Assembly (NCBI RefSeq): GCF_005405925.1
Contig: NZ_BJHV01000001.1
Span: forward strand, 4,588,001-4,652,000
Origin: Streptomyces antimycoticus
GTDB lineage: Bacteria > Actinomycetota > Actinomycetes > Streptomycetales > Streptomycetaceae
DNA: 64,000 nucleotides
Direction of reading: 5' to 3'
Shown here in pieces: positions 1 through 64,000 of the stretch. Position 1 is the stretch's first letter. Every line of letters starts with the position of its first letter. A program made the position numbers and the translations under genes. The notes under the pieces were generated by a model, which saw only the letters and a program-made list of their open reading frames with translations, was not told the DNA's origin and ran no database searches.

Positions 1-701
1 CACCGCGCGGCGGTTGCCGAGGCCGGTCAGCGGATCGGTGAAGGCGAGGCGGCGGGCCTCCTCCAGGCGTTCGGTCTGGGCCAGCCCGGCGGCGGTCACC
101 GAGGCCAGCACGGTCGCGAAGTCGGCGTCGTCACGGTCGAAGACGGGCCGCCCGGCCGCCCGGGCCACATACAGCTCGCCCCACGCCCGCCCGTGCAGCA
201 CGATCGGGGCCACCACGCAGCTGCCGCGACCGCGCCGCCGCAGGGCGGCCACCCTCCCCCAGCTACCGCTGGCCGGCGCCCCCTTACGGCCGGGCGGGGT
301 CGCGCCGGGACGTACGCCGTCCGCGGTCTCGACCCAGGCGTGCGGCTCCCCGCCCGCGGCCCAGTGCTCATGCAGGAACTCGGCGATCTCCGGGAAGTCG
401 TGCACCGGATACGACTCGTCCTCCGGCAGCGGCTCCTCCCCCGCCATCAGCTCGCCCACGTTGACCAGCACCCGCAGCCGCCCCGCGCACGCTCCCACAC
501 CGAGATCGCCGCGAAGCCGCCGTCGAGGGCGCGGCGGGCCGCCTCGGCCGCCGCGCCCACCGACTCCTGCGGGGTGTGCGCCGCCGCCATCCCCTGGGCG
601 AGCCCCACGACGGCCCGCAATCGTCCATCGACCCCGCCGGGCCGTCCGCCGATCTCCCCGTTGTCCGTCACGACGGCCTCGCATTCCTCACGGCCATGCA
701 T
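1..701 (-). CDS. GAF-GGDEF sensor/diguanylate cyclase, partial (frameshifted)
   Basis: The gene runs leftward and is cut by the window edge. The likely start is ATG at 699-701, with GGAGAG about 11 nt upstream. The N-terminal part reads as a GAF-like sensor domain. At the edge the conserved lead-in to a GGDEF domain (AFTDPLTGLGNRRAV) is visible, so the missing part should carry the c-di-GMP cyclase domain. Near 481-484 the conserved reading (VWERARG then RLRVLVNVGELMAGEE) needs one more G than is present, so the frame breaks, probably a base-call error. In S. coelicolor a GGDEF protein also neighbours this region (recollection). Whether the enzyme is active cannot be judged because the GGDEF motif itself lies outside. 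Confidence 0.75.
254..284. repeat. Short palindromic repeat inside a coding region
   Basis: A 31-nt stretch containing CCCCCAGCTACCGCTGG matches 53837-53867 at 29 of 31 positions. The core can fold (CCCAGC/GCTGG). Here it lies inside the GAF-GGDEF gene and is read through as GAPASGSWGR. It resembles a small repeat I recall as frequent between Streptomyces genes. Confidence 0.6.
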
Positions 702-966
702 CGTTCGCTCTGCTCTCCAGCGTAAGAACGTCGAGAACAATCCGCTGCGGGCCGTTCACCCCGGGTATCCGAGCGAACGGTCACCCCCGGTGACCGCGCG
801 CTCCCCGGGCCGGGGCCACTCCCCGGATCCGGTCAGCTTCCCCGGTCCGGGATCCCTACTCCCCCGGCCCCCTACTCCCCCGGCCCCAGCCGGTCCGGCG
901 GACGGTGAACGTGCTTCCCACCCCCGGCCAGTCCAGCCAGACCGCCCAGCCCGGCCGGCCCGCTCC

Positions 967-1761
967 TCACTCCCCCGGCCAGTTCGGCGACCGCTTCTCG
1001 TTGAACGCGGCAACGCCCTCCGCCCGGTCGCCGGAGAAGGCCACCGTCCGCCACGCCGCGTCCTCGACCTCCAGACCGGCCCGCAGATCCAGCCCCTGCC
1101 CCAGCCGCAGCGCCTTCTTGGCGGCCCGCAGACCCACCGGGGAGTTGGCGGCGATGCCCCGGGCCAGTTCCACCGCCTCGGCCCGGTCCTCGCCCTCCGC
1201 CGCCAGCCGGTCCACCAGGCCCAGCTCATGGGCCTCCGCGGCGGCCACCCGGCGCGCGGAGAAGATCAGCTCGGCGGCGCGTGCGGCGCCCACCCGGCGC
1301 GGCAGCAACTGGGTGCCGCCACCGCCCGGGATCACCCCGACCGACACCTCGGGCAGCCCCACCACGGCGGTGGGGTCCGCGACGATCACGTCACAGGACA
1401 GGGCCAGCTCGAAGCCGCCGCCCAGCGCGAAGCCGTGCACCGCGGCGATGGCGGGCATCGGCAGCTCCAGCACCCCGGTGTAGGCGGCGCGGGAGACCGG
1501 CCGGTGCCGCAGCATCTCGGCGTCGGAGAGCGAGTTGCGCTCCTTGAGGTCCGCGCCCACACAGAAGGCCCGCTCATGGGTCGAGGTCAGCACGACGGCC
1601 CGCACGTCACGGTCCTCGGACAGTGCCGCGCAGGCCGCCGTGATGCAGCGCGCCATCTCGGAGGAGACGGCGTTCATGGCCTTGGGCCGGTCCAGCACCA
1701 GCTCGGCCACGAAGCCGTCCCTGCGGACCGCGACCCACTCCCCGTACCGCTGCTCACTCAT
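967..1761 (-). CDS. Enoyl-CoA hydratase/isomerase family protein
   Basis: A 264-residue crotonase-fold protein. The oxyanion-hole region (FCVGADLKE and ALGGGFELAL) is intact, and both glutamates used for water addition in hydratases are present, at about residues 118 (GGFELA) and 138 (GLPEVSVG). A true hydratase activity is therefore plausible rather than only an isomerase or scaffold role. I chose ATG at 1761 rather than GTG at 1764 because GGGAGAG lies six bases upstream. The substrate is unknown. It precedes the P450 gene on its transcript side and probably belongs to fatty- or branched-acid oxidation. Confidence 0.88.
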   Translation of the reverse strand: MSEQRYGEWVAVRRDGFVAELVLDRPKAMNAVSSEMARCITAACAALSEDRDVRAVVLTSTHERAFCVGADLKERNSLSDAEMLRHRPVSRAAYTGVLELPMPAIAAVHGFALGGGFELALSCDVIVADPTAVVGLPEVSVGVIPGGGGTQLLPRRVGAARAAELIFSARRVAAAEAHELGLVDRLAAEGEDRAEAVELARGIAANSPVGLRAAKKALRLGQGLDLRAGLEVEDAAWRTVAFSGDRAEGVAAFNEKRSPNWPGE

Positions 1762-1854
1762 CACGCACTCTCCCGGTTAACGACCGTGAACCCAATGCGG
1801 CGATCATTTCAGCTCCCCGGGGTGTGCGGAACCTGTGAGCCACCCGGACCGGGC

Positions 1855-3413
1855 CTAGCGGGTTCGCCGCCACCGGTTCAGGAAGCCCAGCAGGACCGAC
1901 TGTTTCTGCCCGTCCTCCCCCTGCTCCTCCAAGTCCGTCCCCTCCAGGGGCTCACCTCCGGACACCGACGCCCCCTCGGTGGCGAGCGGCAGCGAGAGCG
2001 GCGGGATGGACGGCGGCGGGGGCGCCCCCTGCGGCACCTTCGGTGGCATGCCCGGCGGCATCCCCTGCAGCGCCCCTTGCGGCGCCTCGTGCCGCTGGCC
2101 CTGCGGATCCCGCTCGCCCGGGCGGGCGGCGGGCGGGCCAGGGCGCCGGCCCCCGGCCTGGCGACGGGCGCGAACCGCACCGGCAGGGAGACCACCCCCC
2201 TGACGAAGACCCCGGACAGCCACTTCAGCTCCTCGACATCCCCGGCCAGCGCGAGGTCCGGGATCCGGTCCAGCAGCTTCTCCAGCGCGACGGAGGCGAT
2301 CAGCCGCGCCGAGCTCCGGCCGGGGCAGGCGTGGGGGCCCGCGCCGAACGCCAGATGGGCCCGGTTGCCCTGCTTGTGCGGGGACCTCAGCAGGGCGTCC
2401 CGGTTGGTCGCCGCGAAGCTGATCATCACGGCGTCGCCCGCGCGCAGCCGCTTCCCGGCGAGGTTGGTGTCATGCACCGGGAAGTAGAGCCCCATGTTGG
2501 CCAGCGGCGGATCGGTCCAGAGCACCTCGTCCAGGGCGTCCTCGACGAGCATGCTGCCGCCCATCAGCTCGCCCGAGAACCGCTCGTCGGTGAGCAGCAC
2601 CCGCAGTGAGTTGCCGATCAGGCCGGGCACCAGCCCGGTCACCATCCCGATCAGCAGCAGCAGCTGCTCGACCAGCTCCTCGTCGGTCAGCCGCGCCGGA
2701 TGGGCGATCAGCCAGGACGTGATGTCGGCGCCCGGATCGCGCCGCTTGAGGTCGATCAGCTCGCGCAGCGCCGCGGCCGCGGCCCGGTCCCCGCCCGCGG
2801 GATCCGAGCCGTCGATGAACGCCACCACGCCCCGCAGCAACGGGTCCATGGCCTGCTGCGGGAAGCCGAAGAGCTGGCTGGTCACCAGCACCGGGACCAG
2901 TGCGCAGTACGTCCCGATCAGCTCGGTCTCGCCCGCCTCGCAGAACTGGTCGATCAGCGAGTCGGCGATGCGCTCGACATAGTTCCGCAGCGCGCCGGAG
3001 TCGATCCGGCCGGTGCAGTCCTCGATGGCGCCGCGCAGCCGCCGGTGCTCCTCGCCGTCCACGAAGTCGACCTGTGGCCGGGGCCTGATGACCTGCGGGG
3101 CATAGCTGGTCCCGGACAGCACGCCCTCGTTCCTGGCCCGCCAGTGGCGGGGGTCCTTGGAGAAGGTCTCGGGGCGCCGCATGATCTCCAGCGCGGTGTC
3201 GTACCCCAGGCACAACATGGCCGGGACGCCTCTGTCCAGCTCCACCGGCGCGAGCTGGCCGTGGGTCTCGCGCAGGCGCCGGTAGACCGCGAAGGGGTCT
3301 CTTCCGAACTCGGGCGCGTGGAGCGGCTCGGCACCGGCTCCCTCATGGGCGGGGCAGCCCGGTGGAGGTAAGGCGCCCGGACGCTGAGCACTCGAATCGT
3401 AAAGCGGGGTCAC
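1855..3413 (-). CDS. Cytochrome P450 with ExxW in place of ExxR (CYP157-like)
   Basis: The start is GTG at 3413 with GGAG five bases upstream. The heme loop FGAGPHACPG is perfect, with the cysteine at about residue 363. The K helix reads DEVLWTDPP at about 295-303, so the normally invariant ExxR arginine is Trp. The I helix (about 251-271) reads IGMVTG, keeping the threonine but not the acid of the usual AGxET/DT. Loss of ExxR is known for the streptomycete CYP157 family, so this may be a member. The sequence turns arginine-rich after about residue 425. One extra base in 2100-2165 restores a Pro/Gln/Glu-rich tail ending FLNRWRRTR at 1855, and I annotate to that stop. No ferredoxin gene is adjacent. 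Confidence 0.82.
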
Positions 3414-3684
3414 ACGTGCTCCTGGACACCGCCGGGCCCACCCCGCGGGCGGACGCGCACGGTGCTTCTTCGACGACAGGACCTGGGATCCACCGAGTGG
3501 ATCTTGCGGACGTAGGCTAGCCCAACAGGCCCGGATCCGCGCCCAGTTCAACGATCCGGCCGCAGCCACCGAAGGGATCCGGACGAACGTCGTCCAGCGC
3601 GTCCTACCCGGGGACGCGCCCCGGCGTCACACCCGGCCGCCCCCCGGCGTCATGCGCGGCCGCCGCCCATGGTCACGCCCGGCG

Positions 3685-4887
3685 TCATGCCCGACGGCTC
3701 AGCAGCCACGGCTCCACGACCCCCAGACCACGCACCGGCCGCTGCCACATCGGCTGGAGCGCGAACCGGTACGAGGGCGGCTCCTCACCCTCCTTCTCCG
3801 CCGCGGCGGCCGCCTCCGCGGCCTCCGCCTCCGACACCGGGGCCTCCCCGGTGCGGCTCAGCTCCTCCGCGAACGCGCCGTCCACCAGGACCGCGTTCTT
3901 GGGGGCTATGGACGTCAGCCGGCTCGCCAGGTTCACCGTCGTCCCGAAGACGTCGCCCATCCGGGTCGTGACGGTGCCGAACGCGATCCCGACCCGCAGC
4001 TCCGGCATCGTCTCGTCATGCGTGAGCGTCTCGATCAGGCGCAACCCGATCTCGGCGGCGATGCCCGCGTCGTCGGCCGCGTAGAGCACCTCGTCGCCCA
4101 GCGTCTTGATCAGCCGCCCGCCGTGCGCCGCCACCAGGTCGGCGGCCGTGGTCTCGAACGCCTCGACCAGTTCGCCGAGCTCCTCCTCCTCCAGCCGCCG
4201 GGTCAGCCGGGTGAAGCTCACCAGGTCGGCGAAGCCGACGGCCAGCCGACGGTCCACCATCTCCACGTCGTCCGCCGCCTGCACCACCCGGCCGGTCGCG
4301 GCCGCGAGCTGGCGCCGGTAGACATAGACCAGGAACTCCTCCAGCTCCGGCAGCAACAGCTCGACCAGCGGATACGCGATCTCGGTCCGGGTCATCCCGG
4401 TCTCCTGGGGGTCGGTGAGCCCCTCCAGGAACGAGTCGATCTGCCAGTCGGCGAGCCGGGCGCTGGTCTGGCCGGTGGACCGCGCCACCTGGATGGCCAT
4501 CGGCTCGCTCAGCAGCCCGGCCTCCACCAGTCCGGACAGCCGGCGCAGCGCCAGCACATCGGCCTCGGTCAGCGCCTTGGCCTGGCCGATGTCGGCGAAG
4601 CCCATGGCCCGCCAGAAGCGGGTGGCCAGCTCGACCGAGACGCCCGCGCTGCGGGCGGCCTGGAAGGGGGTGTAGCGCCGCTCGGCACCGAGGATCAGCT
4701 GCTCCAGCCGGAGCGCGATGGGATCCGGCTGGTCCTCCTCGTCGAGGGCCTCATCGGGGGCCTCCTCGGGAGCCTCCGCGGCGGCGCTCTCCCGCGCCCC
4801 GGTGTCCCGTACGGCCCCGTCCGGCGCGGCGGCGTCCCACGCCTCGCGCTCCTCGGCCGTGCCGGAACCCGCGTCGTCGGCGGTCAC
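3685..4887 (-). CDS. cya: Class III adenylate cyclase
   Basis: A 400-residue soluble cyclase making cAMP from ATP. The catalytic domain covers about 205-345. The two metal-binding aspartates are D221 (VGFADLVSFT) and D265 (TLGDEVLY). The purine-recognition lysine is K261, and the transition-state pair is N319/R323 (VNLASRL). The N-terminal half is acidic and then helical, with no membrane segment. The start is GTG at 4887, behind AGGGGGCGG. Gene position next to birA and pccB matches S. coelicolor cya, which affects germination and development (established for that gene). It lies downstream of birA on the same strand. Confidence 0.92.
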   Translation of the reverse strand: MTADDAGSGTAEEREAWDAAAPDGAVRDTGARESAAAEAPEEAPDEALDEEDQPDPIALRLEQLILGAERRYTPFQAARSAGVSVELATRFWRAMGFADIGQAKALTEADVLALRRLSGLVEAGLLSEPMAIQVARSTGQTSARLADWQIDSFLEGLTDPQETGMTRTEIAYPLVELLLPELEEFLVYVYRRQLAAATGRVVQAADDVEMVDRRLAVGFADLVSFTRLTRRLEEEELGELVEAFETTAADLVAAHGGRLIKTLGDEVLYAADDAGIAAEIGLRLIETLTHDETMPELRVGIAFGTVTTRMGDVFGTTVNLASRLTSIAPKNAVLVDGAFAEELSRTGEAPVSEAEAAEAAAAAEKEGEEPPSYRFALQPMWQRPVRGLGVVEPWLLSRRA

Positions 4888-5033
4888 CGCCCGCCCCCTG
4901 TCAGATCCCTGCGCACTGCCCTTCCGTTCCCTCTTCCCGGTTGGGGTTCCGAATCGCCCACAGCCGCCCGAGCTGGACCGACCGCGACCACGATACGTCA
5001 GGTGTGCCGTAGCTCACTCTCCACGGCAGGGGT

Positions 5034-5920
5034 TCATTCCTCCCTCGGTACGGAGCGTAGATGCACGATGTCCCCGGCGGAGACCGGCTCCTGAACCCCG
5101 CCCTCGGTGGCCAGAACCAGCCGTCCGTCGCCGTCGACCGCGACCGCCTCGCCGACCCGCTCCCGGCCGCCCGGAAGCTCGGCGCGCACCTGCCGCCCGA
5201 GGGTCGCACAGCCCGCCGCGTAGCTCTCCTGGAGGCCACTGGCCCCGGGGTCGCCCTCGAAGCGGCACCACTCCCCGTACCACTCCGCGATCGAGCGCAG
5301 CACGGCCCGCAGCAGCGGATCGCGGTCGGTGGAGATCGCGTCGGCCAGGGCCAGCGACCCGGCGGTGGGCACCGGAAGCTCATCGGCGCGCAGCGAAACG
5401 TTCAGCCCCATGCCGATGACCACCGCGTCCCCGGCCCGCTCGGCGAGGATCCCGCCGAACTTCCGCTCCTCGCCCGCGACCGTCACCAGCAGGTCGTTCG
5501 GCCACTTCAGCGCGGTGTCCACGCCCGCCGTGCGGCTGAGCGCCCCGGCGCTCGCGACCCCGGCCAGCAGCGGCAGCCAGCCCCAGCGCTCCGTGGGCAC
5601 GCCGGCGTCGGCGGGCCGTAGCAGGATGGAGAAGAAGAGCCCGGACCTGGCCGGAGCCGTCCAGGCGCGGTCGAGCCGGCCGCGCCCCGCGGTCTGCTCC
5701 TCGGCGACGAGCACCGCGCCCTCGGGGCCCCGGCCCGGGCCCGGGTGACCAGATCGGTATTGGTCGAGCCGGTCGCCTGCACCACCTCGAACTCGGTCCA
5801 CAGCCCGCCGGGGCGCACCAGCCCCCGGCGCAGCGCGGTCGCGTTCAAGGGGGGCCGCTCGAGATCGGACCAGCGGCCGGGCCCGTCACCTGGGCTCCCT
5901 GAGGTGTCAGAAGGCGTCAT
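5034..5920 (-). CDS. birA: Biotin--[acetyl-CoA-carboxylase] ligase (frameshifted)
   Basis: The enzyme activates biotin as biotinyl-AMP and transfers it to the lysine of the carboxylase alpha subunit, here probably the gene at 9874. The biotin-binding signatures are present: GSTN, TAGRGRLDRAW and KWPNDL. No N-terminal helix-turn-helix is seen, so it is a mono-functional ligase without repressor domain. The start is ATG at 5918-5920 (MTPSDTSG). The frame breaks between TRARAGAP and EGAVLVAEE at the four-base run 5724-5727, where five bases would restore it. It is divergent from pccB across about 250 bp, which fits shared acyl-CoA carboxylase function. Confidence 0.9.
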
Positions 5921-6170
5921 GAGGGCCAGCCTAGGGTCAGGAGGTGTGGCCAACGACGCAGTGCCACCAAGCGGTGCCGCCGATACGCTACGTGCCGGTA
6001 GCCCAGCCGGCGCAACAGCCGCCGAACGGTCCGTAACCGCCGAACGTCCATAGGCCCCCACTGATCACGATTCCGACCCCGTACCCCGTTTCCACTGCTT
6101 CCTCCGATTCCCCCCGACCCTGAAGAAGTCCGCCGTATCCACCCCCAGGACGAGCAGGAGCCGCATCCCG

Positions 6171-7764
6171 ATGTCCGAGCCGGAGATCGCCCCCGAGATT
6201 CCAGACCGTCACACCACCGCGGGGAAGCTCGCGGATCTGCAGCGCCGTATCGAAGAGGCGACCCATGCGGGGTCCGCGCGCGCGGTGGAGAAGCAGCACG
6301 CCAAGGGCAAGCTGACCGCGCGCGAGCGCATCGACCTCCTCCTGGACGAGGGGTCCTTCACCGAGCTCGACGAGTTCGCCCGGCACCGTTCGACCAACTT
6401 CGGCATCGAGCAGAACCGCCCCTACGGCGACGGGGTCGTCACCGGCTACGGCACGGTCGACGGCCGCCCGGTGGCCGTCTTCTCCCAGGACTTCACGGTC
6501 TTCGGCGGGGCGCTCGGGAGGTGTTCGGCGAGAAGATCGTCAAGGTCATGGACTTCGCGCTGAAGACCGGCTGCCCGGTCATCGGCATCAACGACTCCGG
6601 CGGCGCCCGCATCCAGGAGGGCGTGGTCTCGCTCGGCATGTACGGCGAGATCTTCCGCCGCAACACCCATGCCTCCGGAGTGATCCCGCAGATCAGCCTG
6701 GTCGTGGGCCCGTGCGCGGGCGGGGCGGTCTACTCCCCGGCGATCACTGACTTCACGGTGATGGTCGACCAGACCTCGCACATGTTCATCACCGGCCCCG
6801 ATGTGATCAAGACGGTCACAGGTGAGGACGTCGGCTTCGAGGCGCTGGGCGGCGCCCGGACCCACAACACCACCTCCGGTGTCGCGCACTACATGGCCGG
6901 CGACGAGAAGGACGGCATCGAGTACGTCAAGGCCCTGCTGGCCTACCTCCCCTCCAACAACCTCTCCGAGCCCCCGGCCTTCGCCGACGAGGCCGATCTG
7001 GAGGTCTCGGAGGAGGACCGGGAGATGGACACCCTCATCCCGGACTCGGCGAACCAGCCGTACGACGTGCACAAGGCCATCGAGCACGTCCTGGACGACA
7101 ACGAGTTCCTGGAGACCCAGGCGCTCTTCGCGCCCAACATCATCACCGGCTTCGGCCGGGTCGAGGGCCACCCGGTGGGCATCGTGGCCAACCAGCCGAT
7201 GCAGCTCGCCGGCTGTCTGGACATCGACGCCTCCGAGAAGGCCGCACGCTTCGTGCGCACCTGCGACGCGTTCAACGTGCCCGTGCTGACCTTCGTGGAC
7301 GTGCCCGGCTTCCTGCCCGGCACCGACCAGGAGTACAACGGCATCATCCGGCGCGGCGCCAAGCTGATCTTCGCCTATGCGGAGGCCACCGTCCCGCTGA
7401 TCACGGTCATCACCCGCAAGGCGTTCGGCGGCGCGTACGACGTCATGGGCTCCAAGCATCTGGGCGCCGACCTCAACCTGGCCTGGCCCACCGCGCAGAT
7501 CGCGGTCATGGGCGCCCAGGGCGCGGTCAACATCCTCCACCGGCGCACCATCGCCGCCTCCGACGACCCGGAGACCACCCGCGCCGAGCTGATCGCGGAC
7601 TACGAGGACACCCTGCTGAATCCGTATATCGCGGCCGAGCGAGGGTATGTGGATGCTGTGATCATGCCGTCCGAGACCCGCCGCCACATCGTCCGCGGAC
7701 TGAGGACCCTGCGGAACAAGCGCGAGTCGCTGCCCCGAAGAAGCACGGCAACATCCCCCTCTAG
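6171..7764 (+). CDS. pccB: Acyl-CoA (propionyl-CoA) carboxylase beta subunit (two frameshifts)
   Basis: The carboxyltransferase subunit moves CO2 from carboxybiotin to propionyl-CoA (methylmalonyl-CoA supply). Residues from [10 protein letters not shown] through the two crotonase-like halves match the AccD/PccB family, with the oxyanion loops [12 protein letters not shown] and [10 protein letters not shown]. The frame breaks at 6516-6518 (CTCGGGAG where CTCGGGGAG is needed) and again at 7733-7736. Correcting both gives a roughly 530-residue protein ending ...KKHGNIPL at the TAG at 7762-7764. AGGAG lies upstream of the ATG. The epsilon subunit follows after 25 bp. Confidence 0.93.
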
Positions 7765-7789
7765 CCCCCTCGAGCGAAGGGCTAATTCC

Positions 7790-7996
7790 ATGATCCGAAT
7801 TGTCCGGGGCAACCCGACCCCCGAGGAGTTGGCCGCCGCACTGGCGGTGGTGCAAGCACGCGCGGCGGCCGTCACGGTCGCTGCGCAGAGCGAGGACGAT
7901 CCGGAGGAGTGGTCCGACCCGGCCCGCACCGTCCCCAGCCACCGGGTGCCGCACCCCGGCCCCAAGGCGTGGCGTACCACCTACTGGCCCGCTTGA
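7790..7996 (+). CDS. pccE: Acyl-CoA carboxylase epsilon subunit
   Basis: A 68-residue protein beginning [22 protein letters not shown] and ending AWRTTYWPA. The epsilon-subunit signature of actinobacterial carboxylases is the N-terminal RGNPTxEELAA motif and the C-terminal W-x-x-x-x-W/Y tail. It stabilises the alpha6-beta6 complex. It lies 25 bp after pccB and so is probably co-transcribed. As deposited, the second pccB frameshift makes this gene look fused to pccB, which I regard as false. Confidence 0.88.
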
Positions 7997-8030
7997 GAGC
8001 CGCGCGGCAAGGCCGGAATGGCACCTTCGC

Positions 8031-8068
8031 GGCGGGGCGCCTGAGTACGCGTACTCAGGCGCCCCGCC
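8031..8068. terminator. Perfect 38-bp palindrome after pccE
   Basis: A perfect inverted repeat with 19-bp arms centred on GTACGCGTAC, 34 bp after the pccE stop. Both strands can form the same hairpin. There is no T-run, as is usual in Streptomyces. It is likely a terminator or a transcript-end stabiliser for pccB-pccE and separates it from the next small gene. A regulator-binding palindrome cannot be excluded. Confidence 0.7.
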
Positions 8069-8092
8069 GTCCGCGGCCTCAGGATCGGTCCC

Positions 8093-8224
8093 ATGCTGTG
8101 GTCCGAGCCGCCCGACGAGCCGCCCGAGGAGCTGCGGCGCGCGGAGGCCATGCTCCGCCGCGCCCGCACGGTGCTGACCGTCTCCGTGCTGCTCGCGATG
8201 TGTCTCCTCGGCCTGTGGCTGTGA
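8093..8224 (+). CDS. Small single-pass membrane protein (43 aa)
   Basis: The protein starts MLWSEPPDEPPEELRRAEA. It has an acidic/proline N-terminus, a charged amphipathic stretch (residues 14-26) and one hydrophobic helix at about 27-43. AGGATCGG lies before the ATG. Small proteins beginning MLWS(D/E)P at this place are, from memory, annotated as morphogenic membrane protein MmpB in streptomycetes, but I cannot check that here. It lies between pccE and maf on the same strand. Confidence 0.6.
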   Translation: MLWSEPPDEPPEELRRAEAMLRRARTVLTVSVLLAMCLLGLWL

Positions 8225-8349
8225 ACGCGGCCCTGTTCCGAACCCCGGCCTGATCCGGCTTGATTCTGACCTCGTCCGGCCCGAGCTGAGCGAGAGGCCG
8301 GTGCCATGGCCCGGCTCCGGCCCCTGGCCGGGCCGTCCCGGGGGCGGCT

Positions 8350-8355
8350 TACCCT
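8350..8355 (+). promoter_or_regulatory. -10 hexamer of a probable leaderless maf promoter
   Basis: TACCCT is followed by seven bases and then the maf ATG. Identical hexamers with the same spacing precede the genes at 16355 and 16961. No ribosome site lies between, so translation probably starts at or next to the mRNA 5' end. Confidence 0.5.
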
Positions 8356-8362
8356 GGTGCGC

Positions 8363-8965
8363 ATGACTGCGCAGCGCACTCTCATCCTCGCGTCCGCCTC
8401 GCCCGCCCGGCTCGGACTGCTGCGGCAGGCCGGAATGGCGCCGAAGGTGATCGTCAGCGGGGTGGACGAGGACGCGCTGAGCGCCGAGACACCCGCCGAG
8501 CTGGCCCGGGTACTGGCCGAGGCGAAGGCCACCGCCGTGGCCGGGCTTCCGGAGGCGGCCGACTCCCTCGTCATCGGCTGCGACTCGGTACTGGAGCTCG
8601 ACGGTCAGGCGCTCGGCAAACCGGCGGACGCCGAGGAGGCCACCGCCCGCTGGAAGTCGATGCGCGGCCGGGCCGGGGTGCTGCGCACCGGGCACTGCGT
8701 GATCGACACGGCGAGCGGCCGCCACACCTCGGCCACCGCGTCCACCACCGTCCGCTTCGGCGAGCCGACGGACGAGGAGGTCGCGGCGTACGTCGCCAGC
8801 GGCGAACCGCTGCATGTGGCGGGGGCGTTCACGCTCGACGGCCGTTCGGCGCCGTTCATCGACGGCATCGAGGGCGACGCCGGAACCGTGATCGGGCTGT
8901 CCCTGCCGCTGTTCCGCCGACTGCTGGGCGAGTTGGGCGTGCGGATCACGGCCCTGTGGGACTAG
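8363..8965 (+). CDS. maf: Maf-like nucleotide pyrophosphatase
   Basis: A 200-residue protein with the Maf nucleotide-binding start [12 protein letters not shown], the catalytic aspartate region GCDSVLEL and the C-terminal [15 protein letters not shown]. Family members hydrolyse non-canonical nucleoside triphosphates (dTTP/UTP or modified bases) and were first linked to septum inhibition. I chose ATG at 8363 because the upstream in-frame starts sit inside or before the -10 element, and [13 protein letters not shown] matches the expected N-terminus. Confidence 0.9.
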
Positions 8966-8992
8966 CCAGGGGTCTCCCTGGCTCCGGGGCGA

Positions 8993-9090
8993 CTGGGGAT
9001 TCCCCTGTCGGGTCGGGCCGGGGGCTAGGGATTCCCCGCGAATAAGACCGGGCCCGGCTAGGGATTTCCCCTGAATCAGGCCGGGCTGGG
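8993..9090. repeat. Three tandem imperfect ~33-bp repeats
   Basis: Units beginning CTRGGGATTCCCC start at about 8993, 9025 and 9058. They fill the gap between the convergent maf and membrane-protein genes and run slightly into the 3' end of the latter. Each unit contains GGGRATTCCCC, itself nearly palindromic. Confidence 0.6.
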
Positions 9091-9528
9091 GGCGTCCTGG
9101 CCGCCGGCCGCGGCCTCCGCGGAGGGCTCGGCGGGCGGCTCCGCCTCGTACCCCAGCAGGCTCAGCACGATCAGCCCCAACACCACCATCAAGAACGCGA
9201 ACGCCGGCCAGCCCACCAGGCCGACCGCGAACGCGCCCACCAGCCCGTGCACCACCGCACAGGTGACGAGCAGGATGCGGGCGAGGCGGCCGGGGGCGCG
9301 GTCGCGCACGGCGGTGCGCAGCAGCACCACCCCGCACACCAGCAGATAGAGGCCGAAGAGGCCGCCCGCGACCCAGGTGCCGATGGACATCGCATCGGTG
9401 TCGAGGCCGCCCATGGACATCTGCTGACGGTCCACGACCAGGCCGAGGATCCAGTTCAGCAGCGCTATACCGACCGCTTCGAACATGAGCGTCACAGCCG
9501 CTATCGCGGCCACTGGTCTGCGCGCCAC
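9076..9528 (-). CDS. Predicted four-helix membrane protein of unknown function
   Basis: A 150-residue protein with hydrophobic helices at about residues 6-30, 48-70, 82-103 and 106-127 and a soluble Pro/Glu/Ala-rich tail. It starts with GTG at 9528 behind GGAGGG. I recognise no catalytic motif. A hypothetical membrane protein occupies the same place between maf and accA2 in other streptomycetes as I recall. Function unknown. Confidence 0.7.
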   Translation of the reverse strand: MARRPVAAIAAVTLMFEAVGIALLNWILGLVVDRQQMSMGGLDTDAMSIGTWVAGGLFGLYLLVCGVVLLRTAVRDRAPGRLARILLVTCAVVHGLVGAFAVGLVGWPAFAFLMVVLGLIVLSLLGYEAEPPAEPSAEAAAGGQDAPSPA

Positions 9529-9873
9529 CGTGTTCCCCCTCCACTCCGTCAGTGCCGAAGCACGCTACTAACGGGTAAGCGCCGCCACAAGAGGTGCGGA
9601 CGAGCTGAACGCCATGGCAAAGTTTCCGCCCGGCATTCGTAGGGTTTCCACAAAGGAACGCGAAGCGCCGCAGCACGGCGGGCCAGAGACCTTGCCCACA
9701 CCATGGACGGCGCACCAGCCCCGAAAACCGGGCGTACGGTGGAGCGACGGGGGATCTGGTCGCTCGCCCAACGCGAGGTTCACGCTCCGTGTGGTCAAGC
9801 TCACGCCCGGGATCTTCTCGGCGCGAGGTGTCGCCTGTACCTAAACTCGGCTTGTTTCAAGGAGGGAGCCATC

Positions 9874-11622
9874 GTGCGCAAGGTGCTCATCGCCAACCGT
9901 GGCGAGATCGCTGTCCGTGTTGCCCGTGCCTGCCGGGATGCCGGGATCGCGAGCGTAGCCGTCTACGCCGATCCGGACCGGGACGCATGTCATGTGCGCG
10001 CGGCCGATGAAGCCTATGCGCTGGGCGGTGACACCCCGGCGGCCAGCTATCTCGACCAGGCCAAGGTCCTGGCCGCGGCCGCCGAATCCGGCGCCGACGC
10101 CGTCCACCCCGGCTACGGATTCCTCTCCGAGAACGCCGAATTCGCCCAAGCCGTCCTCGACGCGGGCCTGACCTGGATCGGCCCCCCGCCGCACGCCATC
10201 CGCGACCTGGGCGACAAGGTCGCCGCCCGCCACATCGCCCAGCGCGCCGGCGCACCCCTGGTCGCCGGCACCCCCGACCCGGTCTCCGGCGCGGACGAGG
10301 TCGTGGCCTTCGCCGAACAGCACGGCCTGCCGATCGCCATCAAGGCCGCCTTCGGCGGCGGCGGCCGCGGCCTGAAGGTCGCCCGCACCATGGAAGAGGT
10401 CCCCGAGCTCTACGACTCCGCCGTGCGCGAGGCCGTGGCCGCCTTCGGCCGCGGGGAGTGCTTCGTCGAGCGCTACCTCGACAAGCCCCGCCATGTGGAG
10501 ACCCAGTGCCTGGCCGACACCCACGGCAACGTGGTGGTGGTCTCCACCCGTGACTGCTCCCTCCAGCGCCGCCACCAAAAGCTCGTCGAAGAGGCCCCGG
10601 CCCCGTTCCTGACCCAGGAGCAGAACGACCAGCTCTACGCCGCCTCCAAGGCCATCCTCAAGGAAGCCGGCTATGTGGGCGCCGGCACCGTCGAGTTCCT
10701 CGTGGGCAACGACGGCACCATCTCCTTCCTCGAGGTCAACACCCGTCTCCAGGTGGAGCACCCGGTCACCGAAGAGGTCACCGGCATCGACCTGGTCCGC
10801 GAGATGTTCCGCATCGCCGACGGCGAGGCCATCGGCTACGACGACCCGCCGATGCGAGGGCACTCCTTCGAGTTCCGCATCAACGGCGAGGACCCGGGCC
10901 GCAACTTCCTGCCCGCCCCCGGCACCGTGACCTCCTTCGTCCCGCCCGCCGGCCCCGGTGTCCGGCTGGACGCGGGCGTGGAGTCGGGGAGTGTCATCGG
11001 CCCGGCGTGGGACTCGCTGCTGGCCAAGCTGATCGTCACCGGCGCCACCCGCACCCAGGCCCTCCAGCGCGCCGCCCGCGCCCTGGCCGAGTTCCAGGTC
11101 GAGGGCATGGCCACCGCGATCCCGTTCCACCAGGCCGTGGTGGTGGACCCGGCGTTCACCAGCGAGCCGTTCACGATCCACACCCGCTGGATCGAGACCG
11201 AGTTCAACAACACCATCGCCCCCTTCGCCCCCGTCAGCCCCGACGAGGACGAGGAGCCCACCGCCCGCGAGACCGTCGTGGTCGAGGTCGGCGGCAAGCG
11301 GCTGGAGGTCTCGCTGCCCGCCTCCCTGGGCGTGGCCACCGCCCCGGCGGGCGGCTCGAAGAAGCCGAAGCGCAAGGCGGTCAAGAAGTCCGGCTCCGCC
11401 GCCTCCGGCGACGCCCTGGCCTCCCCGATGCAGGGCACCATCGTCAAGGTCGCCGTGGGCGAGGGCGACACCGTGGCCGAGGGCGACCTCATCGTCGTCC
11501 TGGAGGCCATGAAGATGGAACAGCCCCTCAACGCCCACCGCGCGGGCACCGTCAAGGGCCTGACCGCCGAGGTCGGCGCGTCCATCACCTCGGGCGCGGT
11601 CATCTGCGAGATCAAGGACTGA
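9874..11622 (+). CDS. accA2: Acyl-CoA carboxylase alpha subunit (biotin carboxylase + biotin carrier)
   Basis: A 582-residue protein. The N-terminal biotin carboxylase domain ([15 protein letters not shown]) holds the ATP-grasp glycine loop ([13 protein letters not shown]) and the catalytic [14 protein letters not shown] segment. A short Lys-rich linker (about 490-510) leads to the biotinyl domain with EAMKMEQ, whose lysine at about 547 is the biotin site. It supplies carboxybiotin to PccB and possibly other beta subunits. GTG start at 9874 behind a strong AAGGAGG. The 345 bp upstream hold no gene that I can support. Confidence 0.93.
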
Positions 11623-11678
11623 CGCGCAGACCAGGGACTGAGGCGGGAATCAAGGACCGACCCGCCCCTCCGCACATG

Positions 11679-11720
11679 ACGGCGGGCCCCGACCGGAATC
11701 CTCCGGCCGGGGCCCGCCGT
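11679..11720. terminator. Bidirectional hairpin between accA2 and the esterase gene
   Basis: Perfect 13-bp arms (ACGGCGGGCCCCG / CGGGGCCCGCCGT) at 11679-11691 and 11708-11720, between convergent genes. Confidence 0.8.
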
Positions 11721-11737
11721 CGTCGTACCCGGTCCGC

Positions 11738-12916
11738 TCAGCGGCCGTGCACCACGTCCTGGGGGAAGGTGAGCTGGCCGTTCATCCACCGCAGGGCCGT
11801 GGGCAGCTCGCGGCGCCAGGTGCGGAAGTTGTGGCTGCCCCGGTCCAGGATGATCGACTGCGCGCTCATCGGCGGCCGGACGGCGGCCAGGAAGGCGCGG
11901 GTGGCGGTGTAGTTGGGCTCGCCCCGGCGGCTGGAGGACACCAGCACCGACACCTGCGGTTGGGGCAGCCGGCGCAGCCGCCACAGCAGATCGTGCTCCC
12001 GCTTGCCGCGCTCGCCCTCCGGGCCCGGGCCGAAGAGGTCCCCGGTGGTGGGGTCGTTGACCACGCGATAGTCGGGCGACAGGGCCGCGGCCGCGCTGTA
12101 GACGCGGGGATGACGCAGGATCAGCTCAAGGGCGCAGGTGCCGCCCGAGGAGTAGCCCAGCACGCCCCAGGCGCTGGGGTCATGGCCGATCCGGTAGTGC
12201 CCCCGCAGCGCCTCGGGCAGGTCCTGGGCGAAGTAGGTCTCGGCCTGGGGGCCGCCGGGGACGTCCACGCATTCGGTGTCGCGGGGCGGGGCGATGGTGG
12301 GCCGCACCATCACGATGACCGCCGGCTGCATCGCCCCGGTGCGGATCAGCCCGCCCGCGGTCTGGGGCAGCCGCAGATGCTGGGCCAGCAGGAAGGATCC
12401 GCCCGGATAGCCGCTGATCGCCACGATCACCGGGAAGCGCTGCCGGGCGTACTGGCGCTGGAAGTACTGCGGCGGCAGATACACATACGCCGGGTTGGCC
12501 ACCTGGCTGCGGCGGCCCAGGATCCGCACCGACTCGACCTTGCCCGCCTTGTCGGGGGGCCCGCTCGGCAGCCCGTGCACCGTGTCCAGCCCCTGCGGCG
12601 GGGCGGGCCGCACCAGCCCGCCCGACGCCCCGGCCGGCCCCGCGGCGCCGCCCTGCACAGGGGACAGGGCCGCCGGAGCCGCTTCGTCCTCGCCCAGCAG
12701 TTCGTCCCAGGACCCGTAGAACTGGAAGGTGGTGTTCACCGCGAGGGCCAGCGCGGCCACGATCGCGCACTGGGTCACGGCGAGGGCGGCCAGCCGGCCC
12801 AGCCAGGCCCGTACGCCCCGGCCCGCGAAGCGCGGCCACAGCCAGAGGGTCAGCCCCGCGCACCCCACGGCGAGGGCGATCATCACATACTCGAGTGAGC
12901 GACTGGTCAGTCCCAT
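11738..12916 (-). CDS. Membrane-anchored alpha/beta-hydrolase (esterase D / antigen-85-like fold)
   Basis: The start chosen is ATG at 12916 (MGLTSRSLEY) with GGAAG upstream. Two hydrophobic helices near residues 8-27 and 40-62 anchor it. A Pro/Ala-rich linker leads to a hydrolase domain. The nucleophile elbow is GYSSGGT, and a C-terminal GSHNFRTW gives the likely catalytic histidine. The fold and motif order match the putative esterase/mycolyltransferase-like family found in many actinobacteria, and the substrate is unknown. It is divergent from a TetR gene across 147 bp, so it is a likely target of that regulator. Confidence 0.8.
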   Translation of the reverse strand: MGLTSRSLEYVMIALAVGCAGLTLWLWPRFAGRGVRAWLGRLAALAVTQCAIVAALALAVNTTFQFYGSWDELLGEDEAAPAALSPVQGGAAGPAGASGGLVRPAPPQGLDTVHGLPSGPPDKAGKVESVRILGRRSQVANPAYVYLPPQYFQRQYARQRFPVIVAISGYPGGSFLLAQHLRLPQTAGGLIRTGAMQPAVIVMVRPTIAPPRDTECVDVPGGPQAETYFAQDLPEALRGHYRIGHDPSAWGVLGYSSGGTCALELILRHPRVYSAAAALSPDYRVVNDPTTGDLFGPGPEGERGKREHDLLWRLRRLPQPQVSVLVSSSRRGEPNYTATRAFLAAVRPPMSAQSIILDRGSHNFRTWRRELPTALRWMNGQLTFPQDVVHGR

Positions 12917-13063
12917 CGTTCTTCCACTTCGGCGCACCGCAACGCACGATGCCGTCGCCCCGTTTGATGCCGTTCGCGGTATCCGCGTCGCCTGGCCAGG
13001 GCGTGCCTCCGGTCACGAAATGGCATGCTTGACTCACGGGCAGCCACGGCAGGGAGGACCGCG

Positions 13064-13657
13064 ATGGCGATCGAGACAGCCACGGCGCAGATGCCACCGC
13101 GCCCCATGCGCGCCGACGCGCGCCGCAACTACGAGCGGCTGCTGGCCGAGGCGCGCACGGCCTTCACCCGGCACGGTACCGATGCCTCGCTGGAGGACAT
13201 CGCACGCCGCGCGGGCGTCGGCATCGGCACGCTCTACCGCCACTTCCCCAACCGCACCGCGCTGATGGGCGCGGTCTTCCAGGGCGAGATATGCGCCCTG
13301 CTGGAGCGGTCGCGGGAGCTGGCCAAGGAGCCGCGGCCGTGTCAGGCGCTGATCGACTGGCTGCGCGCCATCGTCGACCACGCCAGCACCTACCGAGGGC
13401 TCTCCCGGGCCCTGATGGCGTGCTCGGGAGACGAGACCTCGGCGCTGTCCCGCGGCTGCGGTCTGCCGCTGCGCGAGGCGGGCAGCGAACTGCTCGCCCG
13501 CGCACAGCAGAGCGGTGCCGTACGGTCCGATGTGGTCATCGCCGATCTGATGCAGCTCACCAACGCGATCGCGCTGGCCGTGGAGCAGTCGCCGGACGAC
13601 CCGGAGTTGGCCGACCGGCTGCTGGCGCTGGCCTTCACCGGTCTCAAGGCCCGCTGA
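13064..13657 (+). CDS. TetR-family regulator
   Basis: A 197-residue repressor-type protein. The helix-turn-helix is clear (LEDIARRAGVGIGTLYRHFPNRTALM, read in two parts). The ligand domain is unassigned. ATG at 13064 follows GGGAGGACCGCG. It is transcribed away from the esterase gene and may control it or itself from the shared 147-bp gap, but I did not find a clear operator there. Confidence 0.88.
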   Translation: MAIETATAQMPPRPMRADARRNYERLLAEARTAFTRHGTDASLEDIARRAGVGIGTLYRHFPNRTALMGAVFQGEICALLERSRELAKEPRPCQALIDWLRAIVDHASTYRGLSRALMACSGDETSALSRGCGLPLREAGSELLARAQQSGAVRSDVVIADLMQLTNAIALAVEQSPDDPELADRLLALAFTGLKAR

Positions 13658-13677
13658 CACCGGCCGACGCCCCCTCG

Positions 13678-14694
13678 CTAGCGACGGCGCGGCGCCAGAT
13701 CCGCCACCCGCCCCGGCTGCTCCGCCAGCGGCACCGCGCTGCGCAACTGCGCGGAGCCGGGGCCGCCCGGCGGATGCGGGTGGTTACGGCGCGGCCCCGG
13801 CAGCGGCAGGCCCTCCTCGCCGCCGCCACGGCCCTGGGACGCGCCCAGCCGCCCCGACTGCCGGCCCGCCGAACCGCCGCCCTCACCGCCCCCGGCCGGG
13901 CCGGACCCCGCGCCCGGCCCGGCCACGGCGATCTGAACCCCCTGGTCCGCGAGGGCCTGGAGCTCGGTCAGGGCACGGTCGTCATGGGCGGGTGGCTCAT
14001 CGGTCACCAGCCGCGTGATCACATCGGTGGGCACCGTCTGGAACATGGTGTCGGTGCCCAGCTTCGTATGGTCGGCGAGCACGACCACCTCCGCCGCCGC
14101 CTGGACCAGCGCCCGGTCGACGCTGGCCGAAAGCATGTTGGAGGTGGACAGGCCGCGCTCGGCGGTCAGCCCGCTGCCGGACAGGAAGGCGCGCGAGACC
14201 CGCAGCCCCTGCAGGGACTGCTCGGCGCCGCTGCCGACCAGGGCGTAGTTGGAGCCGCGCAGGGTGCCGCCGGTCATCACGACCTCGACCCGGTTGGCAT
14301 GCGCCAACGCCTGTGCGACCAGCAGGGAATTGGTGACCACGGTCAGCCCCGGAACCCGCGCGAGCCGGCGGGCCAGCTCCTGCGTGGTGGTTCCGGCGCC
14401 GACGACCACGGCCTCGCCCTCGTCGACGAGACCGGCCGCGAGATCGGCGATGGCCGTCTTCTCCGCGGTCGCTAGATGGGATTTCTGCGGGAAGCCGGAC
14501 TCCCTGGTGAATCCGCCCGGCAGCACCGCACCGCCGTGCCGGCGGTCGAGCAGTCCTTCTGCCTCCAGCGCCCGCACATCACGCCGTACGGTCACTTCGG
14601 AGGTCTGGACGACGCGGGCGAGCTCCCGGAGCGACACCGCTCCGTTCGCGCGCACCATTTCAAGGATCAATTGGCGACGTTCTGCAGCGAACAC
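13678..14694 (-). CDS. DeoR/GlpR-family transcriptional regulator
   Basis: The N-terminal winged helix (LRELARVVQTSEVTVRRDVRALEAEGLL region) is typical of DeoR, followed by the sugar-phosphate sensing domain with DEGEAVVVGAGTTTQELA and the SNxYAL loop. The last 80 residues are a low-complexity Gly/Pro/Arg tail beyond the usual ~255-residue family length. GTG start at 14694 has no ribosome site and a GTTACT element about ten bases upstream, so it may be leaderless. As a sugar-phosphate sensor next to pnp/deoC it is the best local candidate to bind the shared nucleoside operator (inference). Confidence 0.85.
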   Translation of the reverse strand: MFAAERRQLILEMVRANGAVSLRELARVVQTSEVTVRRDVRALEAEGLLDRRHGGAVLPGGFTRESGFPQKSHLATAEKTAIADLAAGLVDEGEAVVVGAGTTTQELARRLARVPGLTVVTNSLLVAQALAHANRVEVVMTGGTLRGSNYALVGSGAEQSLQGLRVSRAFLSGSGLTAERGLSTSNMLSASVDRALVQAAAEVVVLADHTKLGTDTMFQTVPTDVITRLVTDEPPAHDDRALTELQALADQGVQIAVAGPGAGSGPAGGGEGGGSAGRQSGRLGASQGRGGGEEGLPLPGPRRNHPHPPGGPGSAQLRSAVPLAEQPGRVADLAPRRR

Positions 14695-14795
14695 GAAACT
14701 GACAGTAACGCCAACGACCGTCTGTTTTCAGCAGCTTGCACCAATTAGCAGAAGTTGGACATCTCTGAAGGCGTGAAGTGCTATAAGGACCGGAT

Positions 14796-16244
14796 CTACG
14801 ACTCTTCCTGAGTCTTCCGGGTATGCAACTGCCGCGCCACCTCGGCGATCGAACCGGACAGCGAGGGGTAGACCGTGAACGCCTTGGCGATCTGCTCCAC
14901 CGTCAGGTTGTTGTCGACCGCCAGCGAAATCGGGTGGATCAGCTCGCTCGCCCGCGGCGCGACCACCACACCGCCGACCACGATGCCGGTGCCCGGACGG
15001 CAGAAAATCTTGACGAAGCCGTCCCGGATGCCCTGCATCTTCGCCCGCGGATTGCGCAGCAGCGGCAGCTTCACCACCCGGGCGTCGATCTTCCCGCCGT
15101 CCACGTCCGCCTGCGAGTAGCCGACCGTGGCGATCTCGGGGTCGGTGAAGACGTTCGCGGAAACCGTCTTCAGGTTCAGCGGCGCCACCGCGTCCCCCAG
15201 GAAGTGGTACATCGCGATCCGGCCCTGCATCGCCGCCACCGACGCCAGCGCCAGCACCCCGGTGCAGTCACCGGCCGCGTAGATGCCCGGCGCGCTGGTC
15301 CGGGACACCTTGTCGGTCAGGATGTGCCCCGACTCGGCCAGCTTGACCCCGGCCTCCTCCAGGCCCATGTCCGCCGTGTTCGGGATCGAGCCGACCGCCA
15401 TCAGACAGTGGGTGCCGGAGATGACCCGCCCGTCCGAGAGCGTGACCTCCACCCGGTCCCCGACCCGCTTGGCGGCCTGCGCGCGCGAGCGGGACATCAC
15501 GTTCATCCCCCGGCGCCGGAAGACGTCCTCCAGCACCGCCGCCGCGTCCGGGTCCTCGCCCGGCAGCACCCGGTCCCGGCTGGAGACCAGCGTGACCTTC
15601 GACCCCAGCGCCTGATACGCACCCGCGAACTCCGCGCCCGTGACACCGGAGCCGACCACGATCAGCTCCTCGGGGAGCTCGTCCAGGTCGTACACCTGCG
15701 TCCAGTTCAGGATCCGCTCGCCGTCCGGCTTCGCGTCCGGGATCTCCCTCGGATGCGCACCGGTCGCCACCAGCACCGCGTCCGCCACCAGCGTCTGCTC
15801 GGTGCCGTCCACCGCCCGCACGATCACCCGCCGCGAGCCGTCCAGCGACTGCTGCGGCTCCACCCGCCCGTGCCCGCGCATGACCCGGCCGCCGGCCCGC
15901 GTGACCGACGCCGTGATGTCGTGCGACTGGGCGAGCGCGAGCCGCTTCACCCGGCGGTTGACCTTGCCGAGATCCACGCCGACCACCCGGGCCGCCTGCT
16001 CCATCGGCGGAGTGTCGTCGGCGACGATGATCCCCAGCTCCTCGTAGGAGGAATCGAAGGTCGTCATCACCTCAGCGGTGGCGATCAACGTCTTCGACGG
16101 CACGCAGTCGGTGAGCACCGACGCGCCGCCCAGACCGTCGCAATCCACGACGGTCACCTCCGAGCCGAGCTGCGCGGCGACCAGCGCCGCCTCATAGCCG
16201 CCGGGTCCGCCACCAATGATCACGATCCGAGTCACATGCTCCAT
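14796..16244 (-). CDS. lpdA: NAD(P)H-quinone dehydrogenase, LpdA-like flavoprotein
   Basis: A 482-residue two-dinucleotide-fold flavoprotein of the dihydrolipoamide dehydrogenase superfamily: FAD site GGGPGGYEAA, second Rossmann VVGSGVTGAEFA, and FAD motif IYAAGDCTG. The redox disulfide motif is incomplete. It reads GASVLTDCVPSK, with Ser at position 42 and Cys only at 47. Mycobacterium LpdA also lacks a working disulfide and reduces quinones rather than lipoamide (known), so I give that function. The start is ATG at 16244, though GTG four codons in is also possible. It is divergent from the gene at 16355. Confidence 0.88.
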   Translation of the reverse strand: MEHVTRIVIIGGGPGGYEAALVAAQLGSEVTVVDCDGLGGASVLTDCVPSKTLIATAEVMTTFDSSYEELGIIVADDTPPMEQAARVVGVDLGKVNRRVKRLALAQSHDITASVTRAGGRVMRGHGRVEPQQSLDGSRRVIVRAVDGTEQTLVADAVLVATGAHPREIPDAKPDGERILNWTQVYDLDELPEELIVVGSGVTGAEFAGAYQALGSKVTLVSSRDRVLPGEDPDAAAVLEDVFRRRGMNVMSRSRAQAAKRVGDRVEVTLSDGRVISGTHCLMAVGSIPNTADMGLEEAGVKLAESGHILTDKVSRTSAPGIYAAGDCTGVLALASVAAMQGRIAMYHFLGDAVAPLNLKTVSANVFTDPEIATVGYSQADVDGGKIDARVVKLPLLRNPRAKMQGIRDGFVKIFCRPGTGIVVGGVVVAPRASELIHPISLAVDNNLTVEQIAKAFTVYPSLSGSIAEVARQLHTRKTQEES

Positions 16245-16341
16245 TGTCCCGCACCGGTTCGACTGGCTTCAGCCCGGGGGTTTCGCGGGGGCGACTGACG
16301 TACGAACCTCCCACCCCGAGGGCCGTTCCGCCCCACTCCCG

Positions 16342-16347
16342 TACCCT
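16342..16347 (+). promoter_or_regulatory. -10 hexamer of a probable leaderless promoter
   Basis: TACCCT, seven bases, then ATG at 16355, the same geometry as at maf and the purine nucleoside phosphorylase gene. Confidence 0.5.
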
Positions 16348-16354
16348 CAGACCC

Positions 16355-16792
16355 ATGTCGCTCTACGCCGCGTACGCCGGCAACCTCGACGCGCGGCTGA
16401 TGTCCCGCCGCGCACCGCACTCCCCGCTGCGCGGAACGGGCTGGCTGAACGGCTGGCGTCTCACCTTCGGCGGAGAGCAGATGGGCTGGGAAGGCGCCCT
16501 CGCCACCATCGTGGAGGCCCCGCGCTCCCAGGTCTTCGTCGCCCTCTACGACATCGCGCCCATGGACGAGGACTCCATGGACCGCTGGGAGGGCGTCGGC
16601 CTCGACATCTACCGCCGGATGCGGATCCGCGTCCACACCCTGGACGGCGACGAACCCGCCTGGCTCTACGTCCTCAACGGCTACGAGGGCGGCCTGCCCT
16701 CCGCCCGCTACCTGGGCGAAATCGCCGACGCGGCGGAATCCGCGGGCGCGCCGCACGACTACGTGATGGAGCTGCGGAAGCGCCCCTGCTGA
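16355..16792 (+). CDS. Gamma-glutamylcyclotransferase-like protein
   Basis: A 145-residue protein beginning MSLYAAYAGNLDARLMSRRAP, the YGSL/YAAYGxNL-type entry of the gamma-glutamylcyclotransferase fold, with a typical internal EGV..DIYRR and WLYVLNGY segment. Family members release 5-oxoproline from gamma-glutamyl compounds. The substrate in this clade is not known. The start follows a TACCCT -10 by seven bases, so the transcript is probably leaderless. Confidence 0.8.
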   Translation: MSLYAAYAGNLDARLMSRRAPHSPLRGTGWLNGWRLTFGGEQMGWEGALATIVEAPRSQVFVALYDIAPMDEDSMDRWEGVGLDIYRRMRIRVHTLDGDEPAWLYVLNGYEGGLPSARYLGEIADAAESAGAPHDYVMELRKRPC

Positions 16793-16923
16793 GTCCGGGG
16801 TTTCCGGTGTTTCCGGTGAGTCCGTGCCTCCGGGCGAGCCGTGCGCCCGGGCGGCCCGGGGGCCTGGGGGTCCGGTCGGTCCGGGGGTTTATGCAACGAT
16901 CCGAATACCTCCACGGACTCCGT

Positions 16924-16953
16924 CTACGCGCGTAGGCAGTTACCGGCTACCCT
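16924..16953 (+). promoter_or_regulatory. Nucleoside operator CTACGCGCGTAG and promoter of the pnp gene
   Basis: The perfect 12-bp palindrome CTACGCGCGTAG is at 16924-16935, about where the -35 would lie. The -10 TACCCT is at 16948-16953, and GTG follows after seven bases. The same palindrome occurs at deoC and the adenosine deaminase gene, and a degenerate copy at bmpA, so it probably binds a common repressor. Confidence 0.7.
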
Positions 16954-16960
16954 CGTGCGC

Positions 16961-17785
16961 GTGAACGCATCAGTTTCTTGGGACGACATCCAGGGCGACC
17001 CCCACGCCGCCGCCGACGACGCCGCCACCCGCCTGCGCGAGCTGACCGGTGCGGAGACCCACGACGTCGCGCTGGTCCTGGGCTCCGGCTGGGTCCCCGC
17101 CACCGACGCCCTCGGCGCGCCCGAGCACGAGTTCCCCGTCACCGAGCTGCCCGGCTTCCCGCCGCCCGCCGTCGAGGGCCATGCGGGCCGGATCCGCTCG
17201 TACCGGATCAACGACAAGCGGGCGCTGGTCTTCCTCGGCCGTACGCACTACTACGAGGGCCGCGGTGTCGCCGCCGTCGCACACGGCGTACGCACCGCCG
17301 TCGCCGCCGGCTGCAAGACCATCATCCTCACCAACGGCTGCGGCGGCCTCCGCGAGGGCATGCGCCCCGGCCAGCCGGTACTGATCAGCGACCACATCAA
17401 CCTCACGGCCACCTCCCCGATCGTGGGCGCGAACTTCGTCGACCTCACCGACCTGTACTCCCCGCGGCTGCGCGCCCTGTGCCAGCAGGTCGATCCGACC
17501 CTGGAGGAGGGCGTCTACGCCCAGTTCCCCGGGCCGCACTACGAGACCCCGGCGGAGATCACCATGGTCCGCACCCTGGGCGCCGACCTGGTGGGCATGT
17601 CCACCACCCTGGAGGCCATCGCGGCGCGCGAGGCGGGCGCGGAGGTCCTGGGCATCTCCCTGGTCACCAACCTGGCGGCCGGTATGACCGGCGAACCCCT
17701 CAACCACGAGGAGGTCCTCCAGGCCGGCCGCGACTCCGCCTCCCGCATGGGCAGCCTGCTGTCGCAGGTCCTCGACCGCATCTGA
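16961..17785 (+). CDS. Purine nucleoside phosphorylase (trimeric PNP family)
   Basis: A 274-residue enzyme splitting purine nucleosides with phosphate to base and (deoxy)ribose-1-P. Signatures seen: [10 protein letters not shown] (phosphate loop), [29 protein letters not shown] and [15 protein letters not shown] with the family Glu/Met positions, all of the PNP/MTAP low-molecular-mass class. GTG start at 16961 is set by the leaderless promoter and matches VNASVSWDD. It is the first enzyme of the nucleoside route completed by the phosphomutase and deoC downstream. Confidence 0.92.
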
Positions 17786-17879
17786 CCTCGCCGGCAGCGG
17801 CGTCACGGCGTGCTGCGCGGGTACTCACCCCTCAGCCAACTGAACAGAGCGTCGCGGCACCCTCTGCCGGGGCGCGGTG

Positions 17880-18795
17880 GGGTGCGTGGTGGGTGCCGGG
17901 GGCGGGGCCTCCGGTGCGGCGCCCTGGACCGCACATTTACGGCGCCGGTGCCCGGGAGCGTGAGGCGGGCCGGGGATTGGCGCCACACATATGCGAAAGC
18001 GTCCAGGACACCACCCCTCCGACCCCACCCCCTCCCGTCTCGTCGGCGGCCACCCGCCGGTGGCCCAGGGCGCCCGTCCGTTCCGCGTTCGGCCCGGGAG
18101 CTGGGTATTGGGTGGGGGTGGGTACGGCCCCGCCCTCCCGCGTCGCGGTGGCACGGACTCCGGCCCGGTTCCGGACCGCCCGGGGGTTCCGGTGCCAGGT
18201 GGAGGTGGGTACGACCCCGCCCGTCCCGTCTCAACTGAAACCGCGCCCCAGTGGGACAAGCCGCTTGTCCGCCTCCGGACCGCCCAGGAAAGGGGATGGC
18301 CCACCGTCCCGCCCCCGCCGCAGAGGCTGGAGGGGTGCTCACCCGAAGCGGGCCCGTGAGCGGATGCCAACAAGATGCCCACCCCAAAAGCCGAGAGCAC
18401 GGTCGTCCACGAGGCCAGAGGAGACGGGGCAGTATCCCCCCTCGCCCAGCCCTTCTGGCCACGCGGACACCGACGAGTGGGAGGGAGAGGCGCCGCACCC
18501 GGGCGATCCGGAACCGGACCGGGGCCTGTGCCACCGAGGCACCGGCAAGCGAGCGCGAGACGGGCCGCACCGAGCACCCTGGCGGTCCGGAACCGGGCCA
18601 GGACCGGAGGCCACCGGTGGGGAGCCGCCGACGAGACGGGAGGGGGCGGGGTCGCAGGGGTGGTGTCCTGGACGCTTACGTGTATTTGTGGCGCCAATCC
18701 CCGGGCCACTCAACGCCCCCGGCCAACGGCGCCGTAAATATACGGTCCAGGGCGCCGCCCCGGAGGCCCCGCACCCGCCACCCACCACGAACAGC
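17880..18795. repeat. Large imperfect inverted duplication in a 1.2-kb gene-free gap
   Basis: Arms of about 300 bp at 17880-18195 and 18495-18795 are inverted copies. The best-aligned part is 17907-18065 against the complement of 18609-18768, about 88% identical by eye, including shared GGATTGGCGCCACA and AAGCGTCCAGGACACCACCCC. The ~300-bp centre contains more copies of GGTTCCGGANCGCC. All frames are open because of GC content, but no start, ribosome site or family match supports a gene between pnp and the phosphomutase. Confidence 0.75.
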
Positions 18796-18818
18796 AGGCG
18801 CACCCCAGCAACCACCAC

Positions 18819-18951
18819 GCACCCGCACCCACACCCACACCCACAAGCCGCACCCGCACCCGCACCCACACCCACACCCACAAGCCGCACCCACAAGCCG
18901 CACCCGCACCCGCACCCGCACCCGCACCCGCACACAGCGGAACCCGCACCC
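18819..18951. repeat. CACCCG/CACACC microsatellite
   Basis: About 20 runs of a C-A-C-C-C-G/A hexamer interrupted by three copies of ACAAGCCG. It ends about 27 bp before the phosphomutase ATG, so it forms most of the leader. The complementary strand is G-rich with regularly spaced GGG. Confidence 0.8.
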
Positions 18952-18978
18952 ACCAAACGACCACCCCCAGGAGGCCCC

Positions 18979-20703
18979 ATGGCCACGGAGCCCGACCTCA
19001 TCGCACAGGCCCGCGCATGGCTCGCCGAGGATCCCGATCCCGAGACCCGCGACGAGCTCAGCAAGCTGCTCCAGGCCACCACGGACAGCGCGGACGCCGC
19101 GCAGGACGCGCAGGACGCGCAGGACGCGTTCGACGAGATCGCCGACCGCTTCTCCGGCATGCTGCAGTTCGGTACCGCCGGTCTCAGGGGTGAGCTCGGC
19201 GCCGGCCCCATGCGGATGAACCGCGCCGTCGTCATCCGCGCCGCCGCCGGGCTCGCCGCGTATCTGCGCAAGCATCACGATCAGGGGCTCGTCGTCATCG
19301 GATACGACGCGCGCTACAAAAGCGCCGACTTCGCCCGGGACACCGCCGCCGTCATGACCGGCGCCGGATTCCGCGCGGCCGTGCTTCCGCGGCCCCTCCC
19401 CACGCCCGTCCTCGCCTTCGCCATCCGTCACCTCGGCGCCGTCGCCGGTATCGAGGTCACCGCCAGCCACAACCCGCCCCGCGACAACGGCTACAAGGTC
19501 TACCTCGGCGACGGCTCCCAGATCGTGCCGCCCGCGGACGCCGAGATCGCCGCCGAGATCGCCGCCATCCGCAGTCTGAACGACGTGCCCCGCCCCGACA
19601 GCGGCTGGGAGACGCTGAACGACGACGTCCTCGACGCGTATCTCGCCCGTACGGACGCCGTCCTCACGCCGGGTTCCCCCCGCAACGCCCGCGTCGTCTA
19701 CACCCCGCTGCACGGCGTCGGCCGCGAGACGCTCACCGCGGCCTTCGCGCGGGCCGGTTTCCCGGCGCCCGCGGTCGTCCCCGAGCAGGCCGAGCCCGAC
19801 CCGGCGTTCCCGACCGTCGCGTTCCCGAACCCGGAGGAGCCGGGGGCGATGGACCTGGCCTTCGCGACGGCCCGCAAGGTCGCTCCGGACATCATCATCG
19901 CCAACGACCCGGACGCCGACCGCTGCGCCGTCGCCGTGCCCACGATCACGAACCCCACGGCCCCCACGGACGCCGCCGGCTGGCGGATGCTGCGCGGTGA
20001 CGAGGTCGGCGCCCTGCTCGCCACCCACCTCGTCCACAAGCGCGCCCGTGGCTCCTTCGCGACCACGATCGTCTCCTCGTCGCTGCTCTCCCGGATCGCG
20101 GAGGACGCCGGGCTCCCGTACGCCGAGACGCTGACCGGCTTCAAGTGGCTGGCCCGGGTGGACGGGCTGCGCTACGCGTACGAGGAGGCGCTCGGCTACT
20201 GCGTGGACCCGGAGGGCGTACGCGACAAGGACGGCATCACGGCCGCGCTGCTCGTCGCCGAGCTGACGTCCGAGCTGAAGGAGCAGGGCCGCACCGTCAC
20301 CGACCTGCTGGACGACATCGCGGTCGCCCATGGGCTGCACGCCACCGACCAGCTCTCCGTCCGGGTCACGGACCTCTCCGTGATCGGCACCGCGATGAAG
20401 CGGCTGCGCGAACAGCCGCCCACCGAGCTCGCGGGGCTCGCCGTGACCTCGGCGGAGGATCTGTCACGGGGTACGGAGACGCTGCCCCCGACGGACGGGC
20501 TGCGCTACCAGCTCGCCGGAAAGGACACCGTCCGGTCGGCCCGGGTGATCGTCCGGCCCAGCGGCACCGAGCCGAAGCTGAAGTGCTACCTGGAGGTGGT
20601 CGTCGACGTGCAAGGGGCGGTCGCCCTGGTCCCGGCCCGCGCCACGGCGGACAGCGTGCTGGCCGCGTTCAAGAAGGATCTCTCGGCGGCAGCGGGAATC
20701 TGA
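18979..20703 (+). CDS. Phospho-sugar mutase, probable phosphopentomutase (PGM2 type)
   Basis: A 574-residue alpha-D-phosphohexomutase superfamily protein. It has [18 protein letters not shown] near the N-terminus, the phosphoserine loop TASHNPP, the magnesium loop NDPDADR, and the phosphate-binding [10 protein letters not shown] near the end. The GTAGLRG form belongs to the PGM2/YhxB branch, which includes phosphopentomutases. Lying between pnp (makes (deoxy)ribose-1-P) and deoC (uses deoxyribose-5-P), that reaction is the natural fit, although it is commonly labelled phosphomannomutase. AGGAGG precedes the ATG. A short QDAQDAQDA repeat is seen near residue 42. Confidence 0.85.
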
Positions 20704-20778
20704 TCGGTGCCGGTGACGGGCCGGTGACGGTGCCGGGTGCCGGGTGCCGGAGCCGGGTGCCGGAGCCGAGCCACGTCA

Positions 20779-21190
20779 GATCCGGCTGAGGCAGCGGAAC
20801 CCGGTATCGGGTCCGGCGCAGGGCTGGAGGGTGAGGTCGCCCCAGTAGAGGCCGTGGGCGGGGCGCCGCGCCCAGGGTTCGGGTAGTGGGCGTAGACGCG
20901 GTAGCGGAAGGTGCCGCGCGGGCCGGTCACCGTGACGACCGTGCCGATGGGCAGGGTACGGCCCTCGTCGTCGGCATGACTACTGCGGCTTCCAGCAGTG
21001 CACCACCATCGCGGTGCCGTACTCCGTGCCGTAACCGAGCGTGGGCCCGGCCCACTGAACGGGCCTCGCGACAGGCGTCCACGGCGTCCTGGCCGCCGCA
21101 GACGACCCGCGCGGACCAGGAGCCGATGCGCAGCGTGGTGGCGCCGCCCGCGCTCCGGCCGCACCCGTCCCGGGACCGCTTCGGCCGCTC
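20779..21190 (-). pseudogene. Possible decayed or miscalled small gene
   Basis: Protein-like stretches appear in three successive frames: TTLRIGSWSARVVCGGQD, then GYGTEYGTAMVVHCWKPQ followed by a stop, then GTVVTVTGPRGTFRYRV leading to GLYWGDLTLQPCAGPDTG and a stop at 20779. One shift is a GGG at 20881-20883 where GGGG would join two parts. The upstream start is not identifiable. It may be a pseudogene or a gene spoiled by base-call errors. No family recognised. The rest of 20704-21314 shows nothing clear. Confidence 0.35.
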
Positions 21191-21314
21191 CGCGGCGGGG
21201 GCCGGGCGGCCGGGCGGTGGCGGACGGGGAGGAGCGCGGGGGCGCCGCAGGCGACCCGGGAACCGACCGGCCGGGGCCCGACCAGCCGGACCCGAAAGCC
21301 GCGCCGCCAGGCGC

Positions 21315-21974
21315 TCAGCCGATGGCCAGCATGATGATCAACAGCACCGCACCCGCCAGCGTCGGCGCGATGACCTCGAAGGCCCACCGGACCTCGGGCG
21401 CCCCCTGGGCGCCTTCGCGTGGGGCGTTGAGTTCGGCCATTTCGCGCAGGTCGCCGATGGCCGCGTCGGAAGGGGCCCGCCGGTCCTCCCCGGCCTTGTT
21501 CGCCGACACATGGGCCGACGTGCGGCTGAAGGGGTCTTCGGAGGCCGCCCTGGCCTGCTGCCTCGCGGCCCGCTTGCGCTGCCGCAGCGAGACCGGGATC
21601 GCCCAGAGCTGGTACGTCGCCCCGCCTGCCAGCACCTCGCTGGTGTATCCGGCGCGCAGCCCCTCGACCGAGGCCCAGGGCAGCGTGACCGTACGGAAGG
21701 GGTTGCGGACGAGCAGCCGGTCCTGCCCCGCGTACACCGCCGGGCGCACCGTGAAGGCGATCACCACCGGCACCGCGAACAGCAGTCCGGCCAGCGCCAG
21801 CCACGGTGTCCGTCCCTCGCCCCGGATCATCGCGTCGATGCCCAGCCACCCGCTGAGCGCGAGCAGCAGCACCCCGCCTCCGATACCGCTCGAGGAGCGG
21901 TAGACCCGGTCCGAGAAGGTCTCGGGCACCGAGGAGGATGCGGCGGGGGCGGAGTCGTCGTCCGGGCTCGTCAT
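21315..21974 (-). CDS. PH-domain (DUF2581-like) membrane protein
   Basis: A 219-residue protein with two adjacent hydrophobic helices (about 33-51 and 57-76), a soluble bacterial-PH-like segment (RPAVYAGQDRLLVRNPFRTVTLPW) and a C-terminal helix (about 200-218). Proteins of this shape are conserved in actinobacteria with unknown role. ATG at 21974 is preceded by CACAAT and seven bases, so it is possibly leaderless. It is divergent from deoC across 119 bp. Confidence 0.75.
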   Translation of the reverse strand: MTSPDDDSAPAASSSVPETFSDRVYRSSSGIGGGVLLLALSGWLGIDAMIRGEGRTPWLALAGLLFAVPVVIAFTVRPAVYAGQDRLLVRNPFRTVTLPWASVEGLRAGYTSEVLAGGATYQLWAIPVSLRQRKRAARQQARAASEDPFSRTSAHVSANKAGEDRRAPSDAAIGDLREMAELNAPREGAQGAPEVRWAFEVIAPTLAGAVLLIIMLAIG

Positions 21975-22068
21975 GCGCCCGATTGTGCACCACACTCCGG
22001 GGGTGGGGGGCGGCCAGGGATCGCTCGCCCCGGCCCGCATGGAATCCGGGGCCGGGGGTGACATCCGA

Positions 22069-22087
22069 CTACGCGCGTAGATATGCT
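22069..22087 (+). promoter_or_regulatory. Nucleoside operator and leaderless promoter of deoC
   Basis: CTACGCGCGTAG at 22069-22080 is separated by one base from a TATGCT -10 at 22082-22087. Six bases later is the GTG start. A repressor bound here would cover the spacer of the promoter. Confidence 0.7.
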
Positions 22088-22093
22088 CGTCTG

Positions 22094-23095
22094 GTGACCA
22101 TGCCCACCACAGTTCCCGCATACGGCAAAGAGGCCGCGGAGCGACTCGCGTCGATGGCGGACGTGACCGCCGACGACCGCGCCCTGCGCCGCTTCCTGCA
22201 CGGCCTGCCGGGCGTCGACGCGGTCGGCCTGCAGGCCCGTGCCGCGACCCTCGGCACCCGCTCGATCAAGACCACGGCGAAGGCGTACGCCATCGACCTG
22301 GCGATCTCGATGATCGACCTGACGACCCTGGAGGGTGCCGACACCCCGGGCAAGGTCCGGTCCCTGTGCGCCAAGGGGATCAACCCCGATCCCACCGACC
22401 GCACCGTCCCCCAGGTCGCGGCCATCTGCGTCTACGGCGACATGGTGGCCACCGCCAAGGAGGCCCTGAAGGGCAGCGGCATTCACGTGGCAGCCGTCGC
22501 GACCGCCTTCCCCTCCGGCCGGGCCGCGCTGCCGGTCAAGCTGGCCGACACCCGGGACGCGGTGGCCGCCGGGGCGGACGAGATCGACATGGTGATCGAC
22601 CGCGGCGCCTTCCTCTCCGGCCGCTACCTCGAGGTCTTCGAGGAGATCCGGCAGGTGAAGGAGGCCTGCGTCCGCGAGGACGGCACCGCCGCCCACCTCA
22701 AGGTCATCTTCGAGACCGGTGAGCTGCAGACGTACGACAACGTCCGCCGCGCCTCCTGGCTGGCGATGCTCGCCGGCGCGGACTTCATCAAGACCTCCAC
22801 CGGCAAGGTGGCCGTCAACGCGACCCCGCCCGTCACCCTCGTCCTGCTGGAGGCGGTCCGCGACTTCCGCGCCGCGGTCGGCGTGCAGGTGGGCGTGAAG
22901 CCGGCGGGCGGCATCCGCACCTCCAAGGACGCGATCAAGTACCTGGTGATGGTCAACGAGACGCTGGGCGGCGAGTGGCTCTCCCCGGATTGGTTCCGCT
23001 TCGGCGCCTCCAGCCTCCTCAACGACCTGCTGATGCAGCGCCAGAAGCTGAGCACCGGCCGGTACTCCGGTCCCGACTACGTGACGGTGGACTGA
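22094..23095 (+). CDS. deoC: Deoxyribose-phosphate aldolase
   Basis: A 333-residue class I aldolase cleaving 2-deoxyribose-5-P to acetaldehyde and glyceraldehyde-3-P. The Schiff-base lysine is K233 in FIKTSTGKVAVNATP. The partner lysine is K269 in KPAGGIRTS, and the acid is in DEIDMV (about 162-165). GTG at 22094 fits a leaderless transcript. ATG two codons later is an alternative. The aldehyde dehydrogenase gene follows after six bases. Confidence 0.93.
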   Translation: MTMPTTVPAYGKEAAERLASMADVTADDRALRRFLHGLPGVDAVGLQARAATLGTRSIKTTAKAYAIDLAISMIDLTTLEGADTPGKVRSLCAKGINPDPTDRTVPQVAAICVYGDMVATAKEALKGSGIHVAAVATAFPSGRAALPVKLADTRDAVAAGADEIDMVIDRGAFLSGRYLEVFEEIRQVKEACVREDGTAAHLKVIFETGELQTYDNVRRASWLAMLAGADFIKTSTGKVAVNATPPVTLVLLEAVRDFRAAVGVQVGVKPAGGIRTSKDAIKYLVMVNETLGGEWLSPDWFRFGASSLLNDLLMQRQKLSTGRYSGPDYVTVD

Positions 23096-23101
23096 TACGC
23101 C

Positions 23102-24586
23102 ATGCCCGTTTTCGAGTACGCACCGGCGCCGGAGTCCCGCGCGGTCGTCGACATCGCACCGTCCTACGGCCTGTTCATCGACGGGGAGTTCGGCGAGGCG
23201 GGCGACGGCAAGGTCTTCAAGACCCTCTCCCCCTCCTCCGAGGAGGTCCTCTCCGAGGTCGCCCAGGCCGGCGCCGAGGACGTGGACCGCGCCGTCAAGG
23301 CCGCCCGTAAGGCGTTCACGACCTGGTCCGCGCTCCCCGGCTCCGAGCGCGCCAAGTACCTCTTCCGCATCGCGCGCATCATCCAGGAGCGCTCCCGCGA
23401 ACTGGCCGTCCTGGAGTCGCTGGACAACGGCAAGCCGATCCGCGAGTCGCGCGACTCCGATCTGCCCCTGGTCGCGGCCCACTTCTTCTACTACGCGGGC
23501 TGGGCCGACAAGCTCGCGTACGCCGGCTACGGCACGGACCCGAAGCCCCTGGGCGTCGCCGGCCAGATCATCCCCTGGAACTTCCCGCTCCTGATGCTGG
23601 CCTGGAAGATCGCCCCGGCGCTCGCCACCGGCAATACGGTCGTCCTCAAGCCCGCCGAGACGACGCCCCTGAGCGCCCTCTTCTTCGCGGACATCTGCCG
23701 CCAGGCCGGGCTCCCCAAGGGCGTGGTCAACATCATCACCGGCGACGGCTCGACCGGCGCCGAGCTGGTCGCCCACCCCGGGATCGACAAGGTGGCCTTC
23801 ACCGGCTCCACCGAGGTCGGCAAGGCCATCGCCCGTACGGTGGCCGGTACGAGGAAGAAGGTCACCCTCGAACTCGGCGGCAAGGCCGCGAACATCGTCT
23901 TCGACGACGCCCCCATCGACCAGGCGGTCGAGGGCATCATCAGCGGCATCTTCTTCAACCAGGGCCATGTCTGCTGCGCGGGCTCCCGCCTCCTGGTCCA
24001 GGAGTCCGTCCAGGACGAGCTGCTCGACGCGCTCAAGCGCCGGATGGGCACCCTGCGGTTGGGCGATCCGCTGGACAAGAACACCGACATCGGCGCCATC
24101 AACTCCGCCGAGCAGCTGGCCCGGATCCGCGCGCTGGCCGACGCGGGCGAGGCCGAGGGCGCCGAGCGCTGGGCCCCGGCGTGCGAACTCCCCAGCTCCG
24201 GCTACTGGTTCGCGCCCACCCTCTTCACCGGCGTCACCCAGGCCCACCGGATCGCCCGCGAGGAGATCTTCGGCCCGGTGCTGTCGGTGCTCACCTTCCG
24301 CACCCCCGAAGAGGCCGTGGCCAAGGCCAACAACACGCCGTACGGACTGTCGGCGGGCATCTGGACGGAGAAGGGTTCGCGCATCCTGTGGATGGCGAAC
24401 AAGCTCCGGGCGGGCATCGTGTGGTCCAACACGTTCAACAAGTTCGACCCGGCCTCCCCGTTCGGCGGCTACAAGGAGTCGGGATACGGCCGCGAAGGCG
24501 GTCGTCACGGCCTGGAGGCATATCTCGCCGGAGCAGCCCAACCGACGAGCGAGCGCAGCGAGCGAGAAGGAGAGCGCGACCGATGA
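23102..24586 (+). CDS. Aldehyde dehydrogenase
   Basis: A 494-residue NAD(P)-dependent dehydrogenase with all key residues: oxyanion Asn in PWNFP (about 160), general-base Glu in LELGGKAAN (about 257) and catalytic Cys in GHVCCAGSR (291/292). Next to deoC it probably oxidises acetaldehyde released from deoxyribose-5-P to acetate. It starts with ATG six bases after deoC, and its TGA overlaps the ATG of the following gene (ATGA), so the two products are likely made in equal amounts. Confidence 0.9.
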   Translation: MPVFEYAPAPESRAVVDIAPSYGLFIDGEFGEAGDGKVFKTLSPSSEEVLSEVAQAGAEDVDRAVKAARKAFTTWSALPGSERAKYLFRIARIIQERSRELAVLESLDNGKPIRESRDSDLPLVAAHFFYYAGWADKLAYAGYGTDPKPLGVAGQIIPWNFPLLMLAWKIAPALATGNTVVLKPAETTPLSALFFADICRQAGLPKGVVNIITGDGSTGAELVAHPGIDKVAFTGSTEVGKAIARTVAGTRKKVTLELGGKAANIVFDDAPIDQAVEGIISGIFFNQGHVCCAGSRLLVQESVQDELLDALKRRMGTLRLGDPLDKNTDIGAINSAEQLARIRALADAGEAEGAERWAPACELPSSGYWFAPTLFTGVTQAHRIAREEIFGPVLSVLTFRTPEEAVAKANNTPYGLSAGIWTEKGSRILWMANKLRAGIVWSNTFNKFDPASPFGGYKESGYGREGGRHGLEAYLAGAAQPTSERSEREGERDR

Positions 24587-25450
24587 AGCAGCCTGACAAC
24601 CGGCTCTCCGTGCTGAAGACCTACAAGCTGTTCGTCGGGGCAAGTTCCCCCGGTCCGAGAGCGGGCGGGTGTACGAGGTGACCACAGCAAAGGGCCAGTG
24701 GCTCGCCAACGCCCCCCTGGCCTCCCGCAAGGACGCCCGGGACGCGGTCGTCGCCGCGCGCAAGGCGTTCGGCGGCTGGTCCGGGGCCACCGCGTACAAC
24801 CGGGGCCAGATCCTCTACCGCATCGCCGAGATGCTGGAGGGCCGCCGCGACCAGTTCATCCACGAGGTCGCCGACGCCGAGGGCCTGTCGAAGTCCAAGG
24901 CCACCGCCCAGGTCGACGCCGCGATCGACCGCTGGGTCTGGTACGCGGGCTGGTCGGACAAGACGGCCCAGATCGCCGGGTCCGCCAACCCCGTCGCCGG
25001 GCCGTACTTCAACCTCTCCTCCCCGAGCCGACCGGCGTGGTCACGCTCCTCGCGCCCCAGGACTCGTCCTTCCTCGGCCTGGTCTCCGTGATCGCCCCCG
25101 CGATCGCCACCGGCAATACGGCCGTGGTGGTGGCGAGCGAGAAGTCCCCGCTGCCCGCCCTCTCCCTGGCCGAGGTGCTGGCCACCTCCGACCTCCCGGG
25201 CGGCGTGGTCAACATCCTCTCCGGCCGCACCGCCGAGATCGCCGCCCCGCTCGCCGCGCACCAGGACGTCAACGCGATCGACCTCGCCGGCGCGGACCCG
25301 GAGCTCGCGGTCGAGCTGGAGAAGGCCAGTGCGGAGAACCTCAAGCGGGTCCTTCGTCCACAGCCTGTGGATTGGGCGGCCGACCCCGGCACCGGCCGTC
25401 TCCTCGGCTTCCTGGAGACCAAGACCGTCTGGCATCCGATGGGCGCCTAG
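24583..25450 (+). CDS. Half-length aldehyde dehydrogenase-like protein without catalytic Cys (frameshifted)
   Basis: After adding one G at the run 24637-24640 and one C at 25021-25024, this gives a ~288-residue protein. It matches the N-terminal/cofactor part of aldehyde dehydrogenases (FVGGKFPRSESG, AARKAFGGWSGATAYNRGQI, EPTGVVTLLAPQDSSFLGLV). It stops after an ETKTVWHPMGA tail and has no catalytic Cys segment. It overlaps the full-length dehydrogenase by four bases. Double-domain ALDH16 enzymes also carry a second, shorter, Cys-less domain, so this may be the split counterpart acting as a structural partner (inference). Confidence 0.8.
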
Positions 25451-25479
25451 CCCGGCAGCTCCGCGCCTGAGCCACCCCG

Positions 25480-25522
25480 CCCCCGCGGCGTCCGCAACCC
25501 GGACATCGCGGGGGTCTTTTTT
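25480..25522 (+). terminator. Rho-independent terminator of the deoC operon
   Basis: The stem CCCCCGCG...CGCGGGGG (arms 25480-25487 and 25507-25514, extended by CGTCCG/CGGACA) is followed by six T at 25517-25522. Confidence 0.85.
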
Positions 25523-25532
25523 CGTCGCACAT

Positions 25533-25544
25533 ATTGTCAACAAT
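25533..25544 (+). promoter_or_regulatory. GntR-type operator-like site
   Basis: ATTGT-CA-ACAAT is an inverted repeat matching the TNGTNNACNA pattern of FCD-type GntR operators. It sits about 50 bp upstream of the hydratase gene in an unusually AT-rich patch. No GntR gene is in the window. Confidence 0.4.
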
Positions 25545-25594
25545 TTCATCGACAGTTAGGTTGCGAGGAACCGCACGCCGAGAAGGAACCGCGA

Positions 25595-26620
25595 ATGATC
25601 ATCGACTGCCATGGCCACTACACCACCGCGCCACCGGCGCTGGAGGCATGGCGCACCCAGCAGATCAACGGACTCACCGACCCCGCCAGCACCCCCTCCC
25701 GCGCCGATCTCCGCGTCAGTGACGACGAGCTGCGCCACAGCATCGAGCCGAACCAGCTCCGGCTGATGGACGAACGCGGCATCGACCTGACAGTCTTCTC
25801 GCCCCGGGCGTCCTTCATGGCCCACCACATCGGCGATCTCCACACCTCCGCCGAGTGGGCGGCCCTCTGCAACGAGCTCTGCTTCCGCGTCAGCGCGCTC
25901 TACCCGGAGCGCTTCGCCCCCGCCGCGATGCTTCCGCAGTCGCCGGGCGTCGACCCGGCCACCTGCGTGCCCGAGCTCGTCCGCTGCGTGGAGGAGTACG
26001 GGGCCGTGGCGGTCAACCTCAACCCCGATCCCTCGGGCGGCCACTGGACGGCCCCGCCGCTGACCGACCGCTCCTGGTACCCGATCTACGAAAAGCTGGT
26101 GGAGTACGACCTCCCCGCGATGGTGCATGTGAGCACCAGCGTCAACCCCGCCTTCCACACCACCGGGGCGCACTACCTCAACGCCGATACGACGGTGTTC
26201 ATGCAGCTGGTGCAGGGCGATCTGTTCGCCGACTTCCCCACCCTGCGCCTGATCATCCCGCATGGCGGCGGCGCCGTCCCGTATCACTGGGGCCGGTTCC
26301 GCGGCCTGGCGATGGCCCTCGGCAAGCCGCCCCTGGAGGAGCACGTCCTGGGCAATGTCTTCTTCGACACCTGCGTCTACCACCAGCCCGGCATCGATCT
26401 CCTCCTCGACGTCATCCCGGCCCGGAACATCCTCTTCGCCTCCGAGATGATCGGCGCCGTCCGCGATGTCGACCCCCGGACGGGCCGGCACTTCGACGAC
26501 ACCCGCCGCTACACCGAGGCCGCCGGGCTCTCGGCGGCCGATCTGACCGGCATCTACGAACATAACGCCCGTACCGTCTACCCTCGCCTGGACGCCCTGC
26601 TGACCAAGCAGGGCCGCTGA
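25595..26620 (+). CDS. Amidohydrolase, probable 4-oxalomesaconate hydratase (LigJ-like)
   Basis: A 341-residue metal-dependent amidohydrolase-family protein starting MIIDCHGHYTTAPPALEAWR, which is the start I associate with LigJ-type 4-oxalomesaconate hydratases. The metal-ligand HxH is DCHGHY, with further histidines in IPHGGGAVPYHWGRF. The reaction would hydrate the keto-acid formed from 2-pyrone-4,6-dicarboxylate. The next gene looks like the dicarboxylate lactonase, which supports this over a plain decarboxylase role. GAAGGAACCGCG precedes the ATG. A resorcylate-type decarboxylase is the alternative. Confidence 0.75.
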   Translation: MIIDCHGHYTTAPPALEAWRTQQINGLTDPASTPSRADLRVSDDELRHSIEPNQLRLMDERGIDLTVFSPRASFMAHHIGDLHTSAEWAALCNELCFRVSALYPERFAPAAMLPQSPGVDPATCVPELVRCVEEYGAVAVNLNPDPSGGHWTAPPLTDRSWYPIYEKLVEYDLPAMVHVSTSVNPAFHTTGAHYLNADTTVFMQLVQGDLFADFPTLRLIIPHGGGAVPYHWGRFRGLAMALGKPPLEEHVLGNVFFDTCVYHQPGIDLLLDVIPARNILFASEMIGAVRDVDPRTGRHFDDTRRYTEAAGLSAADLTGIYEHNARTVYPRLDALLTKQGR

Positions 26621-26658
26621 TGGCCACCGCCTGGTCCGCCGATCGCGATCACAGGTCC

Positions 26659-26745
26659 CCTGATGACGACCTCCGGTCCGCGATGACGACCGCAGGGTCC
26701 GCGATGACGACCGCACGGCCTACGAGGACGACCGCAGGGCCGCCC
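26659..26745. repeat. Four ~21-bp tandem repeats between two pathway genes
   Basis: Degenerate units of GATGACGACCGCAGGGTCCGC fill the 145-bp gap before the lactonase gene, whose AGAGGAG ribosome site follows. Confidence 0.7.
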
Positions 26746-26765
26746 ACTCGCCCAGAGGAGCCCTC

Positions 26766-27686
26766 ATGAGCACGCTCTCCCCCAAGACCCCCGGCTGGCT
26801 GGACTGGCACCCCGACCCGTCCCGGCCCGCCTTCGCCCTCCCGCCGGGCACCGTCGACACCCACTGCCACGTCTTCGGCCCGCAAGCCGCGTTCCCCTTC
26901 GCGCCCGAGCGCAAGTACACGCCCTGCGACGGCGGCAAGGACGACCTCTTCGCCCTCCGCGACCACCTCGGGGTCGCCCGCAATGTGATCGTCCAGGCGA
27001 CCTGTCACGGCGCGGACAACAGCGCCATGGTCGACGCCGTCCAGGCGTCCGGCGGCCGGGCGCGCGGTATCGCGACCGTACGCCCGGATGTCACCGACGC
27101 GGAGCTGCGCCGGCTGGACGCGGCGGGGGTGCGCGGGGTGCGCTTCACCTTTCTGCGGCGCCTGGCCGACGCCGCGCCCCAACACGATCTGGCCACCATC
27201 GCGCAGCGGATCGCCCCGCTCGGCTGGCATGTCGTCCTCTACTTCGAAAGCGCCGACCTGCCAGAGCTGGAACGTTTCTTCAGCTCCCTGCCCACCCCCC
27301 TCGTCGTGGACCACATGGGACGCCCCGATGTGACCGCACCGGCCACGGGACCCGACTTCACCCGCTTCCTGCGGTTCGCCGAACGCGACGAGGTGTGGGT
27401 GAAGGTCACCTGCCCCGAGCGCCTCAGCGTCACCGGGCCCCCGGCCCTGAACGCGGAGCGGCACCCGTACACCGACGTCGTGCCCTTCGCCCGCCGCGTG
27501 ATCGAGGAGTTCCCCGACCGGGTGCTGTGGGGCACGGACTGGCCGCATCCCAACCTCACCGGCCATATGCCCGACGACGGGCTGCTGGTCGACTACGTGC
27601 CCCAGGTGGCGGTCACCGCCGAGCAGCGGCGGAAGCTGCTGGTCGACAACCCCATGAGGCTCTACTGGCCCGGCGAAGGCGCCTGA
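26766..27686 (+). CDS. 2-pyrone-4,6-dicarboxylate lactonase (LigI-like)
   Basis: A 306-residue amidohydrolase. The N-terminal VDTHCHVFGP supplies the HxH motif. VVDHMGRPD and the C-terminal GTDWPHPNLTG (catalytic Asp region) are the signatures I associate with LigI. It opens the pyrone ring in the protocatechuate 4,5-cleavage (or gallate) lower pathway, giving the substrate of the preceding hydratase. It starts with ATG at 26766 behind AGAGGAG. No extradiol dioxygenase, LigC or aldolase is seen nearby. Confidence 0.8.
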   Translation: MSTLSPKTPGWLDWHPDPSRPAFALPPGTVDTHCHVFGPQAAFPFAPERKYTPCDGGKDDLFALRDHLGVARNVIVQATCHGADNSAMVDAVQASGGRARGIATVRPDVTDAELRRLDAAGVRGVRFTFLRRLADAAPQHDLATIAQRIAPLGWHVVLYFESADLPELERFFSSLPTPLVVDHMGRPDVTAPATGPDFTRFLRFAERDEVWVKVTCPERLSVTGPPALNAERHPYTDVVPFARRVIEEFPDRVLWGTDWPHPNLTGHMPDDGLLVDYVPQVAVTAEQRRKLLVDNPMRLYWPGEGA

Positions 27687-27774
27687 CCCCGAACCGCCCG
27701 CCGAGACCCGCCCCCGTCCCCTCCCCGCCTCTTCCTCTCCGCCCTCCTCCCCGCCTCTTCGACAAGGGCCACCC

Positions 27775-29127
27775 ATGCAGCACTCCAATGCGGTGAACCG
27801 GCTGAACAGACTCCCCATCTCCCGGTTTCACAAGATCACCTTGCTGGCCGTCTCGTTCGCCTACTTCTTCGAGTTCGCGGACATCAACACCTTCGCCACC
27901 ACCGCTCCCCAGCTCATCGACCTCTGGGGCATCACGGTCGACCAGATCGCCTACGTCACCTCGCTGTCGTTCGTCGGCATGTTCATCGGCTCCGTGGTCG
28001 CGAGCACCCTCGCCGACCGCTGGGGCCGCAAGAAGGCGCTGATCCACACCACGCTCTGTTTCGGGGTCTTCTCCCTGGCCTCGGCCTTCTCCTGGGACCT
28101 CGTCTCACTCAGCGTGTTCCGGGTGCTGACCTCGGCCGGGCTGTCCGCGATGACGGTCGTGGCGGTCATCTACGTCAACGAGATGTACCCGGCCGCCGTA
28201 CGCGGAAAGTTCCAGGCGTACGCGATCGTCATCGGCATCTGCGGCACCCCGGCCACCAACCTCATCGCCAGCGCCGTCGTACCGCTCAACGACTGGTCAT
28301 GGCGGCTGGTCTATCTGTGGGGCGCCGTCGGCATCCTCTTCGTCCTCTTCACCCGGCATCTGGAGGAGTCGCCCCGCTGGCACGAGAGCAGGGGCGAGTA
28401 CGACGCGGCGGAGGCGATCCTCACCGGGATCGAGACCCGGGTCGCCGCCGAGAAGGGCCCGCTCCCCGAGCCCGCGCCGCCGATCGACGAGACCCGGCCC
28501 GCCAAGGCATCGCCCCGCCTCCTCCTGCGGAAGCGCTACCTCGGGCCGACCCTGCTGCTCACGGTCCTGTGGGTGACCCAGACCATCGGCTTCTTCGGCT
28601 ACTCGAGCTGGGCGCCCACCCTGCTGGCCAAGGAAGGCTTCAGCGTCGAGAAGTCGGTCTTCTATGTGGCGCTCACCACCGTCGGCGCCCCGCTCGGCTC
28701 GTTCCTGGCCTCCCTGGTCACCGACCGCTTCGAGCGCAAATGGTGCCTGGTGGCCTTCGGCGCGGTGATCGCGCTGTGCGGTCTGCTGTACGGGCTGACC
28801 TTCAACCCGGTCCTGATCGTGGTCTTCGGCTTCCTGGTGAACCTCTTCGAGCGCGGCTACACGGCCCTGGGGTACGCCTACTCCCCCGAGCTGTTCGACA
28901 CCCGCGGCCGCTCGCTGGGCACGGGCGTCTCCTACGGGCTCGGCCGTCTCTCCAACGCCGCCGGACCGCTGATCATCGCGGCCCTCTACCACCGCACCGG
29001 CTATCAGAGCGTCTTCTACTTCATCGCCGGCACCTGGCTCCTGGGCGCCCTCATCCTGGCGGTCTTCGGCCCCCGTACCCGCCCGGCCCGTACGGCGGCG
29101 GCGGAACGGCCGCGCGCGGTCGTGTGA
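27775..29127 (+). CDS. MFS transporter, probable aromatic/dicarboxylic acid importer
   Basis: A 450-residue, 12-helix transporter of the sugar/aromatic-acid porter type. The motif between helices 2 and 3 is LADRWGRKKAL, and the sugar-porter-like ESPRWHESRG lies before the central loop. Directly downstream of the pyrone lactonase gene, it likely imports the pathway substrate. The last codons (PRAVV) lie in the first copy of a 54-bp tandem duplication, so its C-terminus may be recently altered. Confidence 0.85.
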   Translation: MQHSNAVNRLNRLPISRFHKITLLAVSFAYFFEFADINTFATTAPQLIDLWGITVDQIAYVTSLSFVGMFIGSVVASTLADRWGRKKALIHTTLCFGVFSLASAFSWDLVSLSVFRVLTSAGLSAMTVVAVIYVNEMYPAAVRGKFQAYAIVIGICGTPATNLIASAVVPLNDWSWRLVYLWGAVGILFVLFTRHLEESPRWHESRGEYDAAEAILTGIETRVAAEKGPLPEPAPPIDETRPAKASPRLLLRKRYLGPTLLLTVLWVTQTIGFFGYSSWAPTLLAKEGFSVEKSVFYVALTTVGAPLGSFLASLVTDRFERKWCLVAFGAVIALCGLLYGLTFNPVLIVVFGFLVNLFERGYTALGYAYSPELFDTRGRSLGTGVSYGLGRLSNAAGPLIIAALYHRTGYQSVFYFIAGTWLLGALILAVFGPRTRPARTAAAERPRAVV

Positions 29128-29214
29128 CGGCGGGGGGACACGGGCGGCGACGCCGTCACACGGCCGCGCGCGGTCGTGTGACGGCGGGGGGACACGGGCG
29201 GCGACGCCGTGACA
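29107..29214. repeat. 54-bp tandem duplication overlapping the MFS 3' end
   Basis: Two adjacent 54-bp copies (29107-29160 and 29161-29214) differ at one base. The first contains the MFS stop codon, the second is non-coding. Confidence 0.9.
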
Positions 29215-29320
29215 GGACGACGTGGTGACGCGGCGACGCGGTAACACGGCGACGTCGGACGTTACGTCGTCGGTCACGCGGGGGCCACGTGGGCGAAAGG
29301 ATGCGTCACACTGGTCTTCC

Positions 29321-29962
29321 GTGACCAGCCAACCGCCTTCCGCCCGTGTCGTCCTGCTCACCGGCCCCTCGGGCTCGGGAAAGTCCTCGCTCGCCGCCCG
29401 CACCGGGCTGCCCGTGCTCAACCTCGACGACTTCTACAAGGAGGACGGCGACCCGACGCTCCCCCAACTCGCCGACGGCGGGGGCGCCGACTGGGACTCG
29501 CCAGGCTCCTGGGACGCGGACGCGGCGGTCGCGGCAATCGAGACGCTCTGCCGTACGTCACGGACGACCGTGCCGCTGTACGACATCGCCACCAGCTCCC
29601 GCGTCGGCGAGGAGACGCTGGACATCGGGCGGGCGCCGCTGTTCATCGCCGAGGGGGTCTTCGCCGCCGACATCATCGCGCGCTGCGCCGATCTCGGGGT
29701 GCTCGCGGACGCGCTCTGTCTGCGCGGCCGTCCGTCCACCACCTTCCGGCGTCGGCTGCTGCGCGATCTGCGGGAGGGCCGTAAGCCCCCGCACTATCTG
29801 CTGCGGCGCGGCTGGCGGCTGATGCGCGCGGAGCGCGGGATCGTGGCCCGGCAGACGGCGCTGGGCGCGTACGCGTGCGGCAAGGGCACGGCGATGGGCC
29901 GGATAGCGGCCGCGACGGCCGGAGGGCAGGTCCCCGCCTCCGGCCAGAAGGCGTCCGTATAA
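29321..29962 (+). CDS. Uridine kinase-like P-loop protein
   Basis: A 213-residue protein starting VTSQPPSARVVLLTGPSGSGKSSLAAR, with the Walker A GPSGSGKS and a following NLDDFY typical of uridine/phosphoribulokinase-type kinases. GTG at 29321 gives the expected short N-terminus, and a CACACT element eight bases upstream suggests a leaderless start. Uridine phosphorylation fits the nucleoside setting, but the substrate is unproven. Confidence 0.85.
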   Translation: MTSQPPSARVVLLTGPSGSGKSSLAARTGLPVLNLDDFYKEDGDPTLPQLADGGGADWDSPGSWDADAAVAAIETLCRTSRTTVPLYDIATSSRVGEETLDIGRAPLFIAEGVFAADIIARCADLGVLADALCLRGRPSTTFRRRLLRDLREGRKPPHYLLRRGWRLMRAERGIVARQTALGAYACGKGTAMGRIAAATAGGQVPASGQKASV

Positions 29963-29982
29963 CGAAAAAGGGCGTGAGAAAA

Positions 29983-30026
29983 GGCGCGAGGCCGGACAAT
30001 CCCCCTCGGATGTCCGGCCTCGCGCC
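29983..30026. terminator. Bidirectional terminator between the kinase gene and sigQ
   Basis: A perfect 16-bp stem (GGCGCGAGGCCGGACA at 29983-29998 with its complement at 30011-30026). It is followed by TTT on the plus strand and by TTTTCTC on the minus strand. Confidence 0.9.
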
Positions 30027-30117
30027 TGTTTCCCCCGTACTCCCCCGATTTCTTGTTCCCCTCCCGTTTCCCCCACCTTCCCCCGTCTTCCCCCGTTTTC
30101 CCCCGATTTCCCCCCGC
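30027..30117. repeat. TTCCCCCG repeats; G-runs on the sigQ transcript strand
   Basis: About nine C-runs of four to six bases spaced by 3-6 mostly T bases. On the minus strand, which is the 3' untranslated region of sigQ, this reads as repeated GGGGGAAAAC and can form G-quadruplexes. Similar runs lie inside the sigQ N-terminal coding part at 30697-30755. Confidence 0.75.
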
Positions 30118-30137
30118 CTTCGGTCGTCCCGCCGCCG

Positions 30138-30919
30138 TCAGGCGACCAGTTCGCCGAAGGACTCCTCCTGGTCACGGCCGAAGCTGAGGGACTCGTCCTC
30201 GCGCAGCCGGCGCAGCGAGCGCCAGATGCTGCTTTTGACCGTTCCGACGCTGATGTTCAGGATGTCCGCGATTTCCGGATCCGTCCGGCCCTCGTAGTAG
30301 CGCAGCACCAGCATCGTGCGCTGCAGCTCGGGCAGCCGGGCCAGGGCCTGCCACAGCACGGCGCGCAGCTCGGTGCCGCGCATCGCGTCATGGTCGCCCA
30401 CCGTCTCCGGCAGCTCCTCCGTCGGGTACTCGTTGAGCTTGCGCCGACGCCAGGCGCTGATGTGCAGATTGGTCATGGTGCGGCGCAGATAGCCGCCGAC
30501 CGCCGCCTTGTCGCTGATCCGGTCCCAGGCCCGGTAGGTCGAGAACAGCGCGCTCTGCAGCAGGTCCTCGGCCTCGAAGCGGTCACCGGTCAGGTGGTAG
30601 GCGGTTGCGTACAGGGAGGCGCGGCGCTCCTGGACATAGGCGGTGAACTCCGCCTCCGACGCGGTGCGCCGCTCCCCCTCTGCCTCCCTGTACGAGCTTC
30701 CCCCGTGTCCCCCCGGTCCCCCGTTTTCCCCCCGAGGCCGTGACCGGCCTCCTTCTCCCCCGTGATCGCGTCAATGGCCACCATGTAAGGAGGCCGCTGA
30801 CGCCCGGCGCCGCGAGCGCACCCCCGCCCGCTCACGGCACCGGACTTCTCGTTGCCCCGGCCGGTGTCGTGGAGGCGCGTGCGAACTGCGCTGGTGTTCG
30901 TGAAGTGCAGTGTGCTCAT
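30138..30919 (-). CDS. sigQ: ECF sigma factor SigQ (SigE subfamily, frameshifted)
   Basis: Region 2 reads EFTAYVQERRASLYATAYHL and then TGDRFEAEDLLQSALF. Region 4 ends with EIADILNISVGTVKSSIWRSLRRL, the DNA-binding helix pair. The start is ATG at 30919 (MSTLHFTNTSAV) behind a G-rich site. The N-terminal ~90 residues are low-complexity, encoded by G-runs. One base must be gained between about 30665 and 30735 to join them to region 2. It is divergent from afsQ1 with an AfsQ1 box between. In S. coelicolor sigQ is a target of AfsQ1 and opposes its antibiotic-activating effect (known). Confidence 0.9.
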
Positions 30920-31034
30920 TTCGCGCCCCCCGTCGGTGGAGCCTGATCGGTCTGCTGGCTGCCCCGGCCGGTGGCGTTCCGCCCGGTGCACAGAAGACTT
31001 TGCCGGGTCAGTTTCATGGGGCTGTCTGTCGACT

Positions 31035-31050
31035 GTCACAGGCTCGTCAC
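31035..31050. promoter_or_regulatory. AfsQ1-binding box
   Basis: GTCAC-N6-GTCAC exactly fits the published AfsQ1 consensus GTNAC-N6-GTNAC and lies 116 bp upstream of the sigQ start, in the sigQ-afsQ1 gap, where AfsQ1 and GlnR are known to bind in S. coelicolor. Confidence 0.8.
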
Positions 31051-31401
31051 AGGCGATCGGACCGATAAACCGTTCCTAAGGACTGAGCGGCAGTGAGTCC
31101 TGTTGCCAGGGCAGTTGCTCAGCCGCGTGCGCCGAACGGTGTTGGGCACGCTGGTCATCCACGCAGCGTCCGTCTCGGAGACCCGCAGTCGGTCCCGGAC
31201 AGCCACCCCAGCCGGGCCAGGCACCACGAACAGCGCCTTCACCTTTCGCTGCTCGCCCACCCGCCCCCCCTTGTCGCGCCGCCGGAGATCCTGTCGCCGC
31301 ACTCAACGAACCACGCCCGCGAAGGTCACCCATTCGACATACGAACTTCCATTCCGACCGCGGAAACCCCGCCGCGCTCAGACCGGAAGCCAAGGGAGCC
31401 G

Positions 31402-31500
31402 ATGCTCACTCGTACTCGCCCAATCACGCTCGTAGACGGTCCAGCAGCAGCTCCCTACGCCCTGACGGTCGAACTACAGGCCCCTTGTAGGCCAGAATGA
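31402..31500 (+). CDS. Possible leader ORF upstream of afsQ1 (32 aa)
   Basis: ATG at 31402 is preceded by AAGGGAG at good spacing. The ORF reads MLTRTRPITLVDGP... and ends at a TGA overlapping the afsQ1 ATG (ATGA). afsQ1 itself has only a weak ribosome site, so coupled translation is possible. No homology known to me, and chance cannot be excluded. Confidence 0.35.
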   Translation: MLTRTRPITLVDGPAAAPYALTVELQAPCRPE

Positions 31501-32180
31501 CCAACGTGCCTTTCCTGTTGCTGATCGAGGACGACGACGCCATCCGCACGGCCCTCGAACTCTCTCTGTCCCGCCAGGGCCACCGTGTGGCGACCGCGGC
31601 GACGGGCGAGGACGGCCTGAAACTGCTGCGTGAGCAGCGGCCGGATCTGATCGTGCTCGATGTGATGCTGCCCGGGATCGACGGCTTCGAGGTGTGCCGC
31701 CGGATCCGCCGTACCGACCAGTTGCCGATCATCCTGCTGACCGCGCGCAGCGATGACATCGACGTCGTCGTGGGCCTGGAGTCCGGCGCCGACGACTATG
31801 TGGTCAAACCCGTCCAGGGCCGGGTGCTGGACGCCCGGATCCGCGCGGTTCTGCGGCGTGGCGAGCGGGAGGCCAACGACTCCGCGGCCTTCGGCAGTCT
31901 GCTGATCGACCGCGCGGCCATGACGGTCACCAAGAACGGCGAGGATCTGCAGCTCACCCCCACCGAGCTGCGGCTTCTGCTGGAGCTCAGCCGCCGGCCG
32001 GGGCAGGCGCTGTCCCGGCAGCAGCTGCTGCGGCTGGTCTGGGAGCACGACTACCTCGGCGACTCACGGCTGGTCGACGCATGCGTACAGCGCCTGCGCG
32101 CGAAGGTGGAGGACGTCCCGTCGTCGCCGACGCTGATCCGTACGGTGCGCGGGGTCGGATACCGGCTGGACGCGCCATAG
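31497..32180 (+). CDS. afsQ1: Response regulator AfsQ1 (OmpR/PhoB family)
   Basis: The receiver domain has the acidic pocket EDDD at 11-14, phospho-acceptor D55 (LIVLDVMLPGIDG; D52 if counted from the GTG at codon 4, as in S. coelicolor) and K104-region KPVQ. The C-terminal winged helix ends RTVRGVGYRLDAP. It activates antibiotic genes and represses parts of nitrogen metabolism in response to nitrogen/amino-acid signals (known for S. coelicolor). ATG at 31497 or the GTG at codon 4 may be used. The gene ends in TAG overlapping a GTG that opens the 90-bp repeat array. Confidence 0.95.
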   Translation: MTNVPFLLLIEDDDAIRTALELSLSRQGHRVATAATGEDGLKLLREQRPDLIVLDVMLPGIDGFEVCRRIRRTDQLPIILLTARSDDIDVVVGLESGADDYVVKPVQGRVLDARIRAVLRRGEREANDSAAFGSLLIDRAAMTVTKNGEDLQLTPTELRLLLELSRRPGQALSRQQLLRLVWEHDYLGDSRLVDACVQRLRAKVEDVPSSPTLIRTVRGVGYRLDAP

Positions 32181-32540
32181 TGAGCGACGCACGTGCGGCC
32201 ACCCGCCCGCAGCCGACGACGACACCCGCACCCTCGCCGCACGGGCGGAGAAGCGAGCAAACCGGCACAGTGAGCGACGCACGTGCGGCCACCCGCCCGC
32301 AGCCGACGACGACACCCGCACCCTCGCCGCACGGGCGGAGAAGCGAGCAAACCGGCACAGCGAGCGACGCACGTGCGGCCACCCGCCCGCAGCCGACGAC
32401 GACACCCGCACCCTCGCCGCACGGGCGGAGAAGCGAGCAAACCGGCACAGCGAGCGACGCACGTGCGGCCACCCGCCCGCAGCCGACGACGACACCCGCA
32501 CCCTCGCCGCACGGGCGGAGAAGCGAGCAAACCGGCACAG
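32181..32540. repeat. Four 90-bp tandem repeats between afsQ1 and afsQ2
   Basis: Copies begin at 32181, 32271, 32361 and 32451 and are identical except at their first base (T,T,C,C). Ninety is divisible by three, so frames stay open. From the GTG overlapping the afsQ1 stop one would read a 135-residue product with four 30-residue units (SDARAATRPQPTTTPAPS, then PHGRRSEQTGT). No ribosome site supports its translation. The array separates genes I expect to be adjacent. Confidence 0.95.
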
Positions 32541-32592
32541 CGGGGACGATGCGTGGTGCGCGCGGGGGCGGAGACGTACGGAGTTGAGCGCA

Positions 32593-34260
32593 GTGAGCGA
32601 TGAGCCCGGTCGGGCCCGGGGCTGGGCCGCGGGGCTCTTGCGGTGGTTCAGCCTCCGGCTGCGGCTGATGCTGGTCTTCGGCCTGGTGGCGCTGACCGCC
32701 GCCGTGTCCGCGTCGGCCATCGCGTACTGGCTGAACCGTGACGCAGTGCTGACCCGTACCCAGGACGCGGCGCTGGACGAGTTCCGTAAATCGCTGAAGG
32801 ACGACACCGACCCGCTGCCCTCGGTCCCGACCTGTTCCGAATTGCGGGACGCCGCGGGTCGTATGGCGGACAACACCCAGAAGTACGAGGTGCTGCTGAT
32901 CACCCGGACCCGGGATGCCGGAAGCTGTCCGGCCGCCTCGGACAAGGGCCTGTTCACCCTCGACGCGGTGCCCGCGTCCCTGCGGCGCGCGGTGGACCAG
33001 AAGCGCCCGGTGGGCAAGGGGAACACCTCCCCGTACCACCTCTACTGGCAGCGGATCACGCTGGACGGCACCCCGTATCTGGTCGGCGGGGCCAAGGTGA
33101 ACGGCGGCGGGCCGACCGGCTACATGCTCAAGTCCCTGGACACCGAGCGCCAGGATCTGAACTCCCTGGCCTGGTCGCTGGGGATCGCCACCGGGCTCGC
33201 GCTGATCGGCGCCGCGCTGCTGGCGCAGGCCGCCGCGGCCACGGTGCTGCGGCCGGTGCAGCGGCTCGGGGAGGCGGCGTACCGGCTGGGCGAGGGGCAT
33301 CTGGACACCCGGCTGCAGGTCTCGGGCTCCGATGAGCTGGCCAATCTCTCCCACACCTTCAACCGGGCGGCGGAGCGGCTGCAGAAGCGGGTGGCGGAGC
33401 TGTCCGCGCGGGAGGCGTCCAGCCGGCGCTTCGTCGCGGACATGTCGCATGAGCTGCGGACCCCGCTCACCGCGATCACGGCCGTCTCCGAGGTGCTGGA
33501 GGAGGAGGCCGACTCGCTCGACCCGATGATCGCTCCGGCGGTGCAGCTCGTGGTGAGCGAGACCCGGCGGCTGAACGACCTGGTGGAGAACCTGATGGAG
33601 GTGACCCGCTTCGACGCGGGCACGGCCCGGCTGGTGCTCGACGATGTCGATGTCGCCGACCAGGTGACGGCGTGCATCGACGCCCGCGCCTGGCTGGACG
33701 CGGTGGAGCTGGACGCGGCGCGCGGGATCGTGGCCCGGCTGGATCCCCGGCGGCTGGATGTGATCCTGGCGAATCTGATCGGGAACGCGCTCAAGCACGG
33801 CGGCTCGCCGGTGCGGGTCTCGGTGCGCACCGACGGCGATGAGCTGCTGATCAAGGTCCGGGACCACGGTCCCGGCATCCCCGAAGATGTGCTGCCGCAT
33901 GTCTTCGACCGGTTCTACAAGGCGAGCGCGTCCCGCCCGCGCTCGGAGGGCAGCGGGCTCGGGCTGTCGATCGCGATGGAGAACGCCCATATCCACGGCG
34001 GCGACATCAGCGCCGCGAACTCCCCGGAGGGCGGGGCCGTCTTCACACTGCGGCTGCCGATGGACGCCTCCCGGATCGCCTCCGACGAGGCCGCGGACGA
34101 GCTCGGCGATCTCGACGATCTCGACCGCGAGGGCGCCGCCGAGGGCGAGCGCGACGACGGCGACAGGGCCAGGGGCAAGGGCAAGGGCAGGACCTGGGGC
34201 AAGGGCAAGGGCGGGAATTCGGCCAGGGGCACGGGCCGGAACGAGGAGGGCAGGCCATGA
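32593..34260 (+). CDS. afsQ2: Sensor histidine kinase AfsQ2
   Basis: Two membrane helices (about 24-47 and 192-215) flank an extracellular sensor region with two Cys. HAMP, dimerisation/phosphorylation domain (H286 in DMSHELRTPLTA) and ATPase follow, with N box NLIGNALKHG, G1 DHGPGIP and G2 GSGLGLSIA. It phosphorylates AfsQ1. GTG at 32593 with GGAG nine bases before is preferred over TTG at 32584. The C-terminal ~60 residues are a charged, Gly/Lys-rich tail (GKGKGRTWGKGKGG) that looks like low-complexity expansion. It overlaps the next gene by ATGA. Confidence 0.93.
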   Translation: MSDEPGRARGWAAGLLRWFSLRLRLMLVFGLVALTAAVSASAIAYWLNRDAVLTRTQDAALDEFRKSLKDDTDPLPSVPTCSELRDAAGRMADNTQKYEVLLITRTRDAGSCPAASDKGLFTLDAVPASLRRAVDQKRPVGKGNTSPYHLYWQRITLDGTPYLVGGAKVNGGGPTGYMLKSLDTERQDLNSLAWSLGIATGLALIGAALLAQAAAATVLRPVQRLGEAAYRLGEGHLDTRLQVSGSDELANLSHTFNRAAERLQKRVAELSAREASSRRFVADMSHELRTPLTAITAVSEVLEEEADSLDPMIAPAVQLVVSETRRLNDLVENLMEVTRFDAGTARLVLDDVDVADQVTACIDARAWLDAVELDAARGIVARLDPRRLDVILANLIGNALKHGGSPVRVSVRTDGDELLIKVRDHGPGIPEDVLPHVFDRFYKASASRPRSEGSGLGLSIAMENAHIHGGDISAANSPEGGAVFTLRLPMDASRIASDEAADELGDLDDLDREGAAEGERDDGDRARGKGKGRTWGKGKGGNSARGTGRNEEGRP

Positions 34261-34874
34261 GCGCGCGGTGGAGCCAGTCGGCGGCCGCTCTTCTGCTGGC
34301 CGGCGCGGTCGCCCTGCTGGCGGCCGGCTGCGGCATACGCGGCACCTCGGTGCCGGTGGACGCCGGGGCCGCGCCCTCGCGGGCGTCCTGCCGGGCGCCC
34401 GAGTCGGAGCGGGCCGCCGAGGGGATGAGCCGGGGCTCCGTACGGATCTATCTGCTGTGCTCCTCGCGGATCCTGTCGGTGAGCCGGACGACCCGGCAGG
34501 GCGACGAGAAGACGTCCCCGGAGCCGGTGCGGGTCGCCCAGGCGCTGCTGGAGCAGTTGCGGCTGCCGCCGACGGCGGCCGAGGCGGCGGCCGGGTTCTC
34601 CACGGCGGTCGAGGACTGGGTGGAGATCTCCGGTCCGGCCAAGGACGACCCGGACAGCGCGCTGCGGCTGAGCCGGCCGCCGGAGGAGATCCAGTCCCTG
34701 GCGCTCGCGCAGATCGTCTGCACTCTCGCGGACACCACGGTGGCCGGGGATGACGGCAAGGTGGTGCTCGGCGGCCCGGACAGCCAGCGGGATCCGCTCA
34801 AGGCGTACCAGTGCACCGAGGAGATGCGCCGCAACCCCATGATCGCGGTCAACTCCGGGGTCCTGGTCTCCTGA
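34257..34874 (+). CDS. Secreted lipoprotein of the afsQ operon
   Basis: A 205-residue protein with a signal peptide ending in the lipobox LLAAGC (Cys at about 25). The rest is GerMN-like in layout (SVRIYLLCSSRILSVSRTT..., ALLEQLRLPPTAAEAAAGFSTAV), suggesting an extracellular ligand-binding domain. It overlaps afsQ2 by four bases, so it probably works with the sensor, for example by modulating its input (inference). The equivalent S. coelicolor gene is co-located with afsQ2. Confidence 0.85.
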   Translation: MSARWSQSAAALLLAGAVALLAAGCGIRGTSVPVDAGAAPSRASCRAPESERAAEGMSRGSVRIYLLCSSRILSVSRTTRQGDEKTSPEPVRVAQALLEQLRLPPTAAEAAAGFSTAVEDWVEISGPAKDDPDSALRLSRPPEEIQSLALAQIVCTLADTTVAGDDGKVVLGGPDSQRDPLKAYQCTEEMRRNPMIAVNSGVLVS

Positions 34875-34987
34875 TTCGTTACCTGCCGGTACCGCCTCGT
34901 CCCAGGTCGGCGACTTGTCGGTAACAAGGTGCTGACCAGCGGGGTGCGGGCGGAACCACGACCCCCGCGGGCGGCGTCCTGATTTTC

Positions 34988-35563
34988 GTGCAGGGTCCCT
35001 TCGGCCGCAGGGCCGCCTTTCGCTACCGCGTCGCGGGCTTCGTCCTCCTCGTCGCACATCTCGCGTTCGTCTGCTGGCTGACCCTGCGACCGACCAACGT
35101 GCCCTGGGTGTCCGCCGCGACCCTCGAACCGCTGGCCACCATCCGCGCCGATCTGGCGCTCAGCCCCTGGGAGGCGGTCCGTTCCATCGGAGGCGGGCTG
35201 CTGCTGCTCGCGCCGCTGGGGGTGCTGCTGCCGCTGGCCGGGGGCCGGGTGGAGGCGTATCCGCTGGCCTCGCTGGCCCGTACGGCCTTCAGCGGGGCGA
35301 TGGCGGCCCTGGGGGTGGCGCTGCTGCGCAGCGAGATGACCGGGCAGATCATGAACGTGGACTCGGTGCTGCTGAACACCGTCGGGGTCGCCCTCGCGCA
35401 CGTACTGGTGGTCCCCGCCGTCCGGACGCGGCTCCGCCGTCGGGCTGACCGGGGCCGGGCCGCGCCCCTCCCCCGGGACGACGGCGCCCTGGCCCCGACC
35501 CCGACGATTCCCAGGGTCGGGATCGCACCGTGGAGCGACGTCTCCTCCAGCACGCGGACATAG
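34988..35563 (+). CDS. VanZ-like membrane protein
   Basis: A 191-residue protein with about four hydrophobic helices (11-31, 66-88, 97-117, 122-142) and the VanZ-type NVDSVLLNTVGVALAH segment, then a polar tail. VanZ-family proteins affect teicoplanin susceptibility in some hosts, but the function here is unknown. GTG at 34988 has no strong ribosome site. Confidence 0.75.
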   Translation: MQGPFGRRAAFRYRVAGFVLLVAHLAFVCWLTLRPTNVPWVSAATLEPLATIRADLALSPWEAVRSIGGGLLLLAPLGVLLPLAGGRVEAYPLASLARTAFSGAMAALGVALLRSEMTGQIMNVDSVLLNTVGVALAHVLVVPAVRTRLRRRADRGRAAPLPRDDGALAPTPTIPRVGIAPWSDVSSSTRT

Positions 35564-35624
35564 CGTTGAGTCCATCGGGAACTTGGCTCTTCCCGAGCCC
35601 ACTCGACGAGGAGGAGTCCCCATC

Positions 35625-35828
35625 ATGAGCGCACCGCTGGTCCGCCCCCGCCACGAGAAGAAGATCGCCGGTGTCTGCGCGGGTCTCGCCCGGCGCTTCG
35701 GGACCACCCCGACGACGATGCGGGTGCTCTTCGTGGTCTCGTGTCTGCTGCCGGGGCCGCAGTTCCTGCTCTATCTCGCGCTGTGGTTCCTGCTTCCCGC
35801 GGAGGACGCCTACCGCGAGGCGTGGTGA
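35625..35828 (+). CDS. PspC-domain protein
   Basis: A 67-residue protein, KKIAGVCAGLARRFGTTPTTMRVLF, with the PspC signature and one hydrophobic helix (about 34-55). GGAGGAGT precedes the ATG. PspC proteins take part in envelope-stress responses. A free-standing short form like this is common in actinobacteria. Confidence 0.85.
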   Translation: MSAPLVRPRHEKKIAGVCAGLARRFGTTPTTMRVLFVVSCLLPGPQFLLYLALWFLLPAEDAYREAW

Positions 35829-35843
35829 CCCTGGCAAACGGAA

Positions 35844-35884
35844 CGGCCGGGCCGCACACCCCATCGGGATGTGCGGCCCGGCCG
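35844..35884. terminator. Bidirectional hairpin
   Basis: Perfect 15-bp arms (CGGCCGGGCCGCACA at 35844-35858, complement at 35870-35884) between convergent genes. Confidence 0.85.
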
Positions 35885-35900
35885 TGTGCCCAGGCGGAGA

Positions 35901-36152
35901 TCAGCCCAGCTTGATGAGGTTGCTGGTCGGCAGACCTTGCAGCGGGAGCTGACCCAGCATGCCCTGGCCGGGCTTGGCCTGGGGGGCGGGCTTTCCGGGC
36001 TGGGCGGCGGGCTGCCCCGGGGCGGCGACACGGCCCGCGGAGCCGCCCGGGACCGGCGCGCTGGGGGCCGCGGACGCGGCGCTGCCTCCGGTGATGACGG
36101 CGACGGCGCCGAGGGCAATGACACCGAGAGTCTTGAGCGTTCCCTGCTTCAT
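35901..36152 (-). CDS. Small secreted Pro/Gln-rich protein
   Basis: An 83-residue protein with a typical signal peptide (MKQGTLKTLGVIALGAVAVI, then TGGSAASA-AP, cleavage about 28). The mature part is Pro/Gln/Ala-rich and ends LPLQGLPTSNLIKLG. AAGGA precedes the ATG. No known family. The shape suggests a secreted surface or wall-associated small protein. Confidence 0.65.
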   Translation of the reverse strand: MKQGTLKTLGVIALGAVAVITGGSAASAAPSAPVPGGSAGRVAAPGQPAAQPGKPAPQAKPGQGMLGQLPLQGLPTSNLIKLG

Positions 36153-36276
36153 CAGAAATCTGTCCTTGAGACGGGGGCTTGACCGATACGGAAACGTAGC
36201 CATGGATTTCGGCTGCCCGCAAACGCCGAAAACCGCCCCCGAAACCCCGTCCGAGCCATGGGCCCAGTGCGCTCGG

Positions 36277-37442
36277 TCAGCTTCCCCCGGACGCGGAATC
36301 CCTGGTCACAGCCGACGCGGAGGCCACATTTCGGAACAGCCATTCGGACTTCAGCTCGGCGTATCCGGGCTTGATCACGTCACTGATCATCGCCAGACGT
36401 TCGTCAAAAGGAATGAAGGCCGATTTCATGGCATTGACCGTGAACCATTGCATGTCGTCGAGCGTGTAATGGAACGTTGATACAAGATGCTGGAATTCCG
36501 CGCTCATGCTCGTCCCGCTCATCAGACGATTATCCGTATTCACGGTGGCACGGAAATGCAGTCGGCGGAGCAGCCCGATGGGGTGCTCGGCGTACGAACT
36601 GGCCGCGCCCGTCTGGAGGTTGGAGGTCGGGCACAGCTCCAGCGGGATGCGCTTGTCGCGGACGTACGAGGCGAGGCGGCCGAGGGCGAGGGAGCCGTCG
36701 TCCGCGACCTTGATGTCGTCGATGATGCGGACGCCGTGGCCCAGCCGGTCGGCGCCGCACCACTGGAGCGCCTGCCAGATGGACGGCAGTCCGAACGCCT
36801 CGCCCGCGTGGATCGTGAAGTGGTTGTTCTCCCGCTTCAGATACTCGAAGGCGTCCAGGTGCCGGGTGGGCGGGAAACCGGCCTCGGCGCCCGCGATATC
36901 GAAACCGACCACGCCCAAGTCGCGGTAGCGGTTGGCGAGTTCGGCGATCTCCAGGGCGCGGGCCGCGTGCCGCATCGCGGTCAGCAGGGCGCCCACCCGG
37001 ATGCGGTGGCCGTTCTCCCGGGCCCGCCGCTCCCCTTCGCGGAAGCCCTCGTTGACCGCCTCGACGACCTCCTCCAGGGTCAGCCCGCCCTCGAGGTGCT
37101 GTTCGGGGCGTAGCGGATCTCGGCGTAGACGACGCCGTCCTCGGCGAGGTCCTCGGCGCATTCGGCGGCGACCCTGACGAGCGCGTCGCGGGTCTGCATC
37201 ACGCCGACGGTGTGGGAGAACGTCTCCAGATAGCGCTCCAGCGATCCGGAGTCCGCCGCCTCGCGGAACCAGACGCCCAGCTTGTCGGGCTCGTTCTCCG
37301 GCAGCGCCTCGTACCCCGTCTCCCTCGCGAGGTCGACGATCGTGCCGGGACGCAGCCCGCCGTCGAGGTGGTCGTGGAGCAGCACCTTGGGGGCGCGGCG
37401 GATCTGTTCGGGGGTGGGCTCGTGGCTGTGCTCGCTCGTCAT
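36277..37442 (-). CDS. add: Adenosine deaminase (frameshifted)
   Basis: The enzyme converts (deoxy)adenosine to (deoxy)inosine, feeding the PNP gene. The zinc ligands are H23/H25 (LLHDHLDGG), the catalytic loop is IHAGEAFG, and GHGVRI and NTDNR follow. Adding one base at 37105-37108 joins [13 protein letters not shown] to the rest, giving about 388 residues. ATG at 37440-37442 fits a leaderless promoter (TATGGT plus six bases) directly next to the CTACGCGCGTAG operator. Confidence 0.92.
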
Positions 37443-37448
37443 CTGGGC

Positions 37449-37470
37449 ACCATAGCCCCTACGCGCGTAG
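37449..37470 (-). promoter_or_regulatory. Nucleoside operator and leaderless promoter of the adenosine deaminase gene
   Basis: On the minus strand CTACGCGCGTAG (37470-37459), four bases, the -10 TATGGT (37454-37449), six bases, ATG. It is arranged almost as at deoC. Confidence 0.7.
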
Positions 37471-37545
37471 AACGTGAGGGATAGATACGGAACAGTGACC
37501 CGCACGGGTAGTGGAGTACACCAGTCCTTCTGCGATCGTTCTGCC

Positions 37546-38310
37546 ATGGCTCAGCAAGCGTTGCCCGAGCGGGGCGCACGGCTGGGGCGGCCGATGGGCG
37601 CGGCCGCCGCGCAAAGGACCGTACACGGTGTGGTACTGCTCCTCCCCGAGGGCGAACCCAACGGGACGAGACGGCCCTCCAGACTCACGGCGGCAGCCGC
37701 CCTGCCACTGGCCCGGCGGCTGGTCCGGGCGGGCCGGGAGGAGGGGCTGGCCGGTCATGTCGTCCACTACCGGCGCCGGGGCTGGAACGGGGCCGCCGCC
37801 GATCCCGCCTCCGATGCCACGTGGGCCGTGGAGGAGGTGGTGCGGCGCTACGGCGATGTGCCGGTCTGCCTCGCGGGCCACGGCATGGGCGGGCGCGCCG
37901 CCCTCCGCGCCGCCGGCCACCCGGCCGTCACCTCGGTGGTGGCGCTGGCGCCATGGCTTCCGGCGCCGGACGAGGTGCTCGAACCCGAGCCGGTGAAGCA
38001 GTTGGTGGGACGGCAGGTGCTGATCGCTCACGGCACGAACGACGAGCGGTCCGACCCCGAGCTGTCCTACCGGCTGGCGGAGCGGGCGAAGAAGGCCAAC
38101 CGCGATGTGTGCCGCTTCGAGGTGCACACCGACGGGCACGGGCTGCATCAGCACCGCTCCGAGGTGCAGGCGCTGGCCGTGGACTTCCTCCTCGGCTCCC
38201 TCTTCCACTCCGGCTTCTCCCGCCCGGTCGCCGACGCGCTGGCGGCTCCGCCGCCGCTGGGGCTGCGGATGCCGTTGGCGTCGGGGTTCGGGGCGAACCT
38301 GCGGCGCTGA
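37546..38310 (+). CDS. Alpha/beta-hydrolase-fold protein lacking the nucleophile serine
   Basis: A 254-residue protein. The strand-elbow reads [12 protein letters not shown], so the usual GHSMGG serine is Gly at about residue 113. The acid (HGTNDERSD) and histidine (DGHGLHQH) positions remain. It therefore probably is not a normal hydrolase: it may use another nucleophile or act as a binding protein. ATG at 37546 is chosen. It is divergent from the adenosine deaminase gene across 103 bp. Confidence 0.8.
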
Positions 38311-38398
38311 GCCTTGGCCGCGCGGGCGTAGCGGGGGCGCGTAGGGGATTACGTTGCCGGGTGCGTCGCCGTCTCGCGCCCCTATGGGCCCCATGGGC

Positions 38399-38440
38399 GA
38401 AGGGGCCGCCCCGCCGGGACAGTGGCGGGGCGGCCCCTTC
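38399..38440. terminator. Bidirectional hairpin
   Basis: Perfect 17-bp arms (GAAGGGGCCGCCCCGCC at 38399-38415, complement at 38424-38440) between convergent genes. Confidence 0.9.
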
Positions 38441-38481
38441 GGGCTTCAGAGGGCTGTGCTGGGCAAGCGCCCGGGGCCGGG

Positions 38482-39876
38482 CTAGGCCGGTGCGCCGACC
38501 AGTTCGCGGCGTGCGGCCTCCGCGCGCCGTTCGGCCTGCGCCTTGCGCGTCGCGTACACCGTGATCGCCGCCGCGCCGCCGACCGCCACCAGGCCCATGG
38601 CGACCGTGCCGCCCCATCCGGCCGCGTGGAAGGCGAGTGCGCCCAGCGCACCGCCCACGCTGCTGCCGATGTAGTACGACGCCTGGTAGAGCGCCGCGGC
38701 CTGGGCGCGCCCGGTCTTGGCCGTACGGCTCACCGCCGAGGACGCCGCCGCGTGGCCCGCGAAGAAGCCGGCGGTGATCAGCACCAGACCGGCCAGCACC
38801 GCCGGGATCGAGTTCAGCAGGGACAGCAGCAGTCCGGCCGCCGTCGTGGACACCGCCACGTACAGCGCGCCGCGCCGCCCGAGCCGGCCGACCAGCTTGC
38901 CGGTCGCCGCCGAGGAGACCGTGCCGACCAGGTAGATCAGGAAAATCGAGCCGATCAGGCTCTGCGAGAGGCCGAAGGGCTCGGCCACCAGGCGGTAGCC
39001 GATGACCGTGTAGACCCCGCCGAAGACCGTCATGAACAGCGCGCCGATCGCGTACAGCCGGCACAGCAGCGGATCGGAGAGATGTCCGGCGAGGGTGCGG
39101 GCCAGCGCCCGCGGGCTCACCGCGGCCGGGGTAAAGTTCCGGGCCTTGGGGAGCAGCAGCCGGAAGGCCACCGCGCACAGCAGCGCCATCGCGCCGACCG
39201 CGGCCAGCGCGGCCCGCCAGCCCCAGGCGTCCGCCACCCAGCCGGTGAGGATCCGGCCGCTCATACCGCCGACGCTGTTACCGGCCACGAACAGCCCGAT
39301 CGCGCCGACCAGCGCCTTCGGGTGAACTTCCTCCGAGAGGTACGCCATCGCGGAGGCCGGGATCCCGGCCAGCGCCACACCCTGGACCGCGCGCAGTCCG
39401 ATCAGCCAGCCCAAGTCCGGTGCGAACGGCACCAGCAGGGCGAGGAGGACCGCGACCGTGAGCGAGCCGGTCATCATGGCGCGTCGGCCGAACCGCTCGG
39501 ACAGCGCGCTCAGCGGCACGACCGCGAGCGCCAGGCCGAAGGTGGCCGCGGAGACGCTCCAGCTGGCCTGGTCCGCCTGGACCCGCAGATCGTCGGAGAT
39601 CGCGGGGAGCAGCGCCTGGGTGGAGTAGAGCAGGGCGAAGGTGGCGAGTCCGGAGGTGAAGAGGGCGAGCCGCATCCGGACGTAACCGGGGTGGCCCGGG
39701 CTCATCTGCTGGGACGCGGGGCTCGCGTTGCTCACGGGGTTCGCGGGGCTCGCGTTGCTCGCGACCTTCGCGTTGCTCGCGGTGGCGGGCTGGGAGGAGT
39801 TCGGGTTCGTCGGCATCGAAGCGGAGGCGTCCACACGGTGGGTTCCGGTGGACGCCCCGGTATCAGCGGGAGGCAT
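38482..39876 (-). CDS. MFS transporter (drug/arabinose-efflux type)
   Basis: A 464-residue, 12-helix major-facilitator protein with the loop motif LSERFGRRAMM after helix 2 and its repeat GRLGRRGAL in the second half. The first ~65 residues are a Ser/Ala/Asn-rich tail with repeated SNASPA units. The ATG at 39876 is preferred. It is divergent from a LysR gene across 92 bp, the usual arrangement of a LysR-controlled exporter. Confidence 0.85.
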   Translation of the reverse strand: MPPADTGASTGTHRVDASASMPTNPNSSQPATASNAKVASNASPANPVSNASPASQQMSPGHPGYVRMRLALFTSGLATFALLYSTQALLPAISDDLRVQADQASWSVSAATFGLALAVVPLSALSERFGRRAMMTGSLTVAVLLALLVPFAPDLGWLIGLRAVQGVALAGIPASAMAYLSEEVHPKALVGAIGLFVAGNSVGGMSGRILTGWVADAWGWRAALAAVGAMALLCAVAFRLLLPKARNFTPAAVSPRALARTLAGHLSDPLLCRLYAIGALFMTVFGGVYTVIGYRLVAEPFGLSQSLIGSIFLIYLVGTVSSAATGKLVGRLGRRGALYVAVSTTAAGLLLSLLNSIPAVLAGLVLITAGFFAGHAAASSAVSRTAKTGRAQAAALYQASYYIGSSVGGALGALAFHAAGWGGTVAMGLVAVGGAAAITVYATRKAQAERRAEAARRELVGAPA

Positions 39877-39968
39877 GCTTCGACCGTACGTAAGCACGGT
39901 TGATGCGTCCAATGCACGGAATGGCGATAATCAATCCACCGCAGCATGAGTAAAGGTCAGGGTCGTAG

Positions 39969-40922
39969 GTGTCACGCATCAGTTACGAAAACGACATTCC
40001 GGTGACAGTAGATGTCGAGGCGGAGTCCTGGGCCGCCACCCTCACACCGCGCCTCGCCCAGTTCGCCGCCGTCGCCCGCCATGAGCATGTGACGCGCGCC
40101 GCACAGGAGATGGGGGTGCCCCAGTCGACGCTCAGCCGGGCGATGGTCCGGCTGGAGGAGGACCTGGGCGTGGCGCTCTTCGCCCGCCGGGGCCGTACGG
40201 TGGCGCTCACCCCGGCGGGACGGACGTTCCTGCGCTCGGTCGAACGGGCCCTCGCCGAGGTCGACCGCGCCGCCGAGTCCGTACGGGCCGACGCGGATCC
40301 GGCGGCGGGCCTGGTCTCGTTCGGCTTCCTGCACACGCTGGGGACCGAGACCGTGCCCGGTCTGATCCGGAGCTTTCGGGTGGACCATCCGCGAGTGCGG
40401 TTCCAACTGGTCCAGAACTACGGCGAGGCGATGATCGAGCGGATGCGCGCGGGCGGCCTCGACCTGTGTCTGACCTCCCCGGTGCCGGACGCCCCCGACC
40501 TGGTCGCCCGCCGCCTGGACGAACAGCGGCTACGGCTGGTGGTCCCCGACGACCACCGGCTGGCCGGACGCCGCCGGGTCCGGCTCGCCGAGGCCGCCTC
40601 GGAGCTGTTCGTCACGCTGGAGCCGGGCTACGGGCTGCGGCGCATCACCGATGCGCTGTGCGCGGAGGCGGGGTTCACGCCCCGGATCGCCTTCGAGGGC
40701 GAGGAGGCGGAGACGCTGCGCGGCCTGGTCGCGGCGGGCCTTGGGGTGGCCCTCCTCCCTCCGCCTGCCGTTCCCCGCCCCGGGGTGGCGGAGCTGACCG
40801 TCACCGCGCCGCGTGCCGTCCGCGAGATCGGTCTTGCCTGGCTGGACGGGCACCCTGACACACCGCCGGTGGCGGCCTTCAAGAAGTTTCTGCTGGGGCG
40901 GCGGGGTCAGCTGCTGACGTAG
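39969..40922 (+). CDS. LysR-family regulator
   Basis: A 317-residue protein. The winged helix ([20 protein letters not shown] then [16 protein letters not shown]) starts at about residue 32 after a short extension, followed by the periplasmic-binding-like effector domain. GTG at 39969. It probably controls the divergent MFS gene from the shared 92-bp gap. Confidence 0.88.
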
Positions 40923-40955
40923 TGGGTGTGCGTTCCGCTGTGTGCGGCCTGAATT

Positions 40956-41002
40956 CAGCCCCTCCGGAGTTTGAGGAGCGGGGCCCGGGGCGGAGCCCCG
41001 GC
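40956..41002. repeat. Common streptomycete extragenic element
   Basis: CAGCCCCTCCGGAGTTTGAG followed by GAGCGGGGCCCGGGGCGGAGCCCC. I recall this as an abundant intergenic element in Streptomyces. It contains a CGGGG-CCCCG hairpin and directly precedes the minisatellite. Confidence 0.6.
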
Positions 41003-41008
41003 GCGGGT

Positions 41009-41421
41009 GAGGACGCGCAGCCCCGGCGGGGGCGAGGACGCGCAGCCCCGCCAGGGGCGAGGACGCGCAGCCCGCCAGGGGCGAGGACGCGCAGCCCCGC
41101 CAGGGGCGAGGACGCGCAGCCCCGCCAGGGGCGAGGACGCGCAGCCCCGCCAGGGGCGAGGACGCGCAGCCCCGCCAGGGGCGAGGACGCGCAGCCCCGC
41201 CAGGGGCGAGGACGCGCAGCCCCGCCAGGGGCGAGGACGCGCAGCCCCGCCAGGGGCGAGGACGCGCAGCCCCGCCAGGGGCGAGGACGCGCAGCCCCGC
41301 CAGGGGCGAGGACGCGCAGCCCGCCAGGGGCGAGGACGCGCAGCCCCGCCAGGGGCGAGGGGGCGCAGCCCCGGCAGGGGCGAGGGGGCGCAGCCCCGGC
41401 AGGGGCGAGGGGGCGCAGCCC
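41009..41421. repeat. Minisatellite: 17 copies of a 25-bp unit
   Basis: The unit is GAGGACGCGCAGCCCCGCC followed by AGGGGC. Fourteen copies keep GAGGACGCGCAGCC and the last three change to GAGGGGGCGCAGCC. Copies 3 and 13 are one C shorter (24 bp). It fills the 604-bp gap between the LysR and thymidine phosphorylase genes. There are no spacers, so this is not a CRISPR array. Confidence 0.95.
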
Positions 41422-41526
41422 CCTCTTTCGCGAAGGGGCGGGGTGGGGGCTGTCCGCCGCAGGCGCCCACGGTCCGCACTCGGTGTGCGGCCCCGGGGCC
41501 GGGCGTTGGGTGGGTTCGCCGCCCAA

Positions 41527-42804
41527 TCAGGCGATGCGTTCCAGCACGATCGGCGTGGGGATGAAGTCCGCGTTCTGGGGGGCGTAGGTGACCGCTTCCT
41601 TCAGTGCCTCCAGGGCGTAGGCGAAGGCCGACGGGGTGTCGGTGTGGAGGGTGAGGAGCGGCTGGCCCGTGGTGACGCGGTCGCCCGGTTTGGCGTGGAG
41701 TTCGACGCCCGCGCCCGCCTGGACCGGGTCCTCCTTACGGGCGCGGCCCGCCCCCAGGCGCCAGGCGGCCAGGCCGACCGCGTAGGCGTCGAGGCGGGTG
41801 AGGACGCCGTCGGCGGTGGCCGTGACGACGTGGTGTTCGCGCGCCGCGGGGAGCGGGGCGTCCGGGTCGCCGCCCTGGGCGGCGATCATGCGGCGCCAGT
41901 GGTCCATCGCCGTGCCGTCGGCCAGGGCCTTGGCGGGGTCGGCGTCCGGCAGGCCCGCCGCGTCCAGCATTTCGCGGGCCAGGGCCAGGGTGAGCTCGAC
42001 GACATCGGCGGGGCCGCCGCCCGCCAGGACCTCCACGGACTCGCGGACCTCGAGGGCGTTGCCCGCGGTGAGGCCGAGCGGGGTGGACATGTCGGTGAGG
42101 AGGGCGGTCGTGCGGACGCCGTGGTCCTTGCCGAGGCCGACCATCGTGGTGGCCAGTTCGCGCGCCGAGTCGATGTCCTTCATGAAGGCGCCGGAGCCGA
42201 CCTTGACGTCCAGGACCAGGGAGCCGGTGCCCTCGGCGATCTTCTTGGACATGATCGAGGAGGCGATGAGCGGGATCGACTCGACCGTCCCGGTGACATC
42301 GCGCAGCGCGTACAGCTTCTTGTCGGCCGGGGCCAGGCCCTCGCCCGCCGCGCAGATGACCGGGCCCACGTCGCGGAGGACGGCCAGCATGTCCTCGTTG
42401 GACAGCTGTGCGCGCCAGCCGGGGATGGACTCCAGCTTGTCGAGGGTGCCGCCGGTGTGGCCGAGGCCCCGGCCGGAGAGCTGCGGTACGGCGGCTCCGC
42501 AGGCCGCCACGAGGGGGGCGAGCGGCAGGGTGATCTTGTCGCCGACGCCGCCGGTGGAGTGCTTGTCGGCGGTCGGGCGCGGCAGGGAGGAGAAGTCCAT
42601 CCGCTCGCCGGAGGCGATCATCGCGGCGGTCCAGCGGGCGATCTCGGCCCGGTCCATGCCGTTGAGGAAGATCGCCATCGCGAGTGCGGACATCTGCTCG
42701 TCCGCCACCTCGCCGCGCGTGTAGGCGTCGATGACCCAGTCGATCTGGGCGTCGGTCAGGCGGGTGCCGTCGCGCTTGGCGCGGATGACGGAGATGGCGT
42801 CCAT
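41527..42804 (-). CDS. deoA: Thymidine phosphorylase
   Basis: A 425-residue pyrimidine nucleoside phosphorylase splitting (deoxy)thymidine/uridine to base and (deoxy)ribose-1-P. The family signature [20 protein letters not shown], the phosphate-site [17 protein letters not shown] and the conserved [10 protein letters not shown] are intact. It is the last gene of the bmpA importer operon, 34 bp after the cytidine deaminase. Its deoxyribose-1-P product enters the mutase-DeoC route. Confidence 0.93.
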
Positions 42805-42838
42805 GGGGGCGGTACGGGGCCTTTCGTGTTCGGGAACG

Positions 42839-43251
42839 TCAGCCGTGGGCGGCGGCGCGGCGCAGATCGGCGGGGCCGAAGGCGTCCGGGAGGAGCTCGG
42901 CGAGCGGGCGGATGCCCGTGAGGGTGTCCATCTGGAGCTCGGGGCCGCCGTGCTCCCACAGCAGCTGACGGCAGCGGCCGCAGGGCATCAGCACGGCGCC
43001 CTCGCGGTCGCAGCAGGTGAAGGCGGTGAGCCGGCCGCCGCCGGTGGCGACGAGGGAGGAGATCAGACCGCATTCGGCGCACAGCGCGACGCCGTACGCC
43101 GCGTTCTCCACATTGCAGCCGCTGACCGTGCGGCCGTCGTCGACGAGCGCGGCGGCGCCCACCGGGAAGTCCGAGTAGGGGGCGTAGGCCCGGGACATGG
43201 CGTCCCGGGCCTGTGCGCGCAAACCGTCCCAGTCGGGGCGGAAGTGCTCAT
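42839..43251 (-). CDS. cdd: Cytidine deaminase (frameshifted)
   Basis: A zinc enzyme deaminating (deoxy)cytidine. NVENAAYG, the catalytic CAE in ALCAECGLI and the second zinc pair MPCGRCRQLL are present. The natural start is ATG at 43251, overlapping the upstream permease stop (ATGA), but the frame is lost at 43235-43238. A fifth base there gives MSTSAPDWDGLRAQARDAMS. Length after correction is about 137 residues. Without it only a TTG at 43222 is in frame. Confidence 0.9.
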
Positions 43252-44543
43252 GTGCCCTGTCCCTTTCGATAGGGCCTGTTGTTCGCCTTGGGCATCCGCA
43301 GCCGCTGTGAGGCGAGCCCCATGACCAGCAGGGTCACGATGTACGGCGTGGCGCTGACCAGGCCGCCTGGGACCGTGTCGGTCAGGGCATACCACAGCAG
43401 CAGCGCGACGGCCGCGGCGCCGGACACCGCGCCCGCGACATAACTCTTGCGGACAATCCGCCAGACCGCCAGCGCGGCGAGGCCGAGTGCGACCAGGAGC
43501 AGCAGGGCGTGGACGGTCGCCCCGCCGTTGCGCAGTTGCAGGGCGTCGGAGTAGCCGAAGAGACCGGCGCCCATCGCGAGCCCGCCCGGCCGCCAGTTGC
43601 CGAAGAGCATGGCGGCGAGGCCGATGTAGCCGCGGCCGCCGGTCTGGCCCTCGTTGTAGATGTGCGAGCGGACGAGGGCGAGGAAGACGCCGCCGAGCCC
43701 GGCGAGGGCGCCGGAGATCACCACGGCCGCGTACTTGTAGAGGTAGACGTTGACGCCGAGGGACTCGGCCGCCGTCGGGTTCTCACCGCAGGACCGCAGC
43801 CGCAGTCCGAACGAGGTCCGCCACAGGGCGAAGAAGCTGCCCACGACCAGGAGGATGGAGACGACGGTCAGCGCGGAGATGTCGGTGACCAGACCGCCGA
43901 GGATGCCGGCGACGTCCGAGACCAGGAACCAGTGGTGGTTCTCCAGATCCGCGAGCCAGTCGGACAGTCCGGGGACGGTGAACGTCTGGATGGGGTCGAC
44001 CTGCGGGGAGTTCTTCGGGGAGCCGCCGATGTCGGACAGCGGCTCGAACCAGCGCTTGGCCAGATAGGTGGTGGCGCCGAGGGCGAGGATGTTCATCGCC
44101 ACACCGGAGATGATGTGGTCCACCCCGAAGGTGACGGTGGCCACCGCGTGGACCAGACCGCCGACCGCGCCGCCGAGGACGCCCGCGAGTACGCCCACCC
44201 AGGGGTTGGTCTGATAGCCCGCCCAGGCGCCGAAGAAGGTGCCGAGGATCATCATGCCCTCGAGGCCGATGTTGACCACACCGGCCCGCTCGGACCACAG
44301 TCCGCCGAGGCCCGCGAGGCCGATCGGCACGGCCATGGAGAGCGCGGCGGCGATCTGCCCGGAGGAGGTGACGCGGTCGAAGTCCGACTGCTGGGCGGCG
44401 TCGACGAACGCCCGCAGCACCGACAGCGCGACCAGCGCCCCGGCGACGATCAGCAGCACCTTGCCCAGGGACATCCGGGAGGCGGGCCCGTTCCCCTTGC
44501 CCGGCGTGCTCGTGCTCTTGGTGGTGGTCACCGTGGCACTCAT
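43248..44543 (-). CDS. Nucleoside ABC transporter permease (YufQ/NupQ type)
   Basis: A 431-residue, ~10-helix permease of the branched-chain-type superfamily, with the signature LAGLGGLWSERAGVVNIGLEG typical of BmpA-linked nucleoside importers. It pairs with the permease upstream and the ATPase to import nucleosides. A 112-bp gap without a gene separates it from the first permease. That gap holds a segment similar to 53797-53832. It overlaps cdd by ATGA. Confidence 0.9.
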   Translation of the reverse strand: MSATVTTTKSTSTPGKGNGPASRMSLGKVLLIVAGALVALSVLRAFVDAAQQSDFDRVTSSGQIAAALSMAVPIGLAGLGGLWSERAGVVNIGLEGMMILGTFFGAWAGYQTNPWVGVLAGVLGGAVGGLVHAVATVTFGVDHIISGVAMNILALGATTYLAKRWFEPLSDIGGSPKNSPQVDPIQTFTVPGLSDWLADLENHHWFLVSDVAGILGGLVTDISALTVVSILLVVGSFFALWRTSFGLRLRSCGENPTAAESLGVNVYLYKYAAVVISGALAGLGGVFLALVRSHIYNEGQTGGRGYIGLAAMLFGNWRPGGLAMGAGLFGYSDALQLRNGGATVHALLLLVALGLAALAVWRIVRKSYVAGAVSGAAAVALLLWYALTDTVPGGLVSATPYIVTLLVMGLASQRLRMPKANNRPYRKGQGT

Positions 44544-44655
44544 CGTGTCTCTCCGTTCGCCCCGCCGCGGCAGCGGCCGATGTCACTGTCGCCCACTCGG
44601 CACGAAGGCCCGGCCATCGTCGTCATCTGCGGCCCGGAGGCCCCGTGTGCGTCGC

Positions 44656-45786
44656 TCACGGCACCGCCACCTCCGTCTTGTCGATGCCCTTGTCGGCCCT
44701 GGCCTGGGCGGCGAGCTCCGCGCCGACCCTCTGCTGCTGGCGCTTGAGCCCGTAGCGGCGCACCAGTTCGTACGCGATGACGACACACAGGACGATCACG
44801 CCCTGCATCACGCCGACGATTTCCTTGTCGTAGCCCTCGAACTCCAGGCGGTTGGCGCCGCGCTCCAGGAAGCCCCACAGCACGGCGGCCAGCGCGATGC
44901 CGACCGGGTTGTTGCGGCCGAGCAGCGCGATGGCGATACCGGTGAAGCCGATGCCGGTCGGGAAGTCGGAGGTGAACTGGTGGGTGTCGTTGAGCAGGGT
45001 CGGCATGCCGATCAGACCGGCCATCGCGCCCGAGAGCACCATGCTGGTGAGCACCATGCGCTTGACGTTGACGCCGCTGGCCTGGGCGGCGGACTCGGAG
45101 CGGCCCACCGCGCGCAGGTCGAAGCCGAACCGGGTGCGCCCGAGCAGGAACCAGAAGCCGACGCCGGCGAGCGCCGCGACGACGATGAAGCCCCAGATGG
45201 GGTCGAGGTCGCCGCCCGCCGGGAAGGTGAAGAAGTGGCTGGAGGACGGCAGCGGGTCGGTGGCCACGATGTTGGTCTGCTTGTCGAGGTCGGCCAGCCG
45301 CCCGTCCACCAGCAGATAGCTGATGAGGATGCCGGAGAGGGAGTTCAGCATGATGGTGCTGATCACCTCGCTGACGCCCCGGTAGACCTTCAGCAGACCG
45401 GCGATGGATGCCCACATGGCGCCGACGAGCATGGCGACCAGGAGGATCAGCGGGATCTGCACCAGCCCCGGCAGCTCCAGTGCCCCGCCGACGACGGCGG
45501 CGAAGAAGGCGGCGAGCCGGTACTGGCCGTCGACGCCGATGTTGAAGAGGTTCATCCGGAAGCCGATGGCCACCGCGAGCCCCGCCAGGTAGTACGTCGT
45601 CGCCTTGTTGAGGATGTAGACCTGGCTGTCGGCCTTCACCCCGTAGTCGAACATGATGCCGAAGGCGTTGAACGGCTCCTTGCCGGTCGCCAGCAGCACC
45701 AGCGCGGTCACCACGAACGCGGCGGCGAGCGCCAGCACCGGGGCGGCGACCGCGAGCAGCACCCGCTCCTTGTCCAGCTTCTTCAT
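44656..45786 (-). CDS. Nucleoside ABC transporter permease (YufP/NupP type)
   Basis: A 376-residue permease with about ten helices. FRMNLFNIGVDGQYRLAAF and AVGRSESAAQASGVNVKR are typical of the first permease of this importer class. ATG at 45786 overlaps the stop expected for the ATPase gene (ATGA), pointing to coupled translation. Confidence 0.9.
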   Translation of the reverse strand: MKKLDKERVLLAVAAPVLALAAAFVVTALVLLATGKEPFNAFGIMFDYGVKADSQVYILNKATTYYLAGLAVAIGFRMNLFNIGVDGQYRLAAFFAAVVGGALELPGLVQIPLILLVAMLVGAMWASIAGLLKVYRGVSEVISTIMLNSLSGILISYLLVDGRLADLDKQTNIVATDPLPSSSHFFTFPAGGDLDPIWGFIVVAALAGVGFWFLLGRTRFGFDLRAVGRSESAAQASGVNVKRMVLTSMVLSGAMAGLIGMPTLLNDTHQFTSDFPTGIGFTGIAIALLGRNNPVGIALAAVLWGFLERGANRLEFEGYDKEIVGVMQGVIVLCVVIAYELVRRYGLKRQQQRVGAELAAQARADKGIDKTEVAVP

Positions 45787-47395
45787 CGGGCCTCTCCCCG
45801 GTCGCGGCCTCGGCCTCGTCGGCCGGGTGGTCCAGACGGCCGGAGGCGGCGCCGGTCATGGCCGAGCCCAGCTCCTCCGGGGTGATGGTGGCGGGGTCGG
45901 CGTCGGCGACCAGCCGGCCGCGGAACATCACCCGCAGGGTGTCGGACAGGCCGATCAGCTCGTCCAGGTCGGCCGAGATCAGCAGCACCGCGAGGCCCTC
46001 ACGGCGCGCGGTGCGGATCTGGTCCCAGATCTGCGCCTGGGCGCCCACGTCCACACCCCGGGTGGGGTGCGCGGCGATCAGCAGCTTGGGGTGGTGGCTC
46101 ATCTCCCGGCCGACGATCAGCTTCTGCTGGTTGCCGCCGGACAGCGAGGCCGCGGTGACCTCGATCCCGGGCGTACGCACGTCGTACTCGGCGACGATCC
46201 GCTCGGTGTCCCGCCGGGCGGCGGCCGGATTGAGCAGCCCGCCCTTGCTGTTGGGCACCTCGGTGACATGGCCGAGGATGCGGTTCTCCCACAGCGGCGC
46301 CTCCAGCAGCAGTCCGTGCCGGTGGCGGTCCTCGGGGATGTAGCCGATGCCGTCCTCGCGCCGCTTGCGGGTGGGCGCGTGGGAGATGTCGGCGCCGTCC
46401 AGGGTGATGGTGCCGGCGTCGGGGTCGCGCATGCCCATGATGGCCTCGACCAGTTCGGCCTGGCCGTTGCCCTCCACACCGGCGATGCCGAGGACTTCGC
46501 CCTTACGGATGGTGAAGGCGATGTCGTCGAGCACGGCCCGCTCCACCCCGTCCACATCGGTGGCGGTCAGCCGCAGCGCGTCCACGACGAGCATGTCGGT
46601 GTCGGTGACGGTGGATTCGCGGGTCTCCGGCGAGGGCAGCTCGCTGCCGACCATCAGCTCGGCCAGCTGCCGGGGGCTGGTCTCGGACGGCGCGACGGAG
46701 GCGACCGTGGTGCCGCGGCGGATGACGGTGATGTCATCGGCCACGGAGAGCACCTCGCCCAGCTTGTGCGAGATGAACAGCACCGTCAGGCCCTCGGACT
46801 TGAGCTCGCGGAGGTTGTCGAAGAGCGCGTCGACCTCCTGCGGGACGAGGACGGCGGTCGGCTCGTCGAGGATGAGCGTCCGGGCGCCCCGGTAGAGGAC
46901 CTTGAGGATCTCCACGCGCTGACGGTCCGCCACGCCCAGGTCCTCGACGAGGAAGTCGGGACGGACGCCCAGCCCGTAGGCGTCGGATATCTCCTTGATC
47001 CGGGCGCGCGCCTTGCCGCTGATGCCGTGCAGCTTCTCCGCGCCGAGGACCACGTTCTCCAGCACGGTGAGGTTGTCGGCGAGCATGAAGTGCTGGTGCA
47101 CCATGCCCACTCCGCGGGATATGGCGTCCGCCGGGGAGCTCAGTTCCACCGTCTCGCCGTCGATCGCGATGGTGCCCTCGTCCGGGCGCTGCATCCCGTA
47201 GAGGATCTTCATCAGGGTCGACTTGCCCGCGCCGTTCTCGCCCACGAGGGCGTGCACGGTGCCGCGGCGCACAGTGATGTCGATGTCGTGGTTGGCGACG
47301 ACTCCGGGGAACCGCTTGGTGATTCCGTGGAGTTCTACGGCGACGTCGGTGACGGCACCGGCGGGAGCGCCCTTGGGTGGGCTGGCGGCTTCGAT
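45783..47395 (-). CDS. Nucleoside ABC transporter ATPase, two-domain (frameshifted at the 3' end)
   Basis: Two ABC domains. The first has Walker A GENGAGKST, signature VADRQRVEI and Walker B LILDEPTAVL. The second has a degenerate P-loop GVEGNGQAE, signature LSGGNQQKLI and IAAHPTRGVD. A fifth base in the run 45796-45799 creates the stop at 45783-45785, overlapping the permease ATG. Otherwise the frame reads falsely through the permease. Homology extends upstream of the first GTG (47272): VELHGITKRFPGVVANHDI. The only position with good AGGAG spacing is ATC at 47395, so the start is a non-standard codon or a sequence error. Confidence 0.85.
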
Positions 47396-47454
47396 GGCGC
47401 ACTCCTGAGGGGCGACGGAGGTGGGGCGGGCCGGGGGCCGGACCGGCCGGGTGT

Positions 47455-47505
47455 GCCACGGACCCGGGCGGACGCCCGGGAGGGGGCGCCGTACGGGTCC
47501 GTGGC
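47455..47505 (-). terminator. Intercistronic hairpin between bmpA and the ATPase gene
   Basis: 12-bp arms (GCCACGGACCCG at 47455-47466, complement at 47494-47505) enclose a second GC-rich stem. Eight bases after the bmpA stop, it could attenuate or protect the transcript so that the binding protein is made in excess over the membrane parts. Confidence 0.7.
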
Positions 47506-47512
47506 CCGAGGG

Positions 47513-48547
47513 TCAGTCCTTGTAGGTGTCGTTGACCTTGATCTGGCCGTCGACGATCTTCTTCTTGGCCGCCTCGATCTTCGGCTTGATGTCGTTGATG
47601 AATCCGCCGGAGTACGAGAGGGAGACGCCGCCGCGCTTGAGGTCGTAGGACTGGACGCCGCTCTCGGGCTTCTTGTCCTTGATGACGCTCTTGATGAAGT
47701 CGTAGACCGAGCCGTCCACGGTCTTGACCATGGAGGTCATGATCGAGTTCTTGTACTGGGCCAGGCCCTTGTCGTAGTACTGGTCGCCGTCGACGCCGAT
47801 CGACCAGGTGCCCTTCTTCCCGGCGGTCGCCTCGATGGCGCCCGCGCCGGAGCCGCCGGCCGCGGAGAAGATCACGTCGACCTTGTTGGAGAGCATGCCC
47901 TCGGCGATGTCCTTGCCGCGGTCCGGCATGCCGAAGCCCTTGGGCGAACCGACCTGCACCCACTGGACGTCCAGGGACGCCTTGGGGTTGGTGTCCTTCA
48001 GACCCTGCTGGAAGCCGCCCGCGAACTTCTTGATCAGCGCGCTGTCGGTGCCGCCGATGAAGCCGACCTTGTTGGACTTGGTCTTCAGGCCCGCGGCCAC
48101 GCCGGCGAGGTAGGAGCCCTCGTGCTCGGCGGAGACCAGGCTGGCCACGTTCTTGGCCTCGACGACCGAGTCGACGATGGCGAAGTCGGTGTCCTTGTAC
48201 TTCTTCGCGGCCTTGGTGAGCGAGGGGGTCCACGCGTAGCCGACGCCGACGACGGGGTTGTAGCCCGCCTCGGCGAGGCTCGCCAGCTTGTCGTAGCGGT
48301 CGGCGTCGGTGTCGCCGTCCTTCGCCGTCAGCTCCTTGCCCTTGACGTCGAAGTCCTTCAGGGCCTTGTCATAGCCCTTGGCGGCGGAGTCGTTGAAGGA
48401 GTGGTCGCCACGGCCGCCGACGTCGTAGGCCAGGCCGATGCCGGCGTCCTTGCTTCCCTCTTCGGAGCTGCTGCCACACGCGGTGACGGAAAATGCGAGA
48501 GCCGCGGTGGCAATGCCCGCGACAGCTATCGTGGATACCCGGCGCAC
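47513..48547 (-). CDS. bmpA: BmpA-family nucleoside-binding lipoprotein
   Basis: A 344-residue protein with a lipoprotein signal peptide ending FSVTAC (Cys24). The BMP domain is clear: GIGLAYDVGGRGDHSFNDSA, ADRYDKLASLAEAGYNPVVG, SAEHEGSYLAGVAAGL, and VIFSAAGGSGAGAIEA. It captures nucleosides for the ABC importer that follows. It starts with GTG at 48547 behind AGAGGGG. First gene of a six-gene operon (bmpA-ATPase-permease-permease-cdd-deoA). Confidence 0.92.
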   Translation of the reverse strand: MRRVSTIAVAGIATAALAFSVTACGSSSEEGSKDAGIGLAYDVGGRGDHSFNDSAAKGYDKALKDFDVKGKELTAKDGDTDADRYDKLASLAEAGYNPVVGVGYAWTPSLTKAAKKYKDTDFAIVDSVVEAKNVASLVSAEHEGSYLAGVAAGLKTKSNKVGFIGGTDSALIKKFAGGFQQGLKDTNPKASLDVQWVQVGSPKGFGMPDRGKDIAEGMLSNKVDVIFSAAGGSGAGAIEATAGKKGTWSIGVDGDQYYDKGLAQYKNSIMTSMVKTVDGSVYDFIKSVIKDKKPESGVQSYDLKRGGVSLSYSGGFINDIKPKIEAAKKKIVDGQIKVNDTYKD

Positions 48548-48600
48548 GAGGGTCCCCTCTGATGATCTCGAAGCGCCCCTTGCGGCGCTGGCTCCGCCGC

Positions 48601-48616
48601 ATCGTAACGCGCGTAG
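48601..48616 (-). promoter_or_regulatory. Degenerate nucleoside operator and -10 of the bmpA operon
   Basis: On the minus strand CTACGCGCGTTA (48616-48605) is followed by and overlaps TACGAT (48606-48601), a plausible -10. Ten of 12 operator bases match the perfect palindrome at pnp, deoC and the deaminase gene. A 5' untranslated region of about 50 nt would follow. Confidence 0.55.
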
Positions 48617-48823
48617 ATGCCAGATAAAGGCCCCCTCGGAAGCCGTTATCGGATCGTCGCGAACCTCTCGTATCCGCGAGCGGTACCGGCGGTGACGAAG
48701 GGGTTGATGGAGGGGTTGGCGGGCCGCCGTCCGGCAGCCGCGCGCCCCGGGAGGCGCGCGGCGGTGCGACCGGCGGGTCTGCGCGATCCGGACAGCGGGT
48801 CTACGTGCTTCCGCCCGCCGGGC

Positions 48824-50044
48824 CTACGCGTTCCGGTCGAGCAGGACCGCGGCCGTGAACAGCTCCACGCCCACCGCGATCGCGCCCTCGTCCACATCGA
48901 AGTCGCCCGCGTGCAGGTCGCGCCGGGTGGTGTCGCCGACCGTGCGCACGCCCAGCCGGGCCATCGCGCCGGGCACCCGCTCCAGGTACCAGGAGAAGTC
49001 CTCGCCACCCAGGGACTGTTCGGTGTCCTCGACCGCGTGCGCGCCGCGGCGGGCGATCATGGCGTCCCGCAGCAGCTCGGCGGAGCTCGCCTCGTTGACC
49101 ACCGGCGGTACCCCGCGGATGTAGTTGATCTCCGACTTGGCGCGGTGCAGGGTGGCGATCTCGTCCACCGCGGCATGCACCAGATCGGGCGCCTCCCGCC
49201 AGGCGGGCAGGTCCAGGCAGCGGACCGTGGCGGACAGCTCGGCGTGCTGCGGGATCACATTGCAGGCGTGGCCCGACTCCACCCGGCCCCAGGTGACGGC
49301 CAGGCCCGAGCGGGCGTCGACCCGGCGGGCCAGCAGCGCGGGCACCTCGGTGATCACCTTGGCGGTGGCGGTCACCAGGTCGGTGGTCAGATGGGGGCGC
49401 GCGGTGTGGCCGCCCGGCCCGTCCAGCGAGATCTCCAGCCGGTCGCAGGCCGAGGTGATCGGCCCGACGCGCAGCCCGATCCGGCCGACCTCGACCTTCG
49501 GGTCGCAGTGCAGCGCCAGGATCCGGCCGACGCCGTCCAGCACGCCCGCCTCGATCGCGTCGGCCGCGCCGCCGGGCAACACCTCCTCGGCGGGCTGGAA
49601 CAGCAGCCGCACCGGGCGCGCCAGCCGCCCCTCGCGGGCCAGCTCGGCCAGGACCAGACCGGCGCCCAGCACCACGGTGGTGTGCACATCGTGGCCGCAG
49701 GCGTGGGCGCGGTCGGCGATGGTCGAGCGGTAGTCGACCGTCTTGGTGTCGGGGATGGGCAGTCCGTCGATGTCCGCGCGCAGGGCCAGCAGGGGCGCTA
49801 CGCCATCGCGTGGGCCGATGTCACAGATGAGGCCGGTGCCGGACGGCAGCACCCGCGGCTCGAGTCCCGCCTGCTCCAGCCGCGCCTTGATCGCGGCGGT
49901 GGTGCGGAACTCGCAGTTGCCGAGTTCGGGGTGCATATGTACATCGCGCCGGAAGGCGATGAGTTCGGCACGCAGCTCGTCGGGGAGCGTGCCGGGCAGG
50001 GCCGGCGCTTCGGCGGGTGTGGCATCGGTCGCATCGAGGGACAT
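48824..50044 (-). CDS. M20-family amidohydrolase/peptidase
   Basis: A 406-residue zinc amidohydrolase of the aminoacylase/IAA-amino-acid hydrolase type. Metal motifs seen: RRDVHMHPELG, HACGHDVHTT, PAEEVLPGGA and the C-terminal GGEDFSWYLERVPG. ATG at 50044 with AGGTGAAG is chosen, and GTG at 50056 is possible. It probably removes an acyl group from an amino acid. The upstream gap is AT-rich and carries a GGGTAC-GTACCC hairpin. A link to the polysaccharide genes is not shown. Confidence 0.88.
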   Translation of the reverse strand: MSLDATDATPAEAPALPGTLPDELRAELIAFRRDVHMHPELGNCEFRTTAAIKARLEQAGLEPRVLPSGTGLICDIGPRDGVAPLLALRADIDGLPIPDTKTVDYRSTIADRAHACGHDVHTTVVLGAGLVLAELAREGRLARPVRLLFQPAEEVLPGGAADAIEAGVLDGVGRILALHCDPKVEVGRIGLRVGPITSACDRLEISLDGPGGHTARPHLTTDLVTATAKVITEVPALLARRVDARSGLAVTWGRVESGHACNVIPQHAELSATVRCLDLPAWREAPDLVHAAVDEIATLHRAKSEINYIRGVPPVVNEASSAELLRDAMIARRGAHAVEDTEQSLGGEDFSWYLERVPGAMARLGVRTVGDTTRRDLHAGDFDVDEGAIAVGVELFTAAVLLDRNA

Positions 50045-50233
50045 CAATTGCTTCACCTGAAGAAGCGTAGAACGCCAGGTGGGCCCACCGAATGTCGATC
50101 AACAAAAATTCAATCTCTTCGGGTACGCAAAAGTACCCGGCCCGGTGCATGATCCCCCTCGTCAGGGGTATAACAGCCGATTTTGCGGCCGGTCGCGGGT
50201 GAGAAGCGCCACACGGCCGTACGGGCGATGAGC

Positions 50234-51418
50234 TCAGGACGCCGCGACCGGTGCCGCGGGCGAACCCGGGCTCCCCGGCGGGGCCGGATCCCTCGGCGGG
50301 ACCGAACCCTTCGGCGGAGCCGGGTCCGTCGGCGGCCCCGAGTTCAGCCGGCGCACATCGCGGGCCGTCCCGGTGACCCCGGACAGAAAGCCCTGGGCGC
50401 GCGGGGAGGCGTTGCTGGTCAGCCAGGCGGGGTCCACATCGCAGACCGCGACCTGCACACCGGTGCCCACGAGCGCGAGCGGCAGGGTGTGCACCACGGT
50501 CGAGGGGAAGCTCACGATCGTGTGGCCGATGGGGCCCCGGCGGGCTATCAGCTCGAGCGGCAGATCGGGCCGTACGATCTCCAGCCCCACCTCGGCCGAG
50601 ACCCGGTGCAGCTTCTCGGCGCTCTCGCGGCGATGGGCGAAGTAGCGGGTGGCTCCATGGGCGCGGGTCAGCGAGCCGACCGCCTCCAGATAGCGCTCCA
50701 GGTCCACCACGCCCGTCTCCACCAGGGAGGTCCCGACCAGGTCGGTGCCGCCGGTGAGCCGGGGCGGGCCGAACCGGGCCCGGGTCCAGGCGAAGTCGTT
50801 GGCGGTGATGGTGACCCCGTCGGGCGCCTCCACCGGCATCGAGCTGAAGACCTCGACCCGGCGCTTGGCGCCCGGGGTGAGCCGACGGCGCGCGGTGGCG
50901 GAGACCGGCGCGAACACCATGTCGCGCGGCCCCCGGTTGCCGCGCCGGTGCCAGCGCACCAGGGGCTCGCCCTTGGCGAGCTGGGAGATGAACTCCATGG
51001 TGGCCGTGCCGTCGTCCACCACGACCAGGTCCTTGGCGCGGGTGAGGGTCAGCAGGAGCTGGACATAGCGGGAGAACGGATCGCCTATCACGATCCGCGC
51101 GGCCCGGCGCAGCGGTCCGCGCAGCCCGCCGATGGTCTTGACCGGCGCACCGGCCCCGCCCCGCGCGTCCTCCCAGCGCACGGCGAAGCCCTCGTCCCGC
51201 GCCAGCTCGGCCATCCGGCGCAGCTGGCCGCGGGTCATCGGGTCGTGCGGGGAGAGCACCACCACGGTCAGGTCCTGGGGGGCCGTGGCCTCCGGACCCT
51301 GGGCTCGCTGGGCGTCGGCGTACGCCCACTCCAGCACGTTCAGCAGCTGAACCGGGCTCTCGACGAAGGCAAGAGTGGCCAGAGGGGCCGGAGGGGCAAG
51401 GGGGGCAGCGGAGACCAT
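50234..51418 (-). CDS. Polysialyltransferase-like glycosyltransferase (POST family)
   Basis: A roughly 394-residue GT-B-type protein starting MVSAAPLAPPAPLATLAFVE and containing FVESPVQLLNVLEWAYAD, DDGTATMEFI (the acidic D/E-D/E-G motif) and a C-terminal SFPSTVVHTLPL that resembles the serine-pair nucleotide-sugar motif. Such proteins polymerise sialic-type sugars from CMP donors. The last ~35 residues are Pro-rich. ATG at 51418 is preferred over one 35 codons upstream. The synthase and CMP-activation genes are directly upstream on the same strand. Confidence 0.75.
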   Translation of the reverse strand: MVSAAPLAPPAPLATLAFVESPVQLLNVLEWAYADAQRAQGPEATAPQDLTVVVLSPHDPMTRGQLRRMAELARDEGFAVRWEDARGGAGAPVKTIGGLRGPLRRAARIVIGDPFSRYVQLLLTLTRAKDLVVVDDGTATMEFISQLAKGEPLVRWHRRGNRGPRDMVFAPVSATARRRLTPGAKRRVEVFSSMPVEAPDGVTITANDFAWTRARFGPPRLTGGTDLVGTSLVETGVVDLERYLEAVGSLTRAHGATRYFAHRRESAEKLHRVSAEVGLEIVRPDLPLELIARRGPIGHTIVSFPSTVVHTLPLALVGTGVQVAVCDVDPAWLTSNASPRAQGFLSGVTGTARDVRRLNSGPPTDPAPPKGSVPPRDPAPPGSPGSPAAPVAAS

Positions 51419-51534
51419 CGCACCGTCCAAAGGCAGGGCCCGGAAGCGGCGGGCGGCCCCTGACGCATCAGAGGTGCCCGCCGCTTCCGGGCGAGGGCCG
51501 GGCACACCGGCCGGAGGATTCACGGCAGAGTGCC

Positions 51535-52467
51535 TCAGACCGTGGCGGGCTCGCGGTCGGCGGAGTCGGACTCGGCGATGACGCCCGCGACACGGCGGAG
51601 CTTCTTCATCGGGCCGAGCTCGCTCTCGTAGACCTTCTTGACGCCGTCACCGAGGGACTCCTCGATGGTGCGGATGTCCCGCACCAGCCGCGTCAGGCCC
51701 TGCGGCTCGACGGAGGCGGCCTGGTCCGAGCCCCACATGGCGCGGTCGAGGGTGATGTGGCGCTCGACGAACGCGGCACCCAGGGCGACGGCGGCGAGAG
51801 TGGTCTGCAGACCGGTCTCGTGGCCGGAGTAGCCGATCGGCACGTTGGGGTACTCGGCCTGCAGCGTGTTGATCACGCGCAGGTTGAGCTCCTCGGCCTT
51901 GGCCGGGTACGTGGAGGTGGCGTGGCACAGCAGGATGTTGTCGCTGCCCAGCACCTCCACCGCGTGGCGGATCTGCTTGGGGGTGGACATGCCCGTCGAC
52001 AGGATGACGGTGCGGCCGGTCGCCCGCAGGGCGCGCAGCAGCTCGTCGTCGGTCAGCGAGGCCGAGGCCACCTTGTGGGCCGGGACGTCGAACTTCTCCA
52101 GGAAGGCGACGGCCTCGGTGTCCCACGGGGAGGCGAACCAGTCGATGCCGCGCTTCTTGCAGTGCTCGGAGATGGCGGTGTACTCGTCCTCGCCGAACTC
52201 CACGCGGTGGCGGTAGTCGATGTAGGTCATCCGGCCCCAGGGGGTGTCACGCTCGATGTCCCACTGGTCACGGGGGGTGCAGATCTCCGGGGTTCGCTTC
52301 TGGAACTTGACCGCGTCACAGCCGGCCTCGGCGGCGACGTCGATCAGCTTGAACGCGTTCTCCAGGTCGCCGTTGTGGTTGATGCCGATCTCACCGGTGA
52401 CGTAGACCGGGTGGCCGGGTCCGGCGATCTTGTCACCGAGGGTGCGGAGGCGAGAGTTGGAGCTCAC
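51535..52467 (-). CDS. NeuB-type nonulosonic acid synthase without SAF domain
   Basis: A 310-residue TIM-barrel synthase that condenses PEP with a hexose(amine). GEIGINHNGDLENAFKLID, KFQKRTPE, STGMSTPKQI and GYSGHETGLQTT are NeuB signatures. Usual NeuB proteins are ~345 residues with a C-terminal antifreeze-like (SAF) domain that helps bind ManNAc. That domain is absent, so the acceptor may be mannose(-6-P), giving Kdn, which S. coelicolor is known to put in its teichulosonic acid. GTG at 52467 abuts the upstream stop. Confidence 0.88.
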   Translation of the reverse strand: MSSNSRLRTLGDKIAGPGHPVYVTGEIGINHNGDLENAFKLIDVAAEAGCDAVKFQKRTPEICTPRDQWDIERDTPWGRMTYIDYRHRVEFGEDEYTAISEHCKKRGIDWFASPWDTEAVAFLEKFDVPAHKVASASLTDDELLRALRATGRTVILSTGMSTPKQIRHAVEVLGSDNILLCHATSTYPAKAEELNLRVINTLQAEYPNVPIGYSGHETGLQTTLAAVALGAAFVERHITLDRAMWGSDQAASVEPQGLTRLVRDIRTIEESLGDGVKKVYESELGPMKKLRRVAGVIAESDSADREPATV

Positions 52468-53684
52468 TTAAGACAGTTCCTTTCCGAGAATCCACGAGGC
52501 GATCTCGCGGATCGCGCCGTCTCCTCCGGGGGTGGAGGTGACCGCACGTGCAGCGCCGCGCACGACGTCGTGCGCACCTGCGACCGCCACGGGCCAGCCG
52601 ACGAGGCCGAAGCACGGGAGGTCGTTGACGTCGTTGCCGACGTAGAGCACGCGCTCCGGCGCGATGCCCTGCTCCTCGCACCATTGCTTCAGTGCGAGAT
52701 CTTTTCGGTCGATGCCGTGGAGCACGGGGACCTGGAGTTTGCGGGCCCGTGCGGCGACGACCGGGTTCTTTTCCGTGGACAGGATCAACAGCGCCAGCTC
52801 TGCGCGGCGCAGGGCGGCGATCCCGAGCCCGTCGCCGCGGTGCACGGCCACGAGTTCGCGTCCTTCGGAGTCGACCAGCACCCTGTCGTCGGTCTGGGTG
52901 CCGTCGAAGTCGAGTACCACCGCGTCGATGTCGTCACGTGTCGGCAGGTGCGCGAGGGCGCCCGGCCGCTCGGCGTCGAGCAGCGGGGCGAGCGCGCGGG
53001 CGCGGGCCAGATCGTGCGGATCGTCGATCTCCAGCACCCGGGCGGGATCGGTGCGCACCAGGTCGGTGCGGCCGAAGAAGCGGTGCCCGGCCTCGCGGAA
53101 GCCCCGGGCGTCCATCGCGTAGGCGGCGCCGGTCTCCAGGAAGTCCTGGGGGCGGTCCTGGCGGCGCGGGCGGTAGGACTTGTCGTGGTTGACGCCGTCG
53201 CCGCCGTCCGCCGCGTCTCCTTGGCGGTCTTCCCCTCGCGCCAGACGAAGCCGTGGAAGGGGGCCACGGTCAGGGCGGTGTCGGCGCCCTTCTCGGCGAC
53301 CGCCGCGGCCACTCCGTCGATGTCCTCGCGGATGATGAACGGGCTGGTGCACTGCACCAGGAGGACCACGTTCACGGTGGTGTCGTGCGACGCCTCGTAC
53401 GCGTCCATGGCGTGGATCACCGCGGCCTCGCTGGTGGCGGTGTCACCGGCGAGGTCGGTGGGCCGCTGGATGACCACGGCGCCCGCACCGCGGGCGGCGG
53501 CGGCGATCCCGGCGTCGTCGGTGGAGACGACCACGTCGGTCACCAGCCGGCTGGCCCGGCACTCCATGACGGCGCGAACGACCAGCGGCACGCCTCCCAC
53601 GGCGGCGAGGTTCTTCGCGGGGACGCCCTTCGACCCGCCGCGGGCGGGGATCACGGCGAGCACGCACGGGCTCGGGGCGGTCAT
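52468..53684 (-). CDS. Fused CMP-nonulosonate synthetase + HAD phosphatase (frameshifted)
   Basis: Residues 1-230 are an acylneuraminate cytidylyltransferase (VIPARGGSKGVPAKNL, then LVQCTSPF), making the CMP-activated sugar. Residues about 250-405 are a KdsC-like HAD phosphatase (VVLDFDGTQTDD with the nucleophile Asp, then YVGNDVNDL). The frame breaks near 53209-53216. One added base reads KETAADGGDGVNHDKSY. The fusion supplies both the dephosphorylation of Kdn-9-P (or Neu-9-P) and its activation. ATG at 53684 follows GAAGGAG. Confidence 0.88.
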
Positions 53685-53836
53685 GGCGGCTCCTTCAGGG
53701 GTTGCAGAGGTGATCGAGGCCGTCCCGGCCTCCTCTTGGTTCGCGTCGCTCACAGCCGATTTCTTGCTCGCTTCTCCGTCCACGCGGCGCAGAGGCGCGG
53801 GCATCGTCGTCGACTGCGACCCGGCGGCCGCGCGTA

Positions 53837-53867
53837 CTCCCCCAGCTACCGCTGGGCGGTGCCCCCT
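53837..53867. repeat. Short palindromic repeat, intergenic copy
   Basis: A 31-nt partner of 254-284 (29/31 identical), directly before the 3' end of the next glycosyltransferase-like gene. Confidence 0.6.
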
Positions 53868-53869
53868 GC

Positions 53870-55231
53870 TCACAGCTCCCCCATTCGCCGGATGACCGGG
53901 GCCACCCGCTGCACGCCGTGGCGGTAGGCACCGCGGGCCGCTTCGCGCATCGTGTTGCGCACCACCCGCCGCAGCGCCGAGACCTGCGCCTCGTCCTCGG
54001 CCGAGGCCCCGGGGCGGGGCGAGCCGTCCGGCTCGAAGCCGTACCGGGCGAGCCGGCCGGGCAGATAACCGGGCGCGGTGGTGGGGGTGTAGAAGGGGGC
54101 GAGCGGCGGGAGGGTCGGTGCGGCGGCCAGCTCGGCGACCCGCTCCCGCGCGGCGTCGAACCAGGTCTCGTACGGCCCGTCGGCGGCGACGCCCTGGCGG
54201 CTGAGCCACTCGGCGTTCGGCTCCGGCAGGTGCCCGGCGTCGAGCTGGTCCCAGGAGGCGAGACAGCCGGAGCCGAGGAAGTGGTGGTTGCCGAGCGTCT
54301 CCCGCACCCCGAGGTCGGTGAGGACGGCGGTCGGTATGGAGCGGTGCAGCGACTCCAGGGCGGCCGTGGAGCTGACCGTGACCAGCAGGTCCGCGGTGTC
54401 CAGGACCTCGCCCATGTTCCCGTAGGCGAGCCGGAAGTTGGCGGGCAGATCGTCGCCGAACTTGGCGATCAGCTTCTGGTAGGGAAGCTCTTCGATATGC
54501 GTGGTGTGCTCGCCCGGCTTGCTGCGCAGCTTGACCACGACCTCGCGGTCCGGATGGCGGCGCGCGTGCTCCACCGCGCGGCGCAGCAGATAGGTGCGGT
54601 CGGCGCGGTTGTCCGGGACGGACGGCTGGACGGCGAAGACGACCGTGCCACCGGGGTACTTCCGCCCCAGGCGCGCCTTCGGGTCGTAGCGGTCGCCGCC
54701 GAGGAAGGGCAGCGCGCATTCGACGACGCTGTTCCCGTCGGCGCCGACGCCCGTGTAGACGTCGCGGAAGCGGTCCGCGTCATGGCGGGAGTTGGCCAGC
54801 ACCACATCGGCGCCGTGGCGCAGCAGCAGACCGTCGGCCAGCTTCTCGTAGACGACACCGACATAGCCGGTGACGACCACGGGGCGGCGCTCGTCGTCCT
54901 GCCAGGCGTGGCGCAGTCCGTGCAGCATGGCCTGGACGGCGCCGCCGACCAGGGAGAGCACGATCACGTCATAGCGCTCGCGGTCCACCGCCCGTACGAA
55001 TTCCACGCCCGTGACCTCGCGCATCGCGTCGGCGCGCACCCCGACCTCGGTGAGCTGCCGGGCGGTCGGCGTGGCGCGGCCGCGCAGCAGGAAGCCGTCG
55101 AGGCGACGGCCCGAGGCTGAACCCGACTCGTCCGGTACGAGGCGATGCGCGGTGAGCGCGCCCCATTTCCACCGGGTGTCGGAGTCGGCGAGCACGGCGA
55201 CTCGCACAGGGGATTTGGTACGTGAGGACAC
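53870..55231 (-). CDS. Putative surface-polysaccharide glycosyl/glycerophosphotransferase (DUF6716-like)
   Basis: A 453-residue GT-B-like protein starting VSSRTKSPVRVAVLADSDTRWKWG. It has VVVKLRSKPGEHTTHIEE and TVSSTAALESLHR, the nucleotide-sugar-binding serine motif seen in polysaccharide and teichoic polymer transferases. It is adjacent to the activation gene, so it probably adds to or modifies the nonulosonic polymer. The start is supported by a -10 TAGCGT seven bases upstream (leaderless). Confidence 0.75.
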   Translation of the reverse strand: MSSRTKSPVRVAVLADSDTRWKWGALTAHRLVPDESGSASGRRLDGFLLRGRATPTARQLTEVGVRADAMREVTGVEFVRAVDRERYDVIVLSLVGGAVQAMLHGLRHAWQDDERRPVVVTGYVGVVYEKLADGLLLRHGADVVLANSRHDADRFRDVYTGVGADGNSVVECALPFLGGDRYDPKARLGRKYPGGTVVFAVQPSVPDNRADRTYLLRRAVEHARRHPDREVVVKLRSKPGEHTTHIEELPYQKLIAKFGDDLPANFRLAYGNMGEVLDTADLLVTVSSTAALESLHRSIPTAVLTDLGVRETLGNHHFLGSGCLASWDQLDAGHLPEPNAEWLSRQGVAADGPYETWFDAARERVAELAAAPTLPPLAPFYTPTTAPGYLPGRLARYGFEPDGSPRPGASAEDEAQVSALRRVVRNTMREAARGAYRHGVQRVAPVIRRMGEL

Positions 55232-55238
55232 GTCGCAG

Positions 55239-55411
55239 ACGCTAGGAAGCGTTGTCGATTCACGGCCCAACGCAAGAGCAACAAAGGGTTAACAGAACAT
55301 CGACGATTGGAGAATCGGCTGGCCGGAGCGGCGGGTTAACCGTTCCGACGTGTTTCGTTCACCTCTACGTACACCCTAGGTCAAGACGAATGCCGAACAG
55401 CGACCTAGCGT
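55239..55411. promoter_or_regulatory. Divergent leaderless promoters with matching -10 elements
   Basis: Minus strand: CCTAGCGT (TAGCGT at 55244-55239), seven bases, GTG. Plus strand: CCTAGCGT (TAGCGT at 55406-55411), seven bases, GTG. The same octamer at both, plus an inverted CTAGGTC...GACCTAG pair at 55376-55382/55402-55408, suggests joint control of the two polymer operons. Confidence 0.6.
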
Positions 55412-55418
55412 CACCCGC

Positions 55419-56396
55419 GTGGTTAAGCTCTCCGTCATCGTGCCGTTCTACAACGTGCAGACCTATGCCCCCGACACGCTCAGAAGTCTGCGCGCGAACG
55501 CGCGTGAGGACTTCGAATTCATTCTCGTCGACGACTGTGCCACCGACGGGACGCCGGAGATCCTGGAGCGCGCCGAACGCGACCTTCCGGGGGCCGTCTA
55601 TGTACGGCATGAGAAGAACGGTGGGCTGGCCACCGCCCGGAACACCGGCCTGGACAAATCCACCGGCGAGTACATCACCTTCCTCGACGGCGACGACTGG
55701 CTCGCCCCCGGCTACTACGAGCAAGTGCTCGCGGCGATGGAGGACTTGGGGTGCGACTTCGTCCGCACCGACCATGTCCAGTGCACCGCGCGAGCCCGCT
55801 CGATCACCCGGGTGCCGCACGGCCGCCGCGATGTGGTGATGAACCCGCGGGACGCGATCCTCCCGGCCGACCGCTCCACCTCCGTCGACTACCCCTATGC
55901 CTGGGCGGGCATGTACCACCGCCGCCTGGCCGACGAGGGGCTGCTGCACTTCACCCACGGGCTGCGCACCGCCGAGGACCGGCCCTGGATCTGGCGGCTG
56001 CACCGCGAGGCCCGCAGTTTCGCCGTCCTCGGCGTGCACGGGGTGTTCTACCGGCGCGGCGTCTCCTCCTCGCTCACCCAGATCGGGGATGTGCGCCAAC
56101 TCGACTTCATTCGCGCATTCGACCAGGTCATCGAGGAAACCGCGCGGGACCGCGACGCCGACGCACTACTGCCGAAGGCCGTCCGCACCTACTGCGCGAT
56201 CATTTCCCACCACCTGGGCAACATCGAGAGATTCGAACCACAAGTGGCCCGCAAACTCCGATCCATGTCGGCGGCGGCGATGAAACGCATGCCCCAGGAC
56301 GTATTGAAGGACGCACTGGATTCCATGGACTACGAGCGCGCCGCACGCCTGCGGCGAGTCAAGCGCCGGCCCGCCGGGGCGGAGGTGGCGGCCTGA
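55419..56396 (+). CDS. Family 2 glycosyltransferase
   Basis: A 325-residue GT-A transferase with SVIVPFYNVQTYAPDTLRSL, ILVDDCATDGT, NGGLATARNTGLD and FLDGDDW (the DxD metal site), so retaining all GT2 donor-site residues. No membrane helix. It starts the plus-strand operon, and the next gene overlaps its stop by one base (TGATG). Confidence 0.9.
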   Translation: MVKLSVIVPFYNVQTYAPDTLRSLRANAREDFEFILVDDCATDGTPEILERAERDLPGAVYVRHEKNGGLATARNTGLDKSTGEYITFLDGDDWLAPGYYEQVLAAMEDLGCDFVRTDHVQCTARARSITRVPHGRRDVVMNPRDAILPADRSTSVDYPYAWAGMYHRRLADEGLLHFTHGLRTAEDRPWIWRLHREARSFAVLGVHGVFYRRGVSSSLTQIGDVRQLDFIRAFDQVIEETARDRDADALLPKAVRTYCAIISHHLGNIERFEPQVARKLRSMSAAAMKRMPQDVLKDALDSMDYERAARLRRVKRRPAGAEVAA

Positions 56397-57805
56397 TGTC
56401 CGCCTACAAGCCGCTGGCGGAGCGCAAGCGCACCCAGATCTTCCTCGCCTCGACCCTGTACGGGGCGGCGACCCTGGCGGCCGCGATCGACGCGGACAGC
56501 GTCGGCCCGGCCGACCGCCGGCTGCTGCTGATCAGCAATAACGCCGCGACGCCGGAGACCACCCCGCCGGTCGACGAGATGCCCGGCTTCGAGCGGCTGC
56601 GCGGCCGCTTCGACCGGGTGCTGTCCTGGAACGAGACGATCTCGCCGTTCCACCCCGGCGGCTGGGCCCCGCGCGTGGACGACGCCCCGCTGTGGGAGCG
56701 CCATCTGCGGCTGCTGTGGAACCTCGGCGACGACAGCATCGAGCTGGTCCTGGAGTCCATCCAGGTCAACCCGGCGATGGCGGTCGCCAATGTCTTCCAG
56801 GGCGCGCCCATCGACGTCTACGCCGACGGTCTGATGAGCTACGGCCCGACCCGCAACAAGCTGGACCCGCTGATCGGCACCCGCATCCGCCGGCTGCTCC
56901 ACCTGGACCTGGTGCCCGGGCTGCGGCCGCTGCTGCTGACCGAGTTCGGCGTCGAACCGGAGATCCTGCCGACCGAGGTGTTCACCAAGGTGCTCACCGA
57001 GATCGCCGACGCCGCCCCGCGCGGTGTCGTCTCCGCCAGCGAGCGGATCGCCGTCGGCAACGGCCCGGCGCTGATGCTCGGGCAGTATCTGTCCGCGCTG
57101 GACATCCTCACTCCGCAGGAGGAGGAAGAGCTGCATGTGCGGATGTTGCGCGGCGCCGTGGCGCTGGGCCACCGCAGCGTCGTCTTCAAGCCGCACCCCA
57201 CCGCCCCGGCCCGCTGGTCGCGGATGCTGGAGAAGAAGGCCGCGGAGCTGGGCGCGGAGCTGACCGTCATGGACACCCCGGTCCTGGCCGAGGTGCTGTA
57301 CCAGCGGATGAGCCCGGCCCTGGTCATCGGCTGCTTCTCCACCGCGCTGCTCACCGCCGACGTCTTCTACGGGCTGCCGGTGGCCCGGATCGGTACCGAT
57401 ACGCTTCTGGAGCGGCTCACCCCGTACCAGAACAGCAACCGCGTGCCGGTGACGATCGCGGACGCGCTGCTGCCCGACCTCGAGGACCACAAGGCGGTGG
57501 CCGCGGCCCAGCCGGTCGACGAGCGGGCGGGCAAGCGGCTGACCGGACTGATCACCGCGGTCGGGTTCTGCATGCAGGCCAAGATCTACCCGGATCTGCG
57601 GCCCGCCGCCGAGCGCTATCTGGCCGCCCACCTGGACAACCAGACCTGGCGCTACTTCAAGAAGCGCCGGCTGACCGCGCTCGCCCTGCCCGGGGCCGTC
57701 CCCTCGCAGCTCGCCTTCATCCCGCGCAATGAGACGGTGCGCAAGGTCGCCCGCCGGGCCCGGGCCATCAAGCGGGCCGCTCTCAAGCGGACGGTCACCG
57801 GATGA
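56396..57805 (+). CDS. Polysialyltransferase-like protein (POST family)
   Basis: A 469-residue protein. It has YADGLMSYGP (acidic-Gly motif), FKPHPTAP (HP motif) and VIGCFSTALLTADVFYGLP (serine motif), in the order used by bacterial sialyl-/polysialyltransferases. With the GT2 and the CMP-sugar genes it is the best candidate for the polymerase of the nonulosonic wall polymer. It overlaps both neighbours (TGATG and ATGA). Confidence 0.85.
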   Translation: MSAYKPLAERKRTQIFLASTLYGAATLAAAIDADSVGPADRRLLLISNNAATPETTPPVDEMPGFERLRGRFDRVLSWNETISPFHPGGWAPRVDDAPLWERHLRLLWNLGDDSIELVLESIQVNPAMAVANVFQGAPIDVYADGLMSYGPTRNKLDPLIGTRIRRLLHLDLVPGLRPLLLTEFGVEPEILPTEVFTKVLTEIADAAPRGVVSASERIAVGNGPALMLGQYLSALDILTPQEEEELHVRMLRGAVALGHRSVVFKPHPTAPARWSRMLEKKAAELGAELTVMDTPVLAEVLYQRMSPALVIGCFSTALLTADVFYGLPVARIGTDTLLERLTPYQNSNRVPVTIADALLPDLEDHKAVAAAQPVDERAGKRLTGLITAVGFCMQAKIYPDLRPAAERYLAAHLDNQTWRYFKKRRLTALALPGAVPSQLAFIPRNETVRKVARRARAIKRAALKRTVTG

Positions 57806-59004
57806 GCGCGCCGCCCGCCCCCGACGCCGGGCCGATATCCCCCGCGGCGGCGACGGCTCCCACGCCGACGCCGCCGCACGCCCCCGATCTCGCTCGGGAG
57901 CGATCCGCCGAGCGCACCGCCAAGGCGGCCGCGCGCGGCGGCGGCCATCCGGTGCGGCTGCGCGCGCTGGACGGGCTGCGACTGCTCGCCGCGCTCATGG
58001 TGGCCGCGTACCACTACGGCGGCCGCGACGGTGAGATAGCCCAGGCGTGGGGCTCCTCGCCCCGCGCCCAGTTCCCCACCCTGTCCAGCACCTTCGCCTA
58101 CGGCTGTCTGGGCGTCCAGATCTTCTTCGTCATCAGCGGCTTCGTCATCTGCATGAGCGGATGGGGACGGCCGCTGCGCTCCTTCTTCGCCTCGCGCGTC
58201 TCCCGCCTCTACCCCGCCTACTGGGTCGCGATCATCCTGGTGACCGCCGTCTTCGCGCTCCCCTGGGTCACCTACAAGGCGGTGTCGCCCAGCGACGCGC
58301 TGGTCAACCTCACCATGCTGCAGCAGCCGCTCGGGGTGGACCGGGTGCTGGGCGTGTGCTGGACCCTCTGGGCCGAGTTGCGGTTCTACGCCCTCTTCGC
58401 GCTGTTCGTGGTGCTGCCGGGCGCGACCCGGCACCGGGTGGTGCTCTTCTGCGCCGTCTGGACGCTGGGCTCGGCGTTCGCCGAGGCGGCGAACCTGCCG
58501 CTGCTGGACGTCGTCCTGATGCCGGAGTACTCCTCGTACTTCATCGGCGGCATGGGCATCTATCTGCTCCACCGCTTCGGCCACGACGCCCTGTCCTGGG
58601 GCATCATCGGGATCAGCTTCCTGATCGGCCAGCACTACGCGATCCGCGAGCTGTGGCACCCGGCCAACATCGACGCCTTCTCCTACCGCTCGGCCGTCGG
58701 CATCATCGGCGTGGTCGCCTTCGGCTATGTGGCGGTGACGCTGATCGCGTTGGGCAAGCTGAACTGGGCGAACTGGCGCTGGCTGACCGTCGCGGGCGCG
58801 CTGACCTACCCGTTCTACCTGGTCCATGAGCATCTGGGCTGGGTGGTCGTCTGGGTCCTCCACCAGAAGCTGGGCATTCCGTCCTACGGGACGTTCGCCC
58901 TGACCGTGCTGGTGATGCTGGGCCTCGCGTGGCTGCTCTACCGCTTCGTCGAACAGAAGCTCACCCCGGTGATCAAGCGCTCGCTGACCACGGTCCGGCT
59001 CTGA
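57802..59004 (+). CDS. Acyltransferase-3 family membrane protein
   Basis: A 400-residue, ~10-helix OafA/YrhL-type protein. The RLRALDGLRLLAALMVAAYH motif holds the catalytic-site His (AYHYGG), with FFVISGFVI and a second Arg motif SRVSRLYPAYW. It would O-acetylate the wall polymer at the membrane. The Pro/Ala-rich first ~50 residues are cytoplasmic. It overlaps the polymerase gene by ATGA. Confidence 0.88.
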   Translation: MSAPPAPDAGPISPAAATAPTPTPPHAPDLARERSAERTAKAAARGGGHPVRLRALDGLRLLAALMVAAYHYGGRDGEIAQAWGSSPRAQFPTLSSTFAYGCLGVQIFFVISGFVICMSGWGRPLRSFFASRVSRLYPAYWVAIILVTAVFALPWVTYKAVSPSDALVNLTMLQQPLGVDRVLGVCWTLWAELRFYALFALFVVLPGATRHRVVLFCAVWTLGSAFAEAANLPLLDVVLMPEYSSYFIGGMGIYLLHRFGHDALSWGIIGISFLIGQHYAIRELWHPANIDAFSYRSAVGIIGVVAFGYVAVTLIALGKLNWANWRWLTVAGALTYPFYLVHEHLGWVVVWVLHQKLGIPSYGTFALTVLVMLGLAWLLYRFVEQKLTPVIKRSLTTVRL

Positions 59005-59031
59005 AAGAGCGACCCGGGGTCAGTCCCGTGG

Positions 59032-59991
59032 TCAGAATTCGAGAACGATGCGGCCCCGTGTCCCACCGGCCTCCAGCAACCGGTGGGCCTCGGCCGCCCG
59101 CGCGGCGGGAAGGGTGCGGGCCACCCTCAGGGTCAGAACACCGCGCTCGGCCTGGCGCCGCAGGGTGTCGAGCCGGGCGCGGTCACTGACGTAGTCGGGG
59201 ACGTAGATCACGCGGTAGGAGAGCGAACGCCGACGCAGTTCGGCGGGGCTGACGGCTCGTGAGTCCTCGTCACGCAGTACGGCCACTCCGCCGCCATCGC
59301 CGATGGCGGGCGCCAGACGCGCCGAGCCGATGAGGGCCGCGTCGACTATCCCGTCCACGCCTCCGGGTACGGCGTCCAGGATCCGATCGGCGATGTCGTC
59401 CCCCCTGGGGACCACGACGTCCGCGGGCAGGGACCGCACCAACTCCTCATCGGCGGGCGCGGCGTCCGCGACGACATGCAGCCCGTCGGCCTTGGCCAAC
59501 TGCACCACGTACCCGCCCACCACACCGGCGGCACCGGTGACGGCGAGAGTCCGGCCGGGCGCGAGGCCCAGCCGGTCGAGGGCCAGGCGCGCGGTGAGGC
59601 CGTTCATCGGCAGGGTCGCCGCCCGGGCGTGGCCGGCCCCGGCGGGTGCCGGGGCCACCGAGGAGACGGGCAGCACGACATATTCGGCGTAGGCCCCGCC
59701 CTCCGGCCTGATCGGCATGACCATCGCCATCACGTGGTCCCCGAGCCGCAGGTCGGTGTCCACACCCTCACCGATCTCGTCCAGCACCCCGGCGGCTTCC
59801 ATCCCGGGGAGGTAGGGAGGCTCGACGGCGCCCAGGTCGATCATCCCGCTGCGCAGGAGCGTGTCCCCCGGGTTGACGGTGGCGGCGTGCACGCGGATCC
59901 GCACCTCTCCCGGGCCGGCATGCGGTTCGGCCAGGGAGAAGGTGCGCAGGACCTCCGGCCCGCCGAAACTGGTCAGCCCTACAGCCTGCAT
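59032..59991 (-). CDS. NADP-dependent quinone oxidoreductase-like protein (MDR superfamily)
   Basis: A 319-residue zinc-free medium-chain dehydrogenase: MQAVGLTSFGGPEVLRT, AATVNPGDTLLRSG, PGMEAAGVL, and cofactor loop AVTGAAGVVGGYVVQLA. The start is ATG at 59991 with GGAGACGACC. It likely reduces quinones or enones. It shares an operator-like sequence with the gene at 60897, pointing to control by the TetR gene next door. Confidence 0.88.
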   Translation of the reverse strand: MQAVGLTSFGGPEVLRTFSLAEPHAGPGEVRIRVHAATVNPGDTLLRSGMIDLGAVEPPYLPGMEAAGVLDEIGEGVDTDLRLGDHVMAMVMPIRPEGGAYAEYVVLPVSSVAPAPAGAGHARAATLPMNGLTARLALDRLGLAPGRTLAVTGAAGVVGGYVVQLAKADGLHVVADAAPADEELVRSLPADVVVPRGDDIADRILDAVPGGVDGIVDAALIGSARLAPAIGDGGGVAVLRDEDSRAVSPAELRRRSLSYRVIYVPDYVSDRARLDTLRRQAERGVLTLRVARTLPAARAAEAHRLLEAGGTRGRIVLEF

Positions 59992-60061
59992 GGTCGTCTC
60001 CTCGGATCGAGCTGGTGCGTCGGTGGGGCGTTCGCTGTTCCCGGCACACGTTTCCGCAAAA

Positions 60062-60081
60062 TTTTTTGATCGTACATTCCA
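60062..60081 (-). promoter_or_regulatory. Candidate TetR operator upstream of the oxidoreductase gene
   Basis: TTTTTTGATCGTACATTCCA agrees at 16 of 20 positions with 60772-60791 and lies 71 bp before the oxidoreductase start in an AT-rich patch. Confidence 0.5.
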
Positions 60082-60124
60082 TTTTTTGCCCATGCGCATA
60101 CGCGCTCAGCGGTCCCCGGCCACC

Positions 60125-60706
60125 TCAGCCGAGGGAGTCCAGGGCCACCTCGGCGGAGGCCATCAGCGCGCGGCGGTCAGGGTTGATCGAGCCCATCACC
60201 CGCAGCCCCTGCATCACCGACAGCAGGAACCGGGCCACGTCCCGGGCGTCCCGGGCGCTGCCGAGCTGACCCTGGGCCTGCGCCTCGGCCACGACCTCGC
60301 ACAGCGCGTCCTCCAGCGACGAGGTCGTCGTACGCAGATGCGCGGCGACCTTCGGGTCGTGCGCGACCCGCTCCGCCGAAGCGCCCACAATCAGACAGGC
60401 GCGCCTGCTGCCGTCGCGCACGACCTCGTCCACCACACCCACCAGCACCTCGCGCAGCAGCTCACGAGCCGGAGCTCCGCAGCGCAGGATGTCCACCAGG
60501 GGGGTCGCGTACATCAGGCGGTAGCGGTCCAGGGCGGCCAGATACAGGCCCTCCTTGCTGCCGAACGCCGCGTACAGCGAACCGCGTCCCACGCCGGTCG
60601 CGTCGACCAGGTCCTGCACCGAGGTGCCCTCGTAGCCCTTGCGGCGGAAGGCATTCATCGCCGCGTCCACCGCCGCCTCGGTGTCGAACTCCCTGATCCG
60701 CGCCAT
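60125..60706 (-). CDS. TetR-family regulator
   Basis: A 193-residue protein. The helix-turn-helix is TSVQDLVDATGVGRGSLYAA followed by FGSKEGLY, and the C-terminal domain resembles the TetR_C_16/YcdC-like class. ATG at 60706 is preceded by TACGGT and six bases (possible leaderless start). It sits between two promoters that share a 20-bp element and likely represses both. Confidence 0.88.
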   Translation of the reverse strand: MARIREFDTEAAVDAAMNAFRRKGYEGTSVQDLVDATGVGRGSLYAAFGSKEGLYLAALDRYRLMYATPLVDILRCGAPARELLREVLVGVVDEVVRDGSRRACLIVGASAERVAHDPKVAAHLRTTTSSLEDALCEVVAEAQAQGQLGSARDARDVARFLLSVMQGLRVMGSINPDRRALMASAEVALDSLG

Positions 60707-60771
60707 AGCCGTACCGTACGTCAATCAGGAATGAGCGGTCAAGATTCGACGGCGGCCATCGAACCGAAAGA

Positions 60772-60791
60772 TTTTTTGACTATACGTTCCA
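60772..60791 (+). promoter_or_regulatory. Candidate TetR operator upstream of the SnoaL-like gene
   Basis: TTTTTTGACTATACGTTCCA, partner of 60062-60081, in the gap between the TetR gene and the gene at 60897. Confidence 0.5.
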
Positions 60792-60896
60792 CATAGTGTT
60801 CCCTATCGGCAGCCGCGGACCCTCTCGATCGGGGCCGCGGCCCCTGTCCCCGTACGTCCGGCCCTCGCGGGGGGCCGCCCACGGAAGGAACCCGGC

Positions 60897-61367
60897 ATGC
60901 CCGGACCCGAATCCCCGTCCGCGACGACGCGGCGACTGACCGACATTCAGGACATCCAGCAGCTCAAGGCCCGCTACTTCCGCTATATCGACACAAAGCA
61001 GTGGTCGAAGCTGGCGGCGCTGTTCACCGAGCGCCCCACCATTGACGTCGGCGCGAAATACCACAGCGGCACAGAGCTCGCGGAGCGGACGGCGGCGCTG
61101 ATCGGTGATGCCCCAACCGTCCATCAGGGCTTTCTGCCGGAGATCACCGTGAACGGCGACCAGGCGTCCGGGATATGGGCGATGGAGGACCACGTCAGCT
61201 TCCCGCCCGGCTCTCCCCAGGAGTCCGGCTTCCACGGCTACGGCCAGTACCGCGACACCTACCAGAAGATCCACGGCCGCTGGTACATCTCCAGCACCGA
61301 ACTGTCCCGGTTCCGGGTGGACCCCGTCCCCAACTGGACGCCCCCGGCCGCAGCACCGAAGAAGTGA
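60897..61367 (+). CDS. SnoaL/NTF2-like protein
   Basis: A 156-residue cone-fold protein with DIQQLKARYFRYIDTKQWSK, AALFTERPTIDV and WAMEDHV, typical of small aldol-ketone/dehydratase-like enzymes. AAGGAA precedes the ATG. The oxidoreductase follows after 25 bp, so the two probably act on one small substrate. Confidence 0.8.
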   Translation: MPGPESPSATTRRLTDIQDIQQLKARYFRYIDTKQWSKLAALFTERPTIDVGAKYHSGTELAERTAALIGDAPTVHQGFLPEITVNGDQASGIWAMEDHVSFPPGSPQESGFHGYGQYRDTYQKIHGRWYISSTELSRFRVDPVPNWTPPAAAPKK

Positions 61368-61392
61368 CCACAGACCCCACAGGAGTGACAGC

Positions 61393-62484
61393 ATGACCCC
61401 CATCGGTGTCGGCATCATCGGCGGCAGCCGGGGAGGCTGGGCCTCTCTCAGCCACATCCCCGTGCTGAAGGCACATCCGGACTTCGAACTGCGCGCCCTC
61501 AGCACCTCGCGCCGCGCATCCGCGCGGGCGGCCGCGGAGGAGTTCGAGGTGGAAGCCGCCTTCGACCACTACGCCGACCTCATCGCCCATCCCGGTGTCG
61601 ACGTCGTGGTGGTGGCGGTCAAGGTCCCCCATCACCGGGAACTGATCTCGGCGGCGATCGACGCGGGCAAGACCGTCTACGCCGAATGGCCCCTCGCCCT
61701 GGACCTGGCGGAGGCCACCGAGCTGACCCGGCGCGCCGAGGCCGCCGGAGTGCGCACCGCGATCGGTCTGCAAGGCCGCTACCACCCCGCACTCCGTTAC
61801 GCCCGCGCGCTGATCGAGGACGGCCGGATCGGCCGGGTGCTCGGTACCACCCTGGTGGCTTCCGGCATGGTCTGGAACGGGGAGACCACACGCTCCCACG
61901 CGTACTGGTACGACCGGACGCAGGGCGCCACACCTCTTGCGGGCGCCGCCCTGCACGCCGTCGACGCGCTCAACGTGACGCTCGGCGAGCTGGTCCATCT
62001 GTCGGCGAACCTGGTCCTCGGACGCACGGAGGTGACCGTGACCGACGACCGGAACGCCGTCCTGCCGGTGACCGCCCCGGACCAGATCTCCCTCATCGGC
62101 ACCCTGGAGAGCGGCGCGGCGGCCTCCGTCTTCTACCGCGGCGGCCGCTCCCGCGGTGACAACTTCCGCTGGGAGATCAACGGCACCGACGGCGACCTGG
62201 TACTGACCGCCGCCTGGGGCAACATCCAGGTCGCCGACCTCACGCTCCATGCCGGGTTCGGCGCCGACGCACAGGTGTCCCCGCTCGAGGTGCCCGCCGA
62301 GTACTCCGCCGACATCCCCGACGGCCTCACCGGCCCCGCCCGGAACGTCGCCGCCCTCTACACACACCTGGCACAGGACCTCCGGGACGGGACCCGCACC
62401 GTCCCCGACTTCGCCCACGCCCACTCGCGCCACCGGCTCATGGATGCCATCGAGCGGGCATCGTCCGGACGGACGGCAGCGTGA
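61393..62484 (+). CDS. Gfo/Idh/MocA-family oxidoreductase with atypical EWP motif
   Basis: A 363-residue Rossmann protein: GVGIIGGSRGGWASLSHIPV and the C-terminal DAIERA segment. The catalytic EKP lysine is replaced (YAEWPLALDLAEA, about residues 95-107). Gal80-type members of the family have EWP as well, so it may have a changed or no dehydrogenase activity, or a binding role. It is co-transcribed with the SnoaL-like gene. Confidence 0.85.
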   Translation: MTPIGVGIIGGSRGGWASLSHIPVLKAHPDFELRALSTSRRASARAAAEEFEVEAAFDHYADLIAHPGVDVVVVAVKVPHHRELISAAIDAGKTVYAEWPLALDLAEATELTRRAEAAGVRTAIGLQGRYHPALRYARALIEDGRIGRVLGTTLVASGMVWNGETTRSHAYWYDRTQGATPLAGAALHAVDALNVTLGELVHLSANLVLGRTEVTVTDDRNAVLPVTAPDQISLIGTLESGAAASVFYRGGRSRGDNFRWEINGTDGDLVLTAAWGNIQVADLTLHAGFGADAQVSPLEVPAEYSADIPDGLTGPARNVAALYTHLAQDLRDGTRTVPDFAHAHSRHRLMDAIERASSGRTAA

Positions 62485-62512
62485 ACGCCGCGGGCGCCGG
62501 CTCGCGGCGAGG

Positions 62513-62540
62513 GCTCCCCTCGCCGCGCGGCGAGGGGAGC
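62513..62540. terminator. Perfect 28-bp palindrome between convergent genes
   Basis: GCTCCCCTCGCCGC with its exact complement directly following. Terminator for both sides. Confidence 0.8.
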
Positions 62541-62553
62541 GGGTCCCTGCTCG

Positions 62554-63339
62554 TCATGGCGGCGACAGCAGCACCTGATCGATGACATGGCGCGCGTTGG
62601 CCGCCATCGTCGGGTTCGTCTCGCGGTAGTACGGAAGCTGGATGAGCGCCATGCTCAGGGCCCAGCCGCGGCCCCGGGCCCAGGTGGCGTCGTCGACGTC
62701 GAGCGCGGTGCGGAAGTCCTTCCGTACCGGCGCCGGGAGCAGGTTCCAGGCCGGGATCAGATCGCAGGCGGGGTCGCCCACCCCGGCGGTTCCGAAGTCG
62801 ATGACCGCGCTCAGCCGGCCGTCCGCGACCAGCAGGTTGCCCGGCATCAGATCGGAGTGCACCCACACCGGTGGCCCCTCCCAGCCGGGCGCCGCCAGCG
62901 CCTGCTCCCATGCGGTGGCCGCCGCCCCGGTGTCGATCGTCGCGCCCAACCGGCCCAGCGCGGTGCGGGTTTCCTCGTCCACCTCCCGCAGCGGTCCGCC
63001 CCGGTAGGCGGGCGGACCGTCCGCGGGCTCGATTCCGCGCAGCGCGATGATGAACTCCGCGAGATCGGCGGCGAGCCGCCCGGGCCGGGCGACCCGCCCC
63101 TCCCGCGGGTTCTCCCCGTCGAGCCACCGGTGAACGGTCCACGGCCAGGGGAATCCGTCGTCCGGCGCGCCCTCGCCGAGCACCGTGGGGATGGGGACCG
63201 GCAGCGCGGGGGCGAGCCGCGGCAGCCAGTGGTGCTCCCGCTCCACGTCCCCGGCACCGCCCGCGATCCTCGGCAGCCGTACGGCAAGGTCGTCACCGAG
63301 CCGGAACAGGGCGTTGACGGTGCCCGACGAGGCGAACAT
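62554..63339 (-). CDS. Aminoglycoside phosphotransferase-family protein, N-terminally truncated
   Basis: The kinase motifs are intact: VWVHSDLMPGNLLV (catalytic loop), VIDFGTAGVGDPACDL (metal-binding DFG-like) and ALSMALIQLPYYRETNP. The protein begins at MFASSGTVNALFRLGDDLAV, while relatives I recall carry about 35 more residues before the SSGT loop. The bases that would encode them now belong to the divergent TMEM175-like gene, whose ATG overlaps this ATG by two bases. Either the gene is broken by recombination or it starts at ATG 63357 with a different N-terminus. Confidence 0.8.
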   Translation of the reverse strand: MFASSGTVNALFRLGDDLAVRLPRIAGGAGDVEREHHWLPRLAPALPVPIPTVLGEGAPDDGFPWPWTVHRWLDGENPREGRVARPGRLAADLAEFIIALRGIEPADGPPAYRGGPLREVDEETRTALGRLGATIDTGAAATAWEQALAAPGWEGPPVWVHSDLMPGNLLVADGRLSAVIDFGTAGVGDPACDLIPAWNLLPAPVRKDFRTALDVDDATWARGRGWALSMALIQLPYYRETNPTMAANARHVIDQVLLSPP

Positions 63340-64000
63340 GGGTGCCAGTGGCGTCATCGACGAGACCGAGACGGGAGGGGCCGACCGGGCAGAGCCGTCG
63401 GTTCCCGCGCCGGACAGGATCGAGGGGGGCGTCTCGGGGGAGCGCCTGGTGCTTTTCACCGACGCGGTGACCGCGATCTCCATCACCCTGCTGATCCTGC
63501 CGCTGGTGGACCTCGTCCCAGAAGCCGCGTCCGCCCACGAGCACGCCAGCGAGGTGATCACCGGTCACCTCGACCAGATCTGGAGCTTCCTGCTCAGCTT
63601 CGCGGTCATCGCGAACATCTGGCGGGAGCACCACCGGACCTTCTCATCGGTCACGAAGCTCACCCGCTCCCTGATGGTATGGAACATGGGGTGGCTGCTC
63701 TCCGTCGTCGTACTTCCTCTACCGACGGAGATGCTCGGCACCTTCGGCCGCGACCGATTCGTGGGGGCGTTCTACTACTCGACCCTCCTGGCCGGCATGG
63801 TCTGCCGGTTCGCGATGCTGAGGATCCTGAAAACCACCCCGGCACTCCTCGAGGAAGATGGCCAGGCGGACCACCGGAGGACCGAGGACTTGTACACCGA
63901 GAGCTATCTCAACGTCCTCGCCCTGGTCATCGCCTTCGCCATCGCGCTCGCCGTACCCGTCCTGCAGTACTACAGCCTGCTGCTGCTCGCCGTCCTACCG
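63338..64000 (+). CDS. TMEM175-family potassium channel-like protein, partial
   Basis: An open frame from ATG at 63338 runs off the window (221 codons). After a polar first ~30 residues it has LVLFTDAVTAISITLLILPL, the R/xxFSD-type first helix of TMEM175 channels (with Thr for Ser), then ANIWREHHRTFSSV and further helices at about 105-125, 137-155 and 190-215. Family members form K+ leak channels. The start overlaps that of the phosphotransferase gene. Confidence 0.8.
   Translation, partial: MGASGVIDETETGGADRAEPSVPAPDRIEGGVSGERLVLFTDAVTAISITLLILPLVDLVPEAASAHEHASEVITGHLDQIWSFLLSFAVIANIWREHHRTFSSVTKLTRSLMVWNMGWLLSVVVLPLPTEMLGTFGRDRFVGAFYYSTLLAGMVCRFAMLRILKTTPALLEEDGQADHRRTEDLYTESYLNVLALVIAFAIALAVPVLQYYSLLLLAVLP

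Follow-up and report, generated by a model that had tools for sequence, protein, structure and literature searches.

A conserved 12-bp palindrome as the probable operator of a nucleic-acid and nucleoside scavenging regulon in Streptomycetaceae

The stretch of Streptomyces antimycoticus DNA analysed here (64 kb, hereafter referred to as the window) carries genes for nucleoside uptake and breakdown, among them those for a purine nucleoside phosphorylase (pnp), deoxyribose-phosphate aldolase (deoC), adenosine deaminase (add) and a bmpA-type ABC importer, together with a gene for a DeoR-family regulator (Table 1). An earlier note on this DNA had proposed that one palindrome links four of the uptake and breakdown promoters, and a scan of the window confirmed exact copies of CTACGCGCGTAG before pnp and deoC (+ strand) and add (- strand) and a 10/12 copy, TAACGCGCGTAG, before bmpA (- strand); the promoter contexts were likewise borne out. 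With one further match within 2 mismatches, at 32094, the window holds 5 such matches versus 3.73 expected; given that 35 of 100 shuffles reach 5, the 10/12 copy is by itself not significant in the window. The exact copies, by contrast, are significant: across the whole genome (11,174,199 bases) the exact word occurs three times, always in the window at pnp, deoC and add, with the reversed word absent; the note, too, reports no further exact copies in the window. With 1 mismatch allowed, the genome has 19 matching places and the reversed word has 52, and loose matching is thus without genome-wide enrichment.

Table 1. Features of the window, with positions counted from its first letter
Feature	Position	Strand	Remarks
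DeoR-family regulator, candidate only	13678..14694	-	Pfam HTH_DeoR, DeoRC
Predicted operator, exact, before pnp	16924..16935		Overlaps -35 zone; 12 bp before TACCCT; exact in 80/80 pnp loci
pnp, purine nucleoside phosphorylase	16955..17785	+	Pfam PNP_UDP_1
deoC promoter (by eye)	22059..22087	+	-35 TGACAT 22059-22064; 17-bp spacer with operator; -10 TATGCT 22082-22087
Predicted operator, exact, in deoC promoter spacer	22069..22080		Exact in 57/57 deoC-holding loci
deoC, deoxyribose-phosphate aldolase	22094..23095	+	Pfam DeoC
aldh1, aldehyde dehydrogenase	23102..24586	+	Gene call; 6 bp after deoC
add, adenosine deaminase	36277..37442	-	Pfam A_deaminase, split over two frames
Predicted operator, exact, before add	37459..37470		add on - strand
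deoA, pyrimidine/thymidine phosphorylase	41527..42804	-	Pfam Glycos_transf_3, PYNP_C
cdd, cytidine deaminase	42839..43198	-	NCBIfam PRK05578
Nucleoside ABC importer, second permease	43248..44543	-	Pfam BPD_transp_2
Nucleoside ABC importer, first permease	44656..45786	-	Pfam BPD_transp_2
Nucleoside ABC importer, ATP-binding subunit	45783..47272	-	ABC_tran, ABC ATPase models; relatives 70-89% identical
bmpA, importer substrate-binding lipoprotein	47513..48547	-	Pfam Bmp
Predicted operator, 10/12, CTACGCGCGTTA on gene strand	48605..48616		Overlaps TACGAT of bmpA; 30/31 readable relatives

The palindrome ends close to the start codons of pnp, deoC, add and bmpA (19, 13, 16 and 57 bp, respectively), and inspection by eye placed -10-like hexamers near all four copies (TACCCT, 16948-16953; TATGCT at deoC; TATGGT, 37454-37449; TACGAT, 48606-48601, which overlaps the bmpA copy). 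The pnp gene begins with GTG at 16955, or at 16961 as annotated in some relatives, and its transcript is probably leaderless. At deoC, the order operator, A, TATGCT is conserved in relatives, and relatives of aldh1 (74-87% identical) also lie downstream of deoC. In the present assembly the add frame is interrupted near 37080-37161, and the protein has 385-387 aa in three relatives; the ends of the importer ATPase gene are not fixed, its start lying somewhat upstream of 47272.

Of the 150 family genomes sampled, 149 contain CTACGCGCGTAG (542 copies versus 63 of the reversed word), as do all 61 genomes of the genus (229 versus 37) and 10 of 222 genomes of the same class outside the family. In loci picked by protein and not by site, the operator was exact at pnp in all 80 of the closest named Streptomyces loci and at deoC in all 57 of those that hold deoC (55 of 57 when the sequence scanned is cut off at the aligned start); in one genome, G312, pnp lacked a site within 1 mismatch. 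The bmpA copy recurred letter for letter as CTACGCGCGTTA in 30 of 31 readable relatives, the exception being L064 (32 loci, one of them cut, with L067 and L318 the same place), and these loci came along with importer-ATPase loci that had themselves been fetched by the exact site. The earlier claim of a fourth site stood as regards the conserved bmpA copy, but the fourth exact site of many relatives precedes the ABC ATPase gene downstream of bmpA, where the present genome has no operator (best 5 mismatches); its presence in 31 of 31 relatives is a biased count because of the way the loci were fetched. Among 112 exact sites read (loci L001-L105), 96 were at pnp, deoC, add, the importer ATPase or a second add gene, and the remaining 16 included 7 outside the family and 2 at contig ends in pnp or importer position. 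The palindrome is thus conserved at these promoters in related species and, among the exact sites read, lies mostly at such genes, so that the linkage came through the refutation test that the note had set for it. Of the exact sites read outside the cluster in genomes with 5-6 copies, seven had no fitting partner (L265, L268, L269, L271, L272, L274, L281), two of them lying inside genes. The looser form CTANNCGCGTAG was rarer than its reversal in G000, and in neither G057 nor G314 was it clearly commoner.

Variants of the operator also occur at promoters outside the window, where counts for purS and the nuclease were set against 119 composition-matched control palindromes. A site was found at purS (purSQL) in 30 of 30 genomes within 2 mismatches and in 25 within 1 (control means, 0.17 and 0.02), and at a secreted nuclease in every one of the 25 anchored loci within 2 mismatches and in 12 within 1 (control mean within 2, 0.48); four of the 29 nuclease loci were not anchored by the script, and a separate scan found matches in those four. 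A secreted cyclic-nucleotide phosphodiesterase carried it in 15 of 15 loci within 2 mismatches and in 13 within 1, in a sample of 16 fetched from 28 weak matches in other genomes, one locus lacking the gene. For a secreted 5'-nucleotidase, 26 of 27 orthologues had a site within 1 mismatch when both strands were scanned (the anchored scan placed only 19 of the 27 loci, 17 of them within 1 mismatch), and the other orthologue and three paralogues had none. The purN-purH promoter bore the site in all four genomes read from one genus (g108), which had been picked for having 5-6 copies, and the purN promoter of the present genome had none (best 5 mismatches). A variant site at the promoter of a pyrimidine-base operon was seen once; deoA had a site in one of three relatives read, that locus having been fetched by site, and in the window deoA and cdd figure only as downstream genes in the importer cluster. 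The proposed link between nucleoside promoters holds, but the set is larger than claimed, extending to the secreted nuclease, the nucleotidases, purSQL and perhaps the pyrimidine-base operon. A chance or compositional word might have been suspected in a GC-rich genome in which matches within 1-2 mismatches are not enriched overall, either genome-wide or in the window; comparison with reversed words (542 versus 63) and with the 119 control palindromes led us to reject it, as does the unbroken series of 80 pnp loci, and its probability is negligible.

When pnp, deoC, add and importer ATPase sites were weighted equally, no flanking position exceeded 54% agreement. Relative to -10-like boxes placed by eye, the operator lies in the -35 zone at pnp and purS, in the spacer at deoC and the 5'-nucleotidase, on the box at bmpA, past it at the nuclease and in the first codons of the second add gene. 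One palindrome at several promoters of shared function, kept in relatives and overlapping polymerase contacts at variable positions (boxes by eye, not mapped starts), is the arrangement expected of a repressor operator. An activator site or promoter element would also be expected close to the promoters or start codons of its targets, as this palindrome is, but would hardly tolerate a position running from the -35 zone to the inside of the second add gene, and we consider it improbable; the variable position fits a repressor.

On this sequence evidence, CTACGCGCGTAG is very probably the 12-bp operator of a single nucleic-acid and nucleoside scavenging regulon in Streptomycetaceae, which brings the aldolase, phosphorylase, deaminase and importer under one element (via pnp, deoC, add, and bmpA or the importer ATPase). 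A dimeric repressor would bind the operator inside ordinary promoters and block RNA polymerase, and its release would allow the secreted nuclease and nucleotidases to be made. The resulting nucleosides would then be imported through the bmpA ABC importer and cleaved by add, cdd, deoA and pnp, and deoxyribose phosphate would be converted to acetaldehyde and glyceraldehyde-3-P via deoC and aldehyde dehydrogenase. The purSQL site in 30 of 30 genomes, together with purNH in four of one genus, suggests that the signal is a purine or a nucleoside. However, repression of purine synthesis and nucleoside breakdown by one signal is not simple logic and counts against this explanation.

The earlier note had named the DeoR gene of the window, which we take to be the orthologue of SCO4920, as a candidate regulator; it would let go of the operator in response to deoxyribose-5-P or some other sugar phosphate. 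Its orthologue (71-100% identical) accompanies the operator in all 28 family genomes searched, with a 44-residue HTH stretch of the DNA-binding domain identical throughout and clade limits equal to those of the operator in these samples; the window protein has a DeoRC sensor domain (Pfam). In all 12 family loci retrieved around deoR the gene adjoins lpd and pnp, and 76 of the 80 named pnp loci contain it, whereas none of the 8 outgroup loci that carry a DeoR homologue has pnp or deoC. Linkage and the invariant HTH thus support the candidate, but its own conserved promoter lacks the operator (best 3-5 mismatches in 28 family loci), and in the window neither deoR nor lpd has a match within 2 mismatches. 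The outgroup homologues (six at 54-68% and two at 45-48% identity), besides lying away from pnp and deoC, are in loci without a site within 1 mismatch (L166-L171, L177, L178); two of them, with a near-same recognition helix, stand beside ytfQRT-like sugar ABC genes, where the DNA shows GATCG/TTCG repeats by eye. Moreover, the protein misses every listed equivalog cut-off (E. coli DeoR PRK10681, 73.1 bits versus 244; NCBIfam), and DeoR-family sites, with their TGTTNG half-sites, look different. We therefore regard the linked DeoR as a possible but rather doubtful regulator.

Somewhat favoured is another, unlinked factor (e.g., of LacI, GntR or TetR type), possibly purine-sensing like E. coli PurR. 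Sites at purSQL and purNH are compatible with a purine signal, the palindrome has the central C|G step of LacI-type operators, and inspection by eye of the window and the clusters of two relatives showed only deoR, an AfsQ1/AfsQ2-like pair and a LysR gene as recurring regulators. Typical sites of that pair and of LysR regulators do not fit, and a TetR gene beside deoR was rejected after no match in 20 loci searched. For Streptomycetaceae, PMC4052901 gives about 32 LacI-type factors per genome. Against an unlinked factor, no candidate gene was found, and among the exact and near-exact sites read none recurred at a regulator promoter, a LuxR-type gene at L269 being a single case. By eye, no comparable palindrome was apparent at the deoC promoters of outgroup genomes, of which 22 of 32 have deoC.

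These findings make it an even call whether one dedicated repressor governs the route from extracellular DNA and RNA to central carbon family-wide, tied to de novo purine synthesis via purSQL. If so, one switch would control how streptomycetes reuse the nucleic acids of dying mycelium, in organisms in which mycelial lysis and nutrient recycling go with sporulation and antibiotic production. The 12-bp site makes the regulator directly findable by pull-down, and the operator predicts the regulon targets of each genome and would be a source of nucleoside-responsive promoters. Judged by the open-licence PMC literature, in which we found no assignment of the site or its regulator, in line with the note, this would be the first defined nucleic-acid-scavenging cis-element in Streptomyces. 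Among the matches listed, the two papers with the literal 12-mer concern other subjects (DNA structures, GapR).

E. coli DeoR and CytR similarly act through palindromes of repressor type, placed at genes for nucleoside uptake and deo catabolism, but their operator sequence is unrelated, and the secreted nuclease, nucleotidases and purSQL are added here. Bacillus subtilis DeoR (SorC type), which acts on dra-nupC-pdp, controls genes with the same functions (deoC, nucleoside uptake, nucleoside phosphorylase), but belongs to another regulator family with another operator and a single operon. E. coli PurR, of the LacI family, resembles the present system in its palindromic operator, its pur genes and the pairing of one regulator with many promoters, and its orthologues are reported only in three gammaproteobacterial orders (PMC10912719, PMC4052901); most targets here are catabolic. 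Among the de novo purine promoters read, purS carries the operator and, in the g108 genomes though not in the present one, so does purNH. NupR (GntR/HutC) of Bacillus thuringiensis is likewise a nucleoside transport regulator, but from a Firmicute, and no link to the present operator was seen (PMC9430930). The Streptomyces PhoP regulon includes the secreted 5'-nucleotidase SCO4152 and answers to a separate phosphate signal (PMC7866108). If, as assumed here, SCO4152 is the orthologue of the operator-bearing secreted 5'-nucleotidase, its promoter would have the operator as an additional element.

The palindrome appears to be a genuine, though putative, operator, without assignment in the literature searched, that unites a regulon for nucleic-acid scavenging throughout the family. 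This kind of operator is familiar, and what makes the present one interesting is the broad reach of its regulon and its near-universal presence among family members. All three exact palindromes and with them the 10/12 copy, which the earlier note had proposed to tie together four nucleoside uptake and breakdown promoters, are all present where that note placed them. The exact word occurs three times in the 11,174,199-base genome of S. antimycoticus, always in the window and spanning 20.6 kb, while the reversed word used as control is absent. Loose matching brought no genome-wide enrichment, because 19 places lie within one mismatch of the operator versus 52 for the reversed word. The pattern CTANNCGCGTAG occupies 5 places in this genome (pnp, deoC, add, purS and one intragenic), its reversed form giving 27 and 21 strand matches; in two other sampled genomes (G057 and G314) this looser pattern was not clearly above its own reversal. 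A further 220 kb or so of this genome, lying outside the window, contained just two places within two mismatches: the purS site and an intragenic one.

The exact word was found in all 61 genus genomes (229 copies vs. 37 reversed) and in 149 of 150 family genomes (542 vs. 63), 140 of which carry at least two copies. We infer from the Streptomyces naming of 80 loci chosen by Pnp protein that the sampled family is Streptomycetaceae. The single family genome without the word, G312, carries CTACTCGCGTAG at deoC and has no site within one mismatch at pnp; in remoter members of the family where exact copies are scarce (L173-L176), pnp, deoC or both have a site with one mismatch. Outside the family, 10 of 222 genomes sampled from the class held a copy, and the sites read in seven of these (L079-L085) adjoined none of the query genes. 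When loci were picked by Pnp protein and not by site (the best 80 of 576 relatives, which are the closest ones and are all titled Streptomyces), the exact site lay at pnp in 80/80 and at deoC in all 57 that include deoC.

The 112 exact sites in loci L001-L105 were distributed among pnp (28), add (22), deoC (21), the importer ATPase gene (21), a second adenosine deaminase gene (4) and others (16). Of the last group, seven lay outside the family and two at contig ends in pnp or importer position; the rest comprised a secreted 5'-nucleotidase site (L087), a purS site (L098), two HAD phosphatase sites (L039, L086) and three sites with no clear partner, one being intragenic. Of the 31 relatives whose DNA upstream of bmpA could be read, 30 have CTACGCGCGTTA there and L064 lacks it (32 loci, one cut; two loci represent the same place). 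Seven further sites without a fitting partner lie outside the cluster in genomes that carry 5-6 copies (L265, L268, L269, L271, L272, L274, L281).

Beyond the window, purS-purQ-purL matched within two mismatches in 30/30 chosen family genomes and within one in 25/30 (150 bp scanned), whereas 119 control palindromes of identical composition averaged 0.17 and 0.02; in five of the remoter genomes (L205, L210, L211, L214, L215) the sequence around the match differs. A site within one mismatch precedes 26 of 27 secreted 5'-nucleotidase orthologues (63-100% identical), the L230 orthologue and three paralogues being without it. Within two mismatches, sites were found at the secreted Exo_endo_phos nuclease in 25/25 anchored loci (29 in all; TGACGCGCGTAG in the own genome) and at the Tat-type 2',3'-cyclic-nucleotide phosphodiesterase/nucleotidase in all 15 loci with the gene, among 16 fetched from 28 weak matches in other genomes. 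The purN-purH promoter carries an exact site in 4/4 g108 genomes read, which were selected for 5-6 copies, but the purN promoter of the own genome lacks a site, its best match having 5 mismatches. Other sites include CTACGTGCGTAG, 21 bp upstream of an operon in the own genome only, and CTATGCGCGTAG, 49 bp upstream of deoA in L317; two other deoA promoters read had no site. The exact operator also stands 38-59 bp before the start of a secreted protein gene (L260, L262, L264, L266, L277, L280), whose product has a weak GldG-like match and, in some loci, Ig/CBM-like domains.

No flanking position exceeded 54% agreement when the four main classes were weighted equally. As placed by eye, the operator fills the 17-bp spacer from TGACAT to TATGCT at deoC, covers the -35 zone at pnp, overlaps the -10 at bmpA, follows it at the nuclease and lies within the first codons of the second adenosine deaminase gene; the deoC, pnp and add transcripts appear to lack a leader. 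Such a strict 12-bp palindrome, free to shift in place and lying on polymerase contacts, would fit a dimeric repressor. Paired operators were seen at deoC (L278, 3065 and 3135, 70 bp apart), at the nuclease (L411, 2489 and 2532, 43 bp apart) and, about 13-14 bp apart, at the phosphodiesterase/nucleotidase (L447, L448). The second adenosine deaminase is 62% identical to Add where measured; the exact operator embedded in its first codons (L027, L059, L062, L097, L270, L273, L275, L276) is thus also kept as coding sequence.

The linked DeoR protein, the candidate regulator of the earlier note, might bind this operator, a tentative reading that we consider rather doubtful. In its favour are orthologues in 28/28 family genomes searched (71-100% identical), 44 residues of the DNA-binding domain identical in all 28, and deoR and lpd beside pnp in 12/12 family loci fetched around deoR. 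However, neither deoR's own promoter nor lpd has an operator, and the protein scores below the threshold that NCBIfam sets for the DeoR of E. coli. Moreover, pnp, deoC and sites within one mismatch are all absent from the eight outgroup loci that hold a DeoR homologue; two of these homologues have sugar ABC genes as neighbours, and the DNA there shows GATCG/TTCG repeats. Upstream of deoR (about 100 bp, L136-L163) lies a promoter of its own that is strongly conserved and probably leaderless, with the conserved blocks GAACAA.TTC, GCAA.c.gCTGAAA and GTTAC.gTC.

We tentatively match the window genes to SCO numbers by gene function and order. Open-licence PMC literature yielded no assignment of the operator site or its regulator. 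Passages of PMC4848846 tabulate SCO4920 as a DeoR-family regulator in the context of carbon catabolite regulation, and part of PMC3224704 presents an inferred expression module centred on it. Extracts of PMC7866108 report the extracellular 5'-nucleotidase SCO4152 as PhoP-regulated. Those of PMC7244524 describe a higher abundance of the adenosine deaminase SCO4901 and of nucleases in strain SC than in SL and tie these enzymes to nucleic-acid degradation after lysis. Sections of PMC3293853 record changes in the SCO4914 deoxyribose-phosphate aldolase and the secreted nucleotidase SCO2015 in an argR mutant, and portions of PMC4052901 and PMC10912719 describe PurR.

Features of the window and of the own-genome operon behind CTACGTGCGTAG
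Feature	Position	Strand	Observation
deoR	13678-14694		HTH_DeoR and DeoRC domains
Second aldehyde dehydrogenase	24669-25450	+	After deoC-aldh1; two frames, together about half of the Pfam profile
Amidohydrolase-like and MFS-like genes	25595-29127		Follow the second aldehyde dehydrogenase
Two-component pair	31497-34260	+	Between deoC and add; also in G007 (L063); presumably AfsQ1/AfsQ2 (SCO4907/4906), by position
add	36277-37442	-	Split over two frames in own assembly; 385-387 aa gene in three relatives read
CTACGTGCGTAG operon			Beta-ureidopropionase-like enzyme, aminotransferase, dihydropyrimidinase-like enzyme, NCS1-like permease (named by eye from translations)

The broken add frame reflects either an assembly error or a recent break, and the stretch with the amidohydrolase-like and MFS-like genes is perhaps an insertion.
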